64,000 bases of DNA, from positions 12,447,278-12,511,277 of the forward strand of contig NC_088297.1 of assembly GCF_032854445.1 (NCBI RefSeq), in the 5' to 3' direction. The position numbers and the translations under genes are program-made. The notes under the pieces were generated by a model. It was not told the DNA's origin. It saw only the letters and a list, made by a program, of their open reading frames with translations, and ran no database searches. Below are positions 1 through 64,000 of the stretch, piece by piece (position 1 is the first letter of the stretch; every line of letters starts with the position of its first letter). The DNA comes from Liolophura sinensis (Eukaryota; Mollusca; Polyplacophora; Chitonida; Chitonidae).

Positions 1-903
1 GAATAGCAGTCTAGCCCAAATCTCCATAAATACTGCGGCTACAGACATCATACTTTGTGCAATAATAACACTCAATGCGGGTTATCACGTAATGCCAATG
101 ACTCCCGATTCTGACACAAGGGGCCGTTTCTGTGAATAGCAGTCTGAATAGCAGTCTGGCCCATATCTCCATAAACACTGCGCCTACAGACATCATACTT
201 TGTACATTACTGACACTAAATGCGGGTTATCACATGATGCCAATGATTCCCGATTCTGACACCAGGGGGCGCTTCTGTGAATAACACTCTGAATAGCAGT
301 CTGGCCCATATCTCCATAAATACTGCGCCTACAGACATTATACTTGATACAATAATAACACTTAATGCGGGCTATCACATAATGCCATATATTCACGATT
401 CTGACACCAGGGGGCGCTTCTGTGAACAGCAGTCTCAATAGCAGTCTGGCCCATATCTCCATAAATACTGCGGCTACAGACATTATACTTGATACAATAA
501 TAACACTTAATGCGAGCTATCACATAATGCCATATATTCACGATTCTGACACCAGGGGGCGCTTCTGTGAATAGCAGTCTGAATAGCAGTCTGACCCAAA
601 TCTCCATAAATACTGCGGCTACAGACATCATACTTGATACAATAATGACACTTAATGCGGGCTATCACATAATGCCATATATTCACGATTCTGACACCAG
701 GGGGGCGTTTCTGTGAACAGCAGTCTGAATAGCAGTCTGGCCCATATCTCCATAAATACTGCGGCTACAGACATCATAATTGATACAATAATGACACTTA
801 ATGCGGGCTATCACATAATGCCATATATTCACGATTCTGACACCAGGGGGGCGGGGGGGGGGGGGGGGCGCTTCTGTGAACAGAAGTCTAATAGTATAAA
901 TTG
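1..903 (+). repeat. ~146-bp satellite array, about six units
   Basis: The phrase TCCATAAATACTGCG recurs near 22, 168, 312, 458, 603 and 749, giving unit lengths of 144-146 bp. Each unit contains GAATAGCAGTCTGGCCCATA, an AT-rich middle and a GC-rich CACCAGGGGGCGCTT block. The last unit has a G-run expansion at about 843-868. The same unit recurs in opposite orientation at 3330-4165. Short open frames through the units are by-products of the repeat, since the period is not a multiple of three. Tandem cores of similar size occur in the bivalve 'pearl' repeats, but I cannot show homology to them. Confidence 0.9.
256..570 (+). promoter_or_regulatory. CTCF-like core motifs inside satellite units
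   Basis: CACCAGGGGGCGCTT is exact at 260-274, 405-419 and 550-564, and degenerate in the other units (about 690 and 838). It matches the core of the animal CTCF binding consensus. In the inverted array the motif is on the other strand with one or more mismatches (around 3400, 3580, 3905 and 4045). Binding is inference; only the motif is seen. Confidence 0.4.
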
Positions 904-3240
904 ATAAAGTAGTGATTTGTCACTACCAGTAAACAAGTTAATTAAAAAGCTCCCTTAACAATTTAGTGTGATTTCAGATGGCATCGTTCGTTTAAACGTT
1001 TGACACCGTTTTGTTGGGCTGGAAAAGATATCTTTGTGTATTAAGCATGAGATGTCTATGTTTATTGACAAAGCTGATAACTCCAGTTAAGAGGTAAATA
1101 ATAGTTGTGTAAGCTATTCAGCGTGACGTCATCTTACGACATACTGGTAAATGCGTTGGAACCACTGGCAAAGACCATTGATAGCTTTCTGCACGACTTT
1201 CAAAGTGGGTTGTAATCACCAAATGAAATCTATGTGTATCTGTTATATTATTTTCATAAGAATTTTTTTTTTTTAGGAAATAAATGATTTGTAGGGGTTG
1301 TGATGTGATGTTTGTGCATGAAGCCTGAGATCTTTATGTCTATTGCTTAAGGCGCCAATGTCGGTTTACAGATCAGTTAACAGCTGTGCTATTAGTAACC
1401 GCTAATGTTGACGCCACCTGGTGTTGCATGTCATGATTCTTGGCGCCATCTTTTAACGTTTGGAAAGTTGTGTTTAATTAGCAGAGTTGAACAATATGTA
1501 TCTGTAACACTTTAAACCAGACATTTTTATTTACCATGGGGAAATTATAACTCAGTTTTTGAGCTTTTTAAGTCTTTAAAAGCAGTAAATAGTTCTGTTA
1601 ACAGTCTAATTAAAAAGCAAGTCTGGCGTTAGCAGACATTCGACGTCAAAGCATTTCACACCCTTTTGTGCAGTTTGCAAAATTGAGTTTTAATATCAAG
1701 TATTTGGATTGGTAACATTTTTGTTTATATAAATTTGTGTTTTCCAGACAAAGTAGTTGTTTGTCCATTTTGAATTGGTTGAAAATCTGAAACCAGTGAA
1801 CAATTTTGTTAACAATTTTAATTCGGTTAACAATTTAGTGTGATTTCAGATGGTATCGGACGTTAAAACGTCCGATCAATACGTTTATTGGTCAAAGTGA
1901 TAACCACAGGTAAATTTTTTATTATTTTTTTTGGTAGAAAATAAATGACTTGTAGGCCTTGTAAGGTGATGTTTACGTATGATGTTTGAGATCTGTACGT
2001 AAATTGCTTAAGTCGTTAATGCCGTTTTATATATCAGTTAACATGATTAACTGCATATCTGAACGCCATCCGGTGTCGGATGTCAAAATTCTTGGCATCA
2101 CTTTGTACTGTTTGGAAAGTTTATTTCAAGTGTTTAATTACCAAGTATTAACGGTGTGTCTGTATAAAAAGTTGTTTTTGGAATTGGTTAAGTTTTTAAA
2201 AGGAATAAATAGTTCAAGACTTTAATTATGCACATGTCTGTATATATGTGTATGTATGTGTTTGCACATTCGCACATATATATGTATGAGTATATATATA
2301 CATATATATGTATACGTGTGTGTGTGTGTGTGTGTATGTATACACATGTATGGTCATATTTATATATATTTATTATTCTTTAAATAATTATTACCTACTT
2401 ATATTTCTGTGTAAATAGCTTCAAAATAATGACAATATATTTTGTTTTTCCAGGAAAAAATGCTGTATGAATTTCTACGAATGTTACACGTTATAAGCCT
2501 TTGGCTAACTGTGTATATGTGAAGAAATATAAACACGTTTAAACCAAAACGAGTAAATATTTTTGTTAACACCTTAGTTATCAACTCAGTCTGACGTTAG
2601 CAGGCTTTTAACGTCAAATCATTTCACGTCATTTTGTATTGGTTAAGGCGTAAACGCCGGTTAAAAGAAGAACACTTCAGTGGGACATCATCCCAAAGCT
2701 TATTGGTAAAAGCGTTAAAGCTAGTTGACAGCAGAGTTTAGAGTTAATATAAACACCCTTGCTGGTGTTCATTGACGTCGGAAGTTGAGAATATTGACGC
2801 CTAACCAAATATATACTATTTTACCTGTAACGCTGTTCATAATAAAAAAATATTTTCTGTAAGACAATAATGACTTGTAGGGCTTTTCAAGTTGTGTTCT
2901 TGTCTTGAGAATTCGGTAAACATTTCAATGTGACCTCACATTAGTGTATAGTAGTTCAGGCGTCATAGCCAGTAATCAGTTGAGTTCATTCCTTGGTCAA
3001 CAACTTAGAGTGACGTCCCCTAACGTAGGAGGTTTAGGCATTTTTTTTTTAGATTGGAAAAGTGGTGTTGGAGAACCACTTAGGTACTGTGTGTATCTAC
3101 CTGTAACGTATTGTTCAATTAAAATACATTTTCTGTAGAATAAAAAAGTAATACCTTTTTAAATACGTTAGAAGCAGACAGAAATGCTAAATGGCTGACA
3201 ATGGACATAGGGTTTTCTGGTTTAATTTTCCTAACCTTCA
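904..3240. other. AT-rich intervening segment, no gene seen
   Basis: No convincing exon. The segment is built from degenerate copies of a few modules. A 'caatttagtgtgatttcag' module occurs near 960 and 1830, and an 'ataaatgaYttgtagg' module near 1282, 1940 and 2868. Repeated AACGTCAAA-type phrases also occur. It looks like an old tandemly duplicated element flanked by the two satellite arrays. Confidence 0.6.
2228..2380. repeat. TG/TA-rich microsatellite
   Basis: Alternating purine-pyrimidine tract with (TG)n and (TA)n stretches, including about nine consecutive GT units near 2318-2336. No gene. Confidence 0.85.
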
Positions 3241-3329
3241 TCCCTCTTGAGCAAATCTTCCATACCTAATATTTATCTCAAGTCTAGTATAGCCAATCAA
3301 AAAAACAAATTCGTAATCCTTCAGCATCC

Positions 3330-4165
3330 TAAGTATGATATCTGTAAGTGTAGTAATGATGAAGATATGAGCCAGACTGCTATTCAGACTGCGGTTCACA
3401 GAAGAGCCCACTGGTGTCAGAATCGGGAATCATTGACATTACGTGATAGCCTGCATCAGGTGTCAATAGCAAGACGTGATATTCCGCATTAAGTGTCATT
3501 ATTGTACCAAATATGATGTCTGTATGCGCATTTTTATGGAGATATGGGCCAGACTGCTATTCAGACTGCGGTTCACAGAAGAGCCCACTGGTGTCAGAAT
3601 TGGGAATCATTGACATTATGTGATAGCCTGCATCAGGTGTCAATAGCAAGACGTGATATTCCGCATTAAGTGTCATTATTGTACCAAATATGATGTCTGT
3701 ATGCGCATTTTTTATGGAGATATGGGCCAGACTGCTATTCAGACTGCGGTTCACAGAAGGGCCCCTGGGTGTCAGATTCGTGATTCATTGGCGTCACGTG
3801 ATACTCCGCATTAAGTGTCATTATTGTACCAAATATGATATCTGTAGGTGCAGTATTTATGGAGGTATGGGCCAGACTGCTATTCAGACGGCTATGCACA
3901 GAAGCTCCCCCTGGTGTCAGAATTTGGAACCATTGGCATTACGTGATAGCCCATATTAAGTGTCATTAATGTAAGAAATATGATGTCTGTAGGTGCAGTG
4001 TTTATAAGATATGGGCCAGACTGCTATTCCGACTGCTATCCACAGAAGCGCCGCCTGGTGTCAAAATCGTGAATCATAGGCATCAATTGATGGCCCGCAT
4101 TAAGTGCTATTAATGTACAAAGCATGATGTCTGTAGGTGCAGTAATAATGGAAATATAGGCGATT
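3330..4165 (-). repeat. Inverted copy of the ~146-bp satellite, about five diverged units
   Basis: Units carry 'gggccagactgctattcaga', the complement of the left array's landmark, at about 3366, 3545, 3723, 3868 and 4012. Spacing is 145-180 bp. The first two units contain an extra ~35-bp block (caggtgtcaatagcaagacg). Divergence is higher than in the left array. The inverted orientation relative to 1-903 makes the 1-4165 block a large imperfect inverted repeat. Confidence 0.85.
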
Positions 4166-4945
4166 ATATAATTTATAGAAATAAGGCCTTGGCCCCGTTG
4201 AATAGCTAACTGCTAGCTGCGAACCGCAGACTAACTTCACTCACGTCCAAAAAAAAAAAAGGAAAACCATAATAAATAATAATAAACTTATTATTTTTTA
4301 AATGTCGACTTGCATGTAAAACACCAAATATAATTGATGTCGACTTTGGGGAAACGATAAAAAAATCAAATTTGCAGTTGAATCTCGCGGATTTTCTGAA
4401 AAAGTGTTTGCGTTGTCGATGATGAAAAGCCTTTTCCGTTTGAAAACAAGGAACCGCCTGTTTTATAACAGAAAGATGTGTTGGCACGAAGTACGTACAT
4501 AAGCCTAGGCCTACATTGTACACATGTAGTTAGAAGGCTTGCTGTTCACTGCTTGCAAGAGCTTGTAAATTTAAATAGGCTTATTCAAGTAATGGAGGCC
4601 TATACATTCGGCATTTCTTTGTACTTCAACGTACACAAGAACAAGCCGCCACATTCCTTCATAGTTAATGTTTTCTGCGCGTTCAACTAAAGATTTCATG
4701 CCCTACTATGACGTACATCGCTAGGAGAACCGTAAGGTCACAGAACCGTCCCAAGTTCCGAGAGTTTCTGGTAAGTAAAACTCTTCTTTTAATCCAACGA
4801 TGTCAAGAAATGTTGATTCTTGAGCTAAAATAACTGGAATTCTGTATATTATAAGAATATCTATGGCCTTAAACTCAGTAAAGTTGCATTTCTGTGGTAA
4901 ATGTTTCGTTTCCGAAACGGTCCCATTGCTTATAGCGCGATGTAA
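4166..4945. other. Left flank of the 47-kb element, nothing recognised
   Basis: No exon-like ORF with supporting splice sites, RNA gene or known repeat seen. An A-run lies near 4249-4260. This is the host DNA immediately left of the TGTATA target duplication. Confidence 0.5.
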
Positions 4946-4951
4946 TGTATA

Positions 4952-5387
4952 AGTAGTTGAGAATGTAGGTTTGGTGCGGCATTGAGGTGGCGGTTTTTGT
5001 GGTTTTGAGGTGGCGGGTGTTGATGCCCAGTTGCCCCGGCTGGGGCAGGCTGGGCAGGTTGGTGGTGACGTCACACCTGCCAGCCCTTCGGGCTGGCAGA
5101 TGTTACAGGTGTGACGTCACCCCTTCGCTGGGGAAGTTTGGTGGGTTTTTTCCACGCCGCGGGGCGTATGTGATGTGTGTAGTAGACTAGAGTATAGTAT
5201 AACAGTATAACCGTAGAGTATAGGGGTATAGGGGAAAAAAAGAGAAAAAAAAAAGAGGCAAAACGTCGGCTTGTAAAGTGGCGTGGGACAGCTCGAAAAG
5301 AGCTCCCTGGCGCCAAAACGGACCAATGGGTGAGCGGGATTTGCCCCAAAACGGCTCAATGGAGGGCCCGCAAAACGGACCTATCCG
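4952..5387 (+). repeat. Left terminal inverted repeat
   Basis: Matches the reverse complement of 51509-51944 at about 96% by eye, then diverges after 'gcaaaacggacc'. It contains two full CRE sites, a short hairpin, the palindromic block CCACGCCGCGGGGCGTA, a purine-rich stretch and CCAAT-type boxes. It is followed by a partial second copy at about 5410-5495. Confidence 0.85.
5060..5330 (+). promoter_or_regulatory. CRE, hairpin and CCAAT-box cluster in left TIR
   Basis: TGACGTCA occurs at 5066-5073 and 5112-5119. An 8-bp stem with loop TTC lies at 5079-5097 (GCCAGCCC / GGGCTGGC). A TATA-like 'agtatagtataacagtataa' and a CCAAT box (about 5322) follow. The combination resembles an RNA polymerase II promoter directed inward. 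Transcription is inference. Confidence 0.4.
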
Positions 5388-5404
5388 TTGGGGGAGACGG
5401 GGGA

Positions 5405-5495
5405 AAAATGAACCCAGCCCGAAGGGCTGGCAGGTGTGACGTCACCCCTTCGATGGGGAGTTTGGTGGGTTTTTTCCACGCCGCGGGGCGTATGT
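5405..5495 (+). repeat. Subterminal partial second copy of the TIR
   Basis: Repeats the hairpin (5414-5430, loop GAA instead of TTC), the CRE (5437-5444), 'ccccttcg.tgggg' and the CCACGCCGCGGGGCGTA block. The outermost ~100 bp and the CCAAT part are absent. Confidence 0.75.
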
Positions 5496-5989
5496 GTGTA
5501 TACTAGCGTTATGTATTGACGCACCGGCTGGCTGGCTGGCAACAATGTATACAATGTATTCAAGGCGCAACTGATCAAAACAAAAACCACGTGTCCAAAC
5601 AAAAACCACATGTCAAAACAAAGCACAGCTGACAACATTGTTTGCCTGACTGCGGGCCGGCTGGCGGGTAGGATCGCTCAGCGTGTCTTTGCAACACTTT
5701 CGCCCAGGAAGGCTCACTGCTGCAGGAAGAGGGTCGATGTTATGAACCGTAGAGCCTGTCGGTGGGATTTTTTTTTTGAGTGATCTGCCTGTCTGTCTAC
5801 CTGCTGGTTGTGGTAGGGATGGATGGATCGACACCACACCCAAACATGCATGTACACTGGAGACTATACTATACTATACTATACTATACTATACTATACT
5901 CTACTCTACTCTACTCTACTATATACTATATATAGGCGGTGTAGTGGAATAGAGTACAGTAGAGTATAGGGGAAAAAAAAAAAGAGAAA
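5496..5989. other. Left subterminal DNA with (ACTAT)n microsatellite
   Basis: No gene seen. An (ACTAT)n then (CTACT)n tract spans about 5863-5935. A purine-rich 'gtagagtataggggaaaaa' phrase like that of the TIR recurs at about 5958-5977. Confidence 0.6.
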
Positions 5990-6794
5990 AAACTTGGATC
6001 AGAAAATCTCGAAGCTTATAAGAAACTTGGAGGAGATCAATGTGATGGTATTTCGCACATATTTTCAGCATCTATATTTTCACCAACATCCACATATTTA
6101 AGCAAGATATGTAACAGCCATTTCTTAAACGGTTAAATTCAATTATTCTTTATCAACTAATCTTAACACACATATATACAAGACAACCAAATGACCATGA
6201 AGGAGAAAACAACTACCAGGTTATATTAAAAAATTCTTTTTTATTTTTCAATGTTTTATTCTTTTCTATCAAAAATCTAAAATACGAAAGGATATACCGA
6301 AACATACTAATATCTTCAACAGAAACTTGCAGTACTTGCTATGGGGAACCTAACAGAGCCCATACATGTAAATGATAAATACATGATATTGAAAATAAAT
6401 GATAAATAGGTGCACTAAACAGCTAATTTGACTTTGAAAAGACCGGTCAAAGCAGGTGTCAAAATGTCTGGCTCTATTAGTAGAGATGTGCTTTCCAAAA
6501 CATGAGGCAAAAATGGAATTAAATGCTCACAGCAAAGCCATCTAAAATACAACAATGGTTTTCCAACACAAACGTCAAATGTTCTGTATTTTCACTAACA
6601 TCCACATATACATATCTTAACACATATACAAAACAACCAAATGACCATCAAAGAGAAAACGACAACTACCAGGTTATATTAAGGAATTCTTTTTTTTTTT
6701 TTTTTTTTTAATGTTTTCTATCAAAAATCTGAAATATGAAAGGATATACCGAAACATACTAATATCTTCAACAGAAACTTGCAGTACTTGCTAA
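5990..6794. repeat. Outer end of left arm, tandemly repeated
   Basis: Reverse complement of right-arm sequence 46037-46890. A segment with 'accaggttatattaa' and 'gatataccgaaacatactaatatcttc' occurs twice (about 6110-6335 and 6590-6793), so a tandem duplication exists on this side too. The second copy is fused directly to the truncated dsRBD exon at 6795, removing the last two exons of the left gene. Confidence 0.7.
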
Positions 6795-6892
6795 AAGAGC
6801 TGTTGGGCACCACTTCCATCCCTTCCCATGGGAGAATGAAGCTGGTATACAGGACTTCCTCATCCATTCTTCTAGCAAAGGTCATCGAGCAC
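6795..6892 (-). pseudogene. Left gene dsRBD exon remnant with two stops
   Basis: Aligns with right exon 44869-44976. CAG at the sixth-to-eighth codon region is TAG here, and the TGG of the N-G-W-G motif is TGA. Homology ends at about 6795, where the arm-end repeat begins, so the donor and the next two exons are lost. Confidence 0.85.
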
Positions 6893-7402
6893 CTATAGTA
6901 AACATCGTTACATGCATTTACATTTACTCTTGATTTACTGAAGCCTCACTAGGGCAATCGGACTATAAATTAAAGGTAATTAGTAAAACAAAAATTCTTC
7001 CACAAAACAAAATCATGGTCAAAGGTTAAACGCAGAGCCTTGCATTATGACAACTTTCAATGATAACAAAACAGCCAATTTTTTTTTTAGCTATTAACAC
7101 ACCTGATTAACGAAATTTAATTCAAAACTCATTACATGTATAGGAAATATTAGATAAGAATTAGTTTCTAAGTATGTTACCTGTTACTTCAAAGTTTAAA
7201 CAAACACCCATCTTCAACGAAACTGAACTAACTCACCTTCTGGTTAATTGCACAATCGGTTCATGTCTTTTAGTACCGCGTAGGCAGATTATAGATTTTA
7301 AGACTGCGTAATCCTTTAAGCATGCTCCAGAATAAGTTGCAATGCGCAACTTTTTAATGGGATATGGGACTGGAAACCTTCTGCATTGACAACTATACAC
7401 AC

Positions 7403-7496
7403 CTCTGCTGGATGTTTCCTAAAGCCCCACCCCCTCATCATCCCTCGGCCTCGCACAGGGCTTCTGACGCCCATGGGACCTCGCTCTGCCAACGCC
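7403..7496 (-). CDS. Left gene Arg/Gly-rich exon
   Basis: 94 nt, acceptor TTAGCAG and donor GTGTGT, entering with one nucleotide of a split codon and ending in phase 0. It encodes [18 protein letters not shown] and then [13 protein letters not shown], an RG-rich linker like that before the dsRBD of A1CF. Confidence 0.65.
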
Positions 7497-8482
7497 CTGC
7501 TAACAGTACAAAAAGCACAAATATTCAAGCTATTTCATGGTAAAAATTATGTGACTGAGCCTTCTTAAAGTTTCTTCTTTCTGCTTTTCCTCCTGAGATG
7601 TTCACATAAAATCAAATATATTGAGCTATTAAGGTTTGGTTGATGAAACTTAATGCTTCTTTGTATACTTACATGTAAGAAGCTCATAAAACGTTTTTTT
7701 TTTTGAGGACATTGCATGGATAACACATAAATGCAACTTCTTTCACGTCAAATGACTCTATCAACCACAATGGCAAAACCACTAAATATGGTAGTGTACC
7801 TTTCCTACATGTATGCTGTTGAATGGAAAGCTACAGAGTGACAATTAAAGAATATAGGTCACAGGTGGTAGAAGTTCACATTAATTCTTGGCAAAAAGCA
7901 AGCCCCTACCATTCAATAAAATTGCCTGTTTTCAATAAAGCTATGCCTTGCACAGTCTTGCAAATATTTCTGCTCCATGTGAAGCACCTTCCAACTGAAA
8001 TCCGTCATTACCTCATTTTGGATTTCAGTTGCCAAAGTAGACTTGCCCATGTCATTTTTCTAGTTCTCACTTTGTACTCTGTATCCATTAGCATATCAGC
8101 AGGAGAGCTACAATACTGTACTTTGTAAAACCCACTTACATATGCTTATTTACAGTTACAGTTATTACAGACAAATCATAAGGTAAAATTTAATCTTAGG
8201 TTATCTAAGATTTCATCTTAGATGAACACAACTGAAATGATTTAAAACCAAAGACAAATATCCTGTTCCTGGTCTGAAGCACACAAATGACAGAGCATCT
8301 GACACTTCTGAGAACCCTGATATTAAACAGACAAACTGGACACACACGGTGGAATATGACAACCTATGCTCTTAATTCCGCAAATATTGTTCTAAGCTAA
8401 CCGATTTTTTATAAAAATTCCAAGAATACAACTCTATTCTGACGGCAAGATCATCTGCTGTGCTGGATTCTCATCTGTATTC

Positions 8483-8599
8483 TTATATTGGGTGAACAGA
8501 GTTGTGGATTTCAGGCCAAAATAGTTCTTTCCTTGCGGGTGGTGGAGACATCGGGTTGTAATACGATGGAGGCGAGTAACTAGGGTCATAGCCATAGCC
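8483..8599 (-). CDS. Left gene Tyr/Pro-rich exon
   Basis: After acceptor TTTTTCAG, reads [14 protein letters not shown] and runs open to a TAA at 8483-8485. It is the same as the right copy (43162-43278). A weak donor (TC|GTAT) after 35 nt would match the phase of the next exon. Otherwise this is an alternative terminal exon. Confidence 0.55.
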   Translation of the reverse strand, partial: GYGYDPSYSPPSYYNPMSPPPARKELFWPEIHNSVHPI

Positions 8600-8994
8600 C
8601 TGAAAAATTTGTCACAGTATCAAGTACACTTGTCATACAACCAAAGCATGCATAAAAGCAGATTCGCTCAAACGGCTGAACAGCTGACTTGCTTCCACTG
8701 TAGGTACTTGATCTATAAATTCATGTACAAATCCAGGTCTTACTCCAATTTCCTCCATCCATAAACCTGATCGTGGTGGAATAATGTGACAATTCTTAAA
8801 TATAGTATTATACACTGATTAAAAAGAAAAAAAAGTTATTATTAAAGATTTTTAGCATGTAGTTCTAATCATTTTTTAATGAACTGCCTGAAAGGCTAAG
8901 GCATTATACTACTACACACATGAGGCCTTCAATATTTCTACACACTGGAAAATTTCAACATCATAAGCCATCAGTGGCATTCCCTACCCTTGCA

Positions 8995-11900
8995 TACCAG
9001 ATCTGAAACCCCTATGCTTACATACCAGAAACTCTTATGCTGACATATGAGAACCCCTTACCCTAACACATGAGGAACTTTTACCCTGACATATGGGAAC
9101 CCCCCACCCAGGTATATGAGAACCCCCTACCTTAACATACGAGGAACTCTTACCCTGACATAACAGAGCCCACTACCTTAGCATACGAGGAACTCTTACC
9201 CTGACATAACAGAGCCCACTACCCTCACATATGAGGAACTCTTACCCTGACATATGAGAACCTCCTACCCAGACATATGAGAACCTCCTACCCAGATATA
9301 TGAGAACCCCCTACCTTAACATATGAGGAACTCTTACCCTGACATAACAGAGCCCACTACCTTAACATACGAAAAACTCTTACCCTGACATATGAGAGCC
9401 TCCTACCCAGATATATGAGAACCCCCTACCCTGACATATGAGGAACTCTTACCCTGACATATGAGAACCTCCTACCCAGATATATGAGAACCCCCTACCT
9501 TAACATATGAGCAACTCTTACCCTGACGTAACAGAGCCCACTACCTTAACATACGAGGAACTCTTACCCTGACATAACAGAGCCCACTACCCTGACATAT
9601 GAGAAACTCTTACCCGGACATATGAGAACCTCCTACCCAGATATATGAGAACCCCCTACCTTAACATATGAGGAACTCTTACCCTGACATAACAGAGCCC
9701 ACTACCTTAACATACGTGGAACTCTTACCCTGACATATGAGAGCCTCCTACCCAGATATATGAGAACCCCCTACCCTGACATATGAGGAACTCTTACCCT
9801 GACATATGAGAACCTCCTACCCAGATATATGAGAACCCCCTACCTTAACATATGAGCAACTCTTACCCTGACGTAACAGAGCCCACTACCTTAACATACG
9901 AGGAACTCTTACCCTGACATAACAGAGCCCACTACCCTGACATATGAGAAACTCTTACCCGGACATATGAGAACCTCCTACCCAGATATATGAGAACCCC
10001 CTACCTTAACATATGAGGAACTCTTACCCTGACATAACAGAGCCCACTACCTTAACATACGTGGAACTCTTACCCTGACATATGAGAGCCTCCTACCCAG
10101 ATATATGAGAACCCCCTACCCTGACATATGAGGAACTCTTACCCTGACATATGAGAACCTCCTACCCAGATATATGAGAACCCCCTACCTTAACATATGA
10201 GGAACTCTTACCCTGACATAACAGAGCCCACTACCTTAACATACGAGGAACTCTTAACCTGACATATGAGAGCCTCCTACCCAGATATATGAGAACCCCC
10301 TACCCTGACATATGAGGAACTCTTACCCTGACATATGAGAACCTCCTACCCAGATATATGAGAACCCCCTACAGATATATGAGAACCCCCTACCTTAACA
10401 TACGAGGAACTCTTACCCTGACATAACAGAACCCCCTATCTTACCAGATGAGGAACTCTTACCCTGACATATGATACTTCTTTCTTCTTCCAAGATTCCA
10501 ACGCTTCCTGGCCTCTGTTGTATGCTCTATCAACCTCACCCAAGTGGCAGTCCTGATTAGCCTGCAATAAAAGAAATTTCATCAGTAGTAAAAATCAATT
10601 ATTTACCTGATATAAATATATATAAATAATTTGGTTTTTATACGCAAAAGCTTACTTCACACATACCTGACATATGAGAACCTCCTACCCAGATATATGA
10701 GAACCTCCTACCCAGATATATGAGAACCCCCTACCTTAACATATGAGGAACTCTTACCTTGACGTAACAGAGCCCACTACCCTAACATACGAGGAACTCT
10801 TACCCTGACATAACAGAGCCCACTACCCTCACATATGAGGAACTCTTACCCTGACATATGAGAACCTCCTACCCAGATATATGAGAACCCCCTACAGATA
10901 TATGAGAACCCCCTACCTTAACATACGAGGAACTCTTACCCTGACATAACAGAACCCCCTATCCTACCACATGAGGAACTCTTACCCTGACATATGGTAC
11001 TTCTTTCTGCTTCCAAGATTCCAACGCTTCCTGGCCTCTGTTGTATGCTCTATCAACCTCACCCAAGTGGCAGTCCTGATTAGCCTGCAATAAAAGAAAT
11101 TTCATCAGTAGTAAAAATCAATTATTTACCTGATATAAACATATATAAATAATTTGGTTTTTATACGCAAAAGCTTACTTCACACATACCTGACATATGA
11201 GAACCTCCTACCTTAACATATGAGGAACTCTTACCCTGATGTAACAGAGCCCACTATCCTAACATACGAGGAACTCTTACCCTGACGTAACAGAGCCCAC
11301 TACCCTGACATATGAGGAACTCTTACCCTGACATATGAGAACCTCCTACCCAGATATATGAGAACCCCCTACCTTAACATATGAGGAACTCTTACCCTGA
11401 CATAACAGAGCCCACTATCCTAACATACGAGGAACTCTTACCCTGACATAACAGAGCCCACTACCCTCACATATGAGGAACTCTTACCCTGACATATGAG
11501 AACCTCCTACCCAGATATATGAGAATCCCCTACAGATATATGAGAATCCCCTACCTTAACATATGAGGAACTCTTACCCTGACATAACACAGCCCACTAC
11601 CTTAACATACGAGGAACTCTTACCCTGACATAACAGAACCCCCCTAGCCTACCATATGAGGAACTCTTACCCTGACATATGGTACTTCTTTCTGCTTCCA
11701 AGATTCCAACGCTTCCTGGTCTCTGTTGTATGCTCTATCAACCTCACCCAAGTGGCAGTCCTGATTAGCCTGCAATAAAAGAAATTTCATCAGTAGTAAA
11801 AATCAATTATTTACCTGATATAAATATATATAAATAATTTGGTTTTTATATGCAAAAGCTTACTTCACACATACCTGACATATGAGAACCTCCTACCCAG

Positions 11901-14900
11901 ATATATGAGAACCCCCTACCTTAACATATGAGGAACTCTTACCCTGACGTAACAGAGCCCACTACCTTAACATACGAGGAACTCTTACCCTGACATAACA
12001 GAGCCCACTACCCTGAAACATGAGGAACTCTTACCCTGACATATGAGAACCCCCTACCCAGATATATGAGAACCCCCTACTTTAACATATGAGGAACTGT
12101 TACCCTGGCATAACAGAGCCCACTACCTGAACATACGAGGAACTCTTACCCTGACATATGAGAGCCTCCTACCCAGATATATGAGAACCCCCTACCTTAA
12201 CATATGAGGAACTTTTACCCTGACATAACAGAGCCCACTACCTTAACATATGAGGAACTCTTACCCTGACATATGAGAGCCTCCTACCCAGATATATGAG
12301 AACCCCCTACCCTGACATATGAGGAACTTTTACCCTGACATATGAGAACCTCCTACCCAGATATATGAGAACCCCCTACAGATATATGAGAACTCCCTAC
12401 CTTAACATACGAGGAACTCTTACCCTGACATAACAGAACCCCCTATCCTACCACATGAGGAACTCTTACCCTGACATATGGTACTTCTTTCTGCTTCCAA
12501 GATTCCAACGCTTCCTGGCCTCTGTTGTATGCTCTATCAACCTCACCCAAGTGGATGTCCTGATTAGCCTGCAATAAAAGAAATTTCATCAGTAGTAAAA
12601 ATCAATTATTTACCTGATATAAATATATATAAAAAATTTGGTTTTTATATGCAAAAGCTTACTTCACACATACCTGACATATGAGAACCTCCTACCCAGA
12701 TACATGAGAACCCCCTACCTTAACATATGAGGAACTCTTACCCTGACGTAACAGAGCCCACTATCCTAACATACGAGGAACTCTTACCCTGACATAACAG
12801 AGCCCACTACCCTCACATATGAGGAACTCTTACCCTGACATATGAGAACCTCCTACCCAGATATATGAGAACCCCCTACAGATATATGAGAACTCCCTAC
12901 CTTAACATACGAGGAACTCTTACCCTGACATAACAGAACCCCCTATCCTACCACATGAGGAACTCTTACCCTGACATATGGTACTTCTTTCTGCTTCCAA
13001 GATTCCATCGCTTCCCGGCCTCTGTTGTATGCTCTATCAACCTCACCCAAGTGGTAGTCCTGATTAGCCTGCGATAAAAGAAATTTCATCAGTAGTAAAA
13101 ATCAATTATTTACCTGATATAGATATATATAAATAATTTGGTTTTTATATGCAAAAGCTTACTTCACACATACCTGACATATGAGAACCTCCTACCTTAA
13201 CATATGAGGAACTCTTACCCTGACATAACAGAGCCCACTATCCTAACATATGAGGAACTCTTACCCTGACATAACAGAGCCCACTACCCTGACATATGAG
13301 GAACTCTTACTCTGACATATGAGAACCTCCTACTCAGATATATGAGAACCCCCTACAGATATATGAGAACCCCCTACCTTAACATACGAGGAACTCTTAC
13401 CCTGACATAACAGAACCCCCTATCCTACCACATGAGGAACTCTTACCCTGACATATGATACTTCTTTCTTCTTCCAAGATTCCAACGCTTCCTGGCCTCT
13501 GTTGTATGCTCTATCAACCTCACCCAAGTGGCAGTCCTGATTAGCCTGCAATAAAAGAAATTTCATCAGTAGTAAAAATCAATTATTTACCTGATATAAA
13601 TATATATATAAATAATTTGGTTTTTATATGCAAAAGCTTACTTCACACATACCTGACATATGAGAACCTCTTACCCAGATATATGAGAACCCCCTACCTT
13701 AACATATGAGGAACTCTTACCCTGACGTAACAGAGTCCACTACCCTAACATGCGAGGAACTCTTACCCTGACATAACAGAGCCCACTACCCTGACATACG
13801 AGGAACTCTTACCCTGACATAACAGAACCCCCTATCCTACCACATGAGGAACTCTTACCCTGACATATGGTACTTCTTTCTGCTTCCAAGATTCCAACGC
13901 TTCCTGGCCTCTATTGTATGCTCTATCAACCTCACTCAAGTGGCAGTCCTGATTAGCCTGCAATAAAAGAAATTTCATCAGTAGTAAAAATCAATTATTT
14001 ACCTGATATAAATATATATAAATAATTTGGTTTTTATATGCAAAAGCTTACTTCACACATACCTGACATATGAGGAACTCCTACCCAGATATATGAGAAC
14101 CCCCTACCTTAACATATGAGGAACTCTTACCCTGACGTAACAGAGCCCACTACCCTAACATGCGAGGAACTCTTAACCTGACATAACAGAGCCCACAACC
14201 CTGACATACGAGGAACTCTTACCCTGACATAACAGAACCCCCTATCCTACCACATGAGGAACTCTTACCCTGACATATGGTACTTCTTTCTGCTTCCAAG
14301 ATTCCAACGCTTCCTGGCCTCTATTGTATGCTCTATCAACCTCACCCAAGTGGCAGTCCTGATTAGCCTGCAATAAAAGAACTTTCATCAGTAGTAAAAA
14401 TCAATTATTTACCTGATATAAATATATATAAATAATTTGGTTTTTATATGCAAAAGCTTACTTCACACATACCTGACATATGAGAACCTCCTACCCAGAT
14501 ATATGAGAACCCCCTACAGATATATGAGAACTCCCTACCTGAACATACGAGGAACTCTTACCCTGACATATGAGAACCTCCAACCCAGATATATGAGAAC
14601 CCCCTACCTTAACATATGAGGAACTCTTACCCTGAAGTAACAGAGCCCACTATCCTAACATACGAGGAACTCTTACCCTGACATAACAGAGCCCACTACC
14701 CTGATATATGAGGAACTCTTACCCTGACATATGAGAACCTCCTACCCAGATATATGAGAACCCCCTACCTTAACATATGAGGAACTCTTACCCTGACATA
14801 ACAGAGCCCACTACCTTAACATACGAGGAACTCTTACCCTGACATAACAGAGCCCACTACCCTGACATATGAGGAACTCTTACCCTGACATATGAGAACC

Positions 14901-16933
14901 TCCTACCCAGATATATGAGAACCCCCTACCTTAACATATGAGGAACTCTTACCCTGACATAACAGAGCCCACTACCTTAACATACGAGGAACTCTTACCC
15001 TGACATAACAGAGCCCACTACCCTGACATATGAGGAACTCTTACCCTGACATATGAGAGCCTCCTACCCAGATATATGACAACCCCCTACCCTGACATAT
15101 GAGGAACTCTTACCCTGACATATGAGAACCTCCTACCCAGATATATGAGAACCCCCTACCTTAACATATGAGGAACTCTTACCCTGACATAACAAAGCCC
15201 ACTACCTTAACATATGAGGAACTCTTACCCTGACATATGAGAGCCTCCTACCCAGATATATGAGAACCCCCTACCCTGACATATGAGGAACTCTTACCCT
15301 GACATATGAGAACCTCCTACCCAGATATATGAGAACCCCCTACAGATATATGAGAACTCCCTACCTTAACATACGAGGAACTCTTACCCTGACATAACAG
15401 AACCCCCTATCCTACCACATGAGGAACTCTTACCCTGACATATGGTACTTCTTTCTGCTTCCAAGATTCCAACGCTTCCTGGCCTCTGTTGTATGCTCTA
15501 TCAACCTCACCCAAGTGGCAGTCCTGATTAGCCTGCAATAAAAGAAATTTCATCAGTAGTAAAAATCAATTATTTACCTGATATAAATATATATAAATAA
15601 TTTGGTTTTTATATGCAAAAGCTTACTTCACACATACCTGACATATGAGAACCTCCTACCTTAACATATGAGGAACTCTTACCCTGACGTAACAGAGCCC
15701 ACTATCCTAACATACGAGGAACTCTTACCCTGACATAACAGAGCCCACTACCCTCACATATGAGGAACCCTTACCCTGACATATGAGAACCTCCTACCCA
15801 GATATATGAGAACCCCCTACAGATATATGAGAACCCCCTACCTTAACATACGAGGAACTCTTACCCTGACATAACAGAACCCCCTATCCTACCACATGAG
15901 GAACTCTTACCCTGACATATGGTACTTCTTTCTGCTTCCAAGATTCCAACGCTTCCTGGCCTCTGTTGTATGCTCTATCAACCTCACCCAAGTGGCAGTC
16001 CTGAATAGCCTGCAATAAAAGAAATTTCATCAGTAGTAAAAATCAATTATTTACCTGATATAAATATATATAAATAATTTGGTTTTTATACGCAAAAGCT
16101 TACTTCACACATACCTGACATATGAGAACCTCCTACCCAGATATATGAGAACCTCCTACCTTAACATATGAGGAACTCTTACCCTGACGTAACAGAGCCC
16201 ACTACCCTAACATACGAGGAACTCTTACCCTGACATAACAGAGCCCACTACCCTGACATATGAGGAACTCTTACCCTGACATATGAGAACCCCCTACCCA
16301 GATATATGAGAACCCCCTACAGATATATGAGAACCCCCTACCTTAACATACGAGGAACTCTTACCCTGACATAACAGAACCCCCTATCCTACCACATGAG
16401 GAACTCTTACCCTGACATATGATACTTCTTTCTGCTTCCAAGATTTCAACGCTTCCTGGCCTCTGTTGTATGCTCTATCAACCTCACCCAAGTGGCAGTC
16501 CTGATCAGCCTGCAATAAAAAAATTTTCATCAGTAGTAAAAATCAATTATTTACCTGATATAAATATATATAAATAATTTGGTTTTTATATGCAAAAGCT
16601 TACTTCACACATACCTGACATATGAGAACCTCCTACCCAGATATATGAGAACCCCCTACCTTAACATATGAGGAACTCTTACCTTGACGTAACAGAGCCC
16701 ACTACCATAACATACGAGGAACTCTTACCCTGACATAACAGAGCCCACTACCCTGACATATGAGGAACTCTTACCCTGACATATGAGAACCTCCTACCCA
16801 GATATATGAGAATCCCCTACAGATATATGAGAACCTCCTACCCAGATATATGAGAACCCCCTACCTTAACATACGAGGAACTCTTACCCTGACATAACAG
16901 AACCCCCTATCCTACTACATGAGGAACTCTTAC
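8995..16933. repeat. 23-bp minisatellite with higher-order repeats, interleaved with exon copies
   Basis: The basic monomer is 23 bp, e.g. ATATGAGGAACTCTTACCCT plus GAC. Several diverged monomer types differ in the middle (GAACCTCCTACCCAGAT, GAGCCCACTACCTTAAC). Around 9500-10200 a higher-order unit of 345 bp (15 monomers) repeats: the variant GAGCAACTCTTACCCTGACG recurs 345 bp apart (near 9510 and 9855). On the gene strand many monomers read GTCAGGGTAAGAGTT, the exact 5' splice site context of the amplified exon. Spacings of exon copies (410-1165 bp) mostly differ by about multiples of 23. The right arm has only ~360 bp of it. Confidence 0.9.
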
Positions 16934-17032
16934 CCTGACATATGGTACTTCTTTCTGCTTCCAAGATTCCAACGCTTCCTGGCCTCTGTTGTATGCTCTA
17001 TCAACCTCACCCAAGTGCCAGTCCTGATTAGC
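10463..17032 (-). CDS. Twelve tandem copies of a 99-nt symmetric exon
   Basis: Copies lie at 16934-17032, 16411-16509, 15911-16009, 15434-15532, 14269-14367, 13859-13957, 13447-13545, 12970-13068, 12470-12568, 11671-11769, 10986-11084 and 10463-10561. Each is exactly 99 nt, open, phase 0-0, preceded by an intronic ATTGCAG-type acceptor (one has ATCGCAG) and followed by GG|GTAAGAG. The encoded 33 residues start [16 protein letters not shown] and end KEVPYVR, and are highly charged. Codon 5 varies between copies: TGC in most, ATC, TAC and TGG in one each. The right gene has one copy (42303-42401). Because the exon is symmetric, any number can be included without shifting frame. Whether they are spliced together is unknown. 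Confidence 0.85.
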
Positions 17033-17393
17033 CTGCAATAAAGAATTTTCATCAGTATTAAAATTAAATTTTTTACCTGATATAAATATATATAAATAAT
17101 TTGGTTTTTATATGCAAAGCTTACTTCACACATACATGACAGATGAGTTTACAATGGTGAAAGAAAGCTGATGGGGGAAAAATGTGGACAGGTCCCGGTT
17201 TACGACCAAATACCTTCCACAAACTCTCAATTTGAAAACATTTGAACTCTTCCAACTTAACACAGTTTACTTCACATACTGTGTTACAGACAAACTTAAC
17301 CTATGGGAGAGGATGATCGCTGGGCTGTCCTGAATTACACATTTGAGATGACTTTCACGATGTGGCAGCAACATTGACCAAATGATTTCTTAC

Positions 17394-17449
17394 CTGATTT
17401 ATTCCTTTTGCCCATTCAGCCTCAATGTAAGCACCTTCAACATTCATTC
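17394..17449 (-). CDS. Left gene exon 3: end of RRM3
   Basis: 56 nt, phase 1 to phase 0, with acceptor CTCTCTAG and donor GTAAGA. It completes the last beta strand of RRM3 with the residues MNVEGAYIEAEWAKGINQ, after the LNG of exon 2. This is closer to the family pattern (IEV.LAKP) than the right copy's [13 protein letters not shown]. Confidence 0.75.
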
Positions 17450-17749
17450 CTAGAGAGAAATATACATGACTTATTATATATTGCCTTCTCACCTTGATCT
17501 TCCTTTAATTTTATTTCTTGAAAGAATGATGACGTAGTACAAATGCTACACATCAGTTAAAAAGTGTTCCAGATACAGTCTACCTAGAGTTTCTCCCAAA
17601 GAAAACTTCTTATTTTCTCAAAAAATTCCTGGCAAAATGGTCCTGGGAGCTTGGGTTCAATATTCAGCCTATTACATGTAACTGTTGAAACAACTTCCCT
17701 CTTTTAAACATTTGATCATTTAATGTTCAACAGCTTCTTTTCATGCTGA

Positions 17750-17905
17750 ATGATTTATTGATTGGCGCGCTTTTACGCTGTACTCAAGAATATTTCACTT
17801 ATACGACGGTGATCAGCATTATAGCATGAGGAAACCAGGCAGAGCCTGGTGGAAACCCACAACCATTCACAGGTTGCTGCCAGACCTTCCCATCCATGTT
17901 GAATG
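17750..17905 (-). mobile_element. SINE fragment in left-arm intron
   Basis: 3' part of the tRNA-derived SINE, minus orientation: 'tactcaagaatatttcactt' and 'atacgacggtgatcagcatt', then a degenerate body. The right arm has the mate at 41435-41590, so it predates the arm duplication. Confidence 0.8.
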
Positions 17906-18457
17906 AGGGGTGATATTAAGTTAATAATAAGCTAACATAAAATCCAATTTATACAGAAATTTATCCGAACAAATATTCTAGAGAATGCCCACACCTTATG
18001 TTTTGAAGTGTGAATTTATACTGTATGTGCTCTTCTGTAAATATATGTAAGTCTGTCCCATAATTGTGAGCCATTTCCTGTACGTAGTTGTAGTATCAAA
18101 CATCCTATAGGCAAGCGATGTGTCAGTTATTCACTGCTTCATCTTAATTACTTGAGTTAGCATGTTTTCCAAATACTCTCCCTTAGATGTTGGTGGATAT
18201 TCTATCATGTAATTTTCTGTAAACATCAATCAAGTGAAAAAGTAGTTAAGAAATAATAATGTGCCACATGCGACTGACAAATGAAAATGAACTTTTACTT
18301 ATCAGAAAGAGAACTATCAGAATGGAAATATATCACACTCTATAAATGCATACAAAAACTACATTCGCCTACCGATAGAAAAAATATACTTCCGTTAATG
18401 CATTTGTATTTATCCAAAACCAATCAACACAACTCCAAAGTAAATAATTTTTCTCAC

Positions 18458-18638
18458 CATTAAGTTTAGTCATGGCCATGATAGCAGCATCTCTGTCTCT
18501 AAAATGAATGAATGCATGATCTCTTATCTTCTTTACTCTTTCCACAGCATTGTCTCTTCCCACAACTTGACTGCACAGCTTTCTAATTTTGTCTTCTGTA
18601 GTTGTCCACATAAGGTGCCCCACGTGCAAAACTCTCCT
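18458..18638 (-). CDS. Left gene exon 2: RRM3
   Basis: 181 nt between a CAG acceptor and a GTGAGA donor, phase 0 to phase 1. It encodes RRVLHVGHLM ... VERVKKIRDHAFIHF, the third RRM of the A1CF family (family form: V-L/I-Y-V-R-N-L-M ... VERVKKIRDYAFVHF). The H for Y in RNP1 is unusual. RRM1 splices in frame to it with no RRM2 between. Confidence 0.85.
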
Positions 18639-19128
18639 CTGTAATACAAATATGCACAACATAAATATTATTCCAGTCATACAAATAAGCACAATATTAA
18701 TGTACAAGATGACGATGCATCAGTGCTTTTAAGCCATAAGTGACTATATTAATTATCACCACAGCCTCCTATACAAAAGAAATCACTTGTTGCAAGAAAT
18801 GTTGCGCACGCACACACCACCTTCTCGTGACGGAAAATGAAAGAGCAGAGAATAAGAAATTTCAAGAAGTTACGCAACATTTTACACATACCCACCCACA
18901 CAAAATACCCCTCTGATACAAAAAATTTTAGTTCAATTATAACTTTTCAAATAACGGCTTACATAAAGGTCAAATTTGTTTGGACTGTGATACCTGCTCG
19001 TGAATTTTACAACTAACCAACCGATATTTCCGACGTCTGGTGCTGTCTACATTGGCAATTAAATGTGTTTTAATTTGCAACGAAGAGACAACCAAAAAAG
19101 CTTCTATAGTGGAAATTACATGACTTAC

Positions 19129-19530
19129 GCCAGTTTTGCGAACACCCAAGAGCTGCCCTTTACGAATTTCGTAGTTGTTAAGCTCCTTTACCGCTTGATT
19201 CGCGTGTTCTTTGTCAGTGTACATAATGAATCCATATCCTCTATGGAATGCAGAACGGGGTTTCATTACGAGTTTCAGTTCGTAAATCTTCCCTATCTTC
19301 TCAAATACTGGAACAAGCTCGTCTTCGTAACAGTCTCTTGGAATACCTCCGACGAAAATTTCGCAACTCTTTAAAGGAACCGGGCTTTCCCAGTCGGGAG
19401 GTGGACCGCCGTACTTTCTTTGCCTTTTTTCTTGCCGTATGGAGTATCCTGTTCTTTCCATAAGTTTCAGCAAGGCTTTGTTTGGCTCCCCGGTCACACG
19501 ACGTGGCAAAGCCTCCTCCGCGGATGCCAT
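19129..19530 (-). CDS. Left gene exon 1: N-terminus and RRM1
   Basis: 402 nt, 134 codons, ending in phase 0 at a GTAAGT donor. It begins [11 protein letters not shown] and contains [12 protein letters not shown] and [10 protein letters not shown], the leader typical of the A1CF/RBM46/RBM47/SYNCRIP group. RRM1 has RNP2 IFVGGI and RNP1 RGYGFIMY. By hand alignment it differs from the right copy at 23 nucleotides, of which 19 change the residue. Confidence 0.85.
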
Positions 19531-19609
19531 ACCTACACCTTGCTGCTGGTCTCAATGCTAACGAACTAGAAGTAGGCAAACTGGACTTTGCCACGCACGT
19601 GAGTGGGCT

Positions 19610-20110
19610 TAGAAGAGCCCTACAGCGCCATCTATGATGTCCAATAATTATTGTTTTATTCAAATTTACATAGAAAAGGCACCAAACCAGAGAATATGAC
19701 CACAGAAACGTGTAAGGTAACATATAGGTAAAAAAAAAAGCTGATAACCTGGAGGCATACGGTTATGTAGCACTCGCTGTGCCACTGCGAAAGCAGTTCA
19801 CCTGTGAGTTTCAAGTATCGAAAATTGAACCATTCATAGTACGAAATGTAAGAAGAGCCCTACAGCGCCATCTGTGATGTCCAATAATTATTGTTTTATT
19901 CCAATTTACATAGAAAAGTCACAAAATCCAGAGAATATGACCACAGAAACGTGTAAGACAACATATAGGTAAAAAATAAGCTGATAACTTGGAGGCATAC
20001 AGTTATATAGCACTCACTGTGCCACTGTGAAAGCAGTTCACCTGAGTCTCAAGTATCGAAAATTGAACCATTCATAGTACGAAATATGGCATGTGTTTAT
20101 ACTTCATTGA
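19610..20110. repeat. ~240-bp tandem duplication upstream of left gene
   Basis: Two copies containing 'agagccctacagcgccatct' (about 19613 and 19854), a TAATTATTG motif and 'aagtatcgaaaattgaacca'. The same duplication exists in the right arm (39206-39690), so it predates arm duplication. It may hold promoter sequence, but no clear TATA box is seen. Confidence 0.75.
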
Positions 20111-20764
20111 GTGTTCGGCTATACCACCATTTTTTTTTTTTTTTGGAGACCTAGCGAGCATGATGGCGAGTGGGTTTAGATTAGTCATACAACGCTAACA
20201 GCGATGTCCCAATACTTATTATTTTCTTCAATTTGACATATATCCGTTTAAACAGGTGGGCTTCGATTAGCCATGCAGTGCCAAAGGCTGTTCCCCGTCT
20301 ATAGTCGTGTCAACAAGCGGCCCAGAGTTATTCCCCCCTGAAATTCGCTGAACGAAATACATGTCTTTATACTACATGCACGTATGATAAATATGTCAGT
20401 TTTAGTCGACAGCCTGCATGTCTAGCGTTATGTTGTACAAAAAAAAAAAACATCACATCAGTTCTGCAAAAAACACCAAGGCTATCTGGGTGATTGAAAA
20501 TGACCCAAATCCAATCTACTATCGCTGACATCGATTTGACAACAGGCATTGTCCTGTGTAATATTCAAAAATAGAAAAAACAAATTTTGTTTTCGCGTGG
20601 TTCTAGCTTCTGCATTGTCTTATAGAACAGCTTATCATGTTCCAGGCAAACCTTCGCACTGCGACGTCCAATGAGCGAGGGACATGACAGACCAATGAGC
20701 GCGACAAGGAGCAAAACGTTGGCTTGTAAAGTCGAGTGGAGCAGCTCCAACAGCTCCATGCTAT

Positions 20765-20845
20765 GCCGGCTATGCCAACCACCCCGACCCACCTGTGGAA
20801 CTCTTCCAACAGATCATGTGATCAGCCATGGATGACCTACGGTAC
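20765..20845 (+). pseudogene. Fragment of the A1CF-like last exon, opposite strand
   Basis: Reads [16 protein letters not shown] then TGA, and continues 'tcagccatggatgacctac'. This is nearly the same as the right gene's terminal exon and 3' flank (45940-46001, [16 protein letters not shown]). It lies 1.2 kb upstream of the left gene's ATG on the opposite strand. The mate in the right arm is 38598-38676. It suggests the donor locus had a further gene copy tail-to-head with this one. Confidence 0.75.
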
Positions 20846-21103
20846 ATGTACATTGATCCGGCACTTCAATCTTTCAGACATGGATATACATGTATAACTT
20901 AGATTAGGGCCTGTAAACTAAACACCTGCCTAAACATGGGTCGCATGATAGATAGATAGATAGATAAAGCTTTATTTCAGACTGAATTGTCCATATAAAA
21001 AAAGATAAACACACACACACAAAGAAAAAAAAAAAAAAAGAAAAAAAAGAAAAAAAAAATTAATTATATACACATAACATTGGCGACATATACCGACTTC
21101 ACA

Positions 21104-23224
21104 TCAGTATAGTAAAACTGACCACCTCTCCTGAAGCCGAGATGTTATACTGGCGTCACTATTCAGGAGTTTTATTACGATGGAATTGTCAGTAAACATA
21201 AGTCTCCGTCTGAAACAATACACTGACCTGCGCAGTAATTCACCAAAGGACGGTACACCATTAATGCAGAACATAAAACTGGCACTACAATCGCGCCTGA
21301 AACACATTAACCATCTAAATGCATTATTGTAAGTGACCCGTAATGAGCTTATAACCTTTTTCAGAAAAGTACACCAAAGCTGACAACAGTATATATTGCA
21401 ACAAAAACTACGAAAAAGTTGTACTTTAACAAGCTGAGTACAAGAACTAAACTTACGTATCAACATGTTGGCTCTAATACAGAGCTTTCTTTTCTGAGAC
21501 AGAATGTCCGCATCATCAGACAAATTGTCAGTAATAATGTGCCCAAGGTAAGTATACGATTGGACATAAGATAACAATCGTTCATTAAGGTACAAAGGCA
21601 GGGGATTGAAATCTTTATACGTTTTAGGTTTAATAACCAAACACACAGTCTTACGGGTATTAAAAATTATGTCATGGGAAAGAGCATAACTCTTCACATA
21701 CTTTAAAGAGAGCTTGCATTGCTTTTGCATACGGGCAGATTATACACATATCATCGGCGTAGATAAGGTGATTGATAAATATACCTCCAACATTACATCC
21801 AACACAACTATCGGACAGAGCAACGTCCAGTTCATAGAGGTATAGGTTAAACAGAGTAGGTGATAAAATCCCCCCTTGCCTAACTCCGTTTATGATACGG
21901 AAAGGGCTCGATATGGACGATCCCCATTTAATACTGAACTCTTGGGTATTAAACCATACTTCGAGAAACTTTATAATACATGGAGGTACATTACGATCAA
22001 TCAGTTTTTGCAGTAAGCACCAGTGATTTACGCGATCGAAAGCCTTACTGGCATCAAGGAAACAAACAAAAACAGGGCTGCCATTAGAGCAATAGTAGTT
22101 GATAGCTTCTTTTAACACAAAAATGCATTGATCGGTGGATCTATTAGCTTTAAAACCAAACTGAAAATCTGAGGTGTCGAAGAAGTTAAGACATTTTTCT
22201 AAAATAAGGCCTTCGATAAGTTTCGAGATAAGTAGTAGCGACAGCAATAGGTCGATAATTGTCGGAGGAAGTTATATTTCCAGACTTACTCTTAATTACT
22301 GGCGAAATGTAAACATCAGTAAGGTCCTTGGGGAGACAAGAATGCGCCATAAGTGCATTAATACAGAGTGTGAGATGATGTGCAACTTCAGGACCACCAT
22401 ACTTTAGGTGCTCAGAGCTCAAACTGTCAGGCCCACTACATTTACCCAGTTTTAAGGTCTTGATTTTATCAGACACCTCTTCCACAGTAGTAAATCTATG
22501 GAATGGAGCATCATTACATTCAGTCAAATACTCAAGTACTTTATCCTTAGCTCTGGTATTTCTGACTGAGTTAAGAATAGATTCATATTTATCTTTCCAC
22601 AGAGATGCTATGTTGGCTTCACCATGAGTGTCATCAATACTGATAGGGAGAGACATATTCTTAGCATTGGTGTTATTCACCTCTTTCCAGAATTCCTCCG
22701 AGTTGCATTGGAAGAGAGTTTGGGCCATTTTGTCGGCTCGAATTGATGACTCATTTTTCCTACAGGCCCTAACAGCATACTTAAATTTACGCCGAGTCAT
22801 TTGCATGTAATTACAGATTTCACCACTTCGAGGGCTGCCATGCTCTTTCCAAAGAAGGAAAGCTACACGTGCATGAGCATGAAGGTCACTAACTAGATCA
22901 TTCCAACCAGGAATATTGTATCGAGTAGAAGACTTATTTTTTGCAACGGTTTCATAACCAGCTTGACGCAGAGCGGTGACAATACTGTGATAATACTGAG
23001 ATAACTCTTCAGAATGTGTTTTACATTTAGGTTGCATGCAATTCAGAGCCTCAGATGGAATTGTTATAGATCTCATTTTGAGTTTAGTCACAGAAGTATA
23101 CCTAGCAATATCATTTCCATTAAGATTACTCCAATCAATGAACAGGCGAGTTGGATTGGAGCTGGAAGTAGAGAGGCGGGGTAAATTTTGCCAAGAAATG
23201 TTAATAGACAGTGGTTTATGGTCA
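21104..23224 (-). pseudogene. LINE ORF2 C-terminal part: reverse transcriptase, frameshifted
   Basis: From 23224 down: SDHKPL (end of endonuclease), then SGPDSLSSEHLKY and DNYRPIAV (RT blocks 1-2). A frameshift near 22200 is followed by FLDASKAFDRVNH, GVRQGGILSPTLFN and LIYADDM (catalytic Asp pair). A second frameshift near 21700 leads into the C-terminal region YTYLGHIITDN. The order is that of CR1/L2/jockey-type elements. No RNase H. Confidence 0.85.
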
Positions 23225-23230
23225 GAAGTA

Positions 23231-26200
23231 CAGCCCTCGACATAAGGATAATTATGGTGATCGAGAAATCGATCCCCCGACCTAACGTTCAGGTGATCGG
23301 ACATTTGATCTCCCCCAAATTCTTTGGTAACCGATCGATCCCCTGTATCGATTACGTAGGTTTCGAGAACCAAAATTGTTCCTTGTAATATACAGGTATG
23401 CCGTGAAGTTCATGTACACAATGATATATATGTATGCTCTGCATTATTTAATTTTGTTAGAGGGCTTCCCGTCTGTTTTCAGAAGTAACTAGTCCCAGTC
23501 TCGCTGCAGTCGCTGGTACGCCGTCCATGAAACCCACTGGCAATCGCAGCGAAGTCCGAGTGGTGGGTTTAACTGGCGAATTGATTGGAGCAATGTCTAT
23601 GGTGTTTGACGTACTGATCGTGTAAAAAATGAAGAATTTATCATTGTCACTACTGATCACATTATTGTTGTATTTGTATTAGAAATAAACGTACCCAGTA
23701 CTCCAAGCAGGTAATGAAATAATACAAATCCTGCTCTGGAAGGCATAATGTCTCCAGCACGTTCCCGCGCAAAGCTGACTGCTGCGAGAGGGTCACACGG
23801 GGTGGGTAAGTTTTGAAGTTGCGTAAAGAAATGTCTTTCGAAAAGTAATGATACAACTTGTAAATGTTGCTTGAATATTCTCAATTCACTATTTCTACAA
23901 AACATGACGTGTCCCGATTGCTGCTACCACAGAAAATCAGCGGAACCAAGCATTAAATAATAATGACATTAGTTCGAGTCGAAAACCCCCTACGCTAGCA
24001 TGCTTTTGGACTCGCCCACACTTCCAGTCAATCAGTTACAGGCGGGGAATGCCACGGTGAAATTTAACCACTCAAAATTGAAAGTTTCGTATTCCTAACT
24101 TGTTATGCGATCTGTCTAAAGCAGACTTATGACTACCAGCCTGCGGTATATACGCATAAGTTATAGAACGTAATTATTGAATTTAAATACAAGGATTGAT
24201 TGATGCATGTAGATCATGGCGATGTCTACAAACATTTCACTCACGCCATGTGGATTCGCAGTCAGTATTTTGGCAAGATAGGAGGTGAAGGAGAACATTG
24301 ACTTTTCTACAATGAGGATAAATATGCATGACATATCTACCTGGCGTATCCGTTGCTATACCTATTTTTGCAAAAACTATTTTTCAAATGACTCATATCG
24401 GCCGGAGTTTTCGTTACTTCGCGTTGTTACCGTTTGGAGTTGTAATTGTATGTTAACATACCACGAAAGAACCAATGCTGGCGCAAGTCTTTGAAAAATA
24501 GCCTTCTGTACGTTTGTCTTTAATACAGGCGCAGTTGAATATGTAACAAAACCACACAATCATACTTAAATGGTTTTAATGTAAAAGACATAACATATAA
24601 GACGTTATTGCATTGAAATGCCAGGTCCCCCGAGGTGTATGTCATCACACACACGACTTCGTTACAAACGTTATATATATATATATTATATGCATGTATT
24701 TAAGTTTGCGATAAAAGGTAAAAAAATGAGTTTAAATAAGTAATCAATGTGCAAGAATGATACGACGTCCACACACATTATCATATATATTATACATGTA
24801 TGTTGTAGAAATATTTTAGTTCAAAGCAAAACGTTAAAAATTCAAAACCAAATAAACGAGATCTGCACAAAAGTCATTCTTTCCTGTTGAAGTAATAACG
24901 TGTTGACGTGAAAAGTTCAGCCATGATTATGTAACAGTCAATCAACAAAGTCAGTGCAAGGCAAAGAACTAAATTTAATGGCACCTAGCTAAAGTTTTAC
25001 ACTTTTATGTAGGCGATCTTGTTTTTAATCACTCAGAATCTCCTCTTCGAATTCCATCGGCATTTCCACTGATTCGACATCGCTTATTTCTGAATCATCA
25101 GACACACTGTCTGCGTCACTATCAGTTTCTGAAATATACAGATGACTGTCATCCTCTAACAGAGGATTTCGGCTGGATGAGAATGGAGTGGGCATTATGG
25201 CTGGTCCAGGCTCGCTAGAACCTCCAGATTTGGCGACTTGCTTCGCCTTTCCACTTTTTCTTCTTGGTGTTGACAGATACTGTGACACTGCTCTATCCAC
25301 CAGGCTTGTTTCATACTCGCTGTCCAGTTTTTCGAGCGATGGCAGGTTTATCCTGAGTACAAGCAGGTCATCCAGTGTACCCTTGCTCATGGACGTTCTG
25401 GCATCTGTCAAGGTCCGGCCGCAAACACTGAAACCGCGTTCCACCGTTGCAGAACTCCAAGCAAAACAAAGGCACAATTCTATCAGCAGTAGGATGTTGG
25501 GATACTTAGAGACATAATGCTGAAAGACTGTTTTCCACAGCTGCAAGGGGTTGCGGAATTTTCTGTACTTCGCAGCAACAACGGCCTTCAGCTGTCTGAA
25601 CTCCGATTGGGCCTTTTTCATGTCGTACTCATGATACCCCAGCGGCTCTTGAAAATGCTCACTCAGCTTCTGGATTTTGTCAAGACCAAATGTCTTTTCT
25701 TCGAAGTCCCAGCATCTGTGGTCAGCTATTTGAACAGATGCATAGATTTCTTGTTCAGAGAGGAAAGGAGCAAATCTCGCATCAATAGCTTCAGATATTG
25801 CTGGGATCAGAGTCTCTTTAACTCTCCGGACATTTGCTTTTCCTTGGCGCACAAACTTGATGTCGTAGTCCTGTTTCACAATAGTGCAGTATTTTTCGAC
25901 CTGTCTCTTTTGTTTTTCGTTTAGTTTTTCCTTGAAGGCAAGCGTCGCTGGCAAGTTTGTTGCTTTGGCCGATAGTTTCACACTGTCACTCTCGGCTGTC
26001 CCTTCCGTATCGAACGGCAAGTCTTCTTCAGTTGCCGTCAATTCACGAAGGTTGGTTTTTGCCTCTGAAATCGATTCAATGACGTCTGTTATTAGTGACG
26101 TTGGGGTTTGCAGGACGTATGACATTTGAGCTGTGACCCTCAGGACTTGCATGTAGAAGTTAAGACTGCTGAGATAGGAGTATGACAAGAACTTTCGTAG

Positions 26201-28755
26201 GTATCCACGGAGTTTTGCTACCGTTTCTGTCTTGCACGCGCCTGGTGTTTCTATCATATTTTCACAATACAAGCAGAGGGGCAAAAAGTACCATGGCCTT
26301 GCATGCCCTGTACTTGTGATTTTGAAATCTCGTCCCGTGCGCCTTCGTGAAAGCGACGCAAGTAACGCCCAATGCGATTGCTGTCGCTGTGAATATTCGT
26401 TTGGCTTTGCCACTGTTTCTGAAGTGATAATACATTTGTGTCATGATTTCGTCCACTTCTTCGAACGATTTGTCAGAGGCAAAGGCATCTTTAATGGCCA
26501 ACTCCAGACGATGGTTTGAACAATGTACCACGAGCAGCCACTCTCGTTCAGCCTTCAGTTGGGTACATGCGCCATTATATTTCCCCATGTTTACACTGGC
26601 GCCGTCAGTGCAGATGCTCACCATCAGTTTGTCATGCCTTTCCTTCGGCACCTCACAGGAATCCAAAAATGCCTGATCGTAGGCCTGCTTTAAACTTCGA
26701 GCATCTTCCCCTCCGATCTCGGCCATATCCTGGCACTTTACAAGGAGCTCTACAGTGCATCCGTTCACTGCAATTTTTGCATAGATTAGCTCCTTTTCTG
26801 AACCCGTCTTCCTGGCCTGGGAGCCGTCCATAAGGCCCGAGAAGAAGTTGGAGCGGAGCAGCATTTTTGCAATGTCCTGTCGGAGTATTGCGGCCGTTAT
26901 AGAAACGAACTGGCGACAACATTTGTCAGTGTCTTTTCCGCTTAACAGTTTGATTCCATTCTTGCGCTGTAGCGTAACAAGACTACGAAAGTCAGAAAAC
27001 GGCCTTTCATGCCGGACAATGCAAAGGGCGGTGTTGAATAGGTGCCTATATGCTGTGCTTGAAGTTTGGTCGATAAGAATATCAATGCGGCGTTGACCAG
27101 ATCCACTGGGAGGCCTTAAACAAAAGGGAGAGAAAATCATTTAGAAACTCGAGCTTAAACATTACAAATTATAATCTATATACGATGAACAACACATGCA
27201 CACCAGTGTAACTATATGCATACGGCACCTATATTTTAAATATTTTCGTGATTATATTTAACAAGTTATTATTATATTCTACATTATTACATCAGTGTGT
27301 ATCATTTTCCTATACAGTTACATTTATTTTAAACTTTAAATTTAATGTCTTTAAATGGTACGTACCCTGCCTGTGGAGCACTGCTCGTTGATGCCACGGG
27401 TGATTTGCCAAATCTTTGCTTGGCCCAGTCATGCAGTCCACCAGGTTTGATATGACGAGATAAGTTTCCTCGGTGGACGCACTCAACACCGTCTGCCAGG
27501 TTCACAATGCCATTAAACGCTGCACCTTTCACATTTCGCCTTGCCGCCTCTGCCCTGATAGCTGCCAAGTTGTCCGCACATATTTTGCACTGCAGTTTAG
27601 TGATATTACCATCACTGTCAGTTGCCAAAACTCTGAACTCTTCCTTGAAAGGCCACTTTTCGAAGGTTTTTTGATGGACAGTCTCTGGCTTTTTGGTAGC
27701 CATCAAAACATATTTATACACAAATAACGATTAAAATCTAAGCAATATTCGTCAGCTCCTCAAAAGATTCTGCTCGACGTAGCGCCAATATTCCGCTCTG
27801 GACTGTGACAAACATCTACAGCGCGGCGCCTCTGTCAATATTCTAATTAGCAGTTAAAACGATTGGCTATTATTTCTGGCGACCGTTGACCCAACGGTGG
27901 AATGCCATGGACTTTAACCTTGTTTTGATTACCTTGTTTTGCGATCGAGTAAACGGACACATGTACACATATATTGCATTCTATTAATACATACATGTAC
28001 ATTGTCTTTCCAGCAGAACCGATATCAATAGAATAAGAGATGGACAGATATGAATATGAAGACAAAAACTTAGCTGGCATTGTTTTAATCGCCTGAAAGA
28101 GACGCGGCACCAGATTTCTAGACAGCAGCAGAACAAGGGACCTTTGAGTTTAGGTTTGCAAGCCAATTCAAGCAAAATAATCCATGCAATGCATTTTAAG
28201 ATTGGCATTGTGATATATGATACAAGTACGTATTCTCTTCAAAGTTTTCATTGACAGTTATGAAATTCCTAGATCGAAGTACAACAGACGCGTATTGGAA
28301 CAACCTCACCACCCCTTTAGTTTCCAATAATTGGAATCGTCCAGATCACAGCATATGCATGCCTGTCAGTGTTGTTGGACCCTAAACTTCTGGTTGGTAA
28401 AGATACATGGGTATCAGTGAACGTTAAACTACACCTTCTGTGCGCCGCGCTTGGACAGTGACCCAATTAACTGTTTTATTTTTGTGATGACCAAATGTCT
28501 TTTGCGTCCTGACCCACGGCTCATAGCACATGCATGCATTTCCCTTCGCGCCGCACTGCGACAAGCTCCCCTTTGACTGAGCGGTTGCATTTTCGGCAGC
28601 GGCAGACACTACGTACACGTTCACTCCTAATCTGCCGAAATTATTTATCGGTCCCCTGTGGCTTTTATGGTAACCGACGTTTCGGTCCCCCTTTTTTCGA
28701 ATGAGGTGATCGACACGTGATCGGTCGGTTCGATCTCCTCTTATGTCGAGGGCTG
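23231..28755 (-). mobile_element. hAT DNA transposon inside the LINE
   Basis: 5,525 bp, with 16-bp perfect terminal inverted repeats CAGCCCTCGACATAAG and imperfect subterminal similarity. Direct repeat GAAGTA flanks it (23225-23230, 28756-28761). It carries a BED-finger and transposase gene on the minus strand (25025-27721). The remaining ~1.8 kb (23290-25020) and ~1 kb (27730-28750) have no ORF I can support. Confidence 0.85.
25025..27721 (-). pseudogene. hAT transposase, two exons, one frameshift (ZNF862-like group)
   Basis: Exon 1 (about 27369-27721) begins MATKKPETVHQK and holds a BED-type zinc finger: C-K-I-C-A-D ... LSRHIKPGGLHDW. Donor G|GTACGT. Exon 2 starts near 27118 after TTTAAG and contains CTDGASVNMG (first catalytic Asp) and VVHCSNHRLELA (the hAT C-x2-H motif). 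Reading frame then changes by one near 26270-26300, between FAPLL and CENMIET. The C-terminal part has ATVERGFSVCGRTLTDAR, the hAT dimerisation region, then an acidic tail. One frameshift makes it probably inactive. The family is close to host ZNF862-type genes, but the flanking TIRs show it is a transposon copy. Confidence 0.8.
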
Positions 28756-28761
28756 GAAGTA

Positions 28762-29510
28762 ACAAAATCATACAACACATTAATATTGCTTACAGAATCC
28801 TTAACATGCTGGGAACAGAGGCAGTGATCTAACCACGAGGTGGTCAGGTGGGCATCACTGACATAAGTAAACGTAAATTGCGGGAGAAGATTTAAGTCAT
28901 AATTATATAGTCCTGAGTCAGTACAGAAATCTTTCAGCTCTTTTCCAAATGAAGCATTTGGGTCTGCATTCCAGTCTCCCATGACCACAACGTTGGGAAT
29001 GTCAGATTCTTCAATAATAGACTTTATCTTAGCTAGATAATCATTAAATATGTCAATATTATCTGTACAATCCGTAGGCATGTATATATTAATTATCAAT
29101 AGTTTACTTGAGTCAGACTCTAAACGAAGGCCAAGCAGCCTATTGTCATGGAAGTCAACAATACTAGCCAAGCTTCCCAGCGACTTTTTCCAGAGGACAG
29201 CAATACCACCAAAGGGACGCCCAGGAGTTAGAAGGGTTTCGTCAATGGACGAGACACCATAGCCACAAAAGTCATTGTGTATGGCATTCAGTAAATCATG
29301 TTCCGAGTTTCTGAGCCAAGTTTCTTGAAGAACACATACATCACTAAGGTCACATAGTTGTTTAACTTCCTGTATAGAGGTCTTAAGTGACCTACAGTTG
29401 AAAGAGGTTACAGTTAATGACATGTTGAAAGTTAAATTGAGATAAGGCACAAGCAGAAATAAATAAATACCATAACTGGGACGCAAAAAAGTACATTCAC
29501 TAATAGTCAT
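28762..29510 (-). pseudogene. LINE ORF2 N-terminal part: APE endonuclease
   Basis: Shows the exonuclease-endonuclease-phosphatase order: FNCRSLK near the start, VLQETW (catalytic Glu), NIYMPT and VVMGDWNADP. It is cut by the hAT inside the last block. The remaining S-D-H-x-P motif lies on the other side of the insertion, at about 23210-23224. Confidence 0.85.
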
Positions 29511-30852
29511 TCTGTAACATCACATGGTCACGTGCATATCGCTGTGTAGAACCGTTGGTGGTGTAATGGTCACCTTCCCTAAATCTTCGCTTGGACCATG
29601 TTGCATCCGAGTCGCGGCGGTTATAGAATTTTCGAACCAGTACTTCATCGGGCCAAAAGCTAGAACGTAATAACATATTCGAAACTTTACCCGTTACTCG
29701 TATCCAAAACGATGCATATGTGTCATATTTAGTATCCAGCCTCTTACATTCAACGTTAACACCTGAGTTATCCTTAACATATTGGATTACGTCATTAGAA
29801 GTGGTTGTTGGCTCCAATCTGGTAATAAAGATTTCCACAGGGGGATAGGTTCGCAAACCTCGCAATTCATGTTTTTTGTTTGGTCGGGGTTTGTTTCTAA
29901 TCACTGTTGTGAAATCGTTTCCAGCATACTCCAGAGTTGTACGGCTAGGATGTGATCCTTCAGTTGATAGCACAGCAGCGTAAGATTTATCCATTGATTG
30001 GTCTACACAGGAAGCCTCATTTGGAGCAGTGTTGTTAGTTATATCTGACAAAGGGACTGTTTTGCTTTTATTAGCAAACGGACTGTCACCAACAACATTG
30101 CACTCGTTGATGCGAGTAGACTGAGATAATTCAGTATCATCCTTAGAGGAGGCGCACTCACCGACACTGGTAATAGATTTCTCTAGGAATCGAGTTTTTC
30201 TATTTGTAGGTGGACTAGCACATTTGCTGTCCAAGCGGTCCAACTTTTTTTGAACATTGATCTGTGTTGAGTTTAGATCATCCATTTTGCTAACAATGTC
30301 ATTCATCTGGAGCTTAACTCCTGCCAATTCACGTAAGAGAGAGGAAACATCAATATGATTTGTTGACACGGGAGGTAACTTGCTCAGTTGCCGAGCCACA
30401 AAGCATGGAATATCACTGGGTTCCAATTCGTGAAGCATTTTGCATATATCCTGAAGAGAGTTCACCTTTCTGTTCGGACCTGATCTCTTGCGAATTTTAT
30501 TTGTCACAAGGTTTCCGCAGCACTTATACAAGATATCCTTTGCATTTTGAATTTCAGTATCACTATACACATCGTCACATAACTTCACCAGCGTGTCAAT
30601 TGGTAAGACATCCAGCTTATCCGACAAGTAGCATAGTAGCTCGTTAATTATAGGCTGGGAACGATAATCGGCCTGAACATCCACAGAATTGGAGTCAGTA
30701 TTGGAGTCATTGTCAATTTCAGCCGAACACGTAGCAGTATCAGCCATATGTAGTATATCCCGGTTATTGCAAGCTACGCGAGAAAGCCCGTAGAGAGCCT
30801 CACTGAAGATTGTATGCCATCTAAAGACTGTCACCAAGTATGGCGGCCACAA
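29500..30852 (-). CDS. LINE ORF1 protein
   Basis: 450 codons, open. It has an acidic, Asp/Asn/Ser-rich N-terminal part (residues ~35-65), a helical central part with heptad-like LLRELAGVKLQMNDIVSKMD (~200-220) and a C-terminal basic region with VRKFYNRR and WSKRRFREGD. A role as RNA-binding chaperone is expected from its position before the endonuclease ORF. I do not recognise a named domain. The 3' end overlaps the start of ORF2 at about 29500-29510. Confidence 0.7.
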   Translation of the reverse strand: MWPPYLVTVFRWHTIFSEALYGLSRVACNNRDILHMADTATCSAEIDNDSNTDSNSVDVQADYRSQPIINELLCYLSDKLDVLPIDTLVKLCDDVYSDTEIQNAKDILYKCCGNLVTNKIRKRSGPNRKVNSLQDICKMLHELEPSDIPCFVARQLSKLPPVSTNHIDVSSLLRELAGVKLQMNDIVSKMDDLNSTQINVQKKLDRLDSKCASPPTNRKTRFLEKSITSVGECASSKDDTELSQSTRINECNVVGDSPFANKSKTVPLSDITNNTAPNEASCVDQSMDKSYAAVLSTEGSHPSRTTLEYAGNDFTTVIRNKPRPNKKHELRGLRTYPPVEIFITRLEPTTTSNDVIQYVKDNSGVNVECKRLDTKYDTYASFWIRVTGKVSNMLLRSSFWPDEVLVRKFYNRRDSDATWSKRRFREGDHYTTNGSTQRYARDHVMLQNDY

Positions 30853-31269
30853 GTTTGTCCACTGAACTGAGATTGCTCGTCAAGATCCACAGAAATTGAT
30901 CAAACTAGAGTCGTGTGATGGAATGGATGAGAGAGAGCTGATTTGCCATACCTTCATGTATGCCCACAACAAGTCTTGGCACAAAACACAACACTGATCC
31001 ACAGAAAACCTTGGAATTTGTCGCCACGAAGTGAAGGTAAAACCAAACAGCTGTGAGGCTCTCGAGGGTTATCCATGAGAAAGGTTTGTATTATAATGTG
31101 TTATAATAAAGACCGCATATTTTGACAAATAGAGTAAATTTTTTTTTCTTTTTTCATTTTGAAATTTCAGTTTAATTTTCTATCATCTGTATCGATCAAT
31201 TATACTGCTGCTTTAATATACAGAACCTGTTGAGTATACATGACACGTCTGAGTAAAAGTCAGACTTAC

Positions 31270-31322
31270 CTGGTGACGACACCCGCCTTGATTACTATAG
31301 CCTTGATTCTGGGATCGACCAT
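31270..31322 (-). pseudogene. TBCA: TBCA first coding exon, left-arm copy
   Basis: 53 nt from ATG to a perfect CAG|GTAAGT donor, encoding MVDPRIKAIVIKAGVVTR (the last codon is split). Tubulin-specific chaperone A starts with the pattern M-x-D-P-R-V/I-R/K-x3-I-K-x-G-V-V-x-R, and I recall its first exon ending at the same point. No further TBCA exon is seen. Upstream on this strand come an AG acceptor just before the ATG and a 5'UTR-like exon. Confidence 0.8.
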
Positions 31323-31859
31323 GGCTGTAAGGAATCAGTGACAAATCCGAACGTTATCTGAAGACGCCGCGTTTGGGCTTACTCTTCAGGAGATGCACTT
31401 ACAATTTCTGCTTTTCTGACTGCTGTTGTAGAGATGAAAGTGGCTTCTGCAAGATGGCAACAGGTGCGAACAGCAGACGTTCATGATAAGACCGGAAGTA
31501 CAGTAACAACAGACGGAGCAGTTACCTCCCGTATTCCATATTATACTGATAGAGTAAAGCGTCAGCGGGGCCCCCTGCATCCACACGTGAAGAAATACAT
31601 ATACATGGGAAATGAAAACCATTACTGAAAACAGAGCTAAAGAAATACTGATTTCTGATAACGTTTGTTTCACCCATAGAGTACATATAAAAATGTACTT
31701 GTTTGGGTGTTTATTAAGTCTCAGATTAAGGCAGTCTATCTTAATCCCAGATTGAACTCACTTGAACTCTTTGATAATTCCTGGTACAAATTATCCAGTT
31801 TCTGAGTTAAGAAAACAAGTTTTTAGAACTGTAATCTATATGTTAATCTACTACATGTA

Positions 31860-31993
31860 TATGACATGTGACCCAGGAACCTCTCCACACTGGGGTCGCT
31901 GTGAGTCCAGTTCATGCTGGCTTCCTTTCGTGCCGTACATGGGAAGGTCTTCCAGCAACCTGCCCATGGTTGTGGGTGTCCTCTGGGCTATGC
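31860..31993 (+). mobile_element. SINE, cut at the inner end of the left arm
   Basis: Body of the tRNA-derived SINE (gtgacccaggaacctc, ggtcgctgtgagtcc, gctggcttcctttcgtgccg). Its 3' half is missing: homology to the complete mate at 37495-37695 stops at 'gggctatgca' where a (GATA)n tract begins. This is the inner breakpoint of the left arm. Confidence 0.8.
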
Positions 31994-32156
31994 ATAGATA
32001 GGTAGATAGATAGACTATCCCTTAACAAACAGGTAAAGACATGACCAACACAAAAGACCAGGGTAGTCAACCTTTTATTTTTTTTCGAACTCGAACAGTG
32101 AACACATCAACGAATGAACGAATAAATGCATGCTGTAAGTGTCCATTATTTTGTTG

Positions 32157-33387
32157 TCACGGTGAGATATGTCTCGTTATGACGATTGAATCACCAATAT
32201 GAAAGTCCCGACACTGGTCAATGTTTATAACGCGCACCACCCTAGTCATCTCCCTGTAAAAAACACACATAGGTAAAAAAAAACGAGAATGAATGAAGGG
32301 AGAGGGAAAAACAAAAGAAAGAAAACAAAACAAAAAAACAAAAAAACAAAAAGCGGGTAAGGGTGGTGCGGTTAAAAAAACACACTCACTCGGTCATCGT
32401 CTGGGTGGCCTGGGTAGCCTGGTTGGGCTGGGTGGCTTGGTTGTTAGGTAGGATTGTAGGCTGCTCGTCAGGTGCGGAGAGGTTGTTGGCTGTCATCAAA
32501 TACTCCACGTACATCTGGGCGAATGCCGGGTTCGATTTGTTGATCGGCGTCTCATTTAAAAACTGCCACAGTTGGTCTTTCACACTCTTCTCCACAGCCC
32601 ACGGGAGGGAGGCTGCCTTACGGGCCTGGCGCATGAACTTGACCAACACAGTTCCCTCCTTCAGGTAACGCATACGGGCCTCGTCCACGATACTCAGGGC
32701 CAGCTCTCGGTTCTCCAGCAAGGGAGGTCGGGAGGAGATGGATCACTCGTGGTGTTGGTGGAGGAGGTGGGGTTGGAGAGCTACATCGTAAGCTTGCCAC
32801 AGTAAGGCTGTTAGCGCCGTCTCAAGCTCTGGGTTTAACGGCTCCGCCTTTTCCACCTTTTCCACTGGTATGTCGGGGATGCTGGGGGTTGCAGTAGCAG
32901 GGGTAGTCGCATCATCAGCAGTCTCCTCATCAGCAGCAGTCACAGCAGCCGTCACAGCAGCGGTCAAAGCAGCACTCATAGCAGCATTCACCTCCCCAGT
33001 CCCTCCAGTCTCTCCAGTCTCTCCAGTCTTCCCCTCCTCCTCCTCCGTCTCCATCATCTCCATCATCTCCATCTCCGGCTCTTGGGGGTCTTGGGGCTCG
33101 GTTGTTGTTCGGCTATGGTGGATAGCCGGGCAGGTACAGACGCTGAGCGTTTCATCCTGATGGCAGCATGCAGGGGGTTCACGGTCGTGGAGCGTTTCAT
33201 CTCGGCAGGCAGGTAGGCAGGCAGGTACAGGTACAGGTAGGTAGTGTAGCAGTCTCTTCTCTTCTGTTCTCTTCTCTCTCGGCAGGTTGGTAGGTCGGGT
33301 CGTCAGCAGGCACGCAGGCAGGCAGGCCGGTAGAGCGTCAGGTGAGTCTGAGGCTGCCGGTGGGGGGGGGGGGGGATTGATTTGCAC
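32157..33387 (-). CDS. Unidentified spliced gene in the spacer between the arms
   Basis: Minus strand. The first ORF (33387-32743) has a Pro-rich start (about position 3), an acidic Glu/Met/Thr tract, alternating Ala/Thr repeats, then ETALTALLWQAYD. A TGA follows at 32743-32745, and the same frame continues from 32721 with RELALSIVDEARMRYLKEG and KSVKDQLWQFLNETP. A 72-nt stretch with pyrimidine-rich 3' end (about 32716-32787) has GT...AG ends in phase and would remove the stop. A second intron is clear: donor A|GTGAGT at 32389, long pyrimidine tract, TTTTTTACAG at 32254. The last exon is 32157-32253, ending HISP then TGA, with AATAAA about 80 nt further (32075-32080). I do not recognise the product. 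It may be an element gene or a captured host gene. Confidence 0.5.
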
Positions 33388-33984
33388 TGGCGCTTTTCCG
33401 GCCCAAAGGGCCGATGCGCGCCCAAAAACTTGGCGTTATTGAAAGTGCTTTTAACCTGGATTGAGTATATTATTTAGAACAAAAAGAAGTAATTTCAATA
33501 CTAGTGCTATGGACATTGTAGCTTGCAACATTTGTAGCATTATAGCCGACGAATTTTGGGCTTGATGACTAAAAGAAAAAAAACAAGTGTTTGTAAAGGG
33601 TCATTATTCGCTATGATGACCATTACTTAATGTAGTTATACAATCCATATTTACAGTACAAGAGGGGCAGGTACATGGGTTAAAGAGATTTTTTGGAAAA
33701 GGTGGGCGTTAGAACACTCAAGATGTTATAACATATACGGAACACAGGGTATAGTGTAGGAAGAGCTGAACAGTATACATAGATAATACCTGGACAAAAA
33801 CAGTAGAAGCGTCAGCTCGTATCAGTTCTGTATGGGTAAAAAAACGACAACCACTATAAAAGCGACAGATCCAACCGATCCAACCATGTTAACACTAAAA
33901 ATATACCTTCATATAATTAATAATACTCAGGCAAATTATATTTATACAGTCACATGAGTGTTATATTCTGTATACTACGGATTA
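33388..33984. other. Likely LINE 3' UTR, no gene
   Basis: No ORF supported. It lies immediately downstream (minus strand) of the RNase H LINE ORF. A 'ggcccaaagggcc' palindrome lies near 33399-33411 and a G-run near 33361. I could not define the LINE's 3' end. Confidence 0.45.
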
Positions 33985-36940
33985 TTAAAAACGACGACAT
34001 CTGCTAAGAAAATTGGCCAGGGCCTGGGAAGTCTTATTTCGGTTCGTTTTTGGGTTTAAAACAGATGCTAAGGTAAAATGCCTAAGGCCAATGGAGCGTA
34101 AGTCCCGGTAAAGAACACAACAAGCGTTAGAGTGCCGGGTACATGTAAATAAGAGATGAGCGATATCATCGTTAACTTGGCATCTATCACAAAACCCAGA
34201 TGGGTGCAGATTCATTCTAAATAAATACGTATTTGTAGGCTCATGTCCAGAAATAAGGCGAAAAACTAGCGTTTCATCTCGTCGGGAACGTAATGATAGT
34301 GGTGAATTTAACAAAACAGAACGATTACACTCGTGAAAAAACCTCCCCTTATTAGATTTATCCCACTGCCGCTGCCAAATATCCACAAACTTAGGTGTAA
34401 CATAACTCATAATTTCATTAATGTGTAAGGGCACGTGAAAGGATATATCAAAAAAGGATAAAGCTCTCTTCGCCAGGGAGTCTGCCATTTCGTTTCCAAC
34501 AATGCCGACATGAGCTGGCACCCAGTCAAAACCCACAGAGACGCCCTGGTAATGAAGAGTGGTGCATAAATGTAGTATTTCAAACACAAGTGATGAATTA
34601 TACCAGACATAATTTGACATGGCCTGCAAGGAAGATAAAGAATCGGTAAGTACAACAGCCCTGGAAGGTTTTAGGTCGAGGAGAAACTGAAGAGCACAGA
34701 TGATAGCTGTAAGTTCTGCAGTAAATACTGAGACAAAATTGGATAATCTAAAGGATTTGGAATATTTTAACTCTGGAACACAAAAAGCTGCACCAACTCT
34801 GTTGCTGTCTGGACACTTGGAGGCATCAGTGTATACCTGCAAGTACTGGGATAAGTTTGTATGTATATATTCTGTAGCACATAGTAAGGAAACATTCGGA
34901 TTATCAGATTTTTTTCTATCATCGTTCAGAGTAGTCGAAATATAGGGAGGTTCTAGATTCCATGTGGGGAAATCAGGAACACGGGAGGACTGCAAAGCAA
35001 CATTATCACAATCTAAAGACGAAGATATGTTCTTTGATCTCAAACTAAATGGTAACCCAGCATAACTATTTAAGTCATGCAAATTGTCGTAAAAGGAAGG
35101 TTCGAGCAAACGAGACGAAGCATTATTAACCGAACATTTGAGTCTGAAAAAGAACTTGAGGGTACGCAGACGCCGACGGATAGACAATGGCCATTCGTTA
35201 CAGAATACCTGTAGAACGTTAAGTGGTGTGGTGCGCATGCCTCCTGTACATATCCGCAGCGCTGCGCACTGAACAGAATCTAATTTTTCTTTAAGCGTAA
35301 TGCAAGCAGAATCATAGGCTTCACAACAATAATCAAGTTTGGTACGGATGAGAGAGCGATATAGCAGTAGTAATGATTTTTTCTCAGCCCCCCAAGATTT
35401 GCCCGATACACACCTCATTAAATTTAGAACTTTATCACATCTTGCTATCAAATAGTCAATATGTCTACCCCAAGTAAGCCTATTATCAAATATAACCCCG
35501 AGATACTTAAAAGAAGAGGAGATTTTGATCGTCGAATTATTAAGGGTCAGACAAACATTACCAGTATGGCGCCGTGTAAACACAACAGCTTCTGTTTTGA
35601 CAGAAGAAAACTTAAACCCCCAGTCCCGGCTCCATTCCATAGGCCTAATATCATCTAGACCTTGCTGAATATGCTTGACACAAGAGGCAAGGGACCTAGA
35701 GCAAAACCACATGGATTTATCATCAGCGAAAGGCGTGCAATTTAATTTAGGGGATATGACATTGGGTAAGTCATTTATGGCTATATTAAATAATGTGGGA
35801 GACAAGACACTTCCCTGGGGAACCCCATTCTCCACCAGCACCATGCGAGAATAACTTTGTCCCACTCGAACTTTAATAAAACGTCCGGACAGGAAATCTT
35901 TTAAAAAGCCCAACATTTTCCCACCAATACCAATATTACGTAGCTTAATTAACACCCCAGTCCTCCAAACCATATCGTACGCTTTTTCTATATCGAGAAA
36001 CACGGCAAGTAGATAATCTTTATATTTAAAATAGTGTCTGATGGAGGTTTCTAAATTAATCACATGGTCAGTAGTACAACGTTTGTTTCTAAAACCGCTC
36101 TGTACTGGACTAAGTATGTTGTGTTTCTCCAAAACCCACATCAACCTAGAATTTATCATACGCTCCATGACCTTGCAGAGACAGGACGTGAGGGCTATAG
36201 GCCTGTACGAAGATGTGAACGAGGGATCCTTACCTGGTTTAGCAACGGGCACAACGATTGCCGTTTTCCATTTAACAGGGAGTTTCGTACTAGACCAAAC
36301 GGCATTGTAGAGCAATAGTAATATAGTCATACAGTGATATGGCAAATTGTACAACATGGAGTATGTAATAGTATCCTCACCCGGTGACGAATCCGAACAT
36401 GAAGATAAGGCCTGCTTTAATTCTAGTAAAGAAAGATCATTGTTAATTGGCATGTCATCAAAAAAAATATTATTAAAAGGATGCATTTCTTCAATATTTT
36501 CCTTATGGGATATAAACTCAGGAGAATAATTGTTTGAACTGGAAACAAAAGAGAAACTGTCTGCCAAAATATTGGCTTTGTCAATATTAGTAACATAATT
36601 ACTATTATTATGAACAATAGTTGGGGTGTTATTTGATTTTCTTTTACCTTTAATCGAGTTTATTTTATTCCAGACTTCTTTGGTATTTGTATTTTCAGAT
36701 AAATTCGAACAGTATTGTCGCCAGTGATCTCTCTGAGCTGTTTTAATCACCCGCTGTGCTACAGCTTTAGTTCGTTTAAATAAAACAATGTCTTGGTATA
36801 CGAGTGCGTTTTGCACGATTTTTTAAGCGTTTCCGATTTTTAATAGCATTAGAACAATCGTCGTTCCACCAAGGAACAGGTGTTTTACCAGACACCTTAC
36901 CTGAGGATTTTGGGATACATTTTTGCGCAGCCACATCAGT
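33985..36940 (-). mobile_element. LINE with reverse transcriptase and RNase H (I/jockey-like), 5' truncated
   Basis: A 943-codon open frame (33985-36816) with RT blocks SGFRNKRCTTDHV, FLDIEKAYDMVW, NGVPQGSVLSPTLFN and PFADDKSMWF, then RNase H: VYTDASK, AELTAI, LTDSLSS and WVPAHVGIVGNEMAD (all four catalytic acidic positions). A C-x2-C-x7-H-x4-C knuckle near the end reads CDRCQVNDDIAHLLFTC. Upstream, another frame over 36816-36930 gives KTPVPWWNDDC, the link between endonuclease and RT, one nucleotide out of frame across an A-run. The endonuclease is absent: homology stops at 36937, exactly where the element terminus starts. The long intact frame suggests a fairly recent copy. Confidence 0.85.
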
Positions 36941-37095
36941 AGTTGGGAATGTACGTTTGGTGTCGTTTTGAGGAGGAGGTTTGAGGAGGAGGTTTTGAGT
37001 GTAGTGATGTGGTGTGACGTCACCCCTTCCAAACATTCGCTGGGGCAGATTGGGTAGTTGGGTGGGTTTTTTCCACGCCGCGGGGCATATGTGAT
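36938..37095 (+). repeat. Third, diverged copy of the element terminus
   Basis: Starts AGTAGTTGGGAATGTACG and keeps TTTGGTG, a Gly/Glu-type GAGGAGG tract, the CRE (37015-37022), 'ccccttc', 'ttttttccacgccgcggggc' and 'atatgtg'. Its orientation is that of a left end, and it marks the inner end of the right arm. The preceding 6 bases are CACATC, which do not match the bases after 51944. Confidence 0.75.
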
Positions 37096-37100
37096 AAGGA

Positions 37101-37333
37101 GTGATAAGGAGTGACAGCAGGCGCACCACCACCCCTCACCACCATACACACCACCAACCCCAGAAAAAAGGGTTCACCTGTCCAACCTGCGGGCGGGCGT
37201 TTTCCCGACGGGAGCATTTGGTGCGCCACCAGCGGGAGCATGGAAAAAAACAACGAGCGTGTGTGCGATTGCCTGTGGTAAAACTTTTTACCGATTGTGG
37301 GACTGGCGTGTCCATCGACGTGGGGAACACAGC
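37101..37333 (+). pseudogene. C2H2 zinc-finger exon with a frame break
   Basis: The first finger is FTCPTCGRAFSRREHLVRH (C-x2-C ... H-x3-H). The second finger-like motif, CAIACGKTF ... WRVHRRGEH (C-x3-C-x12-H-x4-H), lies in a different frame across an A7 run at about 37243-37249. A perfect donor CAG|GTAAGT at 37333/37334 follows, and an acceptor at about 37407 would define a 74-nt intron. No ATG is in the finger frame. Placed ~150 bp inside an element terminus, it is probably an element gene's early exon. Zinc fingers at the N-terminus of Polinton-like polymerases are known to me, but the link here is inference. Confidence 0.5.
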
Positions 37334-37494
37334 CAGGTAAGTTCTTTTTTTTTATTTTTTATTTTATTATTATGAACACTTTTTTAACACCAACACAACA
37401 TTACAGGAATGAGCAAATTATCTTTGGAAGTTTAAACATGGTCGTGGTATGGACATCCCTGCCTTGCTTACTATTCATTTATTGATTTGATTGG

Positions 37495-37695
37495 GCAATG
37501 GTGGTGTACATCATACTCAAGAAATGTTTACTTATACAAAGGCGACCAACATTTTGGTGGGAGGAATTTGTGCATAGCCCAGAGGACACCCACAACCATG
37601 GGCAGGTTGCTGGAAGACCTTCCCATGTACGGCACGAAAGGAAGCCAGCATGAACTGGACTCACAGCGACCCCAGTGTGGAGAGGTTCCTGGGTC
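37495..37695 (-). mobile_element. SINE at the inner end of the right arm
   Basis: Minus-strand SINE with its 3' tail toward 37480 ('gtactcaagaaa'-like, degenerate) and body up to 'aggttcctgggtcac' at about 37684. Mate of the truncated copy at 31860-31993. Confidence 0.75.
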
Positions 37696-38049
37696 ACATG
37701 TCATATACATGTAGTAGATTAACATATAGATTACAGTTCTAAAAACTTGTTTTCTTAACTCAGAAACTGGATAATTTGTACCAGGAATTATCAAAGAGTT
37801 CAAGTGAGTTCAATCTGGGATTAAGATAGACTGCCTTAATCCGAGACTTAATAAACACCCAAACAAGTACATTTTTATATGTACTCTATGGGTGAAACAA
37901 ACGTTATCAGAAATCAGTATTTCTTTAGCTCTGTTTTCAGTAATGGTTTTCATTTCCCATGTATATGTATTTCTTCACGTGTGGATGCAGTGGGCCTCTG
38001 CGGACGCTTTACTCTATCAGTATAATATGGAATACGGGAGGTAACTGCT

Positions 38050-38299
38050 CCGTCTGTTGTTGATGTACTTCCGGTCTTATCATGAACGTCTGCTGTTCGA
38101 ACCTGTTGCCATCTTGCAGAAGCCACTTTCATCTCTACAACAACAGCAGTCAGAAAAGCAGAAATTGTAAGTGCATCTCCTGAAGAGTAAGCCCAAACGC
38201 GGCGTCTTCAGATAACGTTCGGATTTGTCACTGATTCCTTACAGCCATGGTCGATCCCAGAATCAAGCCTATGATAATTAAGGCGGGTGTCGTCACCAG
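38050..38299 (+). pseudogene. TBCA: TBCA promoter/5'UTR and first coding exon, right-arm copy
   Basis: Coding exon 38247-38299: MVDPRIKPMIIKAGVVTR, with a perfect CAG|GTAAGT donor and split last codon. Before it lies acceptor CTTACAG (ends 38244), an intron of about 77 nt starting GTAAGTG at 38167 and a 5'UTR-like exon with an ACTTCCGG ETS-type site near 38066. The remaining TBCA exons are not in the window. The donor is intact, so the exon could splice to downstream sequence, including the A1CF-like gene. Confidence 0.75.
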
Positions 38300-38597
38300 G
38301 TAAGTCTGACTTTTACTCAGACGTGTCATGTATACTTAACAGGTTCTGTATATTAAACCAGCAGTATAATTAATCGATGCAGATGATAGAAAATTAAACT
38401 GAAATTTCAAAATGAAAAAAGAAAAAAAAAATTAACTCTATTTGTCAAAATATGCGGTCTTTATTATAACACATTATAATACAAACCTTTCTCATGCGAG
38501 CCATGTTTAGGCAGGTGTTTAGTTTACAGGCCCTAATCTAAGTTATACATGTATATCCATGTCTGAAAGATTGAAGTGCCACATCAATATACATGTA

Positions 38598-38676
38598 CCG
38601 TAGGTCATCCATGGCTGATCACATGATCTGTTGGAAGAGTTCCACAGGTGGGTCGGTGTGGTTGGCATAGCTGGCA
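38598..38676 (-). pseudogene. Fragment of the A1CF-like last exon, right arm
   Basis: Reverse-strand mate of 20765-20845, with the same residues up to the stop. It precedes the right gene's ATG by about 1.1 kb on the opposite strand. Confidence 0.75.
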
Positions 38677-39205
38677 TAGCATGGAGCTGTTGGAGCTGCT
38701 CCACTCGACTTTACAAGCCGACGTTTTGCTCCTTGTCGCGCTCATTGGTCTGTCATGTCCCTCTCTCATTGGACGTCGCAGTGCGAAGGTTTGCCTGGAA
38801 CATGATAAGCTGTTCTATAAGACAATGCAGAAGCTAGAACCACGCGAAAACAAAATTTGTTTTTCTATTTTTGAATATTACACAGGACAATGCCTGTTGT
38901 CAAATCGATGTCAGCGATAGTAGATTGGATTTGGGTCATTTTCAACCACCCAGATAGCCTTGGTGTTTTTTGCAGAACTCATGTGATGTTTTTTTTTTTT
39001 TGTACAACATAACGCTAGACATGCAGGCCGTCGACTAAAACTGACATATTTATCATACGAGCATGCAGTATAAAGACATGTCGTATTTCGTTCAGCGAAT
39101 TTCAGGGGGAATAACTCTGAGCCGCTTGTTGACACGACTATAGACGGGGAACACCCAACAAGTTGGTATAGCCGAACACTCACTGAAGTATAAACACATG
39201 CCATA

Positions 39206-39690
39206 TTTCGTACTATGAATGGTTCAATTTTCGATACTTGAGACTCACGGGTGAACTGCTTTCGCAGTGGCACAGCGAGTGCTACATAACCGTATGCCTC
39301 CAAGTTATCAGCTTATTTTTTTACCTATATGTTTGCCTTACACGTTTTTGTGGCCCTATTCTCTGGATTTGGTGTCTTTTCTATGTAAATTTGAATAAAA
39401 CAATAATTATTGGACATCATAGATGGCGCTGTAGGGCTCTTCTCACATTTCGTACTATGAACGGTTCAATTTTCGATACTTGAGACTCACGGGTGAACTG
39501 CTTTCGCAGTGGCACAGCGAGTGCTACATAACCGTATGCCTCCAAGTTATCAGCTTATTTTTTTACCTATATGTTGCCTTACACGTTTCTGTGGTCCTAT
39601 TCTCTGGATTTGGTGCCTTTTCTATGTAAATTGGAATAAAACGATAATTATTGGACATCATAGATGGCGCTGTAGGGCTCTTCTAAGCCC
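39206..39690. repeat. ~242-bp tandem duplication upstream of right gene
   Basis: Two copies starting 'tttcgtactatgaaYggttc' at 39206 and 39448, each ending 'atagatggcgctgtagggct'. Counterpart of 19610-20110 in the left arm. It includes the probable 5'UTR region of the gene. Confidence 0.8.
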
Positions 39691-39764
39691 ACGCACGTGC
39701 GTGGTAAAGTCCAGTTTGCCTACTTCTAGTTCGTCAGCAGTGAGACCAGCAGCAAGGTGTAGGT

Positions 39765-40166
39765 ATGGCGTCCGCGGAGGAGGCTTTGCCGCGTCGTGTG
39801 ACCCGGGAGCTAAACGAAGCCTCGCTGAAACTTATGGAAAGAACAGGATACACCATACGGCAAGAAAAATGGCAAAGAAAGTACGGCGGTCCACCTCCCG
39901 ACTGGGAAAGCTCGGCTCCTTTAAAGAGTTGCGAAATTTTCGTCGGAGGTATTCCAAGAGACTGTTACGAAGACGAGCTTGTTCCAGTATTTGAGAAGAT
40001 AGGGAAGATTTACGAACTGAAACTCGTAATGAACCCCCGCTCTGGATCCCATAGAGGATATGGATTCGTTATATACACTAACAAAGAACACGCGAATCAA
40101 GCGGTAAAGGAGCTTAGCAACTACGAAATTCGTAAAGGCCAGCTCTTGGGTGTTTGCAAATCTCCC
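39765..40166 (+). CDS. Right gene exon 1: N-terminus and RRM1
   Basis: 134 codons, phase 0 at donor GTAAGT. RNP2 IFVGGI, RNP1 RGYGFVIY, then [13 protein letters not shown], the conserved end of RRM1. The ATG is chosen because the family leader begins directly after it and the left copy shares it. Confidence 0.85.
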
Positions 40167-43100
40167 GTAAGTCATGTAATTTCCACTATAGAAGCTTTTT
40201 TGGTTGTCTCTTCGTTGCAAATTAAAACACATTTAATTGCCAATGTAGACAGCAAAATATCGGTTGGTTAGTTGTAAAATTCATGAGTAGGTATCACAGT
40301 CCAAACAAATTTGACCTTTATGTAAGCCGTTATTTGAAAAGTTATAATTGAACTAAAGTTTTTTGTATCAAAGGGGTATTTTGTGTGGGTGGATATGTGT
40401 AAAATGTTGCGTAACTTTTTGAAATTTCTTATCGTCTGCACTTTCATTTTCCGTCATGAGAAGGTGGTGTGTGCGCGCGCGCGCGTGCAGCATTTGTTGC
40501 ATTTTCTGTCATGAGAGGGTGGTGTGTGCGCGCGCGCGCAACATTCCTTGCAACAAGTGATTTCTTTTGTATGGGAGGCTGCGGTAATAATTAATATAGT
40601 TAACTTATGGCCTAAAAGCACTGATGCGTCGTCATCTTGTACATTAATATTGTGCATATTTGTATGACTGGAATAATATTTATGTTGTGCATATTTGTAC
40701 TACAGAGGAGAGTTTTGCATGTGAGGAACCTTATGTCGACAACTACAGAAGACAAAATTATAAAGCTGTGCAGTCAAGTTGTGGGAAGGGACGATGCTGT
40801 GGAAAGAGTAGAGAAGATAAAAGATTATGCATTCATTCAGTTTAAAGACAGAGATGATGCTATCATGGCCATGACTAAACTTAATGGTGAGAAAAATTAT
40901 TTATTTTGGAGTTGTGTTGATTGGTTTTGGATAAATACAAATGCATTAACGGAAGTATATTTTTTCTATCGGTAGGCGAATGTAGTTTTTGTATGCATTT
41001 ATAGAGTGTGATATATTTCCATTCGGATAGTTCTGTTTCTGATAAGTAAAAGTTCATTTTTGTTTGTCAGTCGCATGTGGCACATTATTATGTTTTAACT
41101 AGTTTTTCACTTGATTGATGTTTACAGAAAATTACATGATAGAATATCCACCAACATCTAAGGGAGAGTATTTGGAAAACATGCTAACTCAAGTAATTAA
41201 GATGAAACAATGAATAACTGACACATCGCTTGCCTATAGGATGTTTGATACTCCAACTACGTACAGGAAATGGCTCACAATTATGGGACAGACTTACATA
41301 TATTTACAGAAGAGCACATACAGTATAAATTCACACTTCAAAACATAAGGTGTGGGCATTCTCTAGAATATTTGTTCGGATAAATTTCTGTATAAATTGG
41401 ATTTTATGTTAGCTTATTATTAACTTAATATCACCCCTCATTCAACATGGATGGGAAGGTCTGGCAGCAACCTGTGAATGGTTGTGGGTTTCCATTAGGC
41501 TCTGCCTGGTTTCCTCATGCTATAATGCTGGTCACTGTCGTATAAGTGAAATATTCTTGAGTACAGCGTAAAAACGCCAATCAATAAATCATTCAGCATG
41601 AAAAGAAGCTGTTGAACATTGAATGATCAAATGTTTAAAAGAGGGAAGTTGTTTCAACAGTTACATGTAATAGGCTGAATATTGAACCCAAGCTCCCAGG
41701 ACCATTTTGCCAGGAATTTTTTGAGAAAATAAGAAGTTTTCTTTGGGAGAAACTCTAGGTAGACTGTATCTGGAACACTTTTTAACTGATGTGTAGCATT
41801 TGTACTACGTCCTCATTCTTTCAAGAAATAAAATTAAAGGAAGATCAAGGTGGGAAGGCATTATATAATAAGTCATATATATATTTCTCTCTAGGAATGA
41901 ATGTTGAAGGTGCTTGCCTTGAGGCTGCATGGGCGAGAAGAAGAAATCAGGTAAGAAATCATTTGGTCAATGTTGCTGCCACATTGTGAAAATCGTCTCA
42001 AATGTGTAATTCAGGACAGCCCAGCGATCATCCTCTCCCATAGGTTAAGTTTGTCTGCAACATAGTATGTGGAGTAAACTGTGTTAAGTTGGAAGAGTTC
42101 AAATGTTTTCAAATTGAGAGTTTGTGGAAGGTATTTGGTCGGTAACCGGGACCTGTCCACATTTTTCCCCCATCAGCTTTCTTTTAACTCATCTGTCATG
42201 TATGTGTGAAGTAAGCTTTGCATATAAAAACCAAATTATTTATATATATTTATATCAGGTAAATAATTGAATTTTACTACTGATGAAAATTCTTTATTAC
42301 AGGCTAATCAGGACTGGCACTTGGGTGAGGTTGATAGGGCATACAACAGAGACCAGGAAGCGTTGGAATCTTGGAAGCAGAAAGAAGTATCATATGTCAG
42401 GGTAAGAGTTCCTCATGTGGTAGGCTAGGGGGTTCTGTTATGTCAGGGTAAGAGTTCATCGTATGTTAAGGTAGTGGGCTCTGTTATGTCAGGGTAAGAG
42501 TTCCTCATATGTTAAGGTAGGAGGTTCTCGTATATCTGGGTAGTGGGCTCTGTTATGTCAGGGTAAGAGTTCCTCGTATGTTAAGGTAGTGGGCTCTGTT
42601 ATGTCAGGGTAACAGTTCCTCGTATGTTAAGGTAGGGGGTTCTCATATACCTGGGTAGGGGGTTCCCATATGTCGGGGTAAAAGTTCCTCATGTGTTAGG
42701 GTAAGGGGTTCTCATATGTCAGCATAAGAGTTTCTGGTATGTAAGCATAGGGGTTTCAGATCTGGTATGCAAGGGTAGGGAATGCCACTGATGGCTTATG
42801 ATGTTGAAATTTTCCAGTGTGTAGAAATATTGAAGGCCTCATGTGTGTAGTAGTATAATGCCTTAGCCTTTCAGGCAGTTGATTAAAAAATGATTAGAAC
42901 TACATGCTAAAAATCTTTAATAATAACTTTTTTTCTTTTTAATCAGTGTATAATACTATATTTAAGAATTGTCACATTATTCCACCACGATCAGGTTTAT
43001 GGATGGAGGAAATTGGAGTAAGACCTGGATTTGTACATGAATTTATAGATCAAGTACCTACAGTGGAAGCAAGTCAGCTGTTCAGCCGTTTGAGCGAATC

Positions 43101-45979
43101 TGCTTTTATGCATGCTTTGGTTGTATGACAAGTGTACTTGATACTGTGACAAATTTTTCAGGGCTATGGCTATGACCCTAGTTACTCGCCTCCATCGTAT
43201 TACAACCCGATGTCTCCACCACCCGCAAGGAAAGAACTATTTTGGCCTGAAATCCACAACTCTGTTCACCCAATATAAGAATACAGATGAGAATCCAGCA
43301 CAGCAGATGATCTTGCAGTCAGAATAGAGTTGTATTCTTGGAATTTTTTATAAAAAATCGGTTAGCTTAGAACAATATTTGCGGAATTAAGAGCATAGGT
43401 TGTCATATTCCACCGTGTGTGTCCAGTTTGTCTGTTTAATATCAGGGTTCTCAGAAGTGTCAGATGCTCTGTCATTTGTGTGCTTCAGACCAGGAACAGG
43501 ATATTTGTCTTTGGTTTTAAATCATTTCAGTTGTGATTATCTAAGATGAAATCTTAGATAACCTAAGATTAAATTTTACCTTATGATTTGTCTGTAATAA
43601 CTGTAACTGTAAATAAGCATATGTAAGTGGGTTTTACAAAGTACAGTATTGTAGCTCTCCTGCTGATATGCTAATGGGTACAGAGTACAGAGTGAGAACT
43701 AGAAAAATGACATGGGCAAGTCTACTTTGGCAACTGAAATCCAAAATGAGGTAATGACGGATTTCAGTTGGAAGGTGCTTCACATGGAGCAGAAATATTT
43801 GCAAGACTGTGCAAGGCATAGCTTTATTGAAAACAGGCGATTTTATTGAATGGTAGGGGCTTGCTTTTTGCCAAGAATTAATGTGAACTTCGTACCACCT
43901 GTGACCTATATTCTTTAATTGTCACTCTGTAGCTTTCCATTCAACAGCATACATGTAGGAAAGGTACACTACCATATTTAGTGGTTTTACCATTGTGGTT
44001 GATAGAGTCATTTGACGTGAAAGAAGTTGCATTTATGTGTTATCCATGCAATGTCCTCAAAAAAAAAAAACGTTTTATGGGCTTCTTACATGTAAGTATA
44101 CAAAGAAGCATTAAGTTTCATCAACCGGACCTGAATAGCTCAATATATTTGATTTTATGTGAACATCTCAGGAGGAAAAGCAGGAAGAAGAAACTTTAAG
44201 AAGGCTCAGTCACATAATTTTTATCGTGAAATAGCTTGAATATTTGTGCTTTTTGTACTGTTAGTAGGGGGTTGGCAGAGCGAGGTCCCATGGGCATCAG
44301 AAGCCCTGTGCGAGGCCGAGGGATGATGAGGGGGTGGGGCTTTAGGAAACATCCAGCAGAGGTGTGTATCGTTGTCAATGCGGAAGGTTTCCAGTCCCAT
44401 ATCCCATTAAAAAGTTGCGCATTGCAACTTATTCTGGAGCATGCTTAAAGGATTACGCAGTCTTAAAATCTATAATCTGCCTACGCCGTACTAAAAGACA
44501 TAACCGATTGTCCAATTAACCAGAAGGTGAGTTAGTTCAGTTTCGTTGAAGATGGGTGTTTGTTTAAACTTTGAAGTAGCAGGTAACATACTTAGAAACT
44601 AATTCTTATCTAATATTTCCTATACATGTAATGAGTTTTGAATTAAATTTCGTTAATCAGGTGTGTTAATAGCTAAAAAAAAAAAATTGGCTGTTTTGTT
44701 ATCATTGAAAGTTGTCATAATGCAAGGCTCTGTGTTTAACCTTTGACCATGATTTTGTTTTGTGGAAGAATTTTTTGTTTTACTAATTACCTTTAATTTA
44801 TAGCCCGATTGCCCTAGTGAGGCTTCAGTAAATCAAGAGTGTCATGCATGTAACAATGTTCACTATAGGTGCTCGATGACCTTTGCCAGAAGAATGGATG
44901 GGGAAGTCCTGTATACCAGCTTCATTCTCCCATGGGAAGGGATGGAAGTGGTGCCCAACAGATCTTTTTGTACAAGGTACTACCATAGGTTTCAACAAAA
45001 TGTTGATAAGAAACTTGTTTGAAGAGATAAGAATCAAGTTCTTTTGCTGGAATGTAACTTTTTTTATTATTTATTTATACAATTAATCATGTCCATGTGT
45101 ACCAGAAAGAATAAGAAGTAAATTATGTGATAAAAATAATTGATCTGAAGTAAATCGAAAAAAGAATGTCGTGGTTGTGATTTATACATGTGTAAGTGTC
45201 ATTTAGAAGTTGATGTTAGGCATTTACATTGTTAATCTATGGTAAAGTACATTTGTCTTTCAGATCACCACACCAGCTCTCGGTACTCAGTTTCCAAATC
45301 GTAACCCATTTACCCCAAATAAACTGTGTTCTACTGTTGAGGGGGCAAAGGTTTTTGCAGCAGAGTACACTTTGGTGCAGTTAGGTGTGCCTCTTGAAGG
45401 TAAAGTTAGTGTCCAGATAAAAAAGGAAAGACAAACAAATGCTTCACCGCCCAAGCTCTACTTTTTTTCACTTACGATACATGATTGAATAAGTGGCCAT
45501 TGTATGCTTTGATGTCTTCTTTCTTTCCTGAACCAGCTTTGCTTCTTGATTTAAGAAAGTAAGAGCTATCTCATTTTACATGTTTGTAACAGTATATGAA
45601 AATTATAAAAAAACTTCTTTACTGGATAATATGTAATAAGACATGCTGCAAAAAACTTAATTGCTGAAAATTACTATTCATAGCTGAGCTGTTTGCCGTT
45701 ATGTAAGCACTTGTGACATGCATCAGGTATTCTGTGTCTTAGCAACTCGTTTGAAGAATGAATGGTTAAATACTCACATACATACATGCATGCGGTTACC
45801 CAAGTATATTTTGAATGAATATTAGCCAGGAAAGTAACTATTTGCATAACTAGAATTGTCAGAGTTTATTGTTTTGTGCTTCAGCCCTAGAGTACATTAG
45901 CCTACCATGTCCTTACACCCAGCCGAGCTATGCCAACCACCCCGACCCACCTGTGGAACGCTTCCAACAGATCGTGTGA
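39765..45979 (+). CDS. A1CF: A1CF/RBM46/RBM47-like RNA-binding protein gene, right copy, RRM2 missing
   Basis: Nine exons supported by splice sites and phase: 39765-40166, 40706-40886, 41895-41950, 42303-42401, 43162-43196 (donor uncertain), 44268-44361, 44869-44976, 45264-45399 and 45885-45979 (TGA). Order of domains: leader with [15 protein letters not shown]1, RRM3, charged linker, Tyr/Pro stretch, Arg/Gly stretch, dsRNA-binding domain, short tail. The dsRBD ([15 protein letters not shown] ... [11 protein letters not shown]) matches the A1CF type best. Family members are nuclear RNA-binding cofactors; vertebrate A1CF partners APOBEC1. RRM2 is absent with an in-frame join between RRM1 and RRM3, so about 75-80 residues of the family protein are missing. 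It is the only complete copy here, lies inside the 47-kb element, and shares its 5' region with the left copy. It could be a functional paralogue or a recent pseudogene. Confidence 0.75.
40706..40886 (+). CDS. Right gene exon 2: RRM3
   Basis: Acceptor TACTACAG, donor G|GTGAGA. RNP2-like VLHVRNLM and RNP1-like KDYAFIQF, with VERVEKI between. 13 nucleotide differences from the left copy, 11 of them amino-acid changing by my count. Confidence 0.85.
41128..41192 (+). CDS. Possible alternative exon in the RRM3 intron
   Basis: 65 nt between GTTTACAG and CAA|GTAATT. It is open in the phase left by exon 2 ([18 protein letters not shown]) and looks identical in the left arm (about 18160-18224). Its end phase does not fit exon 3, so inclusion would end the protein early. 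It may be chance. Confidence 0.25.
41435..41590 (+). mobile_element. SINE fragment in right-arm intron
   Basis: Plus-strand 3' part ending 'gtataagtgaaatattcttg' and 'agtacagcgtaaaaacgcca'. Mate of 17750-17905. Confidence 0.8.
41895..41950 (+). CDS. Right gene exon 3: end of RRM3
   Basis: 56 nt, acceptor TCTCTCTAG, donor GTAAGA. Completes RRM3 ([19 protein letters not shown], first residue shared with exon 2). Phase 1 in, phase 0 out. Confidence 0.75.
42303..42401 (+). CDS. Right gene exon 4: the single 99-nt exon
   Basis: Phase 0-0, acceptor TATTACAG, donor AGG|GTAAGAG. Encodes [16 protein letters not shown] and then [17 protein letters not shown]. The exon's 3' border is the first unit of the minisatellite that follows. 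This is the unamplified state of the left array. Confidence 0.8.
42390..42765. repeat. 23-bp minisatellite, right arm, about 16 units
   Basis: Units of type TATGTCAGGGTAAGAGTTCC and TATGTTAAGGTAGTGGGCTC repeat every 23 bp from the exon donor to about 42765, decaying toward the 3' end. About twenty times shorter than in the left arm. Confidence 0.85.
43162..43278 (+). CDS. Right gene Tyr/Pro-rich exon
   Basis: Acceptor [30 protein letters not shown] and on to TAA at 43276-43278. A weak donor after 43196 (TC|GTAT) has the right phase for the next exon. Without it this is an alternative 3' end lacking the dsRBD. Confidence 0.55.
   Translation, partial: GYGYDPSYSPPSYYNPMSPPPARKELFWPEIHNSVHPI
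44268..44361 (+). CDS. Right gene Arg/Gly-rich exon
   Basis: Encodes [18 protein letters not shown] and [13 protein letters not shown] before donor GTGTGT. The acceptor is TTAGTAG where the left copy has TTAGCAG, a change at the -3 position to a weaker but usable TAG. Confidence 0.6.
44869..44976 (+). CDS. Right gene dsRBD exon, first half
   Basis: 36 codons, acceptor CACTATAG, donor [29 protein letters not shown] then [15 protein letters not shown]: helix 1 and first strands of the A1CF-type dsRNA-binding domain. No stops, unlike the left copy. Confidence 0.85.
45264..45399 (+). CDS. Right gene dsRBD exon, second half
   Basis: Acceptor CTTTCAG, donor G|GTAAAG, phase 0 to 1. [20 protein letters not shown], then [16 protein letters not shown], the C-terminal helix. 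Missing from the left arm. Confidence 0.85.
45885..45979 (+). CDS. Right gene terminal exon
   Basis: Acceptor TTGTGCTTCAG; the split codon joins correctly to the previous exon. [20 protein letters not shown] ... FQQIV then TGA. The unrelated arm-end repeat starts about 30 nt after the stop, so the native 3'UTR is cut off. No AATAAA in the retained part, though 'aataaaacattg' occurs at about 46246. Confidence 0.75.
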
Positions 45980-46019
45980 AAAGCCATGGATGACCTACTG
46001 GTAGTTGTCGTTTTCTCTT

Positions 46020-46890
46020 CGATGGTCATTTGACAATCTCTACTAATAGAGCCAGACATTTTGACACCTGCTTTGACCGTTCTTTTCAAAGTCAAATTAG
46101 TTGTTCAGTGCACCCATTTATCATTTATTTTCAATATCATTTTTATCATTTACACGTATGGGCTCTGTTAGGTTCCCCATAGCAAGTACTGCAAGTTTAT
46201 GTTTCGGTATATCCTTTCGTATTTCAGATTTTTGATAGAAAAGAATAAAACATTGAAAAATGAATTTTTTAATATAACCTGGTAGTTGTCGTTTTCTCCT
46301 TCATGGTCATTTGGTTGTCTTGTGTATATGTGTGTTAAGATTAGTGGATAAAGAATAATTGAATTTAACCGTTTAAGAAATGGCTGTTACATATCTTTCT
46401 AAAATATGTGGATGTTGGTGAAAATACAGAACATTTGACGTTTGTGTTGGAAAATCATTGTTGTATTTTGGATGGCTTTGCTGTGAGCATTTAATTCCAT
46501 TTTTGCCTCATGTTTTGGAAAGCACATCTCTACTAATAGAGCCAGACATTTTGACACCTGCTTTGACCGGTCTTTTCAAAGTCAAATTAGCTGTTCAGTG
46601 CACCCATTTATCATTTATTTTCAATATCATGTATTTATCATTTACACGTATGGGCTCTGTTAGGTTCCCCATAGCAAGTACTGCAAGTTTATGTTTCGGT
46701 ATATCCTTTCGTATTTCAGATTTTTGATAGAAAAGAATAAAACATTGAAAAATGAATTTTTTAATATAACCTGGTAGTTGTCGTTTTCTCCTTCATGGTC
46801 ATTTGGTTGTCTTGTGTATATGTGTGTTAAGATTAGTGGATAAAGAATAATTGAATTTAACCGTTTAAGAAATGGCTGTTACATATCTTG
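46020..46890. repeat. ~490-bp tandem duplication at outer end of right arm
   Basis: 46037-46385 repeats as 46527-46875 (both start 'tctctactaatagagccaga'). Counterpart of 5990-6794. Relative to the left arm, a 17-bp piece (ctgttgaagatattagt) is missing from both right copies. Palindromic homology between arms stops at about 46890. Confidence 0.8.
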
Positions 46891-47127
46891 TTAAAAGTCA
46901 TACGTTGTTACCAGGCCGTCTAATGTATGACGATGTAGCAGGCACGGCAAGTCGGGTCAGTGTCCGGCTATTACGGCTGCCGGCCCGCCGCCCCCCGCTA
47001 GGCGTTTTTAACTTTTTAACGTATGTACCACCGCGAATGATAAAACACATGAAAAAAAATTGTACAATTAAAAAAAAAAAAATGGGAAGACTGTGTCTGG
47101 TGTGGGGCTTCTTTTCTTTCTTTTTTT
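46891..47127. other. GC-rich junction, no gene
   Basis: Contains a GC-rich stretch (ggctgccggcccgccgcccc near 46974-46993), then A- and T-runs. Separates the right arm from the polymerase relic. Confidence 0.4.
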
Positions 47128-48397
47128 TTAGTGCTTAGATTGAGAAAGTACTATTTCGGGAAGAGTTGGTTGGCCCTGAAAAGGGCCGTCGGAAGTGTCA
47201 CAAGAGCACGGAGCCGGGTGTGTAGAGTATCCATAGCACCGTTCTACAGATCTAAATAGGTGGTGCTCACCCCGTCGGGGAGCACTTTTCGCTTCCCGTA
47301 AAAGTATGTGAATGCGTCTTTGTGTTGGGTATACGAGTACATCGTATTGCCCCGCATCCGCATTCCCCGATTCACACCACTCGCGCTTTGGTGATTGCGC
47401 AACACAGAGAGGTACACGGCCTTGTCCACACCTCGTGCGCTCACACCTTTGCAGGAGAGTTTGTCTTTGGCGTTGGATTCCCCCCCGTAACAACAATAAG
47501 TCTTGGAACACAAACTGACGATGGCATCACCAGTCCACTCGACTTTGAAAAGCCCCGGTGTGCGCTTATCGTTGTCGTAATGGTCGCGACGGGGTAAACC
47601 ACGCATCCCGCTCGGTCTTGTACACGGCTCGCAGCTCGGGTTTGACGAGGGATTCCCAGTCTGGGTCAGACCAAGCCATGTAAGCAGAGTCTGTGTCCAT
47701 CTCACAGTACTGCCAATCCGCCTTGTCGAAAAAACGAGCCATGAAATCGTAATAAAATTCCAGCATGCGGAGTTTGATGTGGCAGTTTGTGGACGAAAAA
47801 CATCACGTTGGTGATGAGGTCGACGGTCCATTTCGTATTGGGGCGTTGTTTTTGGGCCCAGGTAAGCGGGTCTTGGGTGAGGAGACGCTGGGTGTGGAAT
47901 CCTCGCAGGTCAGCCCGACTCGCCACGCGGTACGGTGCGTCGAGTACTCGGGTGTTGTTGGTGCTCGGGTAATAATACCGCACCTGTCCCGTCTCTTTGT
48001 GGCGGAGGATATATCCAAAACTGTAATTGATAGTGAAAGTAGTCGGCTGGTCTTCGTAAATCTCGTCTACATAGGCTGGGATAGCACCGAGATCACTCAG
48101 TCGGTAATTATAGCAGTCTTGAATTGGTTTGTGGCGATGGAAATGAGTTCGGATCGATCGCCAATGCCGCTGGTACAACTCCCGTACGTCACTGTCACCG
48201 CTCGGCAAGACAGCCTTGTGAGGCTGTACTGGGTCGGGTTCGAACTGGCTCGTTGGACTTTGTTTTTTGTTTTCTTCTTTCAGCGAGGCAGCCCCCGCTA
48301 AACGCACTTGAGCTTTACTCGTGCTGGGTTTGTTGTCGTCGGTGGTGGTGGTGGTGGTGATGGTGGTGGTGGTAGATGAAACAGGTCTCTGTAACAT
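47128..48397 (-). pseudogene. Family-B DNA polymerase relic (Polinton/adintovirus-like)
   Basis: Three minus-strand frames. 48397-47760 encodes an N-terminal region with low-complexity Thr/Asp start and a block including INYSFGYILRHKETG. 47766-47566 begins MLEFYYDFMARFF and has YCEMDTDSAYMA, whose D-T-D-S is motif C of family-B polymerases. A third frame down to about 47244 has PGLFKVEW, KTYCCYG and GVSTTYLDL, the C-terminal end of this polymerase group. The exonuclease and most of the palm between the first two blocks are missing, and at least two frame breaks separate the rest, so it is dead. It supports the class of the surrounding element, though it could also be an unrelated insertion. 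Confidence 0.75.
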
Positions 48398-48545
48398 AGA
48401 AGGGTGTAGACGTTATATCCCAGGTAAACCCAAGACATACTCTATATACATACTATTGTACATATGTGCATATGTATCTTCTCCGTCTTCTTCTCCTCCA
48501 ACGTCTTCTTCTTCTTCTTCTTGTCTGTATCAGCCTCGAAATCTT
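48330..48545. repeat. (GGT)n and (TCT)n simple repeats
   Basis: A GGTGGTGGT tract at 48340-48372, which encodes the Thr-run of the relic on the other strand, and a TTCTTCTTC tract at 48485-48523. Confidence 0.8.
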
Positions 48546-49330
48546 CTCGATCCATCGTCGCTTGTTTGCTCGCTCGCTCGCTCGGTGTCTTCGGGTGAAG
48601 TGATCTGCTATTTTATTTTTTTATTTACTGGTTTTAGGGCCACTTTCCTGGCGGACATCGTGGCCCATCAAATCAGTGTTTTATTTATTTATTTTTTTTT
48701 AACACATGAATATTTTGGTTACATAACAGCAGTGCGTTGGCACACTATTTACATATGTACATGAGTCAATCGGTGGGATCAACCTCTTTGTGGTAGCATA
48801 TTACGGCCTATTGTATAGGTTCAAATGCTGCCATGGTCATTCAACAGAAAGGGGATAAATAGTAAGCCATTTACAGAGACTAACGTTATCTTTACATTAG
48901 AAATACATAGATCTGCATTATAGAATTACAATGAGTTGCCTATACAGAAATTTACACAGAGAGAAAACAACAGTAGTGCCTTTATTTATTGGTTAACAGT
49001 TTTGTTCTCTTGCTTCCTCCTCAGTGGCGTGGAGTTAAGGAGCTCCCGCCACTTATACCGGACGCCGTCCAGGAAAAACCAGCGTACTGGAAACCTGTGC
49101 CTGTAACAGGTGCGACAAGTATAAATGAGGAGCAAGGATGTCAGGCCTCATCCACTTAGTCGAAGCAAGAGATAGTCCTATTGTCATGATGTCTTTCATG
49201 TTTCTGGTCTTCGTTTCCTGGTTGTTAAGTTTCTTTGGTCCCATGGGTCTTCTTATTGTTTTCCATGTCTTCTTTTTTAATTGATTTCCTTCTCTATTTC
49301 CAATTTTTATTTGTGGCCTCCCATGGCGGT
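48546..49330 (-). other. Degenerate repeat-derived sequence
   Basis: No complete gene. A minus-strand frame at 49053-49244 (starts MGPKKLNNQETKTRN) lies downstream of the SGNH remnant and is probably part of the same degraded element. Confidence 0.35.
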
Positions 49331-49359
49331 GCAGACAGCACGTTTCATAGACCGGTAGA

Positions 49360-49745
49360 ACAGTTCCTGGCCTAGAGTGTTTAGGTGCACTCCGTCGTTG
49401 GTTAGAATTTGCTTTGTGGTCGGATCAGTCCCCGGTGTCTCCAGCAGGTGGCCAATTGGTTGTTTGTCAGCTTCTTGTTAATTTCATGGATTTTTTTTTA
49501 TTATTAATGTGGACCGAAATTCGCCGAGTTACCTGACGGTAAAGAAGCTCGCTGATGTAGATCCTTGGAATTTGGAATTTCGATTTAAGTGCACCAACAT
49601 AGTCTAAAATATCAGCGCAAATTGCTGCTGCTGATTTGTGAGAGTCCGCATCGTTTCCCCCCAATGTGGAGGATAACTAGGTCAGGTTTTGTCTCCTGAA
49701 GGAGACTTTCCAATCTTCCAGAGCATCTAAGTGTCCCAACTCTAG
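49360..49745 (-). pseudogene. SGNH/GDSL hydrolase-like remnant
   Basis: Minus strand: PDLVILHIGG, then across a G6 run in another frame GGNDADSHKSAAAICADIL and IPRIYISELLYRQVTRR. G-x-N-D is block III of the SGNH hydrolase fold. A later frame has DGVHLNTLG, the block V Asp/His. The serine block I was not found. Such domains accompany some LINE ORF1s in aquatic animals, so it is probably transposon-derived. Confidence 0.55.
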
Positions 49746-49882
49746 CTCCCCCAATGCCAAAAAAAAAAAAAAAAACCGAATGTCATGGCCTGTTCCAAAG
49801 TCGATTCTAGAGTTTGGGATCGAATTTCGAAGGATACTATTCTCCAGCCTATGAACGTAACTGCTGCCGATAATAAAGATTT

Positions 49883-49886
<4 letters not shown>

Positions 49887-49916
<30 letters not shown>

Positions 49917-51438
49917 CCCTGTGAAAACAAATAGAGAAAACAAATATACAAGATAGTTGTATTTTTGATTTGCGAAGGGGTTTTGTTTATGAGATAATGT
50001 ATATCTTAAGCAAGAAGATATTTGATAAAACAGATATTTAGGAGCAAATTAGTGGTATACCTACCAATCAGAAATTGATAGAGGGTCTGCCCTCGTATGA
50101 TATATACACATTTGTAAATAAATAGAAAATAAATATCAAATAATAAGAATAGATAAATAACAACAAATAAGAGGGCAGATTAGTTAATGGAGAAATATTA
50201 TTAATTACTACAGTTAATCAACTTTTGTGGTTACATTGTTTTCGTGTGCTATGTTTTTGCAGATTGGTTTCATGGACGTTTTATCGGCCCTCAAGATCAA
50301 GGTATCGCCGATATAGTTGGGGATAAAGTTGTAGGGAGGAATTATGTATCTGTGGAATAAACGGCCCTCAAAATCAAGGTATCGCCGTTGTTAGTATATG
50401 TGTTTGGTAATTACGGAGAATGCACCGTTTTTAATCAGAGAAGGTGACGTATTGTTGACTAGAGCAGAAACGGCCCTCAGAATCAAGGTATCGCCGCTGT
50501 TGGTCAATTGTGTTTTATCAGATTCGGCTTTCGTAGCCCGTCGATTTGATGTATTCTTTTAGTAAGGAGAATATTTGTGCTCTCAGGTGTGGTTTGGGGT
50601 TAAGGATAGTCTGAAGGTCAAGTTCACATTTGTAGATTTGCAGGCATTCTGCCAATCGTCTTCGTTCTTTACTGTGTTTAATACATTGTAGCAAATAGTG
50701 CTCTATGGTTTCATCATGCTCTTGACAGGCTGGGCAAGTTGGTGAAGAATTTTGGATTATAGTTGCTAGATGTGCTTTGAGCCCTGTTTTCCCTACTCTC
50801 AGGCGTGATATGTTTTTGTCATCTTGGTTATTCAATAATTGGAACGAATTTAATTTTGTAATCGTTCCGTTTAATATTTTATAGTGCCACCGTCCGCGGG
50901 ATTCTTTATCCCATTCCTCTTTCCACTGATTGTTAATTTGGGTATTGATCAATGTATATATTTCATTTTGGCTCAGGGGGACGTCTATATCTTGTTCATA
51001 TTTTCGTAGGCTCGATTTTGCTGCCTGATCTGCAATTTCATTTCCTCGAATATTAACGTGCGCTGGAACCCATGCTAGAGTCAGGTCGGTTTTTTGTTTC
51101 TGTATTTTGTCAGTTAGCGAGATTATTTCTTGTAGGAGGTCTGGTCTACTCTCAGATTTGGAGTTTTGGATGGAAATTATTCCGCTGAGGGAGTCGTTTA
51201 GTATGGCTACTCGGTTTGGTTTGTTCTCAAGAATCCATTGTAGTGCCATTGTAATTGCAACTAATTCACTAGTATAGACGGAGAGGTGGTTGGGTAGTTT
51301 ATAGTTTTTAACTATGTTTAGATCTGGTATTGCAAATGATGATCCAGTGTGACCCTGCACATTTTTAGATCCGTCAGTATATATTTTTAGATGACCGTTG
51401 TAGTGTTCGTGGAACACCGGTCGCTGTCTTCACCGGCT
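49887..51438 (-). mobile_element. 5'-truncated LINE with RNase H, inserted near right TIR
   Basis: Minus strand. A long T-run from 49887 on the plus strand is the poly-A tail. A likely target duplication TTTATCC lies at 49880-49886 and 51439-51445. ORF 50518-51417 carries RNase H: YTDGSK, SELVAI, LNDSLSG and WVPAHVNIRGNEIAD, then the knuckle CPACQEHDETIEHYLLQC. The RT is absent because of 5' truncation. The 3'UTR holds a 26-bp motif three times. Confidence 0.8.
50285..50496 (-). repeat. 26-bp motif repeated three times in the LINE 3'UTR
   Basis: Plus-strand CGGCCCTCA-R-R-ATCAAGG-TATCGCCG at 50285-50310, 50362-50387 and 50471-50496, spaced 77 and 109 bp in otherwise unrelated sequence. The ends are complementary (CGGC/GCCG), so each can form a short-stem loop. 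Conservation of only this block suggests a function such as reverse-transcriptase recognition. That role is inference. Confidence 0.75.
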
Positions 51439-51469
51439 TTTATCCTATCCACGCGGAACTCAACCGCAC

Positions 51470-51580
51470 GCTGATTGGTTCGTTTTTTCTTACGTAACCC
51501 CTTCTCGCACGCCGATTGGTCCGTTTTGCGGGCCCTCCATTGGGCCGTTTTGGGGCAAATCCGGCTCACCCATTGGTCTG
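51470..51580 (-). promoter_or_regulatory. ATTGG (inverted CCAAT) cluster beside right TIR
   Basis: ATTGG at 51474, 51515, 51539 and 51572, spaced 24-41 bp, each in a 'gRttggtYcgtttt'-type context. On the minus strand these are CCAAT boxes, the NF-Y site. With the CRE at 51823-51830 this resembles an inward-facing promoter. Confidence 0.4.
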
Positions 51581-51944
51581 TTTTGGCGCCAGGGAGCTCT
51601 TTTCGAGCTGTCCCACGCCACTTTACAAGCCGACGTTTTGCCTCTTTTTTCTCTTTTTTTCCCCTATACCCCTATACTCTACGGTTATACTGCTATACTA
51701 TACTCTAGTCTACTACACACATCACATACGCCCCGCGGCGTGGAAAAAACCCACCAAACTTCCCCAGCGAAGGGGTGACGTCCACACCTGCAAGGTCTGC
51801 CAGCCCTTCGGGCTTGCAGGTGTGACGTCACCACCAACCTGCCCAGCCTGCCCCAGCCGGGGCAACTGGGCATCAACACCCGCCACCTCAAAACCACAAA
51901 AACCGCCACCTCAATGCCGCACCAAACGTACATTCTCAACTACT
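51509..51944 (-). repeat. Right terminal inverted repeat
   Basis: Reverse complement of 4952-5387 with about 15 differences, ending CAACTACT at 51944. The hairpin (51799-51817) has one stem mismatch and, read from the element end, loop GAA where the left TIR has TTC. Confidence 0.85.
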
Positions 51945-51950
51945 TGTATA

Positions 51951-52507
51951 AATCTAAGTTGGGATGGTATGGTGGAATGTATTTTTTTTGAATTGCTATT
52001 GTAAACCACAAATGTAACTAAATGCATGCCTGTTTAACTATTTCACTGCCAATGTTGACATGATCAGTACTGAACATGTGTTTCTTATAATGTACTTTTC
52101 CTTACCTTTTTGCTGCAGTACACAGCCCCCTAAATCGGCAAGGAATTTACTGTATAATTTACTTGATGTGAGCATAAAGTCAACCACTAAAGCTGAATTA
52201 ATTAATAAAGCAGTATTCCAGAAATGTTCTAAAAATGTTCTAAATTATAGATCTCTTAACATCAAAATAAACTGCCAATGATTGTCAGCACCTAGCCACT
52301 CATTTTGTTGACGCCATTTTCCCATGTTATAGCTATCTAGAGTGACATCACAAGACCTAGGAGCTCTCTCGTACAATCGGTATAAACAATGTGACAATGG
52401 GAAAATACAAACAACACGCCTGATACTCAACCAAAGGGTATCAGCTCTGTTCCGTGTTTAAAGGGCTCATATTTCCTTTAGTTTGGTGCTCAGTCAGGGC
52501 GATATCC
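51951..52507. other. Right flank, probable promoter side of the next gene
   Basis: No repeat recognised. Contains a T-run near 51982 and no exon with both splice sites. A CCTCGTCCCG-type GC increase begins near the ATG at 52508. Confidence 0.35.
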
Positions 52508-55423
52508 ATGGGACACAAGCGTCGTGTTTTAGCGGTTCAGCTCATCCTCGTCCCGCATGGATGTAAGCATTTGACCTAGCTGGTTGTACCGACTTCAGGG
52601 AATTTACCGAACATAACAGGACCTTCTGAATGATAACAGACTCTTTCATTCGGATTTTGGGAAGATATTTTCATAATATAATACTTTGTTGAGGAAAAAT
52701 AATGCAAAGTCACAATAGTTTTTCTCAAACTATGATTCTCCCGAGGCGGGTTTCTTGCCAGCTCACCTTTACAAATGACTCAATCCTTCTCATCATGAAC
52801 ACGTTGTGACACGGGCAGCCGTTCTCAGTCCCCTGCTCATAAATGTGTGGTTCAAAATGCATCAGTTTAACATTTAAACTAGTCGCAAAATCCAATTTAT
52901 TGTACCGCTATCTGTCTATCCACTATAACAAAACACGCTGACAATCAAGCGATAATAGGTTTTTGAAGTGTCAGCCAATTATCAGGTGATGCTTTCAGCG
53001 CTAGTGATTGGCCAAGTTCATAACGGCTTCTACAACATGGCTACTTGAAGTGAATTGTCCGCCAGTGCCATATCCCCGATGCTGAACGTCATCTTCTTGG
53101 CTTTCAAAACTTTATAGAATTTTAAAAAATTATTCTTTAGTGGTATCGTCCTGTATCGTTTTTTTTATTTATTTATTTATTTGATTGGTGTTTTATGACG
53201 TACTCAAGAATATTTCACTTATACGACGGCGGCCAGCATTATGGTGGGTGGAAACTGGGCAGAGCCCGGCGGAAACCCACGACCATCCGCAAGTTGTTCA
53301 GAGACCTTCTCACGTAAGGCCGGAGAGGAAGCCGGCATGAGCTGGACTTGAATTCACATAGACCGCATTGGTGAGAGACTCCTGGGTCATTACGCTGCGC
53401 TAGCCCTATAACCGACTGAGCCACGGAGACCCCCGTATCGTTTTTTCTATGTATATGTAGTGGCAGACTGTATGTTCACCTAGCTTACCTGGAAATCAAA
53501 TAACTCCTGAATCTGCCCCTGTGTACCAGTAATCCACATAAGACTGTTTGTAAATGTTGCAATGGCTATGTATTCCTTCGGCAACCCTGCTGGTCATGTG
53601 ATCTTTTGACATCTTGCTGCGTTGTAATGTTTTCGTTTATGATCAGTAACATACTGTGACTGTGATTGTTGTTGTTGTTGTTTGAGCATATTTCATTGTA
53701 TTTCATGCAGACAAAGTTAGGAACTACTTTCGTCGGAACACTATTTTTGCAAAGTTGCGCGATCCTACAGATAGCGAGGACATTCAAACAGATCATCAAG
53801 TGCTTCCTATCAAAGTAGGTTTATTACATGTGTGCTGCGGCACTGAAATACATTTTTGAAATTTGGCTGTCTGGTATCATATTAATTAACAACAGTTACT
53901 ATTTTAATCTTGTATTAATTATTACAGTGTCATTAGACACTCAGAGCATTCAGTATCATTACGCTGTTCTGTGGCTTGATATACTTTTGAGTGGAAATGT
54001 GAAGGTAATCAAAAGGTGCAACCCTTTGTTATCAGGGTACTTTGGTCCTGGTATAAAAGGTCCCTTTGCACCGCAGAAAGATCCACCCGGTGTGAAGTTA
54101 TCATTGTTTACGTAAGTAGTTCTTGTGTTGCCAAGTTCATCAAAATTACACTAAACGTTGATTGGTTGATCGCCGCCACGTGACTTGATTTGCATTCCAG
54201 TAAATACTGGCTGAGGTGCGTTTTTGGTAGATGGAATCAGACTGGTTTCCTATTAACATCTTTGGATAACAACAATAAACGTTCTTACGTTGTATGTGCC
54301 ATACTGGATTTCACATGGGATATACACAATATTGCTCACGTAGTCTTGCATTTATTTCTTTATTTATTTCATTGGTGTTTTACACCGTACTTAAGAATAT
54401 TTCACTTATACGACGGCGGCCAGAATTATGGTGGGTGGAAACCGGGCAGAGCCCGGGGGAAACCCACGACCATCCGCAAGTTGCTGACTGATCTTCCCAC
54501 GTACGGCCGGAGAGGAAGCCAGCATGAGCTGGACTTGAACTCACAGCGACCGCATTGGCAGAGGCTCCTGGGTCATTACACTGCGCTAGCGTGATAATCA
54601 ACTGAGCCACGGAGGCCCCCGAAAAATGCTTACATATACAAATATGTAAAATACCACTGAATTGCAGGCCTATTTATCTTTTACCAACAGGGCCCTTCAT
54701 CTTCAAGAAGTAGGTATAAACCTGACACTGAGATTTTTCATTTGGGGATATATGGCCACCACAAAAAGTGTCTTCAAAAAGATATGACGTCATAATATCA
54801 TTCAAATGTTGAGTGTATGTACATAAACTATCTAACATGATGTGAAGACAGATTTTTCTTTTTCATTTTGTATTACATGCCAGCATGACAAATATATGTT
54901 TTATCGTTTACACTCAAATCTAGTTGCCATGGAAACAATAACTCATCCGATTACTCATGATCTACAACATATGAAGTTTTCAAAAGGCGAAGAAACAAAG
55001 AAAAAGAAAGAATCAAATGATATATATTGGAATGTCTTTTGGGCTTTCCGAGGACTACCCCCAAGATCGTTCAATGAGTTTTAAAAAAATATATCTTTGA
55101 TTTTCAATCATTAAAAGCAATGCTCTTTCGAGAAAAAATATGTAACATTTGGGGTCAATGCAATTTCAAGTAAATGATATTCTCCGTGCTGCAACTCTTC
55201 ATCGTGCAGGAGAACTCAATCATTTATTCTTATTGCGTTCAGAAAAGGGCATTTTCATTTTAAAATATAGTGACTGGTCTTTGTTTAAATTTTCAGAGAA
55301 CGGCCAACTACAGGATACGCCATGGACGAGAGGCTCGTCACAACCATTTCTGAGTCAGTTCTGACTGATTTCGCTCCCAAGACATGGAAGCTGTCTGGAC
55401 GACCTGAGAGTACTAACGAATGA
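52508..55423 (+). CDS. Unidentified spliced gene, at least five exons
   Basis: Exons with matching phases: 52508-52562 (MGHKRRVLAVQLILVPHG, donor T|GTAAGC), 53711-53818 (KVRNYFRRNTIFAKLRDP ..., acceptor ATGCAG, donor G|GTTTAT), 53928-54111 (SLDTQSIQYHYAVLWLDILL ... GPGIKGPFAPQKDPPGVKLS, donor AC|GTAAGT) and 54201-54339 (KYWLRCVFGRWNQTGFLLTS ...). Further open blocks follow: 54884-55084 (ends GLPPRSFNEF, stop) and 55297-55423 (GYAMDERLVTTISESVLTDF ... PESTNE, stop) after acceptor TTTTCAG. How the last blocks connect is unresolved, and they may be alternative ends. No named domain recognised. It lies just outside the element, 560 bp from its right end. Confidence 0.45.
53169..53436 (-). mobile_element. 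tRNA-derived SINE, complete
   Basis: Minus strand. 5' head 'gggtctccgtggctcagtcg' (A box) at 53436, B-box-like 'gtgaattcaagtccagctca', body, and 3' tail 'gtataagtgaaatattcttg' with a short (ATAA)n end. In an intron of the preceding gene. Confidence 0.9.
54345..54622 (-). mobile_element. tRNA-derived SINE, complete
   Basis: Same family, minus strand. Head 'ggggcctccgtggctcagtt' at 54622, B box 'gtgagttcaagtccagctca', tail ending in (AAAT)n. Lies just after exon 54201-54339. Confidence 0.9.
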
Positions 55424-57185
55424 TGCATATACATTCCATTTACATTTTCGGTTCTAAAATTTCATATACATAAGTGCTTCAAATCCTGTGTTTTAGTTGC
55501 ATATACTTCTTTAATGTTACTCCTGTTTCATGTTTTTTTTTCACATACTGCATGTGTACAGTATATAAATTGATGAAAAACATTTTTTTGATATCGCTTT
55601 ACATGATTCAGAGTAATGAAGTATTGATTTTAGTACTCCACAATGCTTGTTTTTGCAGTAAATCACCTGATGACTCACAAGGAGTTCCTGTCCATATGTT
55701 ATCAAGCTGAAAGATCTAGTATGCAAGGACTTGCATGCATGCCATGTTACTTGGTGTAGTCAGACTATTGATATAAAACTACGTTGCCTGAACAATTCCA
55801 AATGATTCACTGTCTTGCTTCTGCAAGAAAATATTTCTTTTGGAATGATGAAGACATATAGTCCAAATAATGGCATGTACAAACAATGGGGTACAATCAA
55901 AAGCATGAACGAGTGGATATCAATATACGGGTAGTGAATGTAAAATGTGCACCTACAATTTACATACATTACACATACTTGCCACGTACGTAATACGTAC
56001 ATTACACGCACGTATGCTACATGCCATTCACATGAAACAAGTTCCAAGTGTGTGACACGTGTGTGGCACATGCGTGACGCATATGTAACACAACATATGC
56101 ATCTGTATGTTTTTGCATCTGTATCCTTGAGCACATCGCGTGACGTCATAATTATTCAAAAACAAATATCTTTATATCACTGTTACCACTTGATAAGCTT
56201 GACCAGAGGAGCCTGGGTGACATATGTAGGCTTGTTTTAGGCCTTTTCTCACCCCTGGTGTCCTCTCGCGGAACTATGTAATCAGCATTTATCAGGTGTT
56301 GGTTAGAATCATGTTGTGTATACTTTAAGTTTGCATTAAGCAATATTAAAAACAAAGGTTAAGACAGAGATTTTGTGTATTCTCGTAGCCAATGCTGGCC
56401 ACAATAATCTTGAACACAAAGGCGTGTATAATAAAGATGGTTTAATATAAACTGAAAGCAAACAGTATCACAGGTTCCGATTAAAGTTTAGTGTTCATTG
56501 TCCTGGAGGTCACCTTCAAAGTTCAATGTCCTTAATTCTTAAGTCAAGCTCTCCTTTGTCCTTCCCTTTTACATTTCACACCTTAGTTAATTACTATACA
56601 CGTCCAGGAGCAATTAATAACCTGACGACACAGTAGTTCCATGAAGTTCCAGCTCTGTTCTTACTTTCCTGTCTGACCAGTCGGGCACTCCAGTTTAACA
56701 CTGACGGTCTCCATATTCGTCTACTGCACCGAGTAAATTAAAATACTGCACCTGGCAGTAAAATGATGGACATGGATTTTCCTGTAAGTTTAGGTTTACT
56801 GTAACTTTGCAAATAATCATAGTAGAAGAAGACAATGAATGTAATTTAGGTGTCCGTAAGTATTTAATATCAATACTTCGCAAACATGTCGCTATAATTG
56901 TGACATTACTTCCCGCCTTATCACCATCGTATCTTCCTGAAACCAGTCACCTCGGCGTTGCACAAGATTTCCGTACAAGTTTTGCTAATGGAGGCCGTGA
57001 TGTAAAGAAAACGTAGAGAGCGGCGCATGCGCTGTACTAAGCATGAGATTTGAATTGTCGAAAATTGATGAGGCTTTATTATCATTCAGCAGTATGTATA
57101 TATACTTGGGGGTTTAACGTCGTAATTAACAATTTTTCAGTCATATGACATTAGGTCTGTGTACATATATGGTATCTTCTTAATT
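55424..57185. other. No gene seen; ACGT-rich stretch at 55960-56100
   Basis: Introns or intergenic DNA. Around 55960-56100 the sequence is rich in ACGT, CATRYG and ACACGTGTG words, which look like short palindromes in series. Remaining ORFs lack splice or family support. Confidence 0.4.
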
Positions 57186-57189
57186 CTGG

Positions 57190-57330
57190 CAGGGCGAGTC
57201 TATGCTCCCAAAGTGTCGCCACCACTGAAATATCATGCCGAAGACACCAGATATGACACCCCACCCAGTCACATTGTACAGTAGCATCGAGCCAACCAGT
57301 CCCGACTGGTGTTTCTAAATTCCCATGTTT
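57190..57330 (+). repeat. Interspersed repeat family 2, copy a
   Basis: Contains 'accactgaaatatcatgccg', 'agacaccagatatgacaccc' and 'gagccaaccagtcccgac', shared in diverged form with 57763-57985 and 62110-62345. Probably a second SINE family. Confidence 0.55.
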
Positions 57331-57762
57331 TAAGCTCTGCAGTGATTGCTCTTCTGCGGGGTTGAGCTTTGGTAATAGTGAGATGCTAACATTCTACAAG
57401 TACAGCTGTATGTGTACGGTGAAAATCTTAAACATCCACGTTAACCTAATATTAATGCTGTGGTTATTTCCGATATCTGCTCAGTTCATACCAGCTGTAT
57501 AAACTGGTCAAGATGAATGCAATCCTATGGTATCGTGTAATCGCCTTGTAGGGATTAAAAACTCCACGTCATCAGTGCGCACAAAATAAGTAGTTCCCTT
57601 GTCACATGGAAGGTTTTTTTTGTTCAAGTTATGCCTAGTATCGTTTGCAGCGATGAGTCAGTGAGTGAGTTCTTGGGGTTGAACGTTGTATTTAAAAATT
57701 TTTAAGTCATATGACGAAGAAGAAATCCTTAGAGTTCACGTAATGTGCCTCCTTGTTGCAGG

Positions 57763-57985
57763 ACGGATTTCCATTGCTCTTTTATCTAGTGCTGCTTCAC
57801 TGAGACGCCTTACCGAAGGCAAGTAAGACGCCCCGCCCGAGCCATTATACTGATACGGGTCAACCAGTCGTTGCACTATCCCCTTCATGCTGAACTCCAA
57901 GCCAGGAAGTTACAACTTCCTCTTTTAACGCCTTAGGTGTGACTTGACCCAGGATTGTACCTGAATCTACCGCTTCGAAGCCGGT
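57763..57985 (+). repeat. Interspersed repeat family 2, copy b (diverged)
   Basis: Shares 'tgctgcttcactgagacgcc', 'gccattatactgatacgggt' and 'caaccagtcg' with the other copies, and ends in a tRNA-like 'gattgtacctgaatctaccg'. Confidence 0.5.
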
Positions 57986-58063
57986 TTGCAGCGATGAGGA
58001 TTTTCAGTTATAAAGAGACAACGTCAAACTTGTCGGCTTTCATGTAAAGCATCCTGCTTGCTA

Positions 58064-58215
58064 TTATTTATTTATTTACTTGTGTAATTTGAGTTTTACG
58101 TCGTACTCAAGAATATTTGACTTATGCGACAGTATAAGGGTGGGAGGAAAGCTCACGACCACGCGCCGGTTGCTGCCATAACCTTCTGATGTTCGGCCGG
58201 GGAGGAGGCCAGCAT
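58064..58215 (-). mobile_element. SINE, diverged and partly deleted
   Basis: Minus strand: 'tcgtactcaagaatatttga', 'cttatgcgacag', then body fragments 'ttcggccggggaggaggcca'. Lacks the tRNA head. Confidence 0.75.
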
Positions 58216-59224
58216 GATTATTCACTATGAAGTGCTGAATGCAAATGAGGGGAACATTCCATGTCGTCTACCTGTTCAGGTAAACAATGGAAATCGTTAA
58301 TCAAAGCTAAGGTTAGGCTGATTTTTTGCCTACGGCTAACTATCAGGCCTGCCTTCGCACAGGCCTGATGCACGGGCTATATTACGTGTTATCTGCTTCC
58401 TGTGAAAATCTGCCAGTGACAGAACGAGGCTCAGTTTCCTCCTTACAACGCATGTGCCGCTCTCTAAGCTTTACGTCACTGCCAAAGACAAGCTCGACGC
58501 ATGTGGGGCATGTGGGATTGCCGATTCCATGCACTTCCGCGGACCTAAATTCAGCATTCATCCATTTTTTAAGGAGTCCATTGGAAACATGCAGATTTTT
58601 GAGGGGTTTCAAACACCACTTCTGGCCTTATCACCGTGAACACCGCGATCGTGCATAGCGTTATTCACGATGTTGCGCAAAGTTTGCTGATGGAAGGGGT
58701 GATGTACAGCGCTCATAGAGAGTTTGGGAGGCGTTGTGAGGAGTAGGGAAGCCCCGCTGTCCAACGCACTCCTTGATGCAGCACAAGCACTCACTCACTC
58801 ACTCCTTGATGCAGCAAGTACAGCTCAGCTGTGAGGGAAGTCCGGTCCAATCCTAGGGTTATATTCCCGCGATAATAAACTCGCTAATGGATCTGAGTTA
58901 GACTCACGGGAACGACAGTTAAACTCGTTCACGTCTTTTCTCTATTACTTTAAGATGAAGGCAAATAATCTGATTGAAACGGAGTCGTTTTTTTTGGGAG
59001 GGGGTGGAAGGGGGGGGGGGGGGGACGAATGGCCTCCGTAACAGGTGGTGGAGCTAAAGCCATGTTTGCTTCCATGTTTTCTGGGACTGTGAGTCTGGGA
59101 CTTTTAACCTGTTTTATTGTGTGAAAGAAGACCGTATCTTTAGCTGCGACAGGCAGCTCTAAAAGTCTCCCTGTCTGTCTGTGGGGTATGTCAGTCTATA
59201 TTTTGACATCCTATTTTATAACAT
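58216..59224. other. No gene supported
   Basis: Overlapping ORFs of 76-110 codons occur on both strands at 58326-58658. One minus-strand frame has a finger-like C-P-T-C ... H-M-R-C, but there is no splice or family support. A G-run lies near 59010-59023. Confidence 0.35.
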
Positions 59225-59455
59225 GCTTGGTCCAATGCGGTCGCTGTGAGTTCAAGTTGAGCTCACGCTGGTTTCCTCTCCGCCCGCATGTGAGAAGGTC
59301 TGGCACAAACTGGTGGATGGTTGTGGGTTTTCTCTGGGCTCTACCCGCTTTTCTCCAACCATAATGCTGGCCGAAATTGCACAAATGAAATATTCTTCAG
59401 TACGGTATAAAACACCTATCAAATACATAAATAAATAATAAATAAATAAATACAT
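59225..59455 (+). mobile_element. SINE, head truncated
   Basis: Plus strand: 'caatgcggtcgctgtgagtt', body, and tail 'tcagtacggtataaaacacc' followed by (AAAT)n. Confidence 0.8.
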
Positions 59456-59787
59456 TACAGAGTGACGTCCCAGTACAAAATGACGTCGCCTCTTCACAGC
59501 ATGGAAGAAAGGGCTACATTCCTATCTTTTAACATTTCAGTATTCGAGGCTAGGTTAAACTACGGACAGAATATCATTATTGTGTCAATCACTGATACCC
59601 AAACTCAACTAAGGTCATAACTCAGAAAATTAATCCAAGCCTGTTTAACTACCTTTCTTTACGATATATACCATCCCATGTTAAAATTGGCAGATTGACA
59701 ATACTCTGCCGTTAACCGACAGCCATTGTGTTGGGCCATGGAGTGGGGCCATGGAATCCAGTCATTATTACGATGTTGTTGTTGCAG

Positions 59788-60720
59788 AATGGTACGTCAT
59801 GGAATGACCAGACGTGGAGCGTCTTCAGCGTCGTGGCTATCACGTGGACAGCGGTTCTGGTTTGCATCACGCTGGCAATGTACCAGGCCGAAATGTGCGA
59901 GTCAAAATGGCGGCACGTCCGATTTGGCTTGGAAGGCGCTGTGGTCGATAAACAGGTGCTCAAAGAGAGAAAAGAAGAAATCACTTCAATCCTGAAGCTA
60001 GTGAGGTAAGCATTTAAAATGGAAGTACAGGAATGAATAAGTAATTTTCCAAATATGCCTATTATTTATGTGCTATTGTTATTATTTTTTAAAATTTATT
60101 TATTTGTTAATTTTTTTGCCATTTATTTTTAAAAACCAAGCCAAGGTAGTGTAAATACAAACTATTTTGGTGACATAACAGCAGACTTTATTAAGGCAGT
60201 AATCATACAAAACAGAATGGTGAGATAAATTATTCCTTACACGACAGTACACTTACGACAAGAAAAAAAAAAGAACAAGATGCCTGATAAGGACAAAGGC
60301 TGTCGGCTGTCTTTTCCTTCACCAGTGTAATCTGTCCGAGCTCATGCTGTCTTCCTCTCCGGCCGTATGTGTTGTGGGCAGTTGTTGGTTTCTCCCGGGC
60401 TCTGCCCGGTTCCTTCCCACCGCCATGCTGATCGCCGTCGTATAAGTGAAATATTCTTGACTACGGTGTAAAACTCCAATGAAATAAATAAAACAATTAT
60501 ACAAATCGGATGTCATTTTTATTTTTACAGTGGATTACAGTTGCGTTACATCAAGGAAAAAGTAAAAAACCACGATAAAGCTGACCTTCTTAAAACCATA
60601 ATGTTGAGGGTAGCGCCAAGAAACTCCAACGTAGACACTCCCATTGATTTCCTGAGATTGCTACAAAGGAAATTTATTGTTTCACGTGATGAAGATTCCG
60701 GCATAAGGATCGAAAGCTAG
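59788..60720 (+). CDS. Last two exons of an unidentified single-pass membrane protein
   Basis: Exon 59788-60005 (acceptor GTTGCAG, donor AG|GTAAGC) encodes NGTSWNDQTWSVFSVVAITW and continues to TAVLVCITLAMY. The hydrophobic run of about 20 residues is a good membrane helix, and an N-G-T sequon precedes it. A charged helical part with LKERKEEITSILKLV follows. Exon 60531-60720 (acceptor TTTTTACAG) completes a split Ser codon and encodes LQLRYIKEKVKNHDKADLLK ... PIDFLRLLQRKFIVSRDEDS, ending GIRIES then TAG. AATAAA at about 60733. Upstream exons are not identified, nor is the family. Confidence 0.6.
60300..60497 (+). mobile_element. SINE, head truncated, in an intron
   Basis: Plus strand: 'gagctcatgctgtcttcctc', 'cccgggctctgcccggttcc', tail 'gtgtaaaactccaatgaaat'. 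Ends about 30 bp before the acceptor of the last exon of the membrane-protein gene. Confidence 0.8.
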
Positions 60721-61834
60721 TGCAAACTTTCTAAATAAAGAAGTAAATAAATAAAACGTCATGTAGTTCCATTGGTCTATACTTTCTTCGGAACTGGTAA
60801 CGGTTCAGCACGTCTTTATTTACCTGTGTGAAAAGTGATCCATGATGTCATACTGTACGCCAATCCCGCCCAAGAGATGTATATTGGACAAACTCCAACA
60901 AAATGTGGATTACAGTTGACCGGATCGATCCTTCTCGTGACACATTATTTCAGGTTTACTTAAACTTACATAAAGTCCTTATGCCATGTTGTCCTTATTA
61001 TAATCACTGTCGGATCAATGCCTTCCTGTGCACTGGTTATGGTTTAGTGCGTATGTTATTTACCTGAATGAAAAGGTGAGCCATAAGCCTGTTTAAATCA
61101 AAGAGATGTGATTCAGACATAACAAAAGGTGGATTATGGGTGACATCTCTACTGAATTTGACACGGTGCTGTTGTAGTAAAAGAATATATAGCCTGTGCA
61201 CTGTAATGGACTGCAACCCTTGAGTGTTTCAAAAATGCATCGCACAACCAAGAGCTAAAACACCATCCTAAATAACCGGAACAAAAACAACAACGCAGCC
61301 CTCCTGAAGAGTTGACTCTCTCACTAACGGCATGGTGGCACACAGAATTAAAGTGTGATGAATGTGACTGTACTGAATGTGGCTGCGTTGAAACAGAATA
61401 CCTGTAATCTGAAAGAATATACAATTATGAATGTTCGTCACAACAATGGGGAGGCGGCATATTTTGTAATCCCGTGAGATGACACTGGTGTGAAGCAGGA
61501 CATGGAGCCAATGGTACGTCAAAACTGAAGTGTAACGACTACACCGTTCCAATGTATCAGTTTCCATTGTAACGTTGTACTGTCTTTAATGTGACGTCAT
61601 CATGATGAGCCGAAGAAGGGGCGTTTGACGTCATAGATGAAATGGATTTGTGAGGAGGATCTGTACTTGGTGCAATGGTCTTAGCATGTCTTATATAATA
61701 GCATCTATATAACCACTGTAGCAGATTTATCCATAACGAAAAAAAAAAGTGTTAGACGCGGATTTATGCGTGTGTGTATAGCCTATATGCTTGCTTTAGG
61801 TTTTACATCATTCTTAACAAGTTTTCAGTCTTGC
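60721..61834. other. 3' flank, no gene seen
   Basis: After the AATAAA near 60733 no exon or known repeat is supported. Two loosely similar ~200-bp stretches (about 60785 and 61015, both with 'ttatttacctg.gtgaaaa') suggest an old local duplication. Confidence 0.4.
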
Positions 61835-62095
61835 TTTGCGGTCGCTTTGAGTTCAAGTCCATCCCATGTTGGCTGCCTCTCCGGCCGTACGTGGGCAGGT
61901 CTACCAGCAATGTGCAGATGATCGTGGTTTTCCCCGGAATCTGTCCGATTTTCTCCCACTATAAGGCTGGCCACCGTCACATAAGTGAAATATTTTTGAG
62001 TACGGCGTAAAACACAAATTAAATAACTACATAAATACATAAATAAGTGTAATATTGTTCAACGTGGTGTAAAACACCAATCAAATAAATAAATA
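61835..62095 (+). mobile_element. SINE with duplicated tail
   Basis: Plus strand: 'ggtcgctttgagttcaagtc', body, tail 'gagtacggcgtaaaacacaa', then a second tail-like 'aacgtggtgtaaaacaccaa' and (AAAT)n. Confidence 0.8.
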
Positions 62096-62109
62096 TACCA
62101 TGTTTTCTT

Positions 62110-62345
62110 GTTGCAAGGCGAGACCATGTCGCGAAAGTCACAGTGCTGCCGCCACTGAATTATCATACCGAAAACACAAGACAAGAGAGGCGACCTACTC
62201 ACATGATACTGACAGCGGGACAACCAGTCCGGTTTCCTTGCTCAAATCTCTCGGTGCTGAACACCAAGCGAGACAGCAACAAGTGCCATTTTAAAGTTTT
62301 TAACATGACTCGACGAGGGTTTGATCCTCGGTTTCCCAAGTTGTG
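62110..62345 (+). repeat. Interspersed repeat family 2, copy c
   Basis: Best preserved copy: 'gccgccactgaattatcata', 'gacagcgggacaaccagtcc', 'gctgaacaccaagcgagaca', then a tRNA-like 3' part 'cgacgagggtttgatcctcg'. Probably a tRNA-related SINE. Confidence 0.6.
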
Positions 62346-63425
62346 ATATAGAAACGCCGGATACACTTCCGCTGGTTCAAACCCCAGTGGGGTTTCATAT
62401 GTTACATATGTAAGCAAGCGTACCTGTTAAAAAAGACCGTACTGACTTCATGTGTATGTTGTTGTTATTGTTTCGATCTACACGGGACAGTGTGCTAGAA
62501 AATATGCCGCTAAGCCATCTCGAGATGAGATTCTATGACACTAAGAACTAGCCAATAAAAGACAAGCATCTTCCCTTTAACTACTTCCCCTCCCCCTCCA
62601 CACACACACACCCCACTCACAGGAGACACACCTTATGCTTAGCCGAGGCATCTACATACTAACGGCGATTCATAAAGAGTTCAAGGTCAAGCTAGGTTTT
62701 GCTTGTTTTCATTATCATTCATAATTTCTAATTAACATGAACTGGATTGGCTGATGAATAATTTAGCCTGGCATAAACAAGAAAATGGTTGTATTCGACG
62801 GCCATGCAACGTTCACGTTTTATAAACACGATAAACTGCATGATGGGTAATATGATTAGTCCATTACCCAGAAGTATGCAACTTCCTTATAGCTTGTGTC
62901 TACGGTACATTACACTAATTATGTCATCTGAATTAGCTTGCGCCACCTGGTGGAGAAAATTGCCAACCTCTTGGGGGGAAATTGTGAACTGAATCATAGG
63001 AAATCTAATGTGCTGAGAAACTTTTAAGGTTGAAGCCATTTTGTATACGGCTGCTACACGGACCGCCCACACCTTAAAATCGAAACTAAGATTTCGCATT
63101 ATTGTTGCCATGCAGTTATGAACCCACTGACCATTTTTATGTTTCCAAGCAATTCTAAACTAATTCCTATCAAAGACATTGTTATCCTTTTACAAATCTC
63201 TCCGTTGTCGTCATTTTTTAAAGTCTGTTTCAAAAGAACCGCGTTTGAACCATTTTACCACCATGCATCAGCCGTTTCTCAAACGTTTGCTGTGTAACAG
63301 AGAGGAAAATAAATGCATTGCTTCCCAGATACGTCACATAATGTGTTAGAGATGGAAGAAAAGTGTAAAGTGCCGTGGAGACTAGCTATGTGGACGTTGT
63401 ATACTTCTACGTAATGGGTCTTCTG
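62346..63425. other. No gene or repeat recognised
   Basis: Includes a C/CA-rich stretch near 62585-62630. ORFs are short and unsupported. Confidence 0.4.
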
Positions 63426-63530
63426 TTAATATAAATTTATTTATTTATTTGCTTCCTGTTTTACGCCGTACTCAAGAATATTTAACTTATACGACGGCGG
63501 CCAGCATTATGATGAGAGGAAATCGGGTGG
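63426..63530 (-). mobile_element. SINE 3' fragment
   Basis: Minus strand: (ATTT)n, 'tacgccgtactcaagaatat', 'acttatacgacggcggccag'; stops after about 100 bp. Confidence 0.8.
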
Positions 63531-63639
63531 TAATATAAAGAATGAAATGGTTGTATTATATGACCAAAATATTCAGTGTATGTCCAAGTACAGACAGCGG
63601 TAAATATTTATAAATATATTTATACTATTAGCATATCTA

Positions 63640-63790
63640 TACCTAAAGTTCTTCCAGCAACCTGAGGATGGTCGTGGATTTCTCTCGGGCTTTGTCCGGT
63701 TTCCTTCCACCATGATGCTGGCTGCCGTCGTATAAGTGAAATATTCTTCAGAACAGCGTAAAATACCAATCAGATAAATAAATCTATACC
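63640..63790 (+). mobile_element. SINE 3' half
   Basis: Plus strand: 'ttccagcaacctgaggatgg', 'gctggctgccgtcgtataag', tail 'gcgtaaaataccaatcagat' and (AAAT)n. With the opposite-facing fragment at 63426-63530 it forms a short inverted pair. Confidence 0.8.
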
Positions 63791-64000
63791 TATACGCCAC
63801 TTACGGAACAAATGGAAATTTATGCTGCACGCAGCGCTGTTAACTCGCCCACCTATCCTTCTGAATGCAACTGTAAGAGGCCACCCTGGACTCCACATTA
63901 CTACCCGATGATATTGATATCAAAAACACATTTAATGCAAAGAAAGCCAAAGTATGTATAAACAATCCCTTGATGGTCGAGCAAAACTCAAATATAAATA

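Follow-up and report, generated by a model that had tools for sequence, protein, structure and literature searches.

A 47-kb block on pseudomolecule 11 (a 27.49-Mb record) of the chiton Liolophura sinensis is bounded by the ends of a Polinton (Maverick) and by an exact 6-bp target-site duplication, TGTATA. A good part of the interior is host DNA, in the form of two collinear inverted arms, each of which carries an intron-containing copy of an A1CF/RBM46-like gene. Because the terminal inverted repeats (TIRs), the matched TGTATA, the Maverick-type ends and an inward-reading polymerase relic occur together, one Polinton was very probably inserted at this site, and we lean slightly towards the reading that the host DNA was its cargo. 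The features are listed below by their positions in the window, that is, the whole 64,000-nucleotide stretch analysed.

4946-4951, no strand: left target-site duplication, the exact hexamer TGTATA
4952-5387, plus strand: left Polinton TIR, which begins AGTAGTTG and abuts TGTATA
5388-6070, plus strand: left subterminal stretch, with a firm TIR-like repeat at 5431-5496 (97%) and weak low-complexity similarity to about 5992
6071-20948, no strand: left host arm, an inverted copy of the right arm
6797-19530, minus strand: A1CF/RBM46-like gene copy of the left arm, annotated as product P0126, with RRM1 at 19132-19530 and RRM3 at 18456-18638
20711-20818, plus strand: TIR-like stretch of the left arm (20711-20753, 84%) with an A1CF-like last-exon fragment
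20949-31073, no strand: block of about 10 kb with hAT and LINE-type (endonuclease) ORFs, which interrupts the left arm
31074-31994, no strand: left arm, continued, which pairs with 37571-38496
31995-33480, minus strand: GC-rich stretch, perhaps of Polinton origin, with an ORF that matched no family (edges placed by eye)
33481-36937, minus strand: LINE with reverse transcriptase and RNase H, which runs directly up to the third TIR-like end (left edge placed by eye)
36938-37335, plus strand: third, diverged Polinton TIR-like end, which begins AGTAGTTG and is preceded by CACATC
37571-46895, no strand: right host arm, the inverted counterpart of the left arm
38622-38729, minus strand: right-arm counterpart of 20711-20818, TIR-like (38687-38729, 86%) with an A1CF-like last-exon fragment
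39765-45976, plus strand: A1CF/RBM46-like gene copy of the right arm, annotated as product P0122, in which exons for RRM1, RRM3 and the dsRBD continue to the stop
47247-48412, minus strand: Polinton DNA polymerase B, broken into three open pieces, which reads inward from the right end
49881-51404, minus strand: LINE with RNase H, which lies beside the right TIR (edges by eye)
51509-51944, minus strand: right Polinton TIR, which ends CAACTACT and abuts TGTATA
51945-51950, no strand: right target-site duplication, the exact hexamer TGTATA

The first-pass annotation had described a block bounded by matching TIRs and an exact 6-bp duplication, and its coordinates, its termini and both TGTATA copies were borne out. 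The outer TIRs are 436-bp inverted repeats with the termini AGTAGT/ACTACT, and blastn aligned them at 95.9% identity over 435 columns. Global alignment gave 14 mismatches in 432 positions (3.24%), three of which resemble a single inverted hairpin loop (TTC/GAA). On the plus strand of the window, CAACTACT occurs once and AGTAGTTG four times. Within the window the outer TIRs are closest to each other, and the third TIR-like end matches at only 82-93%, in short pieces. The matched duplication proves that the two outer ends were inserted together. It had also been considered that each repeat might be a stand-alone MITE of about 0.5 kb. Neither 436-bp repeat has a terminal motif at its inner edge, which would be ACTACT on the left and AGTAGT on the right, and TGTATA is absent from 51380-51515, on the inner side of the right repeat; an extra TGTATA lies at 5497, which is 110 bp inside the inner edge of the left repeat. 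Such a MITE at each end is ruled out in the window, as the repeats have no inverted end and duplication of their own.

The assignment to Polintons was correct, and its support is stronger than the first-pass annotation had claimed. In vertebrate Mavericks, (AGT)2//(ACT)2 is the commonest end motif, (AG)3//(CT)3 also occurs, the 6-bp duplication is perfect, the TIRs are 46-1,447 bp long, and the polymerase reads inward from one end (PMC8097293). The chiton block has the exact 6-bp duplication, the (AGT)2//(ACT)2 termini, a TIR length within this range and a protein-primed family B DNA polymerase, the gene of which is broken. Its open pieces lie at 47705-48412, 47569-47802 and 47247-47579. The C-terminal piece had 180 relatives, and among the 120 listed at least four are named DNA-directed DNA polymerase; CEMDTDSAY is, by eye, shared with the consensus of the relatives. 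The N-terminal piece is 65% identical to P0001, its only relative, which carries no product name. Those polymerase pieces that were scanned against Pfam and NCBIfam gave no match. A Pfam scan of 10 of the 19 ORFs of at least 150 aa, of selected ORFs and of the plus strand of the right arm found no Polinton integrase, ATPase, protease or capsid, and no core gene besides the polymerase was recognised in these sequences. No relative was found in viral contigs (five of eight scans) or in a phage collection. Intact vertebrate Mavericks are 12.7-24.6 kb long with eight core genes, or seven in Xenopus tropicalis (PMC8097293); the block, now 47 kb, lies outside this range, which describes intact copies, not relics. 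By coordinate arithmetic, 46,993 bp minus the three insert blocks is 31,887 bp; once the array expansion described below is taken off as well, about 24 kb is left, which is close to the upper limit of the intact range.

Between these ends, an exon-plus-minisatellite array at about 8930-17150 makes the left arm longer, and this arm lacks about 1 kb that the right arm has near 44969-45990. The right-arm gene contains RRM1, RRM3 and a DND1-type dsRBD, as expected of the A1CF/RBM46/RBM47 group, and has apparently lost the splice donor after the exon at 43159. This donor loss appears to be common to both arm genes and would predict short proteins that lack the dsRBD. In the left-arm gene the first dsRBD exon has two stops, and later exons were unmatched. 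The middle RRM (RRM2) was not found in the right arm or in the proteins of both arms. Among the 120 listed relatives, at least 11 are derived copies, on pseudomolecules 4, 7, 9 and 11 and on a 37-kb record, and the middle RRM is missing in 10 of 11 among the matches listed. Two RRM_1 stretches were found in 10 of the 11 derived proteins, and three in P0128 and in P0131. The parent gene likely lies on pseudomolecule 2. The spread of copies over several pseudomolecules shows that some mover of A1CF-like gene DNA exists. The right-arm gene groups with P0123 from pseudomolecule 9 and not with the left-arm gene (support 100/97), so sequence is exchanged with other copies. The proposal that 38235-38300 is an exon of tubulin cofactor A could not be confirmed.

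A host-derived gene thus lies within the ends of a single insertion, as in a cargo Maverick. This much of the earlier proposal of one giant element with host cargo stands; that everything moved jointly is only plausible, because the matched duplication alone does not prove that the ends already enclosed host DNA at insertion. The account that we consider somewhat the most probable is as follows. A defective Polinton would have had two inverted host segments in place of its lost core genes, each segment with an intron-containing copy of the A1CF/RBM46-like gene, and would still have had its two ends and some of its polymerase. The proteins of an intact Polinton would have copied this copy and integrated it in trans at TGTATA, with the host DNA aboard. 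Later LINEs, a hAT element and expansion of the minisatellite would then have enlarged the insertion to 47 kb. The palindrome ends near Polinton sequence on both outer sides: its left edge is 78 bp away from TIR-like sequence if the weak similarity is counted and 574 bp if only the firm repeat is, and its right edge is 351 bp from the polymerase. This makes it easier to see the inverted pair as having arrived as a unit.

The same outer edges speak against a second history, which we regard as a tentative but serious possibility. Here an ordinary Polinton would have been inserted first at TGTATA, its interior would later have been deleted, and host DNA would have entered through insertion, ectopic recombination or gene conversion from another Polinton or from an A1CF-like copy; the palindrome would have been built in place, and the block would never have moved whole. 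Divergence bears on both histories. All arms together differ by 2.77% vs 3.24% for the TIRs (p = 0.55), and such likeness is expected from a single common event. The arms are mosaic, with 4.22% at 17.1-20.1 kb vs 1.74% elsewhere (p = 4.7e-10). Outside 17.1-20.1 kb they are somewhat less diverged (73/4,194) than the TIRs (14/432; p = 0.039), a contrast that weakens when the inverted loop is counted as one event (p = 0.13) or when CpG sites are left out (p = 0.25). At face value, the palindrome outside 17.1-20.1 kb could be younger than the insertion, in line with assembly in place, or homogenised, as gene conversion between the arms also reduces their divergence. The mosaic arms and the grouping of the right-arm gene with P0123 point to exchange between copies and fit this history too. 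So does the third TIR-like end, which is followed by a C2H2 zinc-finger ORF (37155-37334) and shows that more than one Polinton was involved at the locus. The TIR-like stretches of the arms scored 51.8 and 47.3 bits vs a best of 31.9 in 60 shuffles, and the left one lies next to a second fragment of an A1CF-like last exon (20771-20818). In favour of the cargo account, this combination is common to both arms, so that Polinton-like and A1CF DNA were side by side before the arm duplication, or were copied from one arm to the other.

It is very unlikely that the host palindrome lies between Polinton fragments of separate origin, with hexamers that match by chance. Several Polinton pieces are present at the locus and TGTATA occurs 43 times on the plus strand of the window, but composition gives a chance of 1 in 3,322 for an exact match at that position, and when 400,000 position pairs were drawn at random, 177 had equal hexamers (about 1 in 2,260). 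The match is thus rare, as had been noted, although the earlier figure of 1 in 4,096 was slightly too small. The outer TIRs are moreover correctly oriented, with a polymerase on one side only. An assembly artefact, in which two haplotypes or a folded read were joined into a palindrome, is most improbable: PMC11068029 gives a mean HiFi read length of 8.3 kb, 14x coverage and a heterozygosity of about 1.24%, the last of which comes near the divergence of parts of the arms, but the window has no N, the longest exact match between the arms is 389 bp, large insertions distinguish them, inverted matches that reach 150 bp are lacking between the two outer flanks, and both gene copies are separately annotated in the same record.

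If the defective Polinton did carry the host pair, then in a mollusc a complete intron-bearing gene was moved by a virus-like transposon with capsid ancestry. Gene cargo in Mavericks would then reach beyond the nematodes, and the expansion of the A1CF-like family would have a testable cause. It is doubtful, though conceivable, that Polintons spread the whole RRM2-less, intron-containing family over pseudomolecules 4, 7, 9 and 11, with this locus as one cargo insertion among several; if true, the locus would parallel, in a mollusc, the cargo Mavericks of nematodes, with a whole intron-bearing gene carried as an inverted pair. Should the host DNA have entered later, the locus warns that matched duplications around a Polinton are no proof of cargo. 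In our literature searches we found no account of the locus or of a Polinton-A1CF link in chitons, and the one paper that turned up on Polintons and chitons is about bivalve transposons.

Among known systems, the symmetric recombinants of adenovirus and cell DNA (SYREC) consist of palindromic host DNA bounded by the ends of a protein-primed DNA virus, with the same viral terminal segment at both ends. The chiton block likewise has palindromic host DNA between the ends of a protein-primed element, but the sequences inside its two TIRs are non-homologous beyond short TIR-like repeats, and a SYREC-like symmetric model was dropped for this reason. The ends of Pack-MULEs and Helitrons are unlike those of the block. 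They too are DNA elements with host sequence; according to PMC6431247, most Pack-MULEs measure 1-2 kb, and it is exceptional for a Helitron to hold a full-length host gene. The block resembles the vertebrate Mavericks described in PMC8097293 in its AGT/ACT ends, 6-bp duplication, TIR of about 400 bp and inward polymerase, and differs from the intact ones in that the one core gene recognised in it is a broken polymerase, with host DNA and nested elements inside. A Polinton with host cargo had been thought new, and this is only partly so, because nematode Mavericks are reported to carry acquired nematode genes (PMC10680173). The wosp and krma cargo was described by Widen et al. 2023 (via PMC10680173; cited in PMC11623301). 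As far as these accounts go, the chiton block is similar to the wosp/krma elements in that Maverick ends surround members of an animal gene family, and is distinct in that its host gene has introns and is present as an inverted pair.

The first-pass annotation had described inverted repeats with an exact 6-bp duplication, and both were found: 436-bp terminal inverted repeats (TIRs) with TGTATA directly outside each end. A third, diverged end lies in the centre of the block.

4952-5387, left TIR
51509-51944, right TIR
36938, third, diverged TIR-like end, carrying AGTAGTTG and followed by a zinc-finger ORF

The two outer TIRs are 95.9% identical (blastn), with mismatches in 14 of 432 aligned columns. 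Three of these mismatches are TTC versus GAA in a hairpin loop (5087-5089 and 51807-51809, repeat orientation), which was probably flipped between the TIR ends in a single event. Agreement of the hexamers by chance is expected once in 3,322 at the window's composition, and 177 of 400,000 random position pairs had matching hexamers. The hexamer before the third end is CACATC, not TGTATA. We consider it very probable that a single Polinton (Maverick) inserted at TGTATA.

A polymerase relic is present as three open pieces on the minus strand. The C-terminal piece has 180 relatives, four of them, among the 120 listed, named DNA-directed DNA polymerase (Patiria, Holothuria), and is 50-66% identical to the 15 relatives that we selected from those 120 and aligned. 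CEMDTDSAY in the middle piece is, by eye, the consensus of these aligned relatives. The N-terminal piece has a single, unnamed relative (65%); we take it to be the polymerase N-terminus, as its position beside the other pieces supports. Pfam gave no match for any piece, NCBIfam gave none for the two pieces scanned, and in the part of the window's ORFs that was scanned, none was recognised as an integrase, ATPase, protease or capsid gene. Broken-up ORFs lie between the relic and the right LINE (49310-49880), and the two scanned have no Pfam family. A GC-rich ORF in the block centre (32746-33435, minus strand; top Pfam match only E 0.23) is possibly a Polinton accessory gene. GC content sets the Polinton and host compartments apart: 46-55% in Polinton-assigned stretches, 35-38% in the host arms and 42% in the exon-plus-minisatellite array of the left arm.

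Excluding the stretches adjoining the TIRs, the left arm (6071-20948 and 31074-31994) is collinear with, and inverted to, the right arm (37571-46895); neither the array nor roughly 1 kb of right-arm sequence has a counterpart. The arms contain two A1CF/RBM46-like gene copies, and the window exons agree with the annotated proteins P0126 (left) and P0122 (right). Both are listed on a 27,489,247-base record, as long as pseudomolecule 11 of an assembly published, according to excerpts, under Liolophura japonica (PMC11068029) and given a species correction (PMC12441733); the two protein records name Liolophura sinensis. Of the 332 matches, the 120 that were listed include 12 from Liolophura, on records as long as pseudomolecules 2, 4, 7, 9 and 11 and on a 37-kb record. 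A tree built from 16 N-terminal stretches places P0131 (pseudomolecule 2, three RRMs) basally in the chiton family and separate from the other 11 (support 100/99), and the right-arm gene nearest to P0123 on pseudomolecule 9. Among the matches listed, 10 of the 11 non-basal proteins have two RRMs and one, P0128, has three. A 34-residue exon (ANQD...) occurs 12 times, with 23-bp minisatellite intron sequence, in the left arm (10463-17035) and once in the right (42300-42401), and its number varies among other family proteins. Six exons compared between the arms gave dN 0.055 and dS 0.048 (38 and 9 differences), with no sign of purifying selection. Neither arm has a GT donor after its exon at 43159/8602, a point from which other proteins of the family are spliced onward, and the first dsRBD exon of the left-arm copy contains stops. 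On these sequence features, both copies look like decaying passengers.

At 38235-38300, a short open frame (MVDPRIKPMIIKAGVVTR) precedes a splice donor; it resembles a tubulin cofactor A first exon, an identity that no tool confirmed. A 145-bp tandem array in the left flank (1-850) is accompanied, about 2.5 kb away, by a relative in inverted orientation (3359-4161). The right flank (53159-62043) has several dispersed SINE-like copies, inverted and roughly 200 bp long, and by eye the arms contain similar sequence near 37571.

Duplication of the arms ahead of insertion would be expected to leave them at least as diverged as the TIRs. All arms differ at 198/7,158 sites (2.77%), indistinguishable from 14/432 (3.24%) in the TIRs (p = 0.55). 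Excluding 17.1-20.1 kb, the arms fall below the TIRs (73/4,194, 1.74%; p = 0.039, or 0.13 with the hairpin loop as one event and 0.25 without CpG sites). Arm divergence is mosaic (p = 4.7e-10 between parts). This, together with the closeness of the right-arm gene to P0123, makes it likely that gene conversion acted on the arms, so that the divergence clock cannot decide the order of arm duplication and insertion.

Each arm also has a 43-bp TIR-like stretch adjoining a second fragment of an A1CF-like last exon (51.8 and 47.3 bits; best of 60 dinucleotide shuffles, 31.9). Because this neighbourhood is common to both arms, it is older than the arm duplication or was copied from arm to arm. Moreover, the palindrome ends near Polinton sequence on both outer sides, at 78 to 574 bp on the left and 351 bp on the right. 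The older neighbourhood and the palindrome ends favour host DNA already aboard at insertion, at slightly better than even chances, against a strong rival in which the host DNA entered after the Polinton had inserted. Thus, of the giant element with cargo first proposed, the one insertion holds with high confidence, but cargo at insertion is only somewhat favoured over later entry. Coordinate arithmetic gives about 24-32 kb for the element minus nested inserts.

The Polinton-like assignment made in the first-pass annotation is borne out by end motif, duplication size, TIR size and inward polymerase relic, all of which fit Mavericks. According to PMC8097293, the commonest ends of vertebrate Mavericks are (AGT)2//(ACT)2, intact elements are flanked by 6-bp duplications, their TIRs span 46-1,447 bp (mean 402), and the polymerase module is generally directed to the element centre. 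Likewise, this locus has AGTAGT/ACTACT ends, a 6-bp TGTATA duplication, 436-bp TIRs and a minus-strand polymerase relic directed inward from the right end. A host RNA-binding gene as Polinton cargo had been flagged as possibly new; nematode Mavericks provide a precedent for gene cargo (PMC10680173, in excerpt), so the chiton locus is a variation on known Maverick cargo and not wholly new, although the variant itself is. As in nematode Mavericks, host-type genes lie between Maverick ends, here with a slight lean towards their having been aboard at insertion.
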